A DNA stretch of 39,635 nucleotides. Origin: an uncultured Clostridia bacterium. Its GTDB lineage: Bacteria > Bacillota > Clostridia > Lachnospirales > Lachnospiraceae. This document shows positions 1 to 39,635 of this stretch, piece by piece. A program made the position numbers and the translations under genes. The notes below the pieces were generated by a model that was not told the origin of the DNA, did not search any database, and saw only the letters and a list, made by a program, of their open reading frames with translations. The stretch lies in the NCBI GenBank assembly GCA_947643415.1, contig CANRWA010000034.1, forward strand, positions 1 through 39,635, given 5' to 3'. Numbering within the stretch: position 1 is the first letter of the stretch; each line of letters begins with the position of its first letter.

Positions 1-91
1 TCTGTTCTTTTTCTTTACTGAACAGTGCCTCATAATGTTCGCTATGCAGATAATATGCGAAACCATTCGCAGCGAAATTAACTGTTGTCAT
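1..91 (-). CDS. Unknown protein, 3' end outside window
   Basis: An ATG at 91 is preceded by a good ribosome binding site (AAAGGA about seven bases upstream) and opens a frame that stays open for 30 codons and runs off the left edge. The visible N-terminus begins MTTVNFAANGFAYYLHSEHY and continues with an acidic and lysine-rich stretch. I do not recognise the family. It lies downstream of the DUF5348 gene on the same strand, and a TATAAT (plus-strand 171-176) lies in the gap, so it may have its own promoter. The ribosome binding site and the clean frame make it likely real, but function cannot be read from 30 residues. Confidence 0.55.
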   Translation of the reverse strand, partial: MTTVNFAANGFAYYLHSEHYEALFSKEKEQ

Positions 92-170
92 GATCTTTTC
101 CTTTCTGGACTCATCCGGTCCGCTTCGTTTTCTAACTGTAACCACTATAACACCAATTCTTCGGTTTGTC

Positions 171-176
171 ATTATA
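171..176 (-). promoter_or_regulatory. Possible -10 element for the left-edge gene
   Basis: On the minus strand TATAAT lies in an AT-rich stretch about 80 bases upstream of the ATG at 91. No convincing -35 was seen, so this is only a candidate promoter. Confidence 0.3.
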
Positions 177-204
177 CTGATAATATAATTTTACAGACAG
201 TCTA

Positions 205-435
205 CTACATCCTTATCTCCAGCCCGTCCAGCTTCAGTCCCGGCGCCCCGACCAGATACCATTCCCTGTCCATGCCCATCTCCACACGGGCGGGAATCCA
301 AACTCCATTCAGCTTAAACTCGAAGACCTCCCCACAGTGGATGCCGCCATAATCACGCTTATCGCCGTCCTCATCAATATAGTGGAAATTGTACCTCCCG
401 CTTCCCTTATCATAAAACAATGTACCCTGCTTCAT
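205..435 (-). CDS. DUF5348 family small protein
   Basis: A 76-residue protein beginning MKQGTLFYDKGSGRYNFHYI and ending in a block with GEVFEFKLNGVWIPARVEMG and YLVGAPGLKLDGLEIRM. This pattern matches the DUF5348 family, small beta-rich proteins common on conjugative elements of Firmicutes; no biochemical role is known to me. The start at 435 has an AAGGAGGG site six bases upstream. It lies 120 bases downstream of the 146-residue unknown gene; the gap is AT-rich and may hold a promoter. The family assignment is by recognised sequence pattern. Confidence 0.8.
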   Translation of the reverse strand: MKQGTLFYDKGSGRYNFHYIDEDGDKRDYGGIHCGEVFEFKLNGVWIPARVEMGMDREWYLVGAPGLKLDGLEIRM

Positions 436-554
436 AAACAGCCCTCCTTAAAATTGTTTCTATATAATAAATAAAGACTCCCCTGCTTCTATTTCCTTGA
501 AATTTTCCGCAAGTTTTTTATAAATTTTATCTAAACAGAAAAGTCCGCTGCGGT

Positions 555-995
555 CTATTCCTTCTCCCTGTCAGTCATATCCGCACAGACATTCTTTATG
601 GAATTGAACGTCACCTGAAGCATGTGGGACCAGTTTTCCCCCGCCCTGCAAAGGACATCCAGCTTCTGCACCAGCACTGGCAGATAATATTCAATACTCT
701 TATCACTCTTTTCATCCATATTCCCAGCCGAAAATCCCACATTAACCTCGTCAATTCCGGCACCCAGGATCACATCCAGGTTCTCTGCAATCGTTCCCAG
801 TATGACCTTCTCCAACTGGTCTGCCGTCTGGAAAAACAGGAAGGTTTCAAACTCCTCCCCGGATGCCAGCACATAAAAGATATTCCTGCCGTTGACGCCA
901 AACGCCACATCCGCATCCCATTCATTAAAATAGTCCCTGTACTTTTCCATGACCTGCAATATCTTTTCCTTCTCCATAACCTTTTCCTCGCTCAT
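555..995 (-). CDS. Unknown acidic protein, coupled to recombinase
   Basis: A 146-residue, acidic, soluble protein with no signal peptide or membrane segment. I do not recognise its family. Notable blocks are an N-terminal charged helix (MEKEKILQVMEKYRDYFNEW) and a central mixed alpha/beta part with FLFFQTADQLEKVILGTIAE. Its ATG overlaps the TGA stop of the serine recombinase by four bases (ATGA), and an AGGAGG lies in the end of the recombinase gene, so the two are translationally coupled. The pairing suggests an element-maintenance role, but this is inference only. Confidence 0.7.
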   Translation of the reverse strand: MSEEKVMEKEKILQVMEKYRDYFNEWDADVAFGVNGRNIFYVLASGEEFETFLFFQTADQLEKVILGTIAENLDVILGAGIDEVNVGFSAGNMDEKSDKSIEYYLPVLVQKLDVLCRAGENWSHMLQVTFNSIKNVCADMTDREKE

Positions 996-1627
996 AACTT
1001 TTCCTCCTCTGCACCTTTCAGCTCTGCTTCATACTTTTTGACCAGCCGGTAGAAACTGTCCTTTTTCAGTCCTGTAAGTGTCATAGCCTCCTTTGCGGAG
1101 ATCACGCCGCCTTTCCATCTTTCGTAACAGTCCTCCCAGTTCTCCGGGTACTCCACCCTTGGCCTGCCCAGGTGCTTCCCGCCTGCCTTTGCAACCTCTA
1201 TTCCCTGCCGCTGCAGCTCATGCCGCTCTGTCCAGTCTTCGTCCGCCACATAAGCGAACACTGCCAGCACCACATCCGTGATCAGCTGCCCCACCAGCTC
1301 CTTTGACTGTGTGGTATCCAGGATGGGCATGGATGTCACCCGGATATCAGCACCAATCTCTTTTGTGATGTGGAACCACTCCTTGTAGATTTCGCTGTAG
1401 TTCCTCCCGAACCGCTTCAGTTCCGTCACCACCAGCAGGTCGCCTTCCCGCAGGATGTTGTCAACCAGGGAGCGGTACACCGGGCGCTCAAACTGCCTCC
1501 CTGACTCCTTCTCCACATATATGTCACGCTCGTCGATACCCTCCTCGTCCCGCAGGATATGTACCTGCCGGTCCAGGTTCTGCTCCCGGCTGCTCACACG
1601 GGCATAGCCAAATTTCTTTGCCGCCAT
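992..1627 (-). CDS. Small serine recombinase (resolvase/invertase)
   Basis: A 211-residue site-specific recombinase. The N-terminal catalytic domain (about residues 5-140) starts FGYARVSSREQNLDRQ, with the nucleophile serine expected at residue 12, and has the LKRFGR arginine motif near residues 70-75. A short C-terminal helix-turn-helix follows (about 165-200: AKEAMTLTGLKKDSFYRLVKKY), as in Tn3-type resolvases and Hin-like invertases. The chosen ATG has GGAGG seven to eight bases upstream; a longer frame begins at 1699 but would run through the res-like repeats. The res-like site at 1654-1778 abuts the gene, which is usual for resolvases. It probably resolves element multimers or inverts or excises a segment. 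Confidence 0.9.
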   Translation of the reverse strand: MAAKKFGYARVSSREQNLDRQVHILRDEEGIDERDIYVEKESGRQFERPVYRSLVDNILREGDLLVVTELKRFGRNYSEIYKEWFHITKEIGADIRVTSMPILDTTQSKELVGQLITDVVLAVFAYVADEDWTERHELQRQGIEVAKAGGKHLGRPRVEYPENWEDCYERWKGGVISAKEAMTLTGLKKDSFYRLVKKYEAELKGAEEEKL

Positions 1628-1653
1628 GATGCGCCTCCTTTCCATAAACTTTC

Positions 1654-1778
1654 GTGTCGCTAAAGGTATACCTTTGGAGATATGTCTTCCGGCAGGCATA
1701 TCCCCCTGTTTTTCTGTCGCAGAAGGTCTGTTTTCATTATTGCGACATCGCAGGGATGCCGGATACCTTTAGCGACAC
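1654..1778. promoter_or_regulatory. Candidate res site of the serine recombinase
   Basis: A perfect 16-base inverted repeat (GTGTCGCTAAAGGTAT at 1654-1669; its complement at 1763-1778) frames the region. TGTCGC occurs four times: direct at 1655 and 1715, inverted at 1742-1747 and 1772-1777. The inner pair spans 33 bp (1715-1747), a size like res subsites. AAAGGTATACCTTT (1662-1675) is a perfect palindrome. TGTC...GACA subsites next to the gene are typical of Tn3-family resolvase targets, so binding here probably also represses the recombinase promoter. Confidence 0.6.
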
Positions 1779-1869
1779 ATCATTTTATACGCAGGGGACG
1801 CCCAAAACACAGCAGCCCCCTGCAGAATTACCCGGTATGCCTATCCGGTCCCCAAAGTTCCGGCACCGG

Positions 1870-2061
1870 CTAAACCCTGAATTTCCGGATACAGTTTAAC
1901 AGGGTTGCCGAAAGCTCCTGGTACAGATCCTCCTCAAATACGTTCTGCTCCATGGCATTCTTGATCAGCAGCGGGCGGTACATCCTGAAGATCTCCTCCT
2001 GCGCCGCCTTATCCCCTGCCTTTGCCTGCTCCAACAGTTTCTCAAATTCCATCTTTCCCAT
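1870..2061 (-). CDS. Helix-turn-helix / sigma region-2-like small protein (Tn916 Orf8-like)
   Basis: A 63-residue protein, MGKMEFEKLLEQAKAGDKAA followed by QEEIFRMYRPLLIKNAMEQN and LYQELSATLLNCIRKF. This resembles the small conjugative-transposon proteins beside the sigma-like regulator in Tn916 (orf8 type), which carry the equivalent of sigma region 2. It overlaps the 3' end of the sigma gene by 20 bases. AAGGAG lies four bases before the ATG. A second ATG at 2052 has poorer spacing. It probably acts with the neighbouring sigma-like protein as a split regulator of element genes; that is inference from family context. Confidence 0.7.
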   Translation of the reverse strand: MGKMEFEKLLEQAKAGDKAAQEEIFRMYRPLLIKNAMEQNVFEEDLYQELSATLLNCIRKFRV

Positions 2062-2485
2062 TCATCTCCTTCCGCAATTTCCTGAGTACATAGTAATATG
2101 CCATCTCAGCCTGTTTTGCCTCCATATGGAACCGCTCTCCCAGTTCCGCAAAAGTAAGCTCCCCATAAACCCTGGCAAACAGGATCTCCCTGTCCCTGCC
2201 TTTCAGCCGGCTTATTGCCTTTGCCAGGTGGTCGCTCTCCAGCCGGGCCAGCAGCTCTTCGTACCTCTGCCAGTCCCGGAAGATAAAATCCGTATATTCA
2301 TTTATATAGGCGCGGTACTGCTCGTCAAAGTCCGTATAGTTGCGCTCCAGCAGATCCTCCTGTGCAAGGTCCATGCCCTGCAGCCGGTATTTCCGTTCCC
2401 AGTATTTCTTCCGCGTATTCCCCACTGCCGCCACAAGGTATGCGGTAAAGCGGTTCTGTACGGAATCCGTATGTTTTTCTTTCAT
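2042..2485 (-). CDS. Sigma-70-like regulator (Tn916 Orf7-like)
   Basis: A 147-residue sigma-70-family protein. Residues about 85-145 form the region-4 DNA-binding part: LAKAISRLKGRDREILFARVYGELTFAELGERFHMEAKQAEMAYYYVLRKLRKEM, the usual sigma-4 helix-turn-helix. The N-terminus (about 1-80) is unlike a full sigma region 2, as in Tn916 Orf7-type proteins. The ATG has GGAGG eight bases upstream. With the small downstream gene it forms a two-gene unit, which in Tn916-like elements regulates transfer genes. It is transcribed toward the recombinase. Confidence 0.8.
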   Translation of the reverse strand: MKEKHTDSVQNRFTAYLVAAVGNTRKKYWERKYRLQGMDLAQEDLLERNYTDFDEQYRAYINEYTDFIFRDWQRYEELLARLESDHLAKAISRLKGRDREILFARVYGELTFAELGERFHMEAKQAEMAYYYVLRKLRKEMNGKDGI

Positions 2486-2658
2486 CCTTTCGTCCTCCAG
2501 TCATTTCCTGCTGCGTTAAGACCGCAGGACAGGAGGCCCCCTGATGGTACAGGCTCCAACTACCCTGACTGCAAAAGAAAAAGAACCATTATCCTCCCCA
2601 AATGCCGGATAACCGTTCTTTTCCCATGATTTTCTGCTTTCCACAAAATAGTAGCGTA

Positions 2659-2778
2659 TTACGCTACCATAAAGGGGCTGTCGTATCCCATAAAAGAATA
2701 TGATTTTTTTAACGAAATTCCCCTGCCGATGCCCAGCTTAAGACCATTCCCCAATGTCTGCCATGCGTCCTCTCCCAT
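2659..2778 (-). CDS. Doubtful 39-codon frame, possible gene remnant
   Basis: The frame begins with ATG at 2778 and ends with TAA inside the palindrome at 2651-2667. Its product ends LKKSYSFMGYDSPFMVA and has a protein-like composition, but no ribosome binding site precedes it. It may be the 3' remnant of a larger gene or a chance frame. I do not recognise a family. Confidence 0.2.
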   Translation of the reverse strand: MGEDAWQTLGNGLKLGIGRGISLKKSYSFMGYDSPFMVA

Positions 2779-2788
2779 GGCACAAAAA

Positions 2789-2849
2789 AGACACCCAAAT
2801 AAGACTCTGATGAACCATGTTTTTTTGTTCACCAGAAATCTGGGTGTCT
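2789..2849. repeat. Inverted repeat with nested stem
   Basis: AGACACCCA at 2789-2797 pairs perfectly with TGGGTGTCT at 2841-2849. Inside, CTGATGAAC and GTTCACCAG pair with one mismatch around a run of T. The nested stem could be a terminator, an operator or an old transposon end; nothing decides between them. Confidence 0.45.
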
Positions 2850-2855
2850 GGTAGT

Positions 2856-2920
2856 TTATTACACTATTTTTTAGTGTGTTATTACCATTTTTACTTTTAT
2901 GAGGTATGGCAATACACTAC
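2856..2920 (+). promoter_or_regulatory. Candidate operator of the Xre gene
   Basis: ACACTA and TAGTGT form a six-base stem around a T loop near 2861-2877, and TACACTA appears again near 2913, just before the AGGAGG of the Xre gene. Repeats of this kind next to an Xre start are typical autoregulatory operators; binding is inferred. Confidence 0.35.
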
Positions 2921-2938
2921 TATTAGGAGGTGATTAAG

Positions 2939-3325
2939 ATGTCTCTATCAATCAAAGATGCCCGTATATTCAGTGTTGCCCTAAAGAATGCAAGGAAAAA
3001 GAGGAAACTCACACAGGCTGAGTGTGCGGAGCTGCTCGGCCACTCTGTTTCCTTCCAAAAGGATTTGGAGCGCTGCCGCTGCTCTACAAGCATTGAAGGT
3101 TTTTACCATATCTGCAGGACTCTCAATATATCTGCAGATGACTGTATTTTTCAGGACGAATACGACAGGACCGGCTCTACATACCAAACTCTGTTGCGGC
3201 TGCTCCCACGGTGCGATGAAAAAGCCCTGGCCGCCCTTGCAGCCGCTGCAGCTGTACTTGCAGATGTAGGTCCCGATAACCAACCTGTGGAAACATCGAA
3301 GGACATTACCAGCAGTCAAACGTAG
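2939..3325 (+). CDS. Xre-family transcriptional regulator
   Basis: A 128-residue protein with a helix-turn-helix of Xre type at about residues 8-65 (ALKNARKKRKLTQAECAELL followed by the recognition part and ICRTLNISADD). The C-terminal third is alanine-rich (EKALAALAAAAAVLADVG), probably a dimerisation helix. AGGAGG at 2925-2930 lies eight bases from the ATG at 2939; a GTG at 2930 overlaps that site and is rejected. It is the only plus-strand gene in the left 20 kb and diverges from the sigma-like pair, so it may repress it and itself through the intervening palindromes. In many Xre proteins the HTH lacks the usual conserved glycine turn; here the turn reads GHSVSFQKDLERC. Confidence 0.8.
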   Translation: MSLSIKDARIFSVALKNARKKRKLTQAECAELLGHSVSFQKDLERCRCSTSIEGFYHICRTLNISADDCIFQDEYDRTGSTYQTLLRLLPRCDEKALAALAAAAAVLADVGPDNQPVETSKDITSSQT

Positions 3326-3734
3326 TATATCGTAAAAAACAGAAAAGCCCGCTGTTCAGATTTTGTTATCTGCTCCGCTGGCTTTTCTACGCTGTTTCAT
3401 GGAGAAACTCCCCATGCCTGTTTTTAAGTGATGAAATAAGTTTCAGCTGAATGATCTACAAATATCTATGTCCCGCTTCCGGGACGGATTCCCCTTAATC
3501 CATAATCTTTGCAGAAAGCTGTCTCCTGCTTTCTATATGACTTCCTTTCTACGGGCTGCAGTGCAGCCTTCCTGTAAAACGCTCCTTTCTTTGTGCGGTG
3601 GATATTTTTATTTGCGAATACCCTGAAATTGCCACAATAGCATGTTACCCTTTCATTATAGATGTAAAGCCGAAAAAGTCTCCAGCTTTGCCCCCACATA
3701 CAGGTTTTCTCCCTGAAATACAGACATATCCCCT
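3326..3734. other. Intergenic region, no supported gene
   Basis: A 409-base gap after the Xre gene. A hairpin at 3341-3388 lies at its left end. The rest has a 77-codon minus-strand frame (3466-3699) whose composition and lack of a ribosome binding site argue against coding. The region borders the solute-binding-protein remnant and probably marks the edge of an inserted segment. Confidence 0.5.
3341..3388 (+). terminator. Candidate terminator after the Xre gene
   Basis: AGAAAAGCC (3341-3349) pairs with GGCTTTTCT (3380-3388), with an inner CAGAT/ATCTG stem. It lies 15 bases after the Xre stop. No clean T-run follows on the plus strand, so strength and direction are uncertain. Confidence 0.4.
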
Positions 3735-3995
3735 TTACTTCATCTGCTCCTGAAGGTACAAGCCTACTCTGTTCTGGGTCACGCCTACCACGCTCTCCAT
3801 ATCCTTCTGCCCCCGAAAATAACCTTCAGCCTCCTCATAGACGATATTCATGACAGTCATATCATTAAATGCAAAATGATGTATCCCTTCAATAAAGCCT
3901 GCTGTCCTGTCAAGCAGCCCGCTCTGGTAATCCTCCGTCAGTAAATGTCTTGCAAATGACCATGCTCCATCCAGATGTAATATTTTCAATGAGAA
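3735..3995 (-). pseudogene. C-terminal remnant of an ABC solute-binding protein
   Basis: About 86 residues, from FSLKILHLDGAWSFARHLLT to the end, read like the C-terminus of a family-1 extracellular sugar-binding lipoprotein. The W-x-F-x-R-x-L-L-T-E-x-Y-Q block is followed by a final helix with EEAEGYFRGQKDMESVVGVT and QNRVGLYLQEQ, the usual ending of these proteins. The N-terminal 300 or more residues, signal peptide and lipobox are missing, and the frame enters directly from the end of the methyltransferase gene. It therefore looks like a gene cut by insertion of the methyltransferase-kinase segment. The family match is by recognised pattern. Confidence 0.55.
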
Positions 3996-3996
3996 T

Positions 3997-4665
3997 TCAT
4001 TTAATCCCCCAAAGACCGACCTGCATATTTGAAAGCCATAATATCTCAACCGCTTTAAACCCACAATTTCGCATTAGTTCCATATTCTCTGATACCGAAA
4101 TCGGAAAGTAATCTTCCCCATAACGTTTTATATGCTTCTCGCACTCCCCAAAACTTTTTCCTTGCCTTATTTGGTATGCTTTCCACTTTTCCAAATAAAC
4201 CGTTTTCCCTAAATCAGTAAATGGTGCAAAATTTTCAAAACTAACAAATATACCGTTATCCTTTAATGCCCTATATATATTCTGCAGAGCTATCTGGCGT
4301 TCAGCCATATGAAGATAATGATTTACCTGTATGGCTGTAATAACATCAAATTCCTTGGCATAAACCAACTTTTGAACATCACAAACGGAAAATTCTGCAT
4401 TATGACACTTAAATCGTTCTTTTGCAATTCTTATCATTTCATCAGATGAATCACAAAAAACAATTTTTTCAATTTCAACATTTTCAAATGCGATACTCCC
4501 CATCTTTCCGGTTCCGCAGCCAATATCAAGCCAGCTTACTGCATCACACTTTAAAATTTTTACTAAATCTATGACCTGTTCATAAAATTCATCATAATAC
4601 GGGAGAGTTTGCTTGATTTTTCTATCATACTCGTCTGACCTAAATGCAGATTTATTATCGTTCAT
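3997..4665 (-). CDS. Class I SAM-dependent methyltransferase
   Basis: A 222-residue methyltransferase of the small-molecule type. Motif I is WLDIGCGTGKMG at about residues 45-56; the acidic strand-2 end is IVFCDSSDEMI; motif III/IV region is FDVITAIQVNHYL; post-motif is IYRALKDNGIFVSFENFAPF. It ends LSNMQVGLWGIK, a usual end for this group, so the protein is complete. AAAGGTGA precedes the ATG. It starts 34 bases after the kinase-like gene and is probably cotranscribed with it. The substrate cannot be told from sequence; possibilities include a natural-product or antibiotic-modifying role. Confidence 0.85.
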   Translation of the reverse strand: MNDNKSAFRSDEYDRKIKQTLPYYDEFYEQVIDLVKILKCDAVSWLDIGCGTGKMGSIAFENVEIEKIVFCDSSDEMIRIAKERFKCHNAEFSVCDVQKLVYAKEFDVITAIQVNHYLHMAERQIALQNIYRALKDNGIFVSFENFAPFTDLGKTVYLEKWKAYQIRQGKSFGECEKHIKRYGEDYFPISVSENMELMRNCGFKAVEILWLSNMQVGLWGIK

Positions 4666-4699
4666 AGGCTGTCACCTTTCACACAGATTAAAACCTGAA

Positions 4700-5236
4700 T
4701 CATGTATGTTCTTTCACATATTGCAGGAACTCAGGAGTTTTTGACCAGTATTTAATGCCCCAATTTTCAAAATTCCATTCATCCATGTATTCATTGCACT
4801 CAAAATCAATATAATAAATTACTTCATTCTGCACTACAAAGTTTGTCGGAAAATAATCTATATTTATATGGGCAGCATATAGTAAAGCACACATACTGCG
4901 CAACTGATCGACATAAACGGATTTCATCTTATCCTGCAAAATCAACTCGTAAATGGTATCACCGTCAATAAACTCTTTTAAAATGCGTTCATTCTTTACA
5001 TCAACATCAATCATAACAGGAATCTTTATCCCGATTTCCTTTAGCCGATTATAGTCGTTTATTTCTGCCTCAACCTTATTCCCAAACTGGTAATAGTCAC
5101 AAGGTTCATGATGGATTTGCTTGAGAACGTACTTTTGAGTTCCGTCGCTTGCCAGATAAGAATACCCACCTTTTCCCTTTCCTAATAACTTGAATATTTC
5201 ATACTCTTTTTCATTTACAACCAGTTTCTTTTCCAT
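4700..5236 (-). CDS. Protein-kinase-like / aminoglycoside-phosphotransferase-fold protein
   Basis: A 178-residue, compact kinase-fold protein. Visible motifs are a glycine-rich loop (LLGKGKGGYSY, residues 18-26), the ATP lysine in YVLKQI (about 39), a catalytic loop HINIDYFPTNFV (123-134, with Asp127 and Asn132), and the metal-binding IDFE (about 143-146). It is shorter than a eukaryote-type kinase (about 260), like lipopolysaccharide-kinase or RIO-like minimal kinases in bacteria. The ATG at 5236 is preferred over a GTG at 5245 because AGAGGA is too close to the latter. Neighbour of the methyltransferase; substrate unknown. Confidence 0.75.
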   Translation of the reverse strand: MEKKLVVNEKEYEIFKLLGKGKGGYSYLASDGTQKYVLKQIHHEPCDYYQFGNKVEAEINDYNRLKEIGIKIPVMIDVDVKNERILKEFIDGDTIYELILQDKMKSVYVDQLRSMCALLYAAHINIDYFPTNFVVQNEVIYYIDFECNEYMDEWNFENWGIKYWSKTPEFLQYVKEHT

Positions 5237-5308
5237 AATTGTCACGTTCCTCTATTAGCTTCCAGTTTTATCAACAACACCCTTCAAAGCGTGTACTGTA
5301 CTTCTTCT

Positions 5309-6322
5309 TTAAATGCTAAATTCCGCTATAAAAGTATAATCTGTAAAATCCCCGGTTCCCCTAAAATCCGTAACAGTTTTTACAATACGGTATCTGCCCG
5401 GTTCCAGCTTCCCATAGAGCCATTCAAAGTCAATAACCGCTTCATAGGGTGAATCTTTCTGAACCATATAAGCAATCGCATTAAAAGCAGCATTGTCAAT
5501 TACTTCATCCAGTTCCCTCCACTCACCAGTTTCTTCATCCTGCATTTCCAGACAGAAGTCCTCTCCACACTGTATATCCTTATCTGTGTCATTCACAATC
5601 CTGACGGTAACACTGGTATCGGAACATTCTGTCACTTCCATCGTTACTCCGTCCAACGGTAATAATACATCGGTATCCGCATTTCTTATGGAGATAAGTG
5701 TTCCATAGTGCGGTGCCGGCTCTGTAAAATCACCGGAACAAGTAATAAGCACTTCTGCACCTATCTTTAATGCCCAATCTTCTTCACCTTCCGGCAATTC
5801 AAAAAATACCACTTCATACGGAATTACTTCTTCTCCCAGCGTTTTTACACAAACAACAGGCACTAATGACTCAACAGTATGGTCAACGATTATCCCAGTA
5901 AAGGTAATAGCATTTTCATTATAAAATGGAGTGCCTAAATACCATTCGTTCTTATATAAAACTGCTATTCCGCCCTCCACTTGTGCATATGGCATTCCCA
6001 ATTCAGGATTAAAATTAGTTTCTCCGTTATTTTCCGGAAAAGTACCTGTATATGACTCTGTATATCCGATAATCGCACTTTCATCAACTTCTGTGGGCAT
6101 AGGATTACCCTCTACCAGATAAACCGTGTCATTTACCATAATCGCTGCCGGATAGTCTGCAATACCATCTGTTGCTATGTTTTCCTCTGTATCGTTCTGT
6201 CCGGCATTTTCCGACATTTGACTATCTGCACCAGCGGGAGTCTCTGCACTGTTTGAAGCTCCACACCCTGTTATCAACAAAACACATGCTGTTACTATAG
6301 TAAATGCTATTCGTTTTCCCAT
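5309..6322 (-). CDS. Lipoprotein with a C-terminal bacterial Ig-like domain
   Basis: A 337-residue surface lipoprotein. Residues 1-20 are a type II signal peptide with lipobox ITGC (cysteine 20), followed by a Ser/Glu/Asp-rich linker. Residues about 50-215 are of unknown fold. The C-terminus (about 225-337), with VTVRIVNDTDKDIQCGEDFC, VIDFEWLYGKLEPGRYRIVK and a final TFIAEFSI, resembles the Ig-like domain Big_14. AAAGGAGG precedes the ATG. A second lipoprotein gene lies upstream on the same strand. Such proteins are anchored on the outer face of the membrane; the ligand is unknown. Confidence 0.8.
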   Translation of the reverse strand: MGKRIAFTIVTACVLLITGCGASNSAETPAGADSQMSENAGQNDTEENIATDGIADYPAAIMVNDTVYLVEGNPMPTEVDESAIIGYTESYTGTFPENNGETNFNPELGMPYAQVEGGIAVLYKNEWYLGTPFYNENAITFTGIIVDHTVESLVPVVCVKTLGEEVIPYEVVFFELPEGEEDWALKIGAEVLITCSGDFTEPAPHYGTLISIRNADTDVLLPLDGVTMEVTECSDTSVTVRIVNDTDKDIQCGEDFCLEMQDEETGEWRELDEVIDNAAFNAIAYMVQKDSPYEAVIDFEWLYGKLEPGRYRIVKTVTDFRGTGDFTDYTFIAEFSI

Positions 6323-6405
6323 ACTGCCTCCTTTCAGTCAGTCCAGCTTATAGATAATGCTCAATGCAACTTTGGGAATAGATTCAGAAATTTCTTTAAC
6401 TTCTC

Positions 6406-7209
6406 CTATGATTGCAAATTTGTATTCTCTGGCAATGAAACCATAATACCAAATGTATCCGCTAATTCTTCGGCATTGATATCAGAATATTCTGTCTCTT
6501 CCATTGTTGCACCATCTAAGTAGGACGCGCCACCTAAAATCCTGGGCAATGCCTTTGCCACTTCTTCCTCAGTCATATAAGTAACACTCGTGATTTCTCC
6601 CCCTGCATTCCGGATAACCTTAATGCTGACTGCTCCTTTTGAATCTGTATTAAGCCTATAAACGGAACTGTCAGGACGCTCATCCTTGATAATATATACC
6701 AACTCACCCTGGTAATAATAGAAATTATCCTCTTTTTCAATACCATAAGCCGCATACTCTTCCAGAAGCGCCTTATCTTCCCAATCTTCTTGACCGTCTT
6801 GATTAGCTTCCAAAATTGTTGACAGAACATCACTTATCACTTCCATATCAATACTTCCGTTCATAGCTGTCCAGAAATAGCTGTTGTATATGATCGTGTC
6901 ATCACTCATAACGGAGATAGTTTCCATCACATCGCCATTCATATCATACCATGAAATCATGGAACCAAAGCCGTTTGTATCTTCGCTCGATTCTCCTCTT
7001 TCAAACTGAATAGATGTAATATTGTCCGTAATCTGCTGCATTATATCTTCGTCCGTGACTTCCTTCTTCTCTCCACTAATAGATGTGACAGTGATTTTTT
7101 GAGGACTTTCAAACGAAAAAGTTTTTGTTTCAGGAGCAGAAGAGCATCCTCCCAGTATTATCATGCATACACATAGTAATGCCAAACCTGCTGTAATTGA
7201 TTTTTTCAT
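6406..7209 (-). CDS. Putative lipoprotein of unknown function
   Basis: A 267-residue protein with a clear type II signal peptide and lipobox LGGC (cysteine 22), then an acidic, soluble domain. A repeated theme is (D/S)xxTIIYNSYF and YYYQGELVYIIKDER, suggesting beta strands. I do not recognise the family. AAGGGAG precedes the ATG. It is followed by the Ig-like lipoprotein after 83 bases and may be cotranscribed with it. It is placed downstream of the LytTR-linked exporter cluster but 85 bases separate them, so it may or may not belong to that operon. Confidence 0.7.
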   Translation of the reverse strand: MKKSITAGLALLCVCMIILGGCSSAPETKTFSFESPQKITVTSISGEKKEVTDEDIMQQITDNITSIQFERGESSEDTNGFGSMISWYDMNGDVMETISVMSDDTIIYNSYFWTAMNGSIDMEVISDVLSTILEANQDGQEDWEDKALLEEYAAYGIEKEDNFYYYQGELVYIIKDERPDSSVYRLNTDSKGAVSIKVIRNAGGEITSVTYMTEEEVAKALPRILGGASYLDGATMEETEYSDINAEELADTFGIMVSLPENTNLQS

Positions 7210-7294
7210 AAAAAACTACTCCCTTCTCTGTCTGTCAATTTGATACAAGACAACCTATGTCATTCAAAGCCGCCTGTGCTAAGTCCTAGTATTA

Positions 7295-7798
7295 TCATGA
7301 AAGTTGTTGCAGTTTTTCAAGAAAAGCTACATAAAATGCGCGCTCTTTCATAATCTCTTGCTGCACCTCTATACTTTTTGCCGGCGTACCGGGAAGCGGA
7401 TGATCTATATCATATAACGCTTTTTCCGCAACCCTGATTGCACTTTCAACGGAATTTCCCAATATATTATCCGGATCGACCTCGCCGTTATACCATCTAA
7501 TGGCATGTTGTACCAACAATTTGGGAATATGAAAATGCTTCCCATCACTGGTTATGGAAAACCCATTTGAGCCTGTTTGTTCCGATGCTTCCATCCACGC
7601 CTGCCTTACTTCATCAGGCGCATATGCTCCTATTGTATCGAATGCTTCGGATGCCCTGTCCAGACAATATTGTTTATCTGCCTCCACTGATTTCTGTTCA
7701 ACGATCTCCGCAAAATTCTTCCCTTCTTCTACTTTTGCGGATTTACTGTTCACATATCCCGCCTGATAATAGTCTGCTGCTATTCCGCTGATACCCAT
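7295..7798 (-). CDS. Small unknown protein of the DUF6033-linked cluster
   Basis: A 167-residue soluble protein, MGISGIAADYYQAGYVNSKSAK at the N-terminus, then a helical part with APDEVRQAWMEASEQTGSNG and NILGNSVESAIRVAEKALYDID, ending in ERAFYVAFLEKL. I recall this lay-out (G-N-x-V-x-S-A, then D-x-P-L, then E-x-x-FY) from Lachnospiraceae small proteins but have no name for it. Its N-terminus resembles those of the two DUF6033-type proteins in the same cluster. GGAGG fits the ATG at 7798; a GTG at 7804 overlaps that site. It is the last gene after the ABC-2 permease. Confidence 0.7.
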   Translation of the reverse strand: MGISGIAADYYQAGYVNSKSAKVEEGKNFAEIVEQKSVEADKQYCLDRASEAFDTIGAYAPDEVRQAWMEASEQTGSNGFSITSDGKHFHIPKLLVQHAIRWYNGEVDPDNILGNSVESAIRVAEKALYDIDHPLPGTPAKSIEVQQEIMKERAFYVAFLEKLQQLS

Positions 7799-7915
7799 TT
7801 TCACTCCTCCAATTCTACGAGTTACTTTGATTTATGCTAATACTGCCCCCACTTATAACATACATGACGGTTTCCCATGCCAATCCTATTCTCCAACATG
7901 ACTGCTTTCGCATAT

Positions 7916-8605
7916 TCACATTACATCTTTTGTTTCAACATTATAAATTGATAAAATGACTGACAAACCCGCAAGCACAAATAACAGTGCATAAAACGGG
8001 GCATTGCCGACTAATGTATAGGTTCCAACATTTCCCTGTGTGACGCATACGAGGATCACGGACGTAATGATTGCAGCTTTACCCGATTTCATTTTCAATC
8101 CAATGAGTAATGCAATGAAACTTACGCTAACCATTGCTATCGAACTGATGACGATATTCAGCCAGAAAGACGGCATTGCAAATTGGATACTGCTCCCGGA
8201 TATATTCGTTAAGGATTTCGTACACAACAATATAGCATAAATCAATATCTTGCTTAATGTTAATGCCACAAAGTTAAAAATCCAGACAGCCAAAACTTTT
8301 GACATCAAAACTGTCTGCCGTTTAATGGGATAAGAAAACATCAGATTGATCGTCTTTTTTTCGTATGCCCCGACTATAAAAGAAGCTATCATTACACCTG
8401 TGAATACTATGTATCCCATATGGGTAAATAAATCAACAGTAGTATTTACCACACTTCCATTATAAGCCTCCATAGACGTGTCAGCGTCCAATTCTCCCGC
8501 CATTAAAAGAATGAAAAACAGCAGAACAAATGTCATAATGGCAGCATTGCGGATATATTTTCCGATATTGTTTTTCTTCCATTCCAGCCTGATCAGATTA
8601 AGCAT
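7916..8605 (-). CDS. ABC-2 type permease (BcrB/lantibiotic-immunity-like)
   Basis: A 229-residue integral membrane protein with about six transmembrane segments (AAIMTFVLLFFILLMAG near 22-40, VFTGVMIASFIVGAY, AVWIFNFVALTLSKILIYAI, NIVISSIAMVSVSFIALLIG, AAIITSVILVCVTQ and FYALLFVLAGLSVILSIY). The length and lay-out fit the ABC-2 permeases paired with BcrA-like ATPases for peptide or lantibiotic export and immunity. Its ATG overlaps the ATPase stop by one base (TAATG), and AGGAGG precedes it. It forms a two-gene transporter with the 8605-9519 gene. Confidence 0.85.
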   Translation of the reverse strand: MLNLIRLEWKKNNIGKYIRNAAIMTFVLLFFILLMAGELDADTSMEAYNGSVVNTTVDLFTHMGYIVFTGVMIASFIVGAYEKKTINLMFSYPIKRQTVLMSKVLAVWIFNFVALTLSKILIYAILLCTKSLTNISGSSIQFAMPSFWLNIVISSIAMVSVSFIALLIGLKMKSGKAAIITSVILVCVTQGNVGTYTLVGNAPFYALLFVLAGLSVILSIYNVETKDVM

Positions 8606-9519
8606 TATTCCACACCTCCTGTCAACTTCAGGAAATAATCTTCCAGTGTCTCCGTATTTTTGCCGATAGCCATTATTTCAACATCATTAAGCGCAAACGC
8701 CTTGGATATTACCTGGGTACTCGCATCGTGGTCATAAATACGCACTTTGTCATCATCAACAACTTTGAAATTGGAAAGGTTTAATTTCTCTATCAAAATG
8801 TGTGTTGCTCTTTTTGTATCAGAAACAGCTACTTCGATATAATTCTGATTCATTTCCTCAATATCCTTCATGCTGACTTCTTTCATCATTTTACCATGAT
8901 GAATAATGCCGACTGTATCAGCAATGCTCTCTATTTCAGATAGGATATGGCTGGAAATGATCACTGTAACGCCCTGTTCTCTGGACAAACGCTTTAACAG
9001 ATCACGGACCTGCTTCATTCCGGCAGGATCAAGCCCATTCGTGGGTTCATCTAAAATTAACAGCTCCGGCTTGCATAAAATAGCCCTTGCAATTCCCAAA
9101 CGCTCCTTCATTCCCAATGAATAGCTTTTTACCAATTTATCCGCAGCATCCGCCAGATCAAGAAGATCCAGTGTTTTCTCAATGCTTGAAAAATCAGAAA
9201 AACCCATATATTCACAATGAATTTGCAGATTCTCCTTACCCGTCATGTGTTCATAAAAAGCAGGAAATTCAATAATGCTGCCCATACGTTTTAAGATTTC
9301 ATAGGATTTGGGAGTTACCGTTTCTCCAAAAAGTTCTATTGTCCCCGAAGTAGGCTTCCATAAATTTGTCATCATTTTCATAATGGAAGTTTTTCCTGCT
9401 CCATTGGGACCGAGGAAACCGTAAATCTCCCCCTTTTTCACATGAAGTTCAATGTCGCTGACAATATCTTTCCCTCCTATGGTTTTCGTGAGATGATTCG
9501 TTTTTAGTACATATTCCAT
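8605..9519 (-). CDS. ABC transporter ATPase (BcrA/lantibiotic-export-like)
   Basis: A 304-residue ATP-binding subunit. Walker A is GPNGAGKT (residues 37-44); the signature is YSLGMKERLGIARAI (about 133-146); Walker B is LLILDEPTNGLD (153-164); the H-loop is in IISSHILSEIE. A C-terminal extension of about 90 residues (VSMKDIEEMNQNYIEVAVSD to the end) is typical of BcrA-type proteins. AAAGGAG precedes the ATG. It follows the unknown 220-residue gene by 89 bases and directly precedes the permease. It probably powers export of, or protection from, a peptide. Confidence 0.9.
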   Translation of the reverse strand: MEYVLKTNHLTKTIGGKDIVSDIELHVKKGEIYGFLGPNGAGKTSIMKMMTNLWKPTSGTIELFGETVTPKSYEILKRMGSIIEFPAFYEHMTGKENLQIHCEYMGFSDFSSIEKTLDLLDLADAADKLVKSYSLGMKERLGIARAILCKPELLILDEPTNGLDPAGMKQVRDLLKRLSREQGVTVIISSHILSEIESIADTVGIIHHGKMMKEVSMKDIEEMNQNYIEVAVSDTKRATHILIEKLNLSNFKVVDDDKVRIYDHDASTQVISKAFALNDVEIMAIGKNTETLEDYFLKLTGGVE

Positions 9520-9546
9520 TTTGTGTTGACTCCTTTTGAGTTTTTT

Positions 9547-9563
9547 CCAGATTGGAAATCTGG
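9547..9563. repeat. Seven-base hairpin between cluster genes
   Basis: CCAGATT and AATCTGG with a three-base loop. On the minus strand it is followed by A, not T, so it is not a terminator for the upstream gene. It could affect mRNA stability between the unknown gene and the ATPase. Confidence 0.35.
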
Positions 9564-9608
9564 TATGTAATGCCTGCTGTGGCGAAATAATATGTTCTGG
9601 CCGCCTGT

Positions 9609-10271
9609 TTATGCTTTCCTGTCAAAAGAGGGCTTCTCCTCCAGATAATCCGGCAATTCTGAAAGCTCTGCCCCTGCGCTATTCTTAACAGAGCGATACT
9701 CTGCCCAATAGATAGCATAAAATTCATTCTTTTTGGCAAGCTCTGCAGGTGTCATTTCATAACTCCACCCATTGCCTGTGTTTGACAGGGCTTTTACACC
9801 CTGGCATTCAATCACAGCACCATAACCGCCCGTTGTTAAAATCGGACAAGTCAGCGTGCCGCCGCCTGCCAGTGCAAACCTTTTTTCAGCAAGACCGCTT
9901 CCCCTGCCATCAGCCGCCTCCAGAAAATCCAATAATGTCAATTCCCCAGTCCCTTTACATTTAGGGTTATTATTTTGACTTTTCATGGCATTTTTAGCCT
10001 GTTGGTACAGCATCTTCCTGTCCGGTGCAACATCAGATAAATATTCCGCCCTTAACTGGAGAACCTGTCTGGAAATCTGCTCTGATTCCGCCTTGCTGCC
10101 CGCTACAGCTGCCTTTTTTGCCAGTTCCCTGATTTCACTGGTAAACTCTGCCTTCGATTTATTAGATTTCCCTGCAGACGGGATGTAAGACCAGTTCGGC
10201 TCTCCCTTTCCGGTTGTTGCAATGGTAACATCTTTTATGCTGCTGATAGAGCCACTTACTGATACGCTCAT
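9609..10271 (-). CDS. Unknown soluble protein of the DUF6033-linked cluster
   Basis: A 220-residue protein, MSVSVSGSISSIKDVTIATT at the N-terminus, followed by a lysine-rich helical part (FTSEIRELAKKAAVAGSKAE) and a glycine-rich part with FALAGGGTLTCPILTTGGYG and NGWSYEMTPAELAKKNEFYAIYWAEY near the C-terminus. No membrane segment or signal peptide. I do not recognise it. GGGAGG precedes the ATG at 10271; a GTG at 10280 would overlap the site. It sits between the DUF6033-type genes and the ABC ATPase, so it is likely part of the same operon. Possible cargo or secretion partner, by position only. Confidence 0.65.
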   Translation of the reverse strand: MSVSVSGSISSIKDVTIATTGKGEPNWSYIPSAGKSNKSKAEFTSEIRELAKKAAVAGSKAESEQISRQVLQLRAEYLSDVAPDRKMLYQQAKNAMKSQNNNPKCKGTGELTLLDFLEAADGRGSGLAEKRFALAGGGTLTCPILTTGGYGAVIECQGVKALSNTGNGWSYEMTPAELAKKNEFYAIYWAEYRSVKNSAGAELSELPDYLEEKPSFDRKA

Positions 10272-10388
10272 GGAATCCACCTCCCCAACAAACAGCCTTT
10301 ACCCCCTATTATCTGTCACATATGGAAAGGCGTACTGCATTTGCACATTTATATGAAACGTAGCACGCCCTCCAAAATATATACACTC

Positions 10389-11549
10389 TTATTCTGTTAC
10401 CTTATCCCAGTTTACTTTTTTAATCTGCTCTACCAATTTTTCTATGCTGTCTGCCTGTACCATCACCGTCTGCCCCGCCTGCTTTTTACGCTCGGCAAAT
10501 TTTTCTTCCCTTGCACTTTCAATCCGTTCCCTCTGCTGCTGGCTTACCTTTTCCAGTTCGGCAAAAAAAGTCGTTGTTCCGTCCTCATTGATAGAAATAC
10601 CGATTTTATTTACCTTAGTTCTGCCTGCCGCTTCGCCGGACACTGATGTGAAACCATATTCCTTGTTTACCTGCTCTGACATACGGCGTGCGCCCTGCAC
10701 TTTCTCCATGTACTCTTTCTCGTACTTTTCATCGGAAGCCATTTTTTCAAGTTCTTCAACAGTAAGTATGACGGAAAATTCTTTACCCGCTTTTGACAGA
10801 ATATTTTTTGCATTATCCCCCTTGCTGAAATCTGCCACAAAGAAATCCATATCTCCATAAGTTTCTCTTAGTTTTTTCAAAAGTGTCTGCGCTTTTTCCG
10901 ATAGCTGTGTTTCTCCGACTGTAGCTTTCTTTCCTGCTTCATCAACTGCAATATCCTCAGCACTTCCCTTTTTTGCATCATACGCTGATATGGCTTTTTC
11001 CGCTTTTTTGACCAGCTCCACAAACTTTGTACCGAATTTTTCACCGTCGCCGCTATGGTTAAGTGCGTGGTCAAGGACATTCTGCATCAGATCATCCAGC
11101 TCGTCACATACATCAGGAACTTTCTCCCTCAGAGTATCATGCCAGCTTACATGCTTGTTAATCTCATCATCTGCGGAAACGATCCGGTATGTACCTTCAA
11201 AATGTGTTATCATATCCTCCGGAACCACCCGCTGTTCCGGCGTCCTGGCCATAATCTTATCAAGGTCAGCGCCGCCTCCGCTTTTCCTGCTCTCTACCAG
11301 TGCCGCCATTCCGTCACCGGAAAACTCCACGATTGCATCATCGCCATATTGGGACCGGATGTCTTTCATGGCTTGTAAGGTTTCTTCCCGGCTCATTTTA
11401 TCCATGACCTTATTGCCGTGTTCGTCCGTGGTATTGAACCGATATTTTACCAAGGTATCTTTTTTCGCCGCCGAATTGGAACCATAGCTTTTTAACTGCT
11501 CCGTCCCCACAAAAAATTGACTGTAATCCTGATTTACATTTATTGCCAT
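10389..11549 (-). CDS. DUF6033-type protein, paralogue 1
   Basis: A 386-residue soluble, charged protein. The N-terminus is MAINVNQDYSQFFVGTEQLK. The C-terminal half has LLKKLRETYGDMDFFVADFS, KEFSVILTVEELEKMASDEK, ISINEDGTTTFFAELEKVSQ, then a charged helix (RIESAREEKFAERKKQ) and a final VMVQADSIEKLVEQIKKVNW. I recognise this as the DUF6033 lay-out, a family of Lachnospiraceae proteins with no known function. AGGAGG precedes the ATG. The shorter upstream gene shares the same block order, so the two are paralogues. No signal peptide is visible. Confidence 0.7.
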   Translation of the reverse strand: MAINVNQDYSQFFVGTEQLKSYGSNSAAKKDTLVKYRFNTTDEHGNKVMDKMSREETLQAMKDIRSQYGDDAIVEFSGDGMAALVESRKSGGGADLDKIMARTPEQRVVPEDMITHFEGTYRIVSADDEINKHVSWHDTLREKVPDVCDELDDLMQNVLDHALNHSGDGEKFGTKFVELVKKAEKAISAYDAKKGSAEDIAVDEAGKKATVGETQLSEKAQTLLKKLRETYGDMDFFVADFSKGDNAKNILSKAGKEFSVILTVEELEKMASDEKYEKEYMEKVQGARRMSEQVNKEYGFTSVSGEAAGRTKVNKIGISINEDGTTTFFAELEKVSQQQRERIESAREEKFAERKKQAGQTVMVQADSIEKLVEQIKKVNWDKVTE

Positions 11550-11598
11550 TGTATTATCCTCCTATGCCCCCAAATTTGAATTCACTTACACATCGCAA

Positions 11599-12312
11599 CT
11601 ATATACTGTAATCAAAGTTATTGCCCACTGCTTTTTCTTCCTTAGTCAACACTTTTTCATTTGTTCCATTTACTGCGTCTTTCGCCTTTTTCAGCAATTC
11701 TTCATTTGAGGATGCCACAACAACAACTTTATCCCTTGAAGATTTTACCTGATCTTCTTCTGCTTTCTTTTTTTCCGCTTTCTTTTCATCAGCCTTTTTC
11801 TGTTCTCGTGCTTTTTCCTGTTTTTCTTTTATCCTGTCGGCACTCTTTTCACTCTGCTCTGTCAGACCATCAAACATACTGTTTTTCTTTTCAACAACAG
11901 AGTAAGAACCCATATTTCCATTTTCGTCAATGTAGTACCCGCAGGATACTAATTCCAATCCATCTCTTGCAAAAGCATTTTTCAGCCAGTTATATGCAGA
12001 CTCTACCCCGCTTAACATTTCGTCTAAATCTTTCGCTGTAGCCTCATCATTTTCTGCCTTTGACAAATATGCAGAGCTTACCATAACTCCTTGAAAACCT
12101 TTACTTGATGACGAAACCTGATTTTTAGAGAAAGTGCCCGCCGTAATGTCAAAATTAGAATACTTATCCTGCAACTGATTTAACAGATCACCTTTATTTT
12201 CGGTATCCGTTTTTTTCTGCGCTACGGAAGTTCCCTTTGCTTCTTCCTTTTGTTTTGTTGCGTACACATTCTCGTACACACTGTTGTAAGTGTTCACTCC
12301 TGTAATTGCCAT
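11599..12312 (-). CDS. DUF6033-type protein, paralogue 2
   Basis: A 237-residue protein beginning MAITGVNTYNSVYENVYATK. It has the same order of blocks as its neighbour: LLNQLQDKYSNFDITAGTFS, GVMVSSAYLSKAENDEATAK, YIDENGNMGSYSVVEKK, a lysine/glutamate-rich coiled coil (about 165-195) and VVVVASSNEELLKKAKDAV. AAGGAGG lies eight bases before the ATG at 12312; an in-frame ATG at 12354 lacks a site. It is the first gene behind the LytTR-type promoter at 12400-12471, and therefore probably the most strongly controlled member of the cluster. Function unknown. Confidence 0.7.
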   Translation of the reverse strand: MAITGVNTYNSVYENVYATKQKEEAKGTSVAQKKTDTENKGDLLNQLQDKYSNFDITAGTFSKNQVSSSSKGFQGVMVSSAYLSKAENDEATAKDLDEMLSGVESAYNWLKNAFARDGLELVSCGYYIDENGNMGSYSVVEKKNSMFDGLTEQSEKSADRIKEKQEKAREQKKADEKKAEKKKAEEDQVKSSRDKVVVVASSNEELLKKAKDAVNGTNEKVLTKEEKAVGNNFDYSI

Positions 12313-12399
12313 AATTTTGTCCTCCTTGATCCTGTTCTTAAAATCCGTTTTCATTTTCGGTGCATGTACTACACCTGCATATACTGCACTGTCACTTTT

Positions 12400-12471
12400 A
12401 TTATCGGAAATCTGAACATAAAACCCTATAACTTTATCCCGAGGTACAGATTTTTTCCCCGAAGTACAGAT
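12400..12471 (-). promoter_or_regulatory. LytTR-type promoter of the DUF6033/exporter cluster
   Basis: On the plus strand TACAGATTTTTT occurs at 12445 and again at 12465, exactly 20 bp apart, joined by CCCCGAAG. Read on the minus strand the ATCTGTA pair lies 39 bp upstream of GATAAT (12400-12405). The 19-base core TACAGATTTTTTCCCCGAA is perfectly conserved at three other promoters in the window. The lay-out (two direct repeats about two helical turns apart, then a -10 without a good -35) is that of LytTR activator promoters. Binding by the 13839-14591 protein is inferred. This copy has the most complete repeat pair. Confidence 0.65.
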
Positions 12472-12541
12472 TTTTTTATATTTTTTCTCTAAAATGCTCT
12501 AAACTGATCCTAAATCTACCTTATGGTTTACGCTTTTCCGC

Positions 12542-13834
12542 CTATCGGTTCAGGATCACGTCGCTGTAAAATTTCCCGTTCCCGTTTTTATAGAGGACAC
12601 TGCCACCATATTTCTCCACACACCGCTGCACATTCAGACAGCCGATGCCAGTGCCTCTCCCGCCTGTACTTACTGGTCTGCCGTTCTTTATCCTCACTTC
12701 CTGTTCCACACTGTTCTCAATGCGAATGGAAAGCATCTCATTATAATTTTTGATATGCACCTTGATATAGCGCTCCCCGCTGCACTTCAGGGCAGCCTGC
12801 ATTGCATTTTCCAGCAGGTTCCCAAAGAGCGTTGTCACATCCACCGGCTCTATGAAACCAAGCCCTGTGCTTTCCACCTTTACCACGAACCGGATGCCCA
12901 TGCTCTCCGCCGCCTGCTTCCTGTCCGCAAGGAGAATGTTCAGCATGGGATTGTCAGAGTATTCCTCCGGCACAAGGGGCTTTAAGATGCCCCCGATCTG
13001 CCTTGTGTATTCCATTGCCTTGTCCGTCACGCCTGCCCGGTACAGCTCCTCAATGGAACGGATGTGTTTGCTGACATCATGGAGGATTTCAATAGATTTT
13101 CCGTATTTCTCCCGCTGCCTCTCATAATGCTCAAACTGCATACTCTCCTGCTGTTTCATCATAGCGATCTGGAACTCCATGCTGTTCTTTTCATCCTCCA
13201 CTTTCAGGGAATAAAACAGGTATAGGTTCGCAAAGACAACGCAGCATAGGTTTGCACATAGCAGGAAATAGTCTGCTTTCCTTGTGACCGCTGTTACAAG
13301 GATGATAAAATTGACCACACTGTATAAAAACATGACAAGGTAAAGAATCATCTGCGTCCGGCTCTGCCTGTAATCCTTTTTCCACAGCCGTCTCATCAGG
13401 GCATAGTAAAAGAAGATCAACACCAGCTTTGAAAAAGCCACCTCTATGCTGCCCGTGATCACCACATCCTCCGGCATAAGTGAAAGTTTTTCCATCAAAA
13501 GGTCAATCCCAAACACACCGATGCCCTCAAACAATGCAATCATGATAAAAAAGCATTCCGATTCCACCACCCGCCAGTATCTCCTGTCAGTTTTATCCTC
13601 ATAAAAGATAAAACTGACAATACCGAACACCAGAAAATTTGTCCCCATATTCCACCATGTATTATGCTTTAAGTTCACCAGCGTTACGATCACCACGGCG
13701 GCAGCGGCGGCAATCCGGTAAACCCACGGATTTCCAAAGGCTTTCCCATAACGGTCACCCATGAACTGGAACATCAGCCCGGCAATGATCACACATGACA
13801 GAAAGCAACTGAACAGATATACTAAATTTTCCAT
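12542..13834 (-). CDS. AgrC-like sensor histidine kinase (GHKL type)
   Basis: A 430-residue membrane kinase. About six hydrophobic segments fill residues 1-210. The dimerisation/phospho site is LHDVSKHIRSIEELY with His252, followed by a GHKL ATPase with the N-box LFGNLLENAMQAA (about 345) and GGRGTGIGCLNVQRCVEKYG. This is the AgrC/PlnB/ComD group, which senses peptides outside the cell and partners LytTR regulators. The ATG at 13834 follows a GGGGAG and overlaps the end of the regulator region by position (regulator stop at 13839, so a four-base gap). It is cotranscribed with the LytTR gene. The ligand is not evident. Confidence 0.85.
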   Translation of the reverse strand: MENLVYLFSCFLSCVIIAGLMFQFMGDRYGKAFGNPWVYRIAAAAAVVIVTLVNLKHNTWWNMGTNFLVFGIVSFIFYEDKTDRRYWRVVESECFFIMIALFEGIGVFGIDLLMEKLSLMPEDVVITGSIEVAFSKLVLIFFYYALMRRLWKKDYRQSRTQMILYLVMFLYSVVNFIILVTAVTRKADYFLLCANLCCVVFANLYLFYSLKVEDEKNSMEFQIAMMKQQESMQFEHYERQREKYGKSIEILHDVSKHIRSIEELYRAGVTDKAMEYTRQIGGILKPLVPEEYSDNPMLNILLADRKQAAESMGIRFVVKVESTGLGFIEPVDVTTLFGNLLENAMQAALKCSGERYIKVHIKNYNEMLSIRIENSVEQEVRIKNGRPVSTGGRGTGIGCLNVQRCVEKYGGSVLYKNGNGKFYSDVILNR

Positions 13835-13838
13835 GCCC

Positions 13839-14591
13839 CTACTCCCCACTGCTATGGATATATTCGTTGAGCCGTTCCTTGAACTGCGCCACCCGCTTCT
13901 GTGACAGCGGCACTGACACACCGTTTTTCAACACGACCTCATATCCCTTTGTCTTTGCCACATTTTTAAGGTTTACAAGGATGCCCCGGCAGCTCGTCTC
14001 AAAACCGTAAGGCTGCATCCGCTCCTCCAGTCCGCTGATGGCATCCGGGTACTCGTACAGCATATTTTCCGTCACGATTTTGACCTTCTTTTTCGCCTTG
14101 ATGTATTCAAAGTACAGGATCGTATCAACGGGAAGCAACAGGACAGGCTTTTCCGACAGGACGCCGTTTTCCTCATAGGATACGTTCTTAAACTCCAGCC
14201 GCACTTCTTCTTTCCGATGCTGCCGCAGAAATGCCTGCAGCTGTTCCTCCAGTGCTGCCGCCGATACCGGCTTTTCCAAAAAGGCAAAAGCATGTACGGT
14301 GTTCACTGCATCCATGCAGTATTGCCCGAAATTTGTGATGTATATGATCTTTGCAGAATGGTTCCTGCTGTAAAGCTCCTGTCCTGTTTCGATTCCGTTC
14401 CTGCCCTCCATCATAATATCCATGAAGATCAGGTGGAAGCTGTCGTCCGACTGTAACAGCTCCCCACCGGAGATAAAGTTTGTGATCCGGTATTCTTCTG
14501 ATTCTATGTATTTGTCTAAAAGCGGTTTCAGGATGCCTATGAGGTGATCCCTGTCCGCCTGTTCATCCTCGCAGACTGCTATCTGAAGCAT
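13839..14591 (-). CDS. LytTR-family response regulator (AgrA-like)
   Basis: A 250-residue response regulator. The receiver (1-120) has acidic pocket EDE (8-10), phospho-acceptor Asp58 in HLIFMDIMMEGRNG, and the conserved lysine in LEKPVSA. The C-terminal LytTR domain (about 145-245) includes ILYFEYIKAKKKVKIVTENM and SCRGILVNLKNVAKTKGYEV, ending in LSQKRVAQFKERLNEYI. AAAGGAGG precedes the ATG at 14591. This type activates promoters through paired direct repeats, and such repeats occur at four promoters in the window. It is the likely master regulator of the cargo. Confidence 0.9.
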   Translation of the reverse strand: MLQIAVCEDEQADRDHLIGILKPLLDKYIESEEYRITNFISGGELLQSDDSFHLIFMDIMMEGRNGIETGQELYSRNHSAKIIYITNFGQYCMDAVNTVHAFAFLEKPVSAAALEEQLQAFLRQHRKEEVRLEFKNVSYEENGVLSEKPVLLLPVDTILYFEYIKAKKKVKIVTENMLYEYPDAISGLEERMQPYGFETSCRGILVNLKNVAKTKGYEVVLKNGVSVPLSQKRVAQFKERLNEYIHSSGE

Positions 14592-14662
14592 TGGTTCATG
14601 CCTCCTTTGCTGTTTTATGTTTAGGGGATTGGTACTGTGGTGTGAATGCAATACCCCTTTTT

Positions 14663-14668
14663 ATTATA
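14663..14668 (-). promoter_or_regulatory. Possible -10 before the LytTR regulator gene
   Basis: CATGTATAAT, read on the minus strand, overlaps the stop codon of the protease gene and lies about 70 bases before the regulator ATG. CATGTATAAT also occurs at two of the four LytTR-type promoters, but no ATCTGTA repeat is seen upstream here. It may give basal expression of the regulator and kinase. Confidence 0.4.
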
Positions 14669-15470
14669 CATGGTCTGCTATGCCATTCCTATTTTTTCTC
14701 TGTAATCCGATAAATACTGCAAGCAGTATGACATTAACTGCCAAAACAACAATACTTCCTTCTATTTTACATTCCCCGCCAGATAAAAGGTCACTTCCTG
14801 AAAAAGTCATATTCAGCAGATGCGGGTAATCATCTGCCAGCGACACACCACCTAATACTAACGCACCTATCCCATTCCATATAAAGTGCATGACCGCTGG
14901 TGCTATAAGAGAACCGCTATATTCCAAAATAACCGTCATAAGCAGACTCATTGTGAGAACATTCACTACCGGAACCACGCCCGCCTCAAATGCGCCTCCA
15001 TGCAATAATGTAAACAGCGCCGTGGTTACTATGGTAGAAACCACGATATTATGCTTTTGTTTCAGAATTTGATAAAGTAAGCCCCTCACAAGCAGTTCCT
15101 GCATGATAACATTCAGAAAAGCCGCCAATACCCATACGAAAAATAAAGGGATATCATTCTTTCCGCTAAAATCTATAACTCCCATCAACTTCATAATAAA
15201 TACAGGAACTCCCAACCACAAAATTCCCGTTATAATTCCTATCATAATTCCTTTTGCCGGATTATTAAAAAGTTGTAATTTTATAGTTTTCTTTTCAATT
15301 AACAAAAAAATGAATGTAAATGCTATAATTGACAACAACGGTGTGATTTCTGCCCATAATCTCCATACAGCAGGATTATCCGAATTGGACAAAGGCAACA
15401 CCGCTGACAATATTGCCCACCCTAAGAAAAAGCATATACATTCTATAAAAGTTATCACTATCCTTTTCAA
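14664..15470 (-). CDS. CPBP-family intramembrane metalloprotease
   Basis: A 268-residue membrane protein with about eight hydrophobic segments. The CPBP (Abi) motifs are present: QELLVRG (EExxxR with the first Glu as Gln), FTLLH (FxxxH) and HFIWN (HxxxN). In bacteriocin and Agr-like loci such proteins act in immunity or peptide processing. The best start is TTG at 15470, with GGAGG eight bases upstream; a TTG at 15497 is further up with no site. The gene lies behind a LytTR-type promoter and upstream of the LytTR-AgrC pair, and so is probably in the same transcript, giving positive feedback. Confidence 0.8.
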   Translation of the reverse strand: MKRIVITFIECICFFLGWAILSAVLPLSNSDNPAVWRLWAEITPLLSIIAFTFIFLLIEKKTIKLQLFNNPAKGIMIGIITGILWLGVPVFIMKLMGVIDFSGKNDIPLFFVWVLAAFLNVIMQELLVRGLLYQILKQKHNIVVSTIVTTALFTLLHGGAFEAGVVPVVNVLTMSLLMTVILEYSGSLIAPAVMHFIWNGIGALVLGGVSLADDYPHLLNMTFSGSDLLSGGECKIEGSIVVLAVNVILLAVFIGLQRKNRNGIADHV

Positions 15471-15505
15471 AGCGTTTTCCTCCGTTTCATTTTTCAAATA
15501 GTTTA

Positions 15506-15577
15506 ACTATAACATAATCCCCTCTAAATATCATTCACTTCATCCCGGCGTACAGATTTTTTCCCCGAAAGACAGAT
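15506..15577 (-). promoter_or_regulatory. LytTR-type promoter of the CPBP-regulator-kinase operon
   Basis: The core TACAGATTTTTTCCCCGAA is at 15551-15569 on the plus strand, and a second half-repeat GACAGAT begins at 15571, 20 bp from the first TACAGAT. TATAGT on the minus strand (plus 15506-15511) lies 39 bp downstream. If active this promoter puts the LytTR regulator under its own control. The transcript would start about 28 bases before the TTG at 15470. Confidence 0.6.
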
Positions 15578-15640
15578 AAAAGACCGGGGAATATACCTGA
15601 CAAACCTTCCCCGGTCCTTTACAGCCACATATCAATCAAC
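15549..15640 (-). repeat. Terminator-promoter module, copy A
   Basis: About 92 bases covering the LytTR-type repeats and the terminator stem. It is closely repeated at 20771-20866 with only scattered changes and small indels. The two copies flank the 15697-20599 four-gene cassette in direct orientation. Confidence 0.8.
15582..15616 (-). terminator. Terminator after the second ABC/FtsX module
   Basis: GACCGGGGAA (15582-15591) pairs perfectly with TTCCCCGGTC (15607-15616), a ten-base GC-rich stem. Reading on the minus strand it is followed by TTTT. It lies between the FtsX gene and the next LytTR-type promoter, and is near-identical to a hairpin at 20804-20840. Confidence 0.75.
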
Positions 15641-15695
15641 CACTCTTTGCTTCTCTTGCTTTTCCAACAAAATCATGTTCCAAAGCAATATCCAT
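15636..15695 (-). CDS. Candidate 19-residue peptide
   Basis: A short frame starting one base after the FtsX stop (TAA T ATG) encodes MDIALEHDFVGKAREAKSG and ends in TGA just before the terminator. AAAGGAATGG precedes the ATG at fair spacing. It has no double-glycine leader or cysteine and no hydrophobic core. Its position at the end of a peptide-sensing ABC operon makes it worth noting, but it could be chance. Confidence 0.3.
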   Translation of the reverse strand: MDIALEHDFVGKAREAKSG

Positions 15696-15696
15696 A

Positions 15697-18117
15697 TTAT
15701 TCCATTCCTTTCACATACTCTGCAAGTGTCCTTTTTTCACAATAGCGAATAGCCAGTACAGAATATCCTAAAGCAATCATCACGAGAGCCGCAAAGAAAA
15801 TAAACATAGGCAGTAATGGGAATGTATAGTCCAGTTCCCCTAACAGACCAATCTGACTGAATGCCCGGCATAAAATATATCCGAGGATAGTCCCGATCGT
15901 CAAAGTAACAGCCATTGTTGCCAATACATAATGAAAAGATTCTGCCCACAGCATTTTTGACAGCTGTTTATTAGACAGCCCGACAGAACGCAGAACACCA
16001 AATTCCTGCTGTCTCGAAACAAAATTAGTCATAAGCGTATTGATAAGGTTAATCAGTGCAAAGATACCGATAAATACCACCAGTACATAGGCTGCTCTCA
16101 TCGCTATTTTTAATGATTCTTCAAGGAAGGAAATCATTTCATTGATGCTCCGGACTTCCAGTTCCGGGTTAATGCCACAAATCTCATAAATGGTATCTTC
16201 TGCCTGAGAAATATTTGCTAAATCTGTACTGAATAACAGTTTTGAATTAAAATTCGTTGTGCCAGCTTTGATCACGTTCAGTAAATCCTGTGGTACAAAA
16301 ATATAGTATCCCTCATAAAGCTTATCCGGCAGATTGACAGTTGCCATTACCTTAAATGGAATCTTTTCTCCTTCATCAGTTTCTATTTGAACAGTATCCC
16401 CTACCACAGCTTCATAATGTGCAAATGATTTCACCATGCCGGAAGAATCATCTATTATGATTCCATGTTCTTCAACCAGCTTATCGTAATCCAATGTCCC
16501 ATTTAACAAAGCATCCTGATAACTTTCGAGATACTCTCTTGAAAGCCCCACTATATCATAATAAGGCTGATCCTCCACATTGACATTATCAGGAAAGAAC
16601 ATATTTGCAGTACAGCTTTGAACTGACAATATATCCCCAACCATTGCTTCCTCAGTTAATTTTGTGAAAAGCTCCTGATTTAACGGATTATTTTGCTGTA
16701 ATTTATCAGCTACCGGAACATATGGGGAAAATGTATCCCCAGCTGGAGACAGGGATACTTCAAATTCATAACCATACAATTGCTGGTAGGCCATAGCCAC
16801 AGGATTTATAGACAGCATTATGGTAGATGCACACATGAGGAAAATCCCCGTAAATCCCAAAGAAAATAAGGTCAGGACAGTCCGTTTCCTGTTGCGGGAA
16901 AAATTAATCCCGGCAAGGGTATAAGGTGTAATCTTCCGGTGAAGTTTTTTTGTGTCACCAAGTTTCGCAACATCTGTTGTTGTCGTAATTCTGACTGCCT
17001 CCACCGGAGAAACTGATGTGGCAATCCGCACAGGCTTCCGTATGGACAGCCCGACTGTTATTTCCATAACAAGGGCGGTAATAACTGCAAATCTGACCGT
17101 ATTCGGTAAGTACCAGCCATCGGGAATGAGCAGGTATCCAATGATACTGCCGCTAACTATACCTGCAGGAATGGACAGCAGTGACAGTTTCCGGCTTTCC
17201 TTACGCACAAGATACTTCATCTGTTTCTGGGTAATACCAACAACACGCAAACGCCCATACTCCTTTACCTTCCCTGTGACAGATATATAAAACAGACTAT
17301 AAACAACCGTAGAGCAGGCAATAATAATCAAAATACTGACCAGCACAGTGGTAAGCGTGTTACTGGATGCGTTATCAAAAGTACTAAAGTAAGAAGAACT
17401 GAATGCAATATCCGCTTCACCAAAACCATAAGGCTCCATACAGGCAAGGATATACTGTTTTAATTCATCCGTTCCCATAGTCTCACTTCCAGACATCCGT
17501 ATCAGCGCCGAATAAGGAATGTCCATACCCGAAAAATAGGATTCCAAAAGTGCCTGTGAAACCAGAACTTCATATGAATTGCTTGCGTTCTCATCCTTTA
17601 TCAGCCCACAGACTGTATATTCTGAAGGAACATTTTGCCCCAATTCAAGGGTAACTGACTCTCCCAGCGCTGGTTCTATCCCCTGTTTTTCCAGATAAGA
17701 TGTTGGAATGGCAATTTCTGTTTCCTTTTCAGGCAGCCGCCCCTGCGTTAATTCATGGGAATACAGAAGGAAAGCCGCTTCATCATAATATGTTACACTC
17801 AGCCTGTCCTTTCCAATCCGCAGTTCCTTCAGCGGCATAACAAGCGACAATCCCACCTGCTCAATCGTTTCATCTTTTGATAAAGCGGTGAACTGCTCTG
17901 GATTCACATAGAGAACTGCCGCCTGTAAACGTCCCTGGTAAAGTTTTCTGGTCTGGTAACTGCCGCCGAAAACATAAAGAGCAAGTGACATCATAAGGCA
18001 GGAGGCAAACGCAATCGTTATAATGATAAAAATATTGCGGCGCTTGTCGGCTCTAATACTTTTGTCTGCCAGACGGTTTATTATCTTATTTGAGCTTGCC
18101 GTAAATAAAGAAATCAC
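15697..18117 (-). CDS. ABC permease with two FtsX domains (BceB-like or macrolide-export type)
   Basis: An 806-residue permease. It has an N-terminal membrane segment (NIFIIITIAFASCLMMSLAL), a large extracytoplasmic domain (about 55-250), three to four segments in the middle, a second extracytoplasmic domain (about 455-690) and three C-terminal segments. The FtsX-type coupling motif VSRQQEFGVLRSVGLSNKQL is near the C-terminus. The start is GTG at 18117, with AAGGAGG eight bases upstream, 13 bases after the ATPase stop. It pairs with the 18131-18796 ATPase. Together with the HK and RR upstream this resembles modules that sense and remove antimicrobial peptides. Confidence 0.85.
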   Translation of the reverse strand: MISLFTASSNKIINRLADKSIRADKRRNIFIIITIAFASCLMMSLALYVFGGSYQTRKLYQGRLQAAVLYVNPEQFTALSKDETIEQVGLSLVMPLKELRIGKDRLSVTYYDEAAFLLYSHELTQGRLPEKETEIAIPTSYLEKQGIEPALGESVTLELGQNVPSEYTVCGLIKDENASNSYEVLVSQALLESYFSGMDIPYSALIRMSGSETMGTDELKQYILACMEPYGFGEADIAFSSSYFSTFDNASSNTLTTVLVSILIIIACSTVVYSLFYISVTGKVKEYGRLRVVGITQKQMKYLVRKESRKLSLLSIPAGIVSGSIIGYLLIPDGWYLPNTVRFAVITALVMEITVGLSIRKPVRIATSVSPVEAVRITTTTDVAKLGDTKKLHRKITPYTLAGINFSRNRKRTVLTLFSLGFTGIFLMCASTIMLSINPVAMAYQQLYGYEFEVSLSPAGDTFSPYVPVADKLQQNNPLNQELFTKLTEEAMVGDILSVQSCTANMFFPDNVNVEDQPYYDIVGLSREYLESYQDALLNGTLDYDKLVEEHGIIIDDSSGMVKSFAHYEAVVGDTVQIETDEGEKIPFKVMATVNLPDKLYEGYYIFVPQDLLNVIKAGTTNFNSKLLFSTDLANISQAEDTIYEICGINPELEVRSINEMISFLEESLKIAMRAAYVLVVFIGIFALINLINTLMTNFVSRQQEFGVLRSVGLSNKQLSKMLWAESFHYVLATMAVTLTIGTILGYILCRAFSQIGLLGELDYTFPLLPMFIFFAALVMIALGYSVLAIRYCEKRTLAEYVKGME

Positions 18118-18130
18118 TGCACCGTCCTCC

Positions 18131-18796
18131 TTATCCCATAATCCTGCCGTCTTCAATGCGGATGATACGGTCCGCAAGAAGGGCAATGTCGTTATTGTGG
18201 GTAATCATTACAATAGTCTGGTTAAATTTCTCACTTGTAAGTTTTAAAAGCCCCAATACATCGGCACTGCTCTTGCTGTCGAGATTACCTGTAGGTTCAT
18301 CGGCAAGGACGATTGCAGGCTTAGTGATCAGCGCTCTTGCGATTGCTACACGCTGCTGCTGTCCGCCGGAAAGATTGTTCGGCATACTTTTCAATTTATT
18401 TTCCAAAGAAAGTACATGAATCACTTCATCCGCAAAATTCCGGTCTACGATGCCTCCGTCCAACTCCACAGGCAGGACGATATTCTCATATACATTTAAG
18501 ATCGGAACCAGATTATAATTCTGAAAAACAAACCCTATGTTCCGTCTGCGGAAAATGGTAAGTTCCTCATCGTTCATTTGGGAAAGCTCTTTCTCATGGA
18601 CAATGACCGAACCGGAAGTCGGGGTATCCAGACCGCCGATCATATGTAATAAAGTTGATTTACCAGAGCCGGAAGTACCGACTATGGCAACGAATTCTCC
18701 TTTATTGACAGATAAATCCACATCATCCACTGCACAGGTGATGTTAGGTTCTTTCCCATAATATTTTTTTAAATGTTTTGTCTGCAATATCTGCAT
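18131..18796 (-). CDS. ABC transporter ATPase (BceA/LolD/MacB type)
   Basis: A 221-residue ATPase. Walker A is GTSGSGKS (residues 40-47), the Q-loop is FVFQNYNLVP, the signature is LSGGQQQRVAIARAL (142-156), Walker B is IVLADEPTGNLD (162-173), and the H-loop is VMITHNNDIA. The family drives FtsX-type permeases that move antimicrobial peptides or lipoproteins. GGAGG precedes the ATG. A TATAAT lies in the 97-base gap upstream, so the transporter genes may also have their own promoter. Confidence 0.92.
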   Translation of the reverse strand: MQILQTKHLKKYYGKEPNITCAVDDVDLSVNKGEFVAIVGTSGSGKSTLLHMIGGLDTPTSGSVIVHEKELSQMNDEELTIFRRRNIGFVFQNYNLVPILNVYENIVLPVELDGGIVDRNFADEVIHVLSLENKLKSMPNNLSGGQQQRVAIARALITKPAIVLADEPTGNLDSKSSADVLGLLKLTSEKFNQTIVMITHNNDIALLADRIIRIEDGRIMG

Positions 18797-18855
18797 AGTG
18801 AACTGCCTCCTACTGTATTATTTCCACATTCGTCTGAACGACACTGTTATTTTTC

Positions 18856-18861
18856 ATTATA
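18856..18861 (-). promoter_or_regulatory. Candidate promoter for the ABC/FtsX pair
   Basis: On the minus strand TTATAATG lies about 60 bases before the ATPase ATG. TTAAGATTT lies about 20 bases further upstream, similar to the RR boxes at 27175-27215. In Bce-type systems the transporter pair has its own regulator-dependent promoter, so the same is plausible here. Confidence 0.4.
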
Positions 18862-18892
18862 AAGAGGAAATGTTGCAGAAATCTTAACAGAA

Positions 18893-19915
18893 TCACAGCG
18901 GAATAAAAATCTCAAATTCACTTCCGGAATTAACAGTAGAATTCACCAAAATGTAGCCATGCTGGAGAGTAATAATCTGTTTGCACAGATACAGACCAAT
19001 ACCATTTCCCTCTGATATATTTGTATTCCCACGCCAAAATCTTATAAAAATATTGGACAGATCAGCAGGCGGGATTCCAATACCGGTATCTCTGATTGAA
19101 ATCTTGATATACTTTTCTGTCCTGTTAAGCAGTATTGTTAGTTTTCCGTTTTGCGGTGTATACTTAATGGCATTTTCCATTACATTAAACAGTGCCTCAC
19201 TTGTCCACTTTGGATCATGCAGGACAATATAGTCTGTTGTATTATCATAATACACCTCTATATCTTTCTTCTCTGCAGGCACAAGTATCCCTTCCAACGC
19301 TGAAAGTATCGTCTGCCCAATGGAAGTCTCCCTTGGCTGTATCTGAATCAATCCGTTTTCAAGTTGTGATGTTTTTAGTAATGCCCGTATTAAAAAGTCT
19401 ATTTTGTCCAGCTGCTTCCCTTGCTTTTCCAGACAATCTCGATATTCCTCTCGCAAAATGCCCGGCTGCTTTAATGCTTCCTGTAAAAGATGCAGATTAG
19501 TGAGAGGTGTCTTTAGCTGATGTGAAATATCAGAAACAAAGGATTGTACTTTACTTTTTTCCTTTTCTATCGAACTCTGCTGCATCTGCAGAACATCATA
19601 TAAGCGGTTCAGCTGATGATAAATCTGTGAAATATAGGTATCATCAATATCATCATAAGTTGTGACAGCTTCCTGGTTCATCATCTTATCCATCATGACA
19701 AACAGGTTTGTAAAAAAATCCGAAAATGTTCTTTTTATTAAAAGCCAGGCTATACAGATAAACAAAATGAAAGTAATCTGTGAGAAGATAAGGACAACCA
19801 TACTGCTTCTGTTAACCGAGATAAAAATAAGCATCAGGTTTATAATCAGGATGCCATAAAACAAAAATTTAACAGCTGTAAAATACTTTTTATTCTTCAA
19901 TTTATTTCTCCTCAT
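18893..19915 (-). CDS. Sensor histidine kinase of the second ABC module
   Basis: A 340-residue kinase with two membrane segments (about 15-33 and 38-60), a very short external loop, a DHp helix with SDISHQLKTPLTNL (His132) and a HATPase domain with NVMENAIKYTP, DTGIGIP and GNGIGLYLCK. The short loop is typical of intramembrane-sensing BceS-like kinases, which depend on their ABC transporter to perceive the peptide. The ATG at 19915 lies one base after the regulator stop without a clear site. A TTG at 19900 has GAGGAG seven bases upstream and may be the true start. Confidence 0.85.
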   Translation of the reverse strand: MRRNKLKNKKYFTAVKFLFYGILIINLMLIFISVNRSSMVVLIFSQITFILFICIAWLLIKRTFSDFFTNLFVMMDKMMNQEAVTTYDDIDDTYISQIYHQLNRLYDVLQMQQSSIEKEKSKVQSFVSDISHQLKTPLTNLHLLQEALKQPGILREEYRDCLEKQGKQLDKIDFLIRALLKTSQLENGLIQIQPRETSIGQTILSALEGILVPAEKKDIEVYYDNTTDYIVLHDPKWTSEALFNVMENAIKYTPQNGKLTILLNRTEKYIKISIRDTGIGIPPADLSNIFIRFWRGNTNISEGNGIGLYLCKQIITLQHGYILVNSTVNSGSEFEIFIPL

Positions 19916-19918
19916 TAC

Positions 19919-20599
19919 TTATTCGTCTGCAATCCACATATAACCTGTGCCATATACCGTCTTAATATATCGGTGAGCAGCAGAATCAATTTTCCCCCTG
20001 ATCCGGCTGACCATGCTGTTAAGAGATGTTTCCTCCACATAATTCCCTCGCCTGTCCCATACCACGTCCAGAATTTTTTCCCTTGTAACTATGTGCCCTG
20101 GATTTTTTACCAGCAGTTCCAGAAACTTAAATTCCAAAGGAGTTAATTCTATCGGTTCGTCCGCCGCATAAGCAGTTAAAGCGGCAAAATCTATCCGCAG
20201 ATAGGAATCGGAATAAATTACCCCGGAAAATTCCTTTTCCATCCGGTTTGTGACAGCCGCTATCTTTTTCAGCAAAACAGGGAGGGAAAAAGGCTTGGTC
20301 ACATAGTCATCAGCTCCCATGTTGTAACCTTTTATTATATCGTTTTCCAGATCCTTTGCTGTAAGAAAAATGATTCTGGTATCTATTGAAATCTGTCGGA
20401 TTTCTTCACAGACAGCAAAACCATTACCGTCAGGCAATGTAATATCCAGCAAAATAAGATCAAACTTCAAATTTCTAATCTTCGTGACAGCATCTTCTTT
20501 TGTGTATGCCCATGTGGTATGATATCCATTTTGATCCAAATGCCGGGTCAGCGTTTCACTTAAAGTCCGGTCATCTTCCACTAACAATATTTTTTTCAT
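19919..20599 (-). CDS. OmpR-family response regulator of the second ABC module
   Basis: A 226-residue regulator. The receiver has EDD (8-10), phospho-acceptor Asp52 in LILLDITLPDGNG and the lysine in VTKPFSLPVLL. The winged-helix domain (about 130-225) has IELTPLEFKFLELLVKNPGH and ends SRIRGKIDSAAHRYIKTVYGTGYMW. The ATG at 20599 fits GGAG six bases upstream; a longer frame begins at 20614. It lies at the head of the module behind a LytTR-type promoter and a 124-base leader. It probably activates the ABC genes behind it. Confidence 0.9.
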   Translation of the reverse strand: MKKILLVEDDRTLSETLTRHLDQNGYHTTWAYTKEDAVTKIRNLKFDLILLDITLPDGNGFAVCEEIRQISIDTRIIFLTAKDLENDIIKGYNMGADDYVTKPFSLPVLLKKIAAVTNRMEKEFSGVIYSDSYLRIDFAALTAYAADEPIELTPLEFKFLELLVKNPGHIVTREKILDVVWDRRGNYVEETSLNSMVSRIRGKIDSAAHRYIKTVYGTGYMWIADE

Positions 20600-20729
20600 A
20601 ATAATCTCCATCAATCTGTTATTCGGTTGAATATGTGGTAATGAACATTTTGCTTCATTCTAAAGTACATCATTTACTAATAGATAGCTACTTCTCATTT
20701 CTGTTAAAATTAGGGATACTTTATTATAT

Positions 20730-20799
20730 ATTATACATGATTTACTCCTGTTAAAAAAAGTGATTTGCGATATACAGATTTTTTCCCCGAAAGACAGAT
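20730..20799 (-). promoter_or_regulatory. LytTR-type promoter of the second ABC/two-component module
   Basis: The core TACAGATTTTTTCCCCGAA is at 20773-20791 and a second half-repeat GACAGAT starts at 20793. CATGTATAAT on the minus strand (plus 20730-20735) lies exactly 37 bp downstream of the inner repeat. The same 37-bp spacing and the AGTAAATCATG before the -10 are found at 27236-27305. No -35 hexamer is evident, as expected for an activator-dependent promoter. Confidence 0.65.
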
Positions 20800-20866
20800 A
20801 AAAGACCGGGGAAGGATACCTGACAAACCTTTCCCGGTTCTTTACAGCCACACATATCAAACAACA
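20771..20866 (-). repeat. Terminator-promoter module, copy B
   Basis: The direct partner of 15549-15640. The stem GACCGGGGAA at 20804 pairs with TTCCCGGTTC (20831-20840) with a bulge and is followed by TTTT on the minus strand. It serves as terminator of the 20857-21138 gene and promoter of the next module. Confidence 0.75.
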
Positions 20867-21138
20867 GCTCCTGCCTCACGCCTGCCATACTCATACATTT
20901 TCAGAGAAACCAGCCTGGTAATCCTCTCCATGCCGTTCAGGATGGTCTCCACATCACTATCCTCGTCCTCTCCCAGCCGTTCACACAGGTTCCGCCCTGC
21001 CTGATATACACCTTCATACAAAAGGCAGCACTCTTTCCCCTCGGCAAATTCATCTTCAATTTCAATTCCCTCTGGCATGGAAGCCATCCCCTCTGCCAGA
21101 AATCCGTTCATCTTATCATAAATCAGTTCTTTTTGCAT
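20857..21138 (-). CDS. Small acidic protein (element accessory type, DUF6664-like)
   Basis: A 93-residue acidic protein with MNGFLAEGMASMPEGIEIED, then ECCLLYEGVYQAGRNLCERLGEDEDSDVE and a C-terminal helix TRLVSLKMYEYGRREAG. It resembles small proteins encoded in Lachnospiraceae mobile elements that I associate with DUF6664. GGAGG lies eight bases before the ATG at 21138; a longer frame starting at 21261 is rejected. It diverges from the Xre gene at 21264 with the shared operator region between them. A nearly identical architecture occurs at 27397-28147. Confidence 0.65.
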   Translation of the reverse strand: MQKELIYDKMNGFLAEGMASMPEGIEIEDEFAEGKECCLLYEGVYQAGRNLCERLGEDEDSDVETILNGMERITRLVSLKMYEYGRREAGAVV

Positions 21139-21151
21139 ACCGCATCCTCCT

Positions 21152-21228
21152 TTTGTCTCACTTTTACAACCGATTTTAATATGTAATGCCATTAAAATCA
21201 ATAGTGGTGGTGCAAAAAGTGAGACAAA
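21152..21228. promoter_or_regulatory. Operator-like dyads between divergent Xre and acidic-protein genes
   Basis: TTTGTCTCACTTTT (21152-21165) is repeated in perfect inverted orientation at 21215-21228. GATTTTAAT (21172-21180) and ATTAAAATC (21191-21199) form an inner nine-base dyad. The two lie between divergent starts and flank likely promoter elements for both genes. The obvious binder is the Xre protein encoded at 21264. Confidence 0.6.
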
Positions 21229-21263
21229 CTTCTCGACACATTTCGACAGATTGGAGGACAACT

Positions 21264-21515
21264 ATGCCAAAACCAAGGACTACATCCGGCGAAAAGAACC
21301 TGATCAGCAGTCGCCTTATCGAGTTAAGGAAACAGCAGAACCTTTCCCAGCGTGACCTTGCCCATAAGCTGCAGCTTGCCGGATATGACATGGACAAGAA
21401 CGTGATCACCCGCATTGAAACCAACAAGCGGTATGTCACGGATATTGAGCTGCGGGCCTTATCGGAGGTGCTGGGCGTCAGCTATGCGTTTCTGATTGAT
21501 GGAGAGGATAAATAG
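21264..21515 (+). CDS. Xre-family transcriptional regulator
   Basis: An 83-residue protein that is nearly all helix-turn-helix: LIELRKQQNLSQRDLAHKLQLAGYDMDKNVITRIETNKRYVTDIELRALSEVLGVSYAFL. GGAGG at 21253-21257 fits the ATG at 21264. It closely resembles the 84-residue Xre at 27893 in domain lay-out (SQ..LA.(K/R)LQL.G then RIE...R.V.D.E...LSE). It sits divergent from the small acidic protein and probably represses both genes through the dyads at 21152-21228. Confidence 0.85.
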   Translation: MPKPRTTSGEKNLISSRLIELRKQQNLSQRDLAHKLQLAGYDMDKNVITRIETNKRYVTDIELRALSEVLGVSYAFLIDGEDK

Positions 21516-21566
21516 CAAAAAGCAAGCGGCTAACACGCTCTCTAAATATGTTAATATTACTTAACA

Positions 21567-21603
21567 AAAAGGACATGGAAAGACTTTACTCCCATATCCT
21601 TTT
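21567..21603. terminator. Bidirectional terminator
   Basis: AAAAGGACATGG (21567-21578) pairs with CCATATCCTTTT (21592-21603), with one mismatch that would be a G-U or A-C pair. A-rich and T-rich sides make it work for the Xre gene on the plus strand and the lipoprotein on the minus strand, which converge here. Confidence 0.65.
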
Positions 21604-21663
21604 CTACTTTATCGGCTTTTTGTAACTGCTGGTTTTTCTTTTCCGCTGGTGCGCTGGAATTAT

Positions 21664-21918
21664 TTAATCTGAAATACCTTCTTCCACTTTATCAAGAATG
21701 TATGATGTGAATTTGCCCTCCACACTATCACTTGGGAAATCTTCTTCCAGCTCTACCTTTATACTTTCAAATTCTTGTTGCAGTTCTTCCTTTTCTCCTG
21801 CTGTCAAGTCGTCCCAGTTTTTATTATTAGCGTATGTGCAGCCGCTCAAGCTGATTACAATCATACCTAATACAGCCAAAGCAAGAAATTGTTTTTTGAT
21901 ATTTTTTATCAGTCTCAT
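21664..21918 (-). CDS. Small lipoprotein at the end of the first ABC module
   Basis: An 84-residue protein with a signal peptide ending in lipobox LSGC (cysteine 27). The mature part is only about 57 residues, acidic, with a coiled stretch (WDDLTAGEKEELQQEFESIKVELEE) and a short C-terminal helix. AAAGGAG precedes the ATG. It lies 77 bases after the histidine kinase gene and probably belongs to that operon. It could shield the cell or assist the sensing of a peptide, but this is inference; no family was recognised. Confidence 0.75.
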   Translation of the reverse strand: MRLIKNIKKQFLALAVLGMIVISLSGCTYANNKNWDDLTAGEKEELQQEFESIKVELEEDFPSDSVEGKFTSYILDKVEEGISD

Positions 21919-21994
21919 AACTATCTCCTTTTTACAAAATATATTTACTTAAAATTCACTCACATATTTTTTTACGAAACCCACAGAATCAAAT

Positions 21995-23251
21995 TCAGGA
22001 AGCCAACGCCAGACATATCCTAACTTCAAACCATGCGTTTTCTTCAGATTGGCAAAGCAGTCTTCCACCCATGCCTTTCACAAGATACTCTGCGATGTAC
22101 ATACCCATTCCGGAGCCTTCCTTTTCTTTTGCATTCTGCCCCCTGAAATATTTCTGTGTAAGGAATATTTCCTCTTCCTTTTTTACGCCTTTCCCAAAGT
22201 CTTTTATGCAGACGCACAGAAATTCACCCTCAAAACCGCAACGGACTTCTATCTCCGTATCTGCATATTTGTAACTGTTAGAGATGATATTGTCCACTAC
22301 CTGCAAAAACCGTACCCTGTCAGCCATAACAAGACACTCCGGTATCTCAAACTCCTTTACACGTTTCCTGAAATCTGCCTGCAGCAATGCTTCCTCTATG
22401 GCAGAACTTTCCGTTACTTCCGTTCTTATCTCAAGTCTTTCAAGCTCATTTAGCATAGTTGTGTGAAGATTGCCAATCATCCTGCTTATCTGGTTCGTTT
22501 TTCGGGCAATCGTCTCAAACTCCTGACGCAATTCCTCTGAATCTGTCGTCAGGGACTGGTACTCGGCAATCGCCTGAATGGAAGCCACCGGGTTTTTAAT
22601 ATCATGGCTGATAGAAACGATCACTTCACGCCGCTGCTTATCTGCCTCCTGCTCCCTCTTCCTCGCATAAAGCAGTTCCTCTCTCATAATGTCAAAGCTT
22701 TCTGAAAAAGCACCAAAAGCTGAACTGTCGATTCTGCTCACCGGAATGTCCAGATTCCCTTTTGCTATCTGGCCGGCAAAATCATTCATCTTTCTCACCG
22801 GTCCGAACACATGCTTCTTTAAATATAAAAACACAAGGACATCTTTCAAAAATAATACAACAAGAAACGATATCGCCCAAACTTCAACTTTTCTTTTTAA
22901 ATCTTCCCCTTCGTTATTGATAAAGATAATCCTGCCCTGAATTTTACCATCCACCAGAATATCTACGCTGTAATCTTTATGGATGAAATCGTACACATAA
23001 TCCGTATCCAGCCCCTGTCTGGATGCAGCTACCGGCCGGCCATCGGCATCGGTTACAAAATAGTCCGTTTCATACCCCTGCATCATACTGACTGCCTGCT
23101 CCGCATCCGGCCAGTATTCCCTGACAGTAAATATAATGTCATTTGCCTCAGTATTCTTTATTTTATTCTGCGGTCTGGCTGCCAAAATACAGCACAATGA
23201 AATGCAGGCTGCCAAATATAAACTGACGGTGATCACAATAAAGCGCTTCAC
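21995..23251 (-). CDS. Sensor histidine kinase of the first ABC module
   Basis: A 418-residue kinase. A signal-anchor (7-25), an external domain of about 95 residues, and a second membrane segment (about 125-145) precede a HAMP-like linker (VFGPVRKMNDFAGQIAKGNL). The DHp is VSISHDIKNPVASIQ with His216, and the HATPase has VDNIISNSYKYAD, DFGKGV and GSGMGMYIAEYL. The start is GTG, one codon after the regulator stop, with AAAGGAG. Unlike the kinase at 18893, it has a sizeable external sensor, so it may bind its ligand directly. Confidence 0.85.
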   Translation of the reverse strand: MKRFIVITVSLYLAACISLCCILAARPQNKIKNTEANDIIFTVREYWPDAEQAVSMMQGYETDYFVTDADGRPVAASRQGLDTDYVYDFIHKDYSVDILVDGKIQGRIIFINNEGEDLKRKVEVWAISFLVVLFLKDVLVFLYLKKHVFGPVRKMNDFAGQIAKGNLDIPVSRIDSSAFGAFSESFDIMREELLYARKREQEADKQRREVIVSISHDIKNPVASIQAIAEYQSLTTDSEELRQEFETIARKTNQISRMIGNLHTTMLNELERLEIRTEVTESSAIEEALLQADFRKRVKEFEIPECLVMADRVRFLQVVDNIISNSYKYADTEIEVRCGFEGEFLCVCIKDFGKGVKKEEEIFLTQKYFRGQNAKEKEGSGMGMYIAEYLVKGMGGRLLCQSEENAWFEVRICLALAS

Positions 23252-23935
23252 TTAATTCTCCTTTGCCAGACGGAACATATAGCCTTTCCCATATTCTGTA
23301 ATGATATAGACTGGGCTGGAAGGGTTATCCTCAACCTTTTCACGCAGCTTCCTTATGTGGACATTCAGTGTCCCGTCCCCCACATAAGCCTCCTGCCACA
23401 CTTCCTTAAAAAGTTCCTCTTTCCCGACCAGACGGTTCCTGTTTCGGATAAGATAAAGCAATAGCTTCATCTCCATCCTTTTCAGCAGGACAGGCTCACC
23501 TTTTTTTAATAAAGTTTCTTCTTCCATGTTCACCTGACATTCCCCAAAAGAAATAATCCTGTCATCCCCGGCAGAATACCTCCGTAACACAGCCTTTACT
23601 TTCGCCAGAAGAATAGGCAGGGAATAGGGCTTGCAAATAAAATCATCGCCGCCCACATTCAAGCCTAACAGAATACTTTCTTCTTCCGTCTGGCAGCTTA
23701 CAAAGATGATTGGAACCTGTGTCTCCTCCCGTATCTGCCTGCACAGGTTGTACCCGCACCCATCCCCCAGGTTAATGTCCAACAGAATCATACGGGCGGT
23801 ATTTTCCCGTATAAATTCACGATATTCCTCCACACCCGATACCGCCGCCACCTTTATCCCCGAAAGGCTCAAATATTTACAGGTGTTTTCCGCCAATGGT
23901 GCCTCGTCTTCTATCATCAGACAATCATATACCAA
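23252..23935 (-). CDS. OmpR-family response regulator of the first ABC module
   Basis: A 227-residue regulator. The receiver has EDE (9-11) and phospho-acceptor Asp53 in RMILLDINLGDGCG, then a winged-helix with LLKRMEMKLLLYLIRNRNRL and GTLNVHIRKLREKVEDNPSS, ending ITEYGKGYMFRL. TTG at 23935 is chosen because AGGAAGGAAG lies eight bases upstream; a GTG at 23962 is possible but lacks a site. It lies 28 bases after the FtsX gene. The TTAAG repeats at 27175-27215 are its likely autoregulatory target. Confidence 0.85.
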   Translation of the reverse strand: MVYDCLMIEDEAPLAENTCKYLSLSGIKVAAVSGVEEYREFIRENTARMILLDINLGDGCGYNLCRQIREETQVPIIFVSCQTEEESILLGLNVGGDDFICKPYSLPILLAKVKAVLRRYSAGDDRIISFGECQVNMEEETLLKKGEPVLLKRMEMKLLLYLIRNRNRLVGKEELFKEVWQEAYVGDGTLNVHIRKLREKVEDNPSSPVYIITEYGKGYMFRLAKEN

Positions 23936-23963
23936 TTTATCCGCTTCCTTCCTTTTACCCACG

Positions 23964-26324
23964 CTACTCTGCCTTTATGAGAGTACAAGGGACAATCTTC
24001 CTGACTTTCCATGCTGAAATAAACGCTGTCAGGCATCCTGCCGCTTCCATGCACAAGATAAGCGCTGCAATCCACACTATGGGAAAACGGAAAGAAATCC
24101 GATAAACTCCCATTCCATGAAAAAGCCCTGTCATCACTGCATTAGAGCCAAAATACAGGAAGATGCTTCCCAGCAGGCTGCCCCCTGCGATATACAGCAT
24201 AAATGTCACCACTGTCTGGGATATAATCTGTCCGTTGGAATACCCCAGCGCCTTCATTATCCCAAAATCCCTTTTGCGTGTCAATAAAATGGAATTTGTT
24301 ACAAAATACCCCATAATGACAATGAGCAGGAACATGACAGCCATAATAAAGAACACCACGCCGGACACACTGTTTATGATTGGGGCAAGCTGGGAATAAA
24401 ACACCTGTTCAAACTCCCCCACATAGGAAAGCCGGTCTGAAAAACAGTCTTTAAGGTTTCGGCAGTATTCCTCTGCGTCAATTCCCTCCTCCAGATAGAC
24501 ATGCACTGTCTGCCACTGTGCTGTAGAATCAATCAGATTCAGCCCTTCCATAGTAAGGTAGATATCCATCCCTCCTGTATAGGTGCCTTGCGTAAGGCCG
24601 ACGATCAGGAATGTCCCTTCCCCTGCATCTTCCTGAAAGAGCTGGGACACTTCTACAGTATCACCGATATTCTTTCCGAGCGCCTGCGCCAGATTCCCTG
24701 AAATAGCAGTTTCATTTTCATGTTTCGGATATCGCCCTGCATATATCGAGGGATTTTCCAATACCTCATAATCACTATACACGCCTAACGCCGCATATAC
24801 CCTATTATCACACAGAAGTCTTGAACTTCCCGGCTCAACAGCCATCATGACCTTACGGACGCCCTCTCCCTCCAGTTCCTTAGCTATCTCTGCTGCATCC
24901 TCCGGTCTGTCTGGCTGGACATTTACAGAATAAACTTCCGCACCCGTTACCTGCAGCAGCCCTCCCTTATCATTGACCAACCTTGCATACAGGATTACTG
25001 CAAACCCGGCAACACACATTAAAACAGATACGACAATGCCTGTCAGTATGCTCCTTGCCCTCTCAAAACTTATCATCTTAATTATAACGGACAGGTTTAC
25101 CGGGAAAGGTGTTTTTTCTATGTCCATCCTGCTTTTTCTGCCAGGAACCACTTTTTCCCTTTCCTGAATGGCTTCCACAGGTCTTAACCTGAATATCCCT
25201 TTTGACAAAAACACTGTTACCGCCACAGTCGCCAGCAAAATAACCATAAGGTTCTTCCCTGCTTCAAACCCCAAAAATACAGCGTTCCATACAAAACCAA
25301 TATCCGTCGCTATACTCTTTATCACCATCGGCATGATGCACTGTGAAATTCCCACACCAGCCATACCGCCAAGCGATCCAAGAAACAGGAACTGTAACGC
25401 ATAGGACAATACAATCTGACCGCCCCTGTAACCCACTGCTTTCAATGTCCCAAGTTCCTTTAAGTCCTTATCCAAGATATTCCGCATATGGAACGCAATC
25501 ACCATAAAGCAGGCTGCGATTCCCATAACGGAGGCTGCATTTATGACTGCCACATATATACTTAAGTTATTGCTCCGGCTGGCTTCGGCATATTCAATAT
25601 CCGAAGTATTATAAAATATATCCCCGTCAGATTTTCCGGCTACAAATTCTGTAAACCGATTTGACAGCCCGCTTACATCCCCTTCCGTCTTCATCATCAC
25701 TACTACCGCATCGCAGTCTGTCCCTGCCCTTTCCCCCAAAGAAAGGAACGCTTCTCTTGGCAGATCGAAAGCAATATTTGACCGGCTTCCAAAAAGCACA
25801 TCCTCCGTAAAACCTGCAATGATATAAGAATCCTGCCATTCTTCGGATGAAATGCTAAACACATCACCAATCTCAAAACCAAAGAATGTCTTACACACAT
25901 AAGGTACATAGATTCCATTTTCCGGCACCTGCTCCAAACGCTCCACTATTTTAAGGGAAGATAGATATCCCTGCCTGTCAGCATTCCTAAACATCCAGCT
26001 CCCATTTACCGGCTCCCCGGTTCCTGCCTGAATATCCATACTCCGAAGCAACACGGCATCCACCATTTCCATATCAATTATTTCTTCCTCTGCTTTCCGG
26101 AAGCCCTCAATCTCTTCCCCGTATTTTTCACAAAAACCACGGGGCAGGACCGCCGCAAAATCAGCACTGTTCGTCTCCGCTGCCTTTTCCTGATACAGCC
26201 GCCTAAATCCCTCCGTCATCTGGCTGCCGGTATAGGACAGAAGCATCGTTGCCATGAGCAAAAGGAAAAACGCAAATGACGTTTTACCACTCTTTTTTAA
26301 GTTTGATCTTATCAGCAAAAACAT
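23964..26324 (-). CDS. FtsX-domain ABC permease (peptide-sensing or export type)
   Basis: A 786-residue permease. A membrane segment at about 15-35 (TSFAFFLLLMATMLLSYTGS) precedes an external domain (about 40-240), then four segments, a second large external domain (about 430-640) and three C-terminal segments. Two FtsX-type coupling motifs are visible: LKELGTLKAVGYRGGQIVLS and RKRDFGIMKALGYSNGQIIS. The ATG at 26324 follows the ATPase stop directly (TAGATATG), so translation is coupled. It differs in sequence from the 15697-18117 permease, so it is not a recent duplicate. It probably handles a different substrate. Confidence 0.85.
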   Translation of the reverse strand: MFLLIRSNLKKSGKTSFAFFLLLMATMLLSYTGSQMTEGFRRLYQEKAAETNSADFAAVLPRGFCEKYGEEIEGFRKAEEEIIDMEMVDAVLLRSMDIQAGTGEPVNGSWMFRNADRQGYLSSLKIVERLEQVPENGIYVPYVCKTFFGFEIGDVFSISSEEWQDSYIIAGFTEDVLFGSRSNIAFDLPREAFLSLGERAGTDCDAVVVMMKTEGDVSGLSNRFTEFVAGKSDGDIFYNTSDIEYAEASRSNNLSIYVAVINAASVMGIAACFMVIAFHMRNILDKDLKELGTLKAVGYRGGQIVLSYALQFLFLGSLGGMAGVGISQCIMPMVIKSIATDIGFVWNAVFLGFEAGKNLMVILLATVAVTVFLSKGIFRLRPVEAIQEREKVVPGRKSRMDIEKTPFPVNLSVIIKMISFERARSILTGIVVSVLMCVAGFAVILYARLVNDKGGLLQVTGAEVYSVNVQPDRPEDAAEIAKELEGEGVRKVMMAVEPGSSRLLCDNRVYAALGVYSDYEVLENPSIYAGRYPKHENETAISGNLAQALGKNIGDTVEVSQLFQEDAGEGTFLIVGLTQGTYTGGMDIYLTMEGLNLIDSTAQWQTVHVYLEEGIDAEEYCRNLKDCFSDRLSYVGEFEQVFYSQLAPIINSVSGVVFFIMAVMFLLIVIMGYFVTNSILLTRKRDFGIMKALGYSNGQIISQTVVTFMLYIAGGSLLGSIFLYFGSNAVMTGLFHGMGVYRISFRFPIVWIAALILCMEAAGCLTAFISAWKVRKIVPCTLIKAE

Positions 26325-26326
26325 AT

Positions 26327-27106
26327 CTACCACCCCATTTCTTCCAGAAAATGGAGCAGCTTTGCTTTTCTCTCTTCAAAGCCCGGTTCCTTTTCACCCT
26401 GATAAGCCCCTAAAGAGCATTCCCCGTTTATCCTCCCGTCCCGCAGATACAGGATACGGTTTCCACGCAATGCTGATTTCAGGTCATGGGTTACCATGAT
26501 AGTCGTCTGCCCTTTCCGGTTAAACTCTGTCAGAAGATCCAGGACAGCTTTCCCGGAAGCAGAATCAAGCGCCCCCGTAGGTTCATCCGCAAATACGACT
26601 TCCGGATTGTTGATCAGCGCCCTTACGATGCCTGCCCTTCCCATCTGACCTCCCGAAATCTGCGAAGGATATTTCCCCCACTCCTTTTCAGTAAGCCCTA
26701 CTTCTGCAAACAATTTTCTTCCCCGCTCCGCCACCTGCTTTTTGTTCTTCTCTACAAGCAGCCCGCTCACAAGCACATTGTCCATGAGACTCATACTGCC
26801 AATTAAGCAGACCTGCTGGAAAACAAATCCACAGTTTTTCTTCCTGAACTGTGCCAACTGCTTCTCTGAATATTTTGAGAAATTGGTATCCTTAAAATAA
26901 ACTTCCCCCATGCTTGCCCTGTCCATTCCCGACAGGATATGGAGCAGTGTGGACTTTCCAGAACCGGAAGCCCCCATAAAAACAGTAAAATCTCTGTAAT
27001 ATATCTGGATATCCATGTTTTTGATCACATGCTGGGGAACTTCCCCATTCATATAGCTCTTACACAATTTATTTGTACTGATTACAGCATTTGCGTTCCT
27101 TTCCAT
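26327..27106 (-). CDS. ABC transporter ATPase of the first ABC module
   Basis: A 259-residue ATPase. Walker A is GASGSGKS (45-52), the Q-loop is FVFQQVCLIG, and Walker B is VVFADEPTGALD (170-181). The signature is ISGGQMGRAGIVRAL, where most relatives have SGGQQQRVAIARAL, a recognisable variant. The C-terminal tail of about 35 residues (GAYQGEKEPGFEERKAKLLH) is longer than in the 221-residue ATPase. GGAGG precedes the ATG. It is first in the ABC-FtsX-RR-HK-lipoprotein operon behind two tandem promoters. Confidence 0.9.
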   Translation of the reverse strand: MERNANAVISTNKLCKSYMNGEVPQHVIKNMDIQIYYRDFTVFMGASGSGKSTLLHILSGMDRASMGEVYFKDTNFSKYSEKQLAQFRKKNCGFVFQQVCLIGSMSLMDNVLVSGLLVEKNKKQVAERGRKLFAEVGLTEKEWGKYPSQISGGQMGRAGIVRALINNPEVVFADEPTGALDSASGKAVLDLLTEFNRKGQTTIMVTHDLKSALRGNRILYLRDGRINGECSLGAYQGEKEPGFEERKAKLLHFLEEMGW

Positions 27107-27160
27107 ATATTCTATCCTCCATATTGCTTTCAGCTGAAATACAAATTTATTATTTGCTAT

Positions 27161-27215
27161 ATCATATCACTCAGAATCTTAACTGTCTTTAACCGGAATC
27201 TTAACAATTCTTAAC
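27161..27215 (-). promoter_or_regulatory. RR-box promoter (P2) of the first ABC module
   Basis: On the minus strand four TTAAG/TTAAAG words occur with periods of 10, 12 and 11 bases (plus-strand AATCTTAAC at 27175 and 27197, CTTTAAC near 27187 and TCTTAAC near 27209). TATGAT (plus 27161-27166) follows at -10 distance. TTAAG repeats about one helical turn apart are typical targets of OmpR-type regulators such as CiaR. The likely binder is the regulator at 23252-23935. Confidence 0.55.
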
Positions 27216-27235
27216 TGCTGGCATTCTTTATGGTC

Positions 27236-27305
27236 ATTATACATGATTTACTTTTTTTAGAAAAAGAATTTCCTGATATACAGATTTTTTCCCCGAAAAA
27301 CAGGA
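27236..27305 (-). promoter_or_regulatory. LytTR-type promoter (P1) of the first ABC module
   Basis: The core TACAGATTTTTTCCCCGAA is at 27279-27297, with a weaker second half ACAGG near 27300, and CATGTATAAT on the minus strand (plus 27236-27241) 37 bp from the inner repeat. The spacing and the AGTAAATCATG before the -10 match 20730-20799. The second half-site is the most diverged of the four copies. Confidence 0.6.
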
Positions 27306-27334
27306 AAAAGACCAAAGAAGGAGTCCTGTAACTG

Positions 27335-27364
27335 AAAAGACTGGAGAACGCTGATTCCCCAGTC
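27335..27364 (-). terminator. Terminator after the 111-residue acidic protein gene
   Basis: GACTGGAGAA (27339-27348) and TTCCCCAGTC (27355-27364) form a stem with one mismatch. TTTT follows on the minus strand. It lies between the acidic-protein gene and the LytTR-type promoter. Confidence 0.65.
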
Positions 27365-27396
27365 CAACCCTTTCTGACATTCAAAACCACTTCCTG

Positions 27397-27732
27397 TTAC
27401 CTCAGCTCCATCTTCTCCGCCCATTTAAGCCCCTCATTCTCCTTCAGAAGCCCCATGTGGAACAGCACCTGTATGCAGTCTGCATATCCCTGCATATAGG
27501 CACGCTTCTCCTGGGCGGATGCAAAGTCCTCCAGGCACTCCTTCATTTCTTCCACCTTCTCCCGTTGTCCTTCCGGCAAGGTTTCCAGAAATGCCTCCCA
27601 TCCCTGCTCTGTTTCCTTCCACGCCTCCAGTGCATTTTCATATTCCGGGGTACGCACATAGCTTTCCCTGTTTATATCCTCCCCGTTTAAGCTGCCCAGG
27701 AACCGGGCCATCTTTAACCATACATCACTCAT
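27397..27732 (-). CDS. Small acidic protein, divergent from Xre
   Basis: A 111-residue acidic, helical protein: MSDVWLKMARFLGSLNGEDI, then ESYVRTPEYENALEAWKETE, a charged helix (GQREKVEEMKECLEDFASAQ) and ADCIQVLFHMGLLKENEGLK near the end. No family is recognised. AAAGGAG lies nine bases before the ATG at 27732; an upstream ATG at 27753 has a poorer site. The neighbouring Xre gene, terminator and LytTR-type promoter repeat the arrangement around 20857-21138, though the two acidic proteins share no obvious sequence. Confidence 0.65.
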   Translation of the reverse strand: MSDVWLKMARFLGSLNGEDINRESYVRTPEYENALEAWKETEQGWEAFLETLPEGQREKVEEMKECLEDFASAQEKRAYMQGYADCIQVLFHMGLLKENEGLKWAEKMELR

Positions 27733-27812
27733 TGTAAAAATCTCCTTTGCCATATCTTTCCCACATTCCAGTATTCCCCTTTTTCCTAAATATCTCTCCC
27801 CTGTTTCGCCTC

Positions 27813-27881
27813 ACTTCATCTTTAGAAGTATATTATCACTCCATTTCGGTAAAATCAATTCATATACTTCATCTTTAGAAG
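27813..27881. promoter_or_regulatory. Direct-repeat operator of the Xre gene
   Basis: ACTTCATCTTTAGAAG occurs perfectly at 27813-27828 and 27866-27881, 53 bp apart. Each has internal CTTC/GAAG dyad symmetry. The second copy overlaps the GAAGGG ribosome binding site of the Xre gene, and the first lies between the divergent promoters. This fits autorepression by an Xre dimer. Confidence 0.65.
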
Positions 27882-27892
27882 GGAATTTATTT

Positions 27893-28147
27893 ATGAAAAT
27901 CTACTGGAACGGCACTTCCAAAAACATCATCGGCCCGAAGGTAAAGCAGCTCCGCACAGCACAGGGGCTTTCTCAGGCTGCCCTTGCAGGCAGGCTCCAG
28001 CTTTTGGGCATGGAGTGCAGCGACCTGACCATCCTGCGGATCGAACAGGGCAGCCGCTTCGTCCCGGACTATGAGGTGGCGATCCTCTCTGAATATTTTA
28101 ACATATCCACGGACGAACTGCTTGGGAAAGGGGAGCCGGGACAATAA
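27893..28147 (+). CDS. Xre-family transcriptional regulator
   Basis: An 84-residue protein, mostly a helix-turn-helix (VKQLRTAQGLSQAALAGRLQLLGMECSDLTILRIEQGSRFVPDYEVAILSEYFNISTDEL). GAAGGG lies eight bases before the ATG. It is a close structural match of the Xre at 21264. It diverges from the small acidic gene and converges with the ParR-like gene, so it stands at the border between cargo and the plasmid-like backbone. It probably binds the repeats at 27813-27881. Confidence 0.85.
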   Translation: MKIYWNGTSKNIIGPKVKQLRTAQGLSQAALAGRLQLLGMECSDLTILRIEQGSRFVPDYEVAILSEYFNISTDELLGKGEPGQ

Positions 28148-28175
28148 AAATATCCTGCAGGTTCCCCTCCTGATT

Positions 28176-28550
28176 TTACCCTTTGAATGCCTCCAGTGAC
28201 GACATGATTCCGTTCAGGGCATCCTCGTCAAACCCAAAATCTGCTCCCGCCATTTCCTCTGCCGCATCCGGCCCGTCCGGTTCCTCCGCTTTCCCATTGT
28301 AAGGCGCCTCCTGCCTTTCATGCTCCCTGATTACCTGCAGCACAAACTGCCGTATCTTTTCATAGTCAACCGCCTGCCCCGCATAAGGCACATCCCCTGC
28401 CTGCGCCCCGTTCTGGTAAGCCAGCACCGCATTGACGATGTACTGGGCCTTCCCCCGCTCCATGCCGTTTAAGAACTCCGCCACCTGCACATGGGCGGGG
28501 TCATTTTTATTGAACCCTATGGTTGTGACAAATGCGTTCTTTTTCCCCAT
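28176..28550 (-). CDS. ParR-like partition adaptor
   Basis: A 124-residue protein. The N-terminal half reads AFVTTIGFNKNDPAHVQVAEFLNGMERGKAQYIVNAVLAY, a ribbon-helix-helix-like DNA-binding pattern, and the C-terminus is acidic with a short conserved-looking tail (GFDEDALNGIMSSLEAF). In ParMRC systems ParR binds the centromere through the ribbon-helix-helix and the C-terminal tail binds ParM. It follows the ParM-like gene by five bases. The assignment comes from context and lay-out; the sequence family itself is poorly conserved. Confidence 0.7.
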   Translation of the reverse strand: MGKKNAFVTTIGFNKNDPAHVQVAEFLNGMERGKAQYIVNAVLAYQNGAQAGDVPYAGQAVDYEKIRQFVLQVIREHERQEAPYNGKAEEPDGPDAAEEMAGADFGFDEDALNGIMSSLEAFKG

Positions 28551-28555
28551 GGCAG

Positions 28556-29482
28556 TTACCTGCCTTTCCTCTGTATCTGGTAGAGCAGGCCGTAACCCTT
28601 TGCATTGGCACAGATGTCCTCCACAAAGATGCTGCGCCCAATCTTGTCCGAGCTTTCCAGATATTTCCTTAAAAGCAGCGCCCCGCCGCCGATGAACACC
28701 ACGCAGCTGGTCTTTAGGTCAAGCCCGCGCTCCCTGAGCGTCCCCAGGATGTCATCCACAAAGGTTCTGGTCATGTCCCCCACGATACGAAGGACCTCTC
28801 CATCATAGTCCGTCTTTTCTCCCCGGATGATCCGGTCAATGTCCGTATCATCCAGCAGGATGTCCTTCTCGGAGTTGATGCGGGATGCCACGTCATTATA
28901 CAGCTTGATGACTCCCTTCTCCAAAGAGTCGCATACCCCCAAATCCGGCCTGCCTCCCCGGATCAGCAGGTAATCCAGCGTAAAGCCCCCGATGTCCACC
29001 GTGATGACCTTGTTGAACTCTGAAATCCTCTGGTAGACGGTCATGGCGGCAGCATAATCCTGTGGGAAGGCGGCAGCGTCCAGGATCTCCACCTGATAGG
29101 GGATGCCCTTGTAGGTAAACTGCTGGATGCCCCTGCCCTTAAAATAACCCTCAAATTTCCGGTACAGTGCGCCGTAATGCTTCGGGGGCAGCCCCACCGG
29201 CAGCACTGCCTGGAGGATGGTATCCTGTGTGTCAAGCATCTGCTTTTCCGCCTCCATCGCCACTGCAAACAGCGTCAGGATGAAGAAACGGTCATCCACA
29301 GTCTTGTCCCGCATATAGGGTATCCGCTGCTCCGCAAGGGCATAGTAGCGCCCGCCAAAATGCAGGTATTCCCCCAGTGCGGGCCTGCAGTCGCCCTCCA
29401 CAAATCCGGAAGTGAATATCTTATGCTCAGTCTTCATGTTCCTGTTCCCATGGTCTATGGGTACGATAATCTTCTGGTACAT
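28556..29482 (-). CDS. ParM/StbA-like actin ATPase for plasmid segregation
   Basis: A 308-residue actin-fold protein. Phosphate-1 motif is VPIDHGNRNMKT (residues 7-18), phosphate-2 is ITVDIGGFTLDYLL (about 160-173) and the adenosine motif is VVFIGGGALLL (about 270-280). It polymerises to push DNA copies apart, with ParR as the link to the DNA. The ATG at 29482 has AAAGGAG nine bases upstream; the ATG at 29491 is too close to that site. Together with the ParR-like gene and the repeat region at 29492-29600 it forms a type II partition locus. Confidence 0.9.
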   Translation of the reverse strand: MYQKIIVPIDHGNRNMKTEHKIFTSGFVEGDCRPALGEYLHFGGRYYALAEQRIPYMRDKTVDDRFFILTLFAVAMEAEKQMLDTQDTILQAVLPVGLPPKHYGALYRKFEGYFKGRGIQQFTYKGIPYQVEILDAAAFPQDYAAAMTVYQRISEFNKVITVDIGGFTLDYLLIRGGRPDLGVCDSLEKGVIKLYNDVASRINSEKDILLDDTDIDRIIRGEKTDYDGEVLRIVGDMTRTFVDDILGTLRERGLDLKTSCVVFIGGGALLLRKYLESSDKIGRSIFVEDICANAKGYGLLYQIQRKGR

Positions 29483-29491
29483 AGCTGTCAT

Positions 29492-29600
29492 CTCCTTTAT
29501 CCGGGAACTTCCCGTTCCCTGTTTACTTTTTTATACGCATGGTTTAAGTAAAAGCCAACAGCGGTATGTAAAAAACGGAAAGTTTTACATATTGTGTGCA
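29492..29600. promoter_or_regulatory. Candidate partition centromere / parMR promoter region
   Basis: The 109-base gap upstream of the ParM-like gene is AT-rich. ATGTAAAA (29566-29573) and TTTTACAT (29583-29590) form an inverted repeat. ParR-binding centromeres usually lie upstream of parM, but I do not see a clear set of direct repeats. It probably also carries the operon promoter. Confidence 0.4.
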
Positions 29601-29601
29601 T

Positions 29602-29638
29602 AAAAAAACCGGGGCAGCACCATCTGGCACCGCTCCGG
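29602..29638 (-). terminator. Terminator after the primase-like gene
   Basis: On the minus strand a GC-rich stem (CCGG...GCGGTGCCA with GGTGCTGC...CCGG, with G-U pairs) ends in a run of seven T. It lies 13 bases after the stop of the 29651-30871 gene and separates it from the partition locus. Confidence 0.7.
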
Positions 29639-29650
29639 CAGTTTATTTCC

Positions 29651-30871
29651 CTATTTGGGGTTATTTTTCCGCTTCAGGTCATAAAGGTAGTCATCCACGC
29701 CCTTCACATGCTCCGCCCAGTCTCCGTCTTCATCCGTATCCCAGGTCAGCGCCTTTGCGGACAGATCCAGTTCCCGGCAGATTTCCGCCAGCTTCCTGCA
29801 CCCCCGCTGGATGTTCTGGCGCTTCACGCATTTCTTCCCACAGGGAATGGCCTGCCCTCTCCAGTCCTTCCTGTAGTTTTCACAGTGGACGCACTTCTCG
29901 TTGTAATCCCCCCTGCAGACGGTCTTTAGCAGCTTGTCCATGTCATAGGCTTCATAGACGTTCTCCGTCCCCATCAGCTTCATTTCCTGCAGGAACGGCG
30001 GCAGGTTCGCATACTGGTTCGCCCCCGGCACGCACCCGAAGGTCCTGCCGGATAATGCATGGGCAAGGTCTCCCTTTAACGGCCCTTCTGTAATGAATAC
30101 CGTCTTTTCTCCCGGACTGCCCGCCAGATGGACGGGGCTTCCGGATGAGGTACCCAGGAAAAAGCCTGCACTGGAGAGCCAGATGTACTTCCTGCCGTCA
30201 TAGGGATGATCGAGGCGTATCTGCGCCCCCACAGTCAGCCCGTCCACATTGCGGACCGGCACTAAAAACCCGGAGGACTTGTTGGAGAAATGGATGGTCC
30301 ACTCCCCGTCCTTATCCTGGTAAAATCCCGGCACGCCCTTTACGGTGCAGCCTGCCTCCAGCAGTTTCCCTGTCAGCTTCTTAAAGCCGAAGACCGGGGT
30401 GCTCTTATAGCCGTTCTCCTCGATCTGCCTGTCCGTGAACCCGCGCTTTAACAGGTTCTGCCTGTGGGTGTCCGCCAGTACCAGCATGGAAAAGAACATG
30501 CTGTATGTCTTATGCTTCACCGCATCCGGCGCTGGCGGGGATTCCGGTATCTCCGGCTCCTTTGGGGTGATCTCCCGTTTCCTTACCTGGTAGGAAGGCG
30601 CCTGTTCATTCTTCCCCAGGGCATCCTTGATCTCCCTGCAGGCGGTCTGGTTGTCCACCCCGTATATCTTCCCATACAGGGCGAGCATCCCCCCGCTTTC
30701 CCCGCACCGGTTGCACTTGAACACGTTCTTTTTTAAGTTCAGGTTGAGCTTCCCCCTGGACTCGCCGCAGAAAGGGCAGTCCGCATCCAGGCTCACCGCA
30801 TTCTTATGCCGTATGCGCAGGTTTAAGAGGTATGCCACCTCCCTGATGGTAAAAGGAAAATCCTGGTACAA
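29651..30871 (-). CDS. CHC2-type zinc-finger primase-like protein
   Basis: A 406-residue protein. An N-terminal zinc ribbon has DCPFCGESRGKLNLNLKKNVFKCNRCG (cysteines 32, 35, 53, 56), as in DnaG-type primases. A TOPRIM-like middle has VFITEGPLKGDLAHALSG and CVPGANQYANLPPFL, followed by YEAYDMD. A second cysteine cluster lies near the C-terminus (about 335-375). No helicase domain is present. TTG at 30871 has AAAGGAGG six bases upstream; the longer frame to 30967 is rejected. It may prime element replication or conjugative DNA synthesis. Confidence 0.75.
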   Translation of the reverse strand: MYQDFPFTIREVAYLLNLRIRHKNAVSLDADCPFCGESRGKLNLNLKKNVFKCNRCGESGGMLALYGKIYGVDNQTACREIKDALGKNEQAPSYQVRKREITPKEPEIPESPPAPDAVKHKTYSMFFSMLVLADTHRQNLLKRGFTDRQIEENGYKSTPVFGFKKLTGKLLEAGCTVKGVPGFYQDKDGEWTIHFSNKSSGFLVPVRNVDGLTVGAQIRLDHPYDGRKYIWLSSAGFFLGTSSGSPVHLAGSPGEKTVFITEGPLKGDLAHALSGRTFGCVPGANQYANLPPFLQEMKLMGTENVYEAYDMDKLLKTVCRGDYNEKCVHCENYRKDWRGQAIPCGKKCVKRQNIQRGCRKLAEICRELDLSAKALTWDTDEDGDWAEHVKGVDDYLYDLKRKNNPK

Positions 30872-30997
30872 GGCTTTCCTCCTTTCCGCAGCCTGAAAAC
30901 ATGCTGCTCTCTTTCTAAAAAAGGCGGCCTGTGAAAAACCGCCCCATGTACTCCTTAACCGGGGCACAGCAGAAACTGCATCCCCTTATCCCCTGTT

Positions 30998-32143
30998 TCA
31001 TCCTGCCTGTCTTAATGCCGCATCAATAAGGAACTTTGCCGCCGCACGCAGGAGGTTGTCAGGGCCGCCGTAAGAGTCCACATACCACTGCAGGTTTGCG
31101 GGCTTCTCAACGGCTACCTGCCCCAGCGTCTTCCCTTTGTTGAATCCCATGGGGATGACCACTGCGGCTGCACTGTCACGGCTTAACATGGAGTAAATCT
31201 GCTCCACGGGCATGTCCCTGCGGATCTCACCTGCCCCCTGTCCGTTTCCGCCTTTTCCTGCAGCTGCCTTTCCGGTTCCCGTCCCCTGCGCCGCTGCTGC
31301 GGGCCTGGTATTTCCGGGCGCTGTGCTGCCCTGTGCCGGGTTAGGTGCCGCCTGCCTGTTCTGCATGGCGGGCGTCACTCCCTGCGCGGGCTGTGGTGCC
31401 GGTGCGGGCTGCTGCGTCTGCCTGCCCTGTGCCTGGCTGGTTGTTGCCCCCTGTGCGGTCTGTCTTACAGCTGACGGGGCTGTCCCTGCCTGCTGCATGG
31501 CCGGCGTCATTCCCATGGCCTGCCCCACGTCTTCCGGCATGGGGATATATTCCTCGATCCCGTACTGTCCGGGGAAGATTTCCTCCTGGAGGATTTCACC
31601 GCCACCGGCTGCACCTTCCTGAAGGGCAGGGTCCATGCAGGTCCCTTCCGGCACCATGCCGCCCGTCCCCGCAAACATCTGCGCGTCAAAAGGCGCCTCC
31701 GTCACTTCCGGGTCAATGTCCCCTTCCCTGTCGGCAAACTGCAGGCCGAAACCGGCATCCGATAATGCCCTTCCCACTGCCGCTGTTTCCGCCAGTTCCA
31801 CGAACTTGTTCCCGAACTGGTCATCCGCAGTCATGTATTTCTGCGCAAGCGCATTGGAGATGAAGTTGTCCTCATCGTCATTGCGGTTTAAGTACACCCT
31901 CGCCTCCACGATGGCCACCTGCTCCGTCAGCTTCAGGATCTTCTTTACGATCTTCCCCTCCGGGTATCTTAAGCGGAACCAGAGCTTGCGGTAGGCCACG
32001 TCAAGGTAGTATTTCCCCGCCTGCCCCTCTTTCTGGATAAGGCGCATGTACCTCCTGGGGTCAAAGCCCTCCACCCTGTTTAAGTTCCTGATCTCCTCCA
32101 CTTCGTCATACATGCAGGCATTGTTCATTGTCATTCCATCCAT
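30998..32143 (-). CDS. Putative single-strand annealing recombination protein
   Basis: A 381-residue protein. The N-terminus (about 1-140) reads YYLDVAYRKLWFRLRYPEGK, ARVYLNRNDDEDNFISNALA and FVELAETAAVGRALSDAGFG. The last block is like the AETxAIGRAL motif of Erf/Rad52-type annealing proteins. A long Gln/Ala/Pro/Gly-rich linker (about 215-320) follows. The C-terminus (MGFNKGKTLGQVAVEKPANLQWYVD) resembles the small domain at the end of exonuclease X. AAGGAGAG fits the ATG at 32143. Together with the YqaJ exonuclease and RecD2 it would form a phage-like recombination set. Confidence 0.6.
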   Translation of the reverse strand: MDGMTMNNACMYDEVEEIRNLNRVEGFDPRRYMRLIQKEGQAGKYYLDVAYRKLWFRLRYPEGKIVKKILKLTEQVAIVEARVYLNRNDDEDNFISNALAQKYMTADDQFGNKFVELAETAAVGRALSDAGFGLQFADREGDIDPEVTEAPFDAQMFAGTGGMVPEGTCMDPALQEGAAGGGEILQEEIFPGQYGIEEYIPMPEDVGQAMGMTPAMQQAGTAPSAVRQTAQGATTSQAQGRQTQQPAPAPQPAQGVTPAMQNRQAAPNPAQGSTAPGNTRPAAAAQGTGTGKAAAGKGGNGQGAGEIRRDMPVEQIYSMLSRDSAAAVVIPMGFNKGKTLGQVAVEKPANLQWYVDSYGGPDNLLRAAAKFLIDAALRQAG

Positions 32144-32167
32144 TTGTTTTCTCTCCTTCCTTTTCAT

Positions 32168-32202
32168 GGGGAGGGGTATATAAAATAAATACCCCGCTCC
32201 CC
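32168..32202. repeat. GC-rich hairpin in the leader of the annealing protein
   Basis: GGGGAGGGGTAT (32168-32179) pairs with ATACCCCGCTCCCC (32189-32202) with a bulge. On the minus strand it directly precedes the ribosome binding region of the gene at 32143. There is no T-run on that strand, so it is more likely an mRNA stability or translation element than a terminator. Confidence 0.5.
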
Positions 32203-32242
32203 GCATTTACTTGAATTTTTTATGAAATTTTTTCAGATTTCC

Positions 32243-32593
32243 TCACACAAGGTAACGGCACATAAAATTGTCAAAGCTGTCATAATCGCTCCATCCCGCC
32301 TTTTCCGCTTCCTCCTCTGCCATGGTATCCCACAGGTCAAGCAGGCCGCTGTCATACCCGGATGTATCCACATCAAGCCTCTGGTGGAAGCAGTATGCCG
32401 TCCACAGGCAGCGGAGCTGGTCCCTGGCAAGTTCTTCATCAAACCAGCCCTTCCGGACAAACTCCTTCAGATATTCCATTTCAGCCTCCCGGCTGACTGT
32501 CCCCTGCATGGATTCGATGATCTGTGCGGCAGCATGGTAGCCGTCCCGCCGCAGTATATCCAGCTGGAATTTAACGTCTGTTCCATTCTTCAT
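32243..32593 (-). CDS. Unknown helical acidic protein
   Basis: A 116-residue protein with no membrane segment: VKFQLDILRRDGYHAAAQII, a helical middle, ARDQLRCLWTAYCFHQRLDV and WDTMAEEEAEKAGWSDYDSF near the end. I do not recognise it. AAAGGAG precedes the ATG. It sits between the annealing protein and the methylase-like gene on the same strand; the 27-base gap upstream and good site suggest it is translated from the same transcript. Confidence 0.65.
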   Translation of the reverse strand: MKNGTDVKFQLDILRRDGYHAAAQIIESMQGTVSREAEMEYLKEFVRKGWFDEELARDQLRCLWTAYCFHQRLDVDTSGYDSGLLDLWDTMAEEEAEKAGWSDYDSFDNFMCRYLV

Positions 32594-32620
32594 TTCCCGG
32601 CTCCTTTCTTCTGTGGCATT

Positions 32621-33448
32621 TTATGATGCCTGTTCCATGCACAGCATGAGCTGTCCGTTTTCTCCTTCCTTCAGTTCCACGTCCCAGTGCGGGCTGTCCG
32701 TAACATCTTCCGCGCTTTCTTTGCAGTCCGTCCCGGTCCCATCCGCTGGTTCCCGTTCTGCCTGCCCCGGCATGAAACGCCACTGGTTCAGGTAATAAAA
32801 CGGGGTACGCCACACTTCATTGTCCGGGTGCGGGAACGGGGCTGCAAGGCTGTCCCCGATGGCTATGACAGCGGAACATCCCAGAAGGGAGAGCTGTATG
32901 TAGCACATCATGGCTGCTGTGCGGTCAATATCCTGCGCCACGAACAGCACATTCTTCTGGTAATTGATGCCACGCCTTTTTGCCGTGTTTGCAAATGCTA
33001 TGAGCATGGCGCCTGCGCCGCAGGCCGGGTCGCTCACGCTGATATATCCTTTCTCCTTCAGCAGTTCCTCTTTTTCATCCCCGGCAAACTGCAGCTCGGA
33101 CATGAAATGGCAGATATGGTAGGGCGTAAAGAACTGCCCTTTCTGCTCCTGCTGCAGATTAAGGTAATGGTACAGGCTGCCTAAGAAATCCTGTTCCGGG
33201 TTTTCCTCCAGCGCCAGCACCACAAACCCCAGCATCTGCGGGAAGACCTCCTGGTCCTCCTTCTGGTAGCTGTTAATGATGGAGAGGTACTGCTTCTCCC
33301 GCTCCTCCTTCTTAGGCCCCGGCATCACGTTTGCCAGGGATATTGCTGACAGGCTCAGGAAATCGTTCCATACCTGCCATCTGGAATGGCGGAATCGGAA
33401 ACGGTCCATCAGGGCGCAGAATTCCTTTTTATAGTCTTTTTTCTCCAT
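32621..33448 (-). CDS. N6-adenine DNA methylase-like protein, catalytic motif missing
   Basis: A 275-residue protein related to N6-methyltransferases of type I systems. FFTPYHICHFMSEL (about 106-119) and motif I VSDPACGAGAMLIAFA (about 138-152) are clear, and AQDIDRTAAMMCYIQLSLLG is the usual next block. The catalytic NPPY/DPPY motif is absent: the expected place has VWRTPFYYLNQW. The specificity part is also missing. It may be an inactive SAM-binding protein or an anti-restriction factor. It follows the cysteine-rich protein by ten bases. Confidence 0.7.
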   Translation of the reverse strand: MEKKDYKKEFCALMDRFRFRHSRWQVWNDFLSLSAISLANVMPGPKKEEREKQYLSIINSYQKEDQEVFPQMLGFVVLALEENPEQDFLGSLYHYLNLQQEQKGQFFTPYHICHFMSELQFAGDEKEELLKEKGYISVSDPACGAGAMLIAFANTAKRRGINYQKNVLFVAQDIDRTAAMMCYIQLSLLGCSAVIAIGDSLAAPFPHPDNEVWRTPFYYLNQWRFMPGQAEREPADGTGTDCKESAEDVTDSPHWDVELKEGENGQLMLCMEQAS

Positions 33449-33458
33449 AGGCCGCCTG

Positions 33459-33944
33459 TCACCCTTCCAGCTGTTTCACGGAGATCTCAAAATCCATGTC
33501 CAGCCTGCTGTTCCTCACAATGATGCTGTCACCATCCCCGTCCATTACCTTCAGTCCGCCGCGTGCCACAGCCTCCTCAATATCGGAAAAGATCCTTTCC
33601 TTTTCCATGAACCCATCCTGGCAGCTGCAGCTCTCACACCCGCACTCTGACGATGTGCAGAGGTACTGCCTGCCGCTTTCCGGTGTGGCAACATACGGGT
33701 TGCACACGGCATATCCGTGTTCCTGCAGAGTGGAAACTGCGCTGTCAAATACTGTTCTGAGGATCTCGATGTTCCACGGGAATTTTTCTTCCGGGTCATC
33801 CTCCTCCAGCTCCAGCAGTTCTGCCAGATAGCGGTAGGTCGCATTGTCTATGGCATCCGCCCGCTCTGACATCCGCTGGGTGATCTCCAGTTCCCCTGTT
33901 TCTTCCATTTCTGTTTTTCCTGTGCTTTCTTTCCTGTTTTCCAT
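33459..33944 (-). CDS. Unknown protein with a cysteine cluster
   Basis: A 161-residue protein, acidic in its first half, with CTSSECGCESCSCQDGF near residue 100 (five closely spaced cysteines), which may bind a metal. The C-terminus is GDSIIVRNSRLDMDFEISVK. No family is recognised. AGGAGG precedes the ATG at 33944. It lies 20 bases after RecD2 and before the methylase-like gene, so it belongs to the same transcript. Confidence 0.65.
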   Translation of the reverse strand: MENRKESTGKTEMEETGELEITQRMSERADAIDNATYRYLAELLELEEDDPEEKFPWNIEILRTVFDSAVSTLQEHGYAVCNPYVATPESGRQYLCTSSECGCESCSCQDGFMEKERIFSDIEEAVARGGLKVMDGDGDSIIVRNSRLDMDFEISVKQLEG

Positions 33945-33964
33945 ATATCTGTTCCTCCTGTTTT

Positions 33965-36214
33965 CTATAAATTCATGACTTCCTGCCGGTATCCGGCATC
34001 TTTTTCCTGGTCTTTCTTTTCCTCCAGCAGCCGGTTATACTCCCTGATGACGCGCTCCCCAAGCCGGGTATTGCGCCTGTCGCACTCCGTATTGTGGATG
34101 GCGGTGCAGATGGCCTTTTTGCTCCCGATGATGGCGACCTGCGCCTTTGCCCTCGTTACGGCGGTGTAGAAGATATTCCGCCGCAGCATCTTGTAAAACA
34201 TGGGCAGCCACGGCAGGATGACCATGGGGTACTCGCTTCCCTGGCTCTTGTGGACGGTTGTGGCATAGGCATGTTCCACCATCTCCAGCTCATCGCTGTT
34301 GTATTCCACACGCCGCCCGTCTGAGAATTCCAGTTCCGCCAGCTCCGTCCCTTCATCATCCACATAGATGTTCTTAATGCAGCCGATGTCACCGTTGCTG
34401 ATCTGGTTCTTGTTCTTGTTATGGATGATACGGTCACCCAGCCGGAAGGTACGCTTCCCGGAACGGATCTCCGGCTTCCCTTCGGCTTTCGGGTTTACCA
34501 TCTCCCACAGCCTTTCATTCAGTGCGTCCACGCTGGCATCCCCCTTCTTCCGGTAGGGGGTCAGCACCTGCACCTTGTCCTCGCCAAACGCGTCCACGCT
34601 GGCGCGGTACAGCTCCTGTGTCTTTTCTGCGGCCTCTGCCGCGCTCCCGGCAGGGATGAAGGTAAATCCCGCGCCATAATCCAGGGCGGCATCATTCTCC
34701 TGCATCCGCTTCGCATTTGCAGCGATCCGGCTGTCCTCTGCCTGGCGGAAAACCATGTCAAGCACTGTCACCGGGATCACGCCGCACTGTACTAGCTCCC
34801 GGAACACGTTTCCGGGGCCTACGCTGGGAAGCTGGTCCACATCCCCCACCAGCACCAGGCGGGTCCCCGCCCGGATATGGTCAAAAAAGATATAGGACAG
34901 CCTCATGTCGGACATGGTGAACTCGTCCACTATGATGAAGCCTGCCTCCAGCATGCCTTCCATTTCCTCATTGTCCTCATCGCTGGTAAGCCCAAGGGCA
35001 CTGTGCATGGTCATGGCGTCCTGCCATCCTGTGCTTTCCGCCATTCTGCGGCTCGCCCTTCCCGTGGGCGCTGTCAGCAGCACGCTGCTCCCGCCCAGCT
35101 TTTCATTGATATACAGGAGCACCTTCTGCACCGTGGTCTTCCCTGTCCCGGGGCCTCCCGTGACAATGCTGACCAGATGGCTGAAAGCCTGCCGCACGCT
35201 CTCCTCCTGTTTCGGGGAAAGGCCGATGCCCAGCTCCCTCTGTGCTTCTGCCAGGAGGAACGTGATATCCGCCTGTGCCTCCTGTTTGGCAAGGAGCAGC
35301 GATGCCAGCTTCTTCGCCGCGCCGCATTCATACCCGTACATGTTCGCCGGGTAAAGGGCGCCGCTGTCATAATACATCTGCTTCTCCTTCACCAGCCGGT
35401 AAAGCACCTTGTAGACATCCACTTCCGTGACTGCCTCCCTGCCATACCCGGCGTTTAACTGCTCATAAACTTTTTTCTGGAACTGCTGCTTGTCCTGGTA
35501 CAGGTGCCCCTCCTGCATTTCCTGTTCCATGCAGTAACGGACACAGCCTTCGATCCGCATGGGGTCATCCGGCTTCCCTTTGTTCGCCTTTGCGATCTCG
35601 TCCACGGTCAGGAAACCGAAGCCGTTTATCCTGCAGAGGGAAAAGGGCTGGTTCTTTACGGTATCCAGTGCGTCGTTCCCAAATTCCTCATAGATCTTCT
35701 GTATCTTTTTGGGCGTCACCTTAAAGGGCGTCAGGTATGCCGCAAGGTCGCGCAGGGCATGGCTCCCCTGGTAGGACAAGAGGATGGCATCCAGCTTTTT
35801 ACGGGTGATCCCCTTGATCTCCAGCAGGCTGTCCGGGTAATGGTCCAGCACGTCAAATGTCCTTGTGCCGAACTTCTCCACAATCAGCTCCGCCGTCCTC
35901 GGCCCGATCCCCTTGATCATGCCGGATGACAGGTAGCCTTTGATCCCTTCCTCTGTCTGGGGCAGCATCTCCTCATAGCTTTCCACCTGGAGCTGCAGCC
36001 CGTATCTGCTCTTTATCCATTTTCCCTGAAAGTCGGCTTCCGTCTTGTCCGTCTCCGGCAGGCCGGTGCCTGTCGCCGTGAACCGGAACCCTTCCCCTTT
36101 ATAGCGGGCATCCCTTGCCGCCTCCGGCACGCTGCCATCCTCCGTGTGGTACACGAAGATGCAGAAGCCGTTGTCCTTATTATGAAAAATTTCCTTTACA
36201 AACCTGCATCTCAT
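33965..36214 (-). CDS. recD2: RecD2-type SF1B DNA helicase
   Basis: A 749-residue helicase. The N-terminal OB-like and helix-hairpin-helix part has YLSSGMIKGIGPRTAELIVE and LLEIKGITRKKLDAIL. Walker A is GGPGTGKTT (353-361), the Walker B region FIIVDEFTMSD, motif III/IV follows, and motif VI is FYTAVTRAKAQVAI (about 698). The length fits RecD2 (720-820). It unwinds DNA 5'-3' and is found on many mobile elements. The start codon ATG at 36214 overlaps the end of the upstream gene by four bases, so they are coupled. Confidence 0.95.
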   Translation of the reverse strand: MRCRFVKEIFHNKDNGFCIFVYHTEDGSVPEAARDARYKGEGFRFTATGTGLPETDKTEADFQGKWIKSRYGLQLQVESYEEMLPQTEEGIKGYLSSGMIKGIGPRTAELIVEKFGTRTFDVLDHYPDSLLEIKGITRKKLDAILLSYQGSHALRDLAAYLTPFKVTPKKIQKIYEEFGNDALDTVKNQPFSLCRINGFGFLTVDEIAKANKGKPDDPMRIEGCVRYCMEQEMQEGHLYQDKQQFQKKVYEQLNAGYGREAVTEVDVYKVLYRLVKEKQMYYDSGALYPANMYGYECGAAKKLASLLLAKQEAQADITFLLAEAQRELGIGLSPKQEESVRQAFSHLVSIVTGGPGTGKTTVQKVLLYINEKLGGSSVLLTAPTGRASRRMAESTGWQDAMTMHSALGLTSDEDNEEMEGMLEAGFIIVDEFTMSDMRLSYIFFDHIRAGTRLVLVGDVDQLPSVGPGNVFRELVQCGVIPVTVLDMVFRQAEDSRIAANAKRMQENDAALDYGAGFTFIPAGSAAEAAEKTQELYRASVDAFGEDKVQVLTPYRKKGDASVDALNERLWEMVNPKAEGKPEIRSGKRTFRLGDRIIHNKNKNQISNGDIGCIKNIYVDDEGTELAELEFSDGRRVEYNSDELEMVEHAYATTVHKSQGSEYPMVILPWLPMFYKMLRRNIFYTAVTRAKAQVAIIGSKKAICTAIHNTECDRRNTRLGERVIREYNRLLEEKKDQEKDAGYRQEVMNL

Positions 36215-37248
36215 CTGTTTTCTCCCTTCATTGTGCTTTCCTCATCCCAGTCATACAGTAAAAGGTCATGGCTGGAAGTACGGGTATCCCTTCCGCTTCT
36301 CCGGAACCGGTAATTCCGGAAAGCAAATCCTGTAGGTTTATGGGTATAGCGCACAGCAAGGACATGGTATTCAGTACCGAGCCAGGATGCGGTCCCTATG
36401 GTTTCTTCCGTCTCCTCACCAAAGTTCAGCGCATATAACCAGTTGTCGCTCAATCTGCGGGGATCAGCATATGCCTCCCCTCCCGGAAGGGAGATGAGCT
36501 TTTCCTTCATGGCATGATAATCCTTCAGTCCCGGATGTGCTGCCAGGGTATCAGCAGCCAGCGTCTTTTCAAACTCGCGGAACGGTATAAAAGGTTTCTT
36601 TCCCGGAAAGTCTCCGTTCCCGTCAAGGTGGCGGATCTCCCCGTTAGAAACAATCTCAAAAACAATATCCGCTCCCACAGTACAGTCATTCTCACAGTAA
36701 TTTCCTGCAGGCGAAGCCGTATACCAGATCCCGTCTGCCGTGGACCGGTTAAAATAGCGCTCCGGCCCCTCTATGGTACGGAATGTGTCCCTGCAGAGGC
36801 CGGCTTCCTCCAGATAGAACGCCACTCTGATATGTTTCCATTTTTTCTCTGTTCCTTTCCAATCCGGAGTGGCCGGCCCGGGCATTTCTTTTATTTCTGC
36901 AAGCATGGCGCCGCCTTCGCTTTCCAGCAGGACATAGGCAGGGATATCCAGTTCCCCTGCCACTTTGATCTCACCCTGCATCCCGCTGCTGATCCGGCTG
37001 CCGCACACAATGATGGCTTTGCTCAGCTTCAGCACGGACAGTCCGAAGGCAAGCCCCGCTTCCCTCTCTTCCGGGATGTGGTCATCCAGATATTCGGGGA
37101 GGAAGCTGTGGGGCGCTATCGCCCTGCATCCGAAAATTTCAGATACAAGGCGTGCGTAGTGCTCTGCATTCTCCATGTTCTGCCACATACCCTCTTTTGT
37201 CGGTGCCGACAGCGGGGAACAGATATATACAAGGTCATTTTTCTTCAT
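36211..37248 (-). CDS. DUF4406-like N-terminus fused to an unknown C-terminal domain
   Basis: A 345-residue protein. Residues 1-115 (LVYICSPLSAPTKEGMWQNM, CRAIAPHSFLPEYLDDHIPE, KAIIVCGSRISSGMQGEIKV) match the nucleoside-2-deoxyribosyltransferase-like group (DUF4406 or similar). The rest has a repeated-looking HIRVAFYLEEAGLCRDTFRT and NWLYALNFGEETEETIGTAS and is not recognised. Standard members are about 110-130 residues, so a fusion is likely. The start overlaps the stop of the YqaJ gene by one base (TAATG). Confidence 0.7.
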   Translation of the reverse strand: MKKNDLVYICSPLSAPTKEGMWQNMENAEHYARLVSEIFGCRAIAPHSFLPEYLDDHIPEEREAGLAFGLSVLKLSKAIIVCGSRISSGMQGEIKVAGELDIPAYVLLESEGGAMLAEIKEMPGPATPDWKGTEKKWKHIRVAFYLEEAGLCRDTFRTIEGPERYFNRSTADGIWYTASPAGNYCENDCTVGADIVFEIVSNGEIRHLDGNGDFPGKKPFIPFREFEKTLAADTLAAHPGLKDYHAMKEKLISLPGGEAYADPRRLSDNWLYALNFGEETEETIGTASWLGTEYHVLAVRYTHKPTGFAFRNYRFRRSGRDTRTSSHDLLLYDWDEESTMKGENR

Positions 37249-38288
37249 TAAGCTGCTCCTTTCATTTTGACGGAAAACCTCCTGCTTTCCGTAGTGTTCA
37301 CATAGTCATCGTAGACATCCGGGTGCTGCACCTTTAAGCGCTCCAGCCCCTTCCTGTCGATCCCTGTACGGTAGGAGGGGTTATAGGAGAGGACATACTG
37401 CGTACCGCCGTCTGTAATGACTGCCGTGCAGCTTGTACCCATTGCCTCCACGATCTCCGCATAGGCTTCCTTCATCTTTTCCTCCAGCTTTTTCGCCTCG
37501 CCGTCATGCTGTGCCTTCAGCTCCTTTAATTCCATGTACTTCCGGATGCTGCCCAGGTATCTGCGTCCCAGTTTTACCTGTTCCGCGTCCTTGTCGGCAG
37601 GCCCGCAGTGCTTCCGGATGCTCTCCAGCACAAGGTCTGGCTTCTCCGTGTAATCCGGCTCAGCGCTTTTTTCCACGTTCTCTTTCCAGAAATATTCCTC
37701 CTCCGCGATCAGGTCCTCCTCAATATCCATGTCACGTTCCATGTAACGGATGAAGAATTCGTTCTCGTTGTTCCCATACAGGCAGGCAAAGTACATCCTG
37801 TCGATGTTCATGACCGCCATGTAGTGCCGCCCCTGGTACTCGTAATTGACCGGGGTGGAATCATTTGCCCATTTGTTCTGGCAGTTGTAGTTGGTGGTCT
37901 TGCACTCAAGGATGCCTTTCGTGCCGTCGGGGAAATCTATGAAGAAATCCACGTCTGCCAGCATGAAGGGATAGAGCGGGTGGCGGAACATCTTCCGGAC
38001 GGGGTATACCTTAAGCCCTGTCTTTCTGGAGAAGATCTCCGCAACAAGGTCCTCCAGGCGGTGCCCCACTTCCTTTGCCACCCAGTTGTCTTCCTCCTCA
38101 TCCACCACAGGCTGTATGCCCAGCTTGTCATAGTACAGGTCACGTTTCGTACAGAACGGCGACATCCCCATGATGGCTGCGGCGTCGCTGCCTCCGATCC
38201 CTTTGCGGCGGAAGGAAAGCCAGTCCTCCCTGCTTAAGTTTTCCGTGTCAACAAATACCTCTGCCTCATAATTCAGGTCCAGTCCCAT
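37248..38288 (-). CDS. YqaJ-family recombination exonuclease
   Basis: A 346-residue exonuclease of the lambda-Exo/YqaJ group. The family block IGGSDAAAIMGMSPF is at residues 31-45; the conserved Glu in GHRLEDLV (about 80), Asp in LADVDFFIDF (about 112-114) and ECK (128-130) form the PD-(D/E)xK site. A coiled coil (about 255-290) precedes a short C-terminal domain. GAGG lies six bases before the ATG at 38288; a GTG at 38300 overlaps the site. It makes single-strand tails that the annealing protein at 30998 could use. Confidence 0.88.
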   Translation of the reverse strand: MGLDLNYEAEVFVDTENLSREDWLSFRRKGIGGSDAAAIMGMSPFCTKRDLYYDKLGIQPVVDEEEDNWVAKEVGHRLEDLVAEIFSRKTGLKVYPVRKMFRHPLYPFMLADVDFFIDFPDGTKGILECKTTNYNCQNKWANDSTPVNYEYQGRHYMAVMNIDRMYFACLYGNNENEFFIRYMERDMDIEEDLIAEEEYFWKENVEKSAEPDYTEKPDLVLESIRKHCGPADKDAEQVKLGRRYLGSIRKYMELKELKAQHDGEAKKLEEKMKEAYAEIVEAMGTSCTAVITDGGTQYVLSYNPSYRTGIDRKGLERLKVQHPDVYDDYVNTTESRRFSVKMKGAA

Positions 38289-38336
38289 ATTTTTCCTCAC
38301 TTTCTGCCGCCCGCTGCGGCTGCATCTTCCGGACAG

Positions 38337-38364
38337 AAAAAGAGAAGGCTGATACTCCTTCTCT
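38337..38364 (-). terminator. Terminator after the 136-residue gene
   Basis: AGAGAAGG (38341-38348) and CCTTCTCT (38357-38364) form an eight-base stem. Reading on the minus strand TTTT follows. It separates the upstream genes from the YqaJ-DUF4406-RecD2 operon, so that operon needs its own promoter in the 38289-38340 stretch. Confidence 0.65.
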
Positions 38365-38388
38365 CCCTGTCCTTATCATTATTCTGTT

Positions 38389-38799
38389 TTATTTTCTGTG
38401 GCAGGCTGCCCTGCGCCTGGCGGAAAGGACAAGGGCGTCCTCCCCGATCCCGGCATCTGCCTTCGGGGTCCTGGCTGCCCTTTTCCTGCACTTTTCAATG
38501 GCTGCATCACGGTCATAGCCGGCTTTCTCCTGCAGCCCCGCCGTGATCTTCCGGCACCTGTCACGCATACGCTCATACTGCATTACACCACAGAAGCCCA
38601 GACGCTCCCTGTCATTCTGCAGGAACTCGTCCAGCATGTCTGCGTAATCCGCAAGTACGTTGCATATCACGGTCAGGTCGCCTTCACAGCTTGTAATGGT
38701 TTCCTCCCGGCTGTGCGTCACGCTGTAATAGCGGATGGGCACCTTTCTGCGCTCATCTTCCTCAACATCCTCTGCAATCTGTATGGAATCCTCAACCAT
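38389..38799 (-). CDS. Unknown helical protein
   Basis: A 136-residue protein: MVEDSIQIAEDVEEDERRKV, YYSVTHSREETITSCEGDLT, VLADYADMLDEFLQNDRERL and a very basic C-terminus (KCRKRAARTPKADA). No family is recognised. GGAGG lies nine bases before the ATG at 38799; an ATG at 38823 would overlap the previous gene. It lies 17 bases after the 38817 gene and is followed by a terminator, so it closes that operon. Confidence 0.65.
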   Translation of the reverse strand: MVEDSIQIAEDVEEDERRKVPIRYYSVTHSREETITSCEGDLTVICNVLADYADMLDEFLQNDRERLGFCGVMQYERMRDRCRKITAGLQEKAGYDRDAAIEKCRKRAARTPKADAGIGEDALVLSARRRAACHRK

Positions 38800-38816
38800 T
38801 GCAGCAGCCCTCCTTC

Positions 38817-39632
38817 CTACCATTTGTAAATACCCGGTATGTCATATTCCGTCCAGTTGACGGATAACGCCCTTGCTATGGTCTCTTCCATCCTGGCAAT
38901 CCTGCCCCCTTCCTCGCCTTCGCAGGCAAGCATGTAAAGGATCTCGGAAATGCCGAAATAGATGTCATGCGCCGTACAGGGGTCTTCCCCGTACTGTGCC
39001 TTGAACAGGTCCACTGCTTCCGCTGCATACTTACGGGCAATGCCCAGTTTGTCCATGACGCCCTTCATACAGTTGACAGGGTTCATGACCTCGATCTTTA
39101 ACAGCTTCACCAGGTTTCCTGCGGCAAGCTGGTACTTCCCGTACAGGAGCTTCAGCTGGTCATCGAACTCACTGAGCTTGGTGCCGTTCCTGTGTCCCAG
39201 CCTCAGTGGGCTGCCCAGGCTGATGGTGGTATTTTCCTTTCCGGATACCAGCATGGGGAAAATGTTCGCCCCGCCGGAGCCTGTGTCGGATGTGGTAATC
39301 CGTACCACGGGTTTCATCTCATCGGGCGTTTTCCCATGCAGTGCCAGCTCCTTACGGTAGGCATCCAACAGGGCATCTTCCCCGGAAAGCTCCCAGAGTG
39401 CGGATGCCATGTCATGCTCATAAAAACCGGCAAGGTAGCTGCAGCCCTTAAAGTTCGTTGTCAGGTAGTCCACGGAATGCAGGAACACCTGCTCCATGTC
39501 AAGCACCGCATAATCATGGCAGTCGCCTCCCAGCACAGCGGAGACCTTGCCTTCCGAAATGCGTAACAGCGCCTCTCCCTTTGCCACCTTCAGGCAGTCG
39601 TTCAGGATTCTCGCATACACGCTCTTTTCCAC
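38817..39632 (-). CDS. Unknown element protein, possibly 5'-truncated by the window
   Basis: At least 271 residues. The visible N-terminus is VEKSVYARILNDCLKVAKGE, then VLGGDCHDYAVLDMEQVFLH and FKGCSYLAGFYEHDMASALW. The C-terminus has APLFKAQYGEDP-like and YFGISEILYMLACE blocks. No family is recognised. The only start in view is GTG at 39632, three bases from the edge, and no ribosome binding site can be seen, so the true start may lie outside. It is the first gene of the operon ending at 38389. Confidence 0.6.
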   Translation of the reverse strand: MEKSVYARILNDCLKVAKGEALLRISEGKVSAVLGGDCHDYAVLDMEQVFLHSVDYLTTNFKGCSYLAGFYEHDMASALWELSGEDALLDAYRKELALHGKTPDEMKPVVRITTSDTGSGGANIFPMLVSGKENTTISLGSPLRLGHRNGTKLSEFDDQLKLLYGKYQLAAGNLVKLLKIEVMNPVNCMKGVMDKLGIARKYAAEAVDLFKAQYGEDPCTAHDIYFGISEILYMLACEGEEGGRIARMEETIARALSVNWTEYDIPGIYKW

Positions 39633-39635
39633 CCT

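Follow-up and report, generated by a model that had tools for sequence, protein, structure and literature searches.

The agr system of Staphylococcus (AgrC/AgrA, promoters P2 and P3) combines a GHKL kinase with a LytTR regulator, is autoregulated, and has RNAIII as its regulated structured RNA. In integron gene-cassette arrays, co-oriented cassettes lie on either side of a common element, at which they appear to be exchanged. According to excerpts of PMC4227749, the direct repeats of AgrA lie upstream of promoters, with their centre near -60. Other LytTR repeats are 9 bp long and 11-13 bp apart; those of the LytTR Regulatory Systems HdrRM and BrsRM, at this same spacing, lie just upstream of promoters in systems with positive feedback (excerpts of PMC6193735). 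In the PlnC/PlnD bacteriocin regulon of Lactobacillus plantarum, one LytTR system serves several operons through shared repeats (excerpts of PMC2714321, in part general background).

We analysed a window of 39,635 nucleotides (the whole stretch of DNA under study, from an uncultured Lachnospiraceae bacterium), and conclude that the system it carries is of the agr/LytTR kind and a new variant of it. It shares with agr the kinase and regulator families and the direct repeats upstream of promoters. The autoregulation proposed here would be a further likeness, to agr and also to HdrRM/BrsRM, and a fifth site with a candidate RNA is reminiscent of P3 and RNAIII. In contrast to agr, many operons are strung along one element, the half-site is unlike the consensus of AgrA, effector promoters have CGATA-type -10s, and homology breaks fall at the operator. 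A Pfam scan of 40 ORFs of the window, which took in some of the short ones and which short peptides could escape, identified no AgrB or AgrD. Where HdrRM and BrsRM have a membrane inhibitor as partner (excerpts of PMC6193735), and HdrRM-type systems a receiver-less LytTR protein, the protein here has a receiver domain (Pfam) and a kinase partner. Unlike in the PlnC/PlnD regulon, the effectors are DUF6033, DUF3879 and FlxA-like proteins, and no bacteriocin genes were recognised here. Unlike in integrons, the shared element appears to be a promoter operator made of direct repeats, and the window ORFs scanned included a resolvase-domain protein but no integrase.

Table 1. Positions of the double-repeat sites, the candidate RNA and the genes discussed in the text
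Feature	Coordinates	Strand	Details
Site 1, double repeat	12445..12471	-	before DUF6033 genes; -10 CCGATAAT at 12400-12407, sigma-28-like
Site 2	15551..15577	-	before CPBP-LytTR-GHKL operon; -10 TATAGT at 15506-15511
Site 3	20773..20799	-	before RR/HK/ABC/FtsX module 1; -10 TATAAT at 20730-20735
Site 4, distal half weak	27279..27305	-	before ABC/FtsX/RR/HK module 2; -10 TATAAT at 27236-27241
Site 5, weaker	3699..3725	-	GTCTGTATTTCAGGGAGAAAACCTGTA; 4 mismatches to 27-bp pattern; -10 TATAAT at 3655-3660
Candidate structured non-coding RNA	3334..3650	-	about 315 nt, ends inferred; ends in intrinsic terminator
LytTR response regulator, proposed binder	13839..14591	-	Pfam Response_reg 8.4e-12, LytTR 1e-14; ATG with Shine-Dalgarno at 14591
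GHKL (AgrC-like) sensor kinase	12542..13834	-	Pfam HATPase_c_5 3e-20
CPBP (Rce1-like) membrane protease	14664..15497	-	first in regulator operon; Pfam 1.1e-15
DUF6033 protein a	11599..12312	-	Pfam 9.1e-26; start picked by Shine-Dalgarno
DUF6033 protein b	10389..11549	-	Pfam 1.9e-37
Module 1	15697..20614	-	OmpR-type RR 19919-20614, HK 18893-19915, ABC 18131-18796, FtsX permease 15697-18186 (Pfam)
Module 2	21995..27106	-	ABC 26327-27106, FtsX permease 23964-26333, OmpR-type RR 23252-23962, HK 21995-23251 (Pfam)
Resolvase-domain protein	992-1699		Pfam-scanned window ORF

A double repeat shared by five promoters

A first-pass annotation had reported an exact 19-mer on the plus strand at 12445, 15551, 20773 and 27279. 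We found it at these positions, and 100 shuffles gave no match. Allowing up to two mismatches, it occurs at just those four window places in 4,608,215 bases (a draft genome, 94.6% complete). On the transcribed minus strand the element reads ATCTGTNNNTCGGGGAAAAAATCTGTA, with half-sites 20 bp apart from start to start. The second half-repeat is present at all four, including 27279, where it had been called weak and where TCCTGT forms the distal half, with 2 mismatches. The -10 hexamers were also as annotated (GATAAT at 12400, TATAGT at 15506, TATAAT at 20730 and 27236), with the site 37-39 bp upstream of each. Site 5 is additional to these four and had escaped the first-pass annotation, as had the candidate RNA, the promoter classes, the flagellar association of DUF6033 and the homology breaks described below. 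Across 62 distinct sites, the best -10 hexamer lay at an offset of 35-41 in 44, where an even spread over offsets 0-69 would give about 6. With the 20-bp period and the start site placed from the -10, the computation supports a geometry in agreement with AgrA (PMC4227749) and other LytTR repeats (PMC6193735), as far as the excerpts of these sources describe them.

In line with the earlier count of one LytTR protein, the ORF at 13839 stood alone as LytTR among those scanned. The label 'peptide-sensing', earlier given to both ABC modules, is putative. A non-coding reading of the ORF at 20857-21261 was rejected, because its third-position excess indicates coding. The window has no tRNA.

The site follows the LytTR/GHKL pair across loci and genomes

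Each of the 25 loci examined (L005-L028 and L030) holds an ortholog of LytTR or a fragment of one. They had been found by seeding on LytTR and include the near-duplicates L012/L013, L017/L018 and L025/L026; the distant hits L029 and L031-L035 were kept out of the counts. The site was observed upstream of LytTR on the same strand, about 0.1 to 7 kb away, in 23 of them, the exceptions being two partial LytTR copies (L023 and L028). A kinase match adjoined LytTR in 18 of the 25, while several others stop at a contig edge or hold a partial LytTR, and the site came after the kinase in all of these 18 except L009. The OmpR-type regulators of the window, by comparison, were unmatched at 12 of the 23 site-bearing loci (tblastn, E 1e-8, in the fetched DNA; they may lie elsewhere in the genome). 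These counts support a site that tracks the LytTR/GHKL pair rather than the OmpR-type regulators.

We also scanned 397 family genomes without a seed, the kind of check that the first-pass annotation had proposed, and found diverged sites beside other LytTR/GHKL pairs. Sites with up to three mismatches were present in 8 of the 397, against 1 for a reversed-pattern control, and sites with up to two mismatches in three (G000, G482 and G497). The first two have the LytTR ortholog, G482 being the genome of L011 and so not independent of it. G497 has a LytTR of 35% identity, which together with its kinase is flanked by two of the three sites there, and sites in G497 and G288 adjoin relatives of LytTR (35%) and of the kinase (34-37%); LytTR was unmatched in the fetched DNA at one site in G497 and at one of the two in G288. 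Single 3-mismatch hits in four more genomes, with LytTR unmatched in the 3 kb fetched, are probably chance.

We also searched for direct repeats in nine regions beside paralog LytTR/kinase genes. In G482b, whose LytTR paralog is 50% identical, ATTGTAC occurs twice at 20 bp after the kinase, an altered repeat with the same period. It was the only one of the nine with this spacing, the repeats of G296, G214 and G288 being otherwise spaced, and the ATCTGT-type repeat was absent in about 19.5 kb around the paralogs of G296, G433 and G214 (39-40% identity). From this one clear case, operator and regulator seem to vary in step between paralogs. In viral contigs, no LytTR relative and no match to the exact site pattern was found. 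In a plasmid collection, 12000-27400 had no near DNA match, and LytTR relatives occurred in 21 records, each below 60% identity.

Two classes of promoter and an association with flagella

Sites were classed by tblastn with window and cassette proteins. CGATA-type, sigma-28-like -10s precede the effector genes (DUF6033, DUF3879, FlxA-like and unnamed), and TATAAT-type -10s stand at most regulator, transporter and RNA promoters. The computation supports these two classes: CGATA or CGATT was seen at 20/20 effector sites and at 5/42 others (L007:12114 and L030, unclassified, being counted as non-effectors), in a test framed only after the sequences had been seen; the 20 are not independent events, because effector promoters look descended from one ancestor.

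The sigma-28 (FliA/SigD) promoter consensus is TAAA-N15,16-GCCGATAA. The window DUF6033 promoter has TCCGATAA and a poor -35. At 30 DUF6033 genes elsewhere, a relaxed pattern, settled on following an initial inspection, was found at 17 (none in antisense; shuffles averaged 0.27 and reached at most 2) and the strict pattern at 5 (antisense 0; shuffle mean 0.01). Only 1 of 10 DUF3879 promoters showed the sigma-28 pattern. FlhA was present in 98 of 99 genomes with DUF6033, compared with 150 of 298 overall, and this computation supports a tie of DUF6033 to flagellar export. Effector promoters may use the flagellar sigma factor. The open-access literature searched held no paper on DUF6033, DUF3879, DUF6809 or 'FlxA-like'.

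A candidate structured RNA after site 5

After site 5 lies a conserved, structured and apparently non-coding stretch. Computation supports its fold (z -3.43, with 0/100 shuffles equally stable), and seven pairs had changes on both sides; a measure of further pair types was not above shuffles (441/500). No reading frame common to all eight sequences was found, and the window had no Rfam match at gathering thresholds. A model of the RNA (R1) gave strong hits solely at the ten copies used to build it. We distrusted seven hits of lower strength (E 2e-4 to 3e-3), among them several antisense to true copies. The DNA fetched for four of the ten copies (G516, G517, G000 contig 50 and G521) held no site, an argument against site and RNA being obligatorily linked. 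The palindrome TTCAGCTGAA occurs both in the RNA (3442) and in the site-4 ABC gene leader (27129), and was considered as a possible pairing point between them. Its occurrence in L005 and that in the window make one observation, since the two leaders are nearly identical.

Homology breaks and alternative explanations

Among 1540 site pairs, 53 matched downstream only and 38 upstream only, while 356 fell between the two homology thresholds. Eight pairs were followed base by base to where they diverge, and the break there lay inside the site or at most 13 bases outside. The computation thus supports a site that coincides with homology breaks between cassettes. A terminator-like hairpin, belonging to the preceding cassette, can be seen in the sequence next to site 2, and another next to site 3.

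These breaks, and the resolvase-domain protein, favour a view of the 27-bp element as mainly serving recombination, as an integron-like joint between cassettes or one driven by a resolvase, beside which promoters came to lie secondarily. However, the spacing from site to -10 is fixed, the sites are linked to LytTR/GHKL pairs, the altered repeat of G482b accompanies an altered regulator, and the halves form a direct rather than an inverted repeat; we consider this explanation improbable. We give equally little credence to the site being bound, as their operator, by the OmpR-type regulators that belong to the two ABC modules (in circuits of the Bce-like kind), with LytTR merely a member of their regulon. 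OmpR-type regulators likewise bind direct repeats and two are encoded in the window, and the G288 site C1:7374 precedes a 30% match to OmpR-type RR2, with LytTR unmatched in the 17 kb fetched. Against this stand the 12 site-bearing loci without a match to these regulators, the other G497 and G288 sites beside LytTR/GHKL pairs, the LytTR paralog beside the altered G482b repeat, and a 20-bp period that matches LytTR repeats in the excerpts of PMC6193735. Sites 15551 and 20773 also have upstream terminator sequence in common, as a functionless flank copied along with the modules would have; but sites persist at loci with differing downstream genes while flanks diverge, and half-sites and spacing are kept, so that a neutral origin seems very improbable indeed.

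The earlier proposal of a LytTR regulon, in comparison, is well supported by the link of the site to LytTR/GHKL pairs and by the AgrA-like repeat geometry. Points on the other side are the departure of the half-site from that of AgrA, the three paralogs at 39-40% identity that lack an ATCTGT-type repeat in the stretch searched, and the G497 and G288 sites at which LytTR was unmatched. As a whole explanation, the 27-bp double repeat is very probably the operator of the LytTR regulator, gating five promoters in exchangeable cassettes.

Proposed mechanism and implications

In our model, a signal would stimulate the GHKL kinase, and a LytTR dimer would then occupy both half-sites, which lie some two helical turns from each other, and aid RNA polymerase at promoters whose -35 is weak or absent. 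Besides its own operon, where this would give feedback, LytTR would activate both ABC/two-component modules, the effector genes for the DUF6033 proteins, and the structured RNA, which would be made and act under its control. Effector promoters, with their CGATA-type -10s, would perhaps be read by the flagellar sigma factor, most others having sigma-A -10s. Each operon would be a cassette of site, promoter, genes and often a terminator, and strains would have traded cassettes at the site.

A broader reading is possible but doubtful: a mobile, agr-like switch whose single LytTR operator plays three parts, gating sigma-A promoters of the sensors and of its own operon, gating flagellar-sigma promoters of probable flagellar-export cargo (DUF6033, DUF3879, FlxA-like), and acting as the cassette seam between strains, with a new RNAIII-analogous RNA family in its output. 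If true, LytTR acting with sigma-28 and the growth of a regulon by cassette exchange at the operator would both be apparently new. The locus offers a testable chain of regulator, operator and effector for DUF6033, DUF3879 and FlxA-like proteins, and the change of operator with regulator is material for studies of LytTR specificity. Together, the data suggest that in Lachnospiraceae of the gut agr-type switches govern a structured RNA as well as proteins linked to flagella, and that whole operons can be swapped at the operator to rebuild a regulon.

A LytTR-associated repeat element

The first-pass annotation had described a 19-base sequence at four places in the window and proposed it as the binding site of the LytTR response regulator. 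All four copies were borne out (none occurred in 100 window shuffles), and the draft genome held no further copy at up to two mismatches. Written in the direction of transcription, the element reads ATCTGTNNNTCGGGGAAAAAATCTGTA and consists of two half-sites at a 20-bp period. The -10 boxes do lie 37-39 bp past the element end, as had been proposed.

Features of the window
Feature	Position	Strand	Remarks
Sites 1-4	12445, 15551, 20773, 27279		19-mer copies
Site 5	3699-3725	-	weaker copy of the element
Candidate RNA	3334-3650	-	downstream of site 5
Convergent gene	2930-3325	+	short protein, weak helix-turn-helix match
Small gene at site 3	20857-21261	-	no Pfam match
Small gene at site 4	27397-27753	-	weak DUF6809 match, below that family's cut-off
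Right part of contig	28556-38300	-	probably the backbone of a mobile element; encodes actin-like, CHC2 zinc-finger and YqaJ-type proteins, an N6-methyltransferase and a RecD2-like helicase

The LytTR query retrieved 31 loci; six distant ones were removed, leaving 25 with an ortholog or ortholog fragment (L005-L028 and L030), a set that includes near-identical strains and some loci ending at contig edges. We observed the site (up to four mismatches) upstream of LytTR, on its strand, in 23 of the 25; the distance is about 0.1 kb for seven loci and reaches as much as 7 kb among the others. At that threshold L023 and L028, where LytTR is partial, had no site upstream of it. The window's OmpR-type regulators had no match in the fetched DNA of 12 of the 23 site-bearing loci. 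All 22 genomes behind the kept loci carried the site at up to three mismatches. Most copies share a contig with LytTR; G509, G510, G511, G514 and others have additional ones on further contigs. The nearest LytTR relatives suggest that the source genome is that of a gut Lachnospiraceae.

To avoid the bias of LytTR seeding, 397 family genomes were scanned with the site alone. It was present (up to three mismatches) in eight, and the reversed pattern in one. The eight include G000 and G482 (the genome of locus L011); several sites were found in G497 (three) and G288 (two), and the remaining four genomes had a single three-mismatch match apiece. Two G497 sites and one G288 site adjoin a LytTR gene (35% identity) and a kinase gene (34-37%); the other G497 site and the other G288 site do not. 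G482b, a 50%-identical LytTR paralog, has ATTGTAC twice at 20 bp directly past its kinase; the paralog regions of G296, G433 and G214 showed no comparable repeat. The site geometry is consistent with published LytTR sites (PMC6193735, PMC4227749). This independent comparative evidence supports the first-pass proposal.

In the open-access literature, we found no paper on a LytTR direct-repeat regulon in Lachnospiraceae, on DUF6033, DUF3879, DUF6809 or FlxA-like proteins, or on FlxA with flagella in Lachnospiraceae. Among the open-access papers listed by broader searches, the titles and abstract openings contained nothing on this system.

Cassette boundaries and genetic context

Along transcription, the window carries module 2 (ABC-FtsX-RR-HK), module 1 (RR-HK-ABC-FtsX), the CPBP-LytTR-GHKL kinase genes and two DUF6033 genes; among the genes past this pair is one for an ABC ATPase, with a weak match to an ABC-2 permease. 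Among 1540 pairs drawn from 56 sites, homology over 100 nt was seen on both sides in 91, downstream only in 53, upstream only in 38 and on neither side in 1002, the rest being intermediate. Eight pairs were followed base by base, and the break on the diverging side fell within the site or at most 13 bases beyond. The sites L005:1238 and L021:8989 are near-identical upstream and unrelated downstream; window 3699 and L006:13715 show the opposite pattern. Several sites are abutted by a terminator-like hairpin of the preceding cassette. Such breaks may come from ordinary recombination within a short homology that selection keeps, or they may be the product of an enzyme.

The YqaJ-type, RecD2-type, N6-methyltransferase and actin-like genes on the right part of the contig suggest a plasmid or integrative element. 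L017, L018 and L019 likewise carry actin-like and DUF6809 genes 5' of their first site. Sites 3 and 4 are each directly preceded by a small protein gene. The site-3 product resembles the site-4 product, the weak DUF6809 match, by eye and is kept in L005, L012, L014 and L019 with a third-codon-position excess.

A candidate RNA

About 315 nt follow site 5 and terminate in a strong terminator-like hairpin. The fold beat 100 of 100 shuffles (z -3.43). Matches were found in 10 of 23 genomes searched. Of ten copies, six lie behind a site and four do not; long matches at 71-94% came from G510 (two), G518 and G525, and those of G516 and G517 (70-71%) spanned most of the transcript. Across four hairpins and the terminator, seven pairs had changed on both sides, in an alignment of few lineages. 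Four of five measures were reached by only 0 or 1 of 500 shuffles and the fifth (further pair types) by 441, the structure having been derived from the same alignment used for scoring. Two of the hairpins were absent in G522. No reading frame was common to all eight RNA sequences; a 90-codon frame was kept between the G516 and G517 copies.

The window has two copies of the palindrome TTCAGCTGAA, one at 3442 inside the candidate RNA and one at 27129 in the leader of the site-4 ABC gene. The protein type of the gene at 2930-3325, which is convergent with the candidate RNA, again adjoins RNA copies in L096, L097 and L103, by eye. In L104 (G524), L105 (G509) and L106 (G526), the ACCTGTATTTC-type site is followed not by the RNA but by a gene, or part of one, that looks by eye like a response regulator gene.

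Promoter classes and flagellar association

Among 62 distinct sites, a CGATA or CGATT -10 was observed at 20 of 20 effector-gene sites versus 5 of 42 others (Fisher 6e-12, a descriptive figure only, the sites being related to one another and the comparison devised once they had been inspected). By Pfam, the first cassette genes tested were DUF3879 in L005, DUF6033 in L015 and L012 (the latter just under the curated cut-off) and FlxA-like for both in L010; L011's first cassette gene and one of L015's had no confident Pfam match.

Relaxed and strict patterns were based on the sigma-28 promoter consensus. The relaxed one, picked after a preliminary look, matched 17 of 30 DUF6033 upstream regions (antisense 0; shuffle mean 0.27, maximum 2), and the strict one matched 5 of 30 (antisense 0; shuffle mean 0.01). 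One of 10 DUF3879 upstream regions had a sigma-28 pattern. Among 298 family genomes at least 90% complete, 99 carried DUF6033, and FlhA was present in 98 of these versus 150 of 298 overall (Fisher 1e-38, kinship ignored); for DUF3879 carriers in the same set the count was 22 of 23, kinship again ignored. A separate test found FlhA in all 23 carriers examined, fragmented in some. From this co-occurrence, DUF6033 is probably a flagella-linked protein.

In L010 (8095-9380) a site lies ahead of genes for an ECF-type sigma factor and a zf-HC2 protein (Pfam), and L110 resembles this arrangement by eye. Together, these studies extend the four-promoter idea to a modular regulon that is probably mobile and has a probable RNA output; given the sites before a sigma factor gene, the regulon may feed further regulators.
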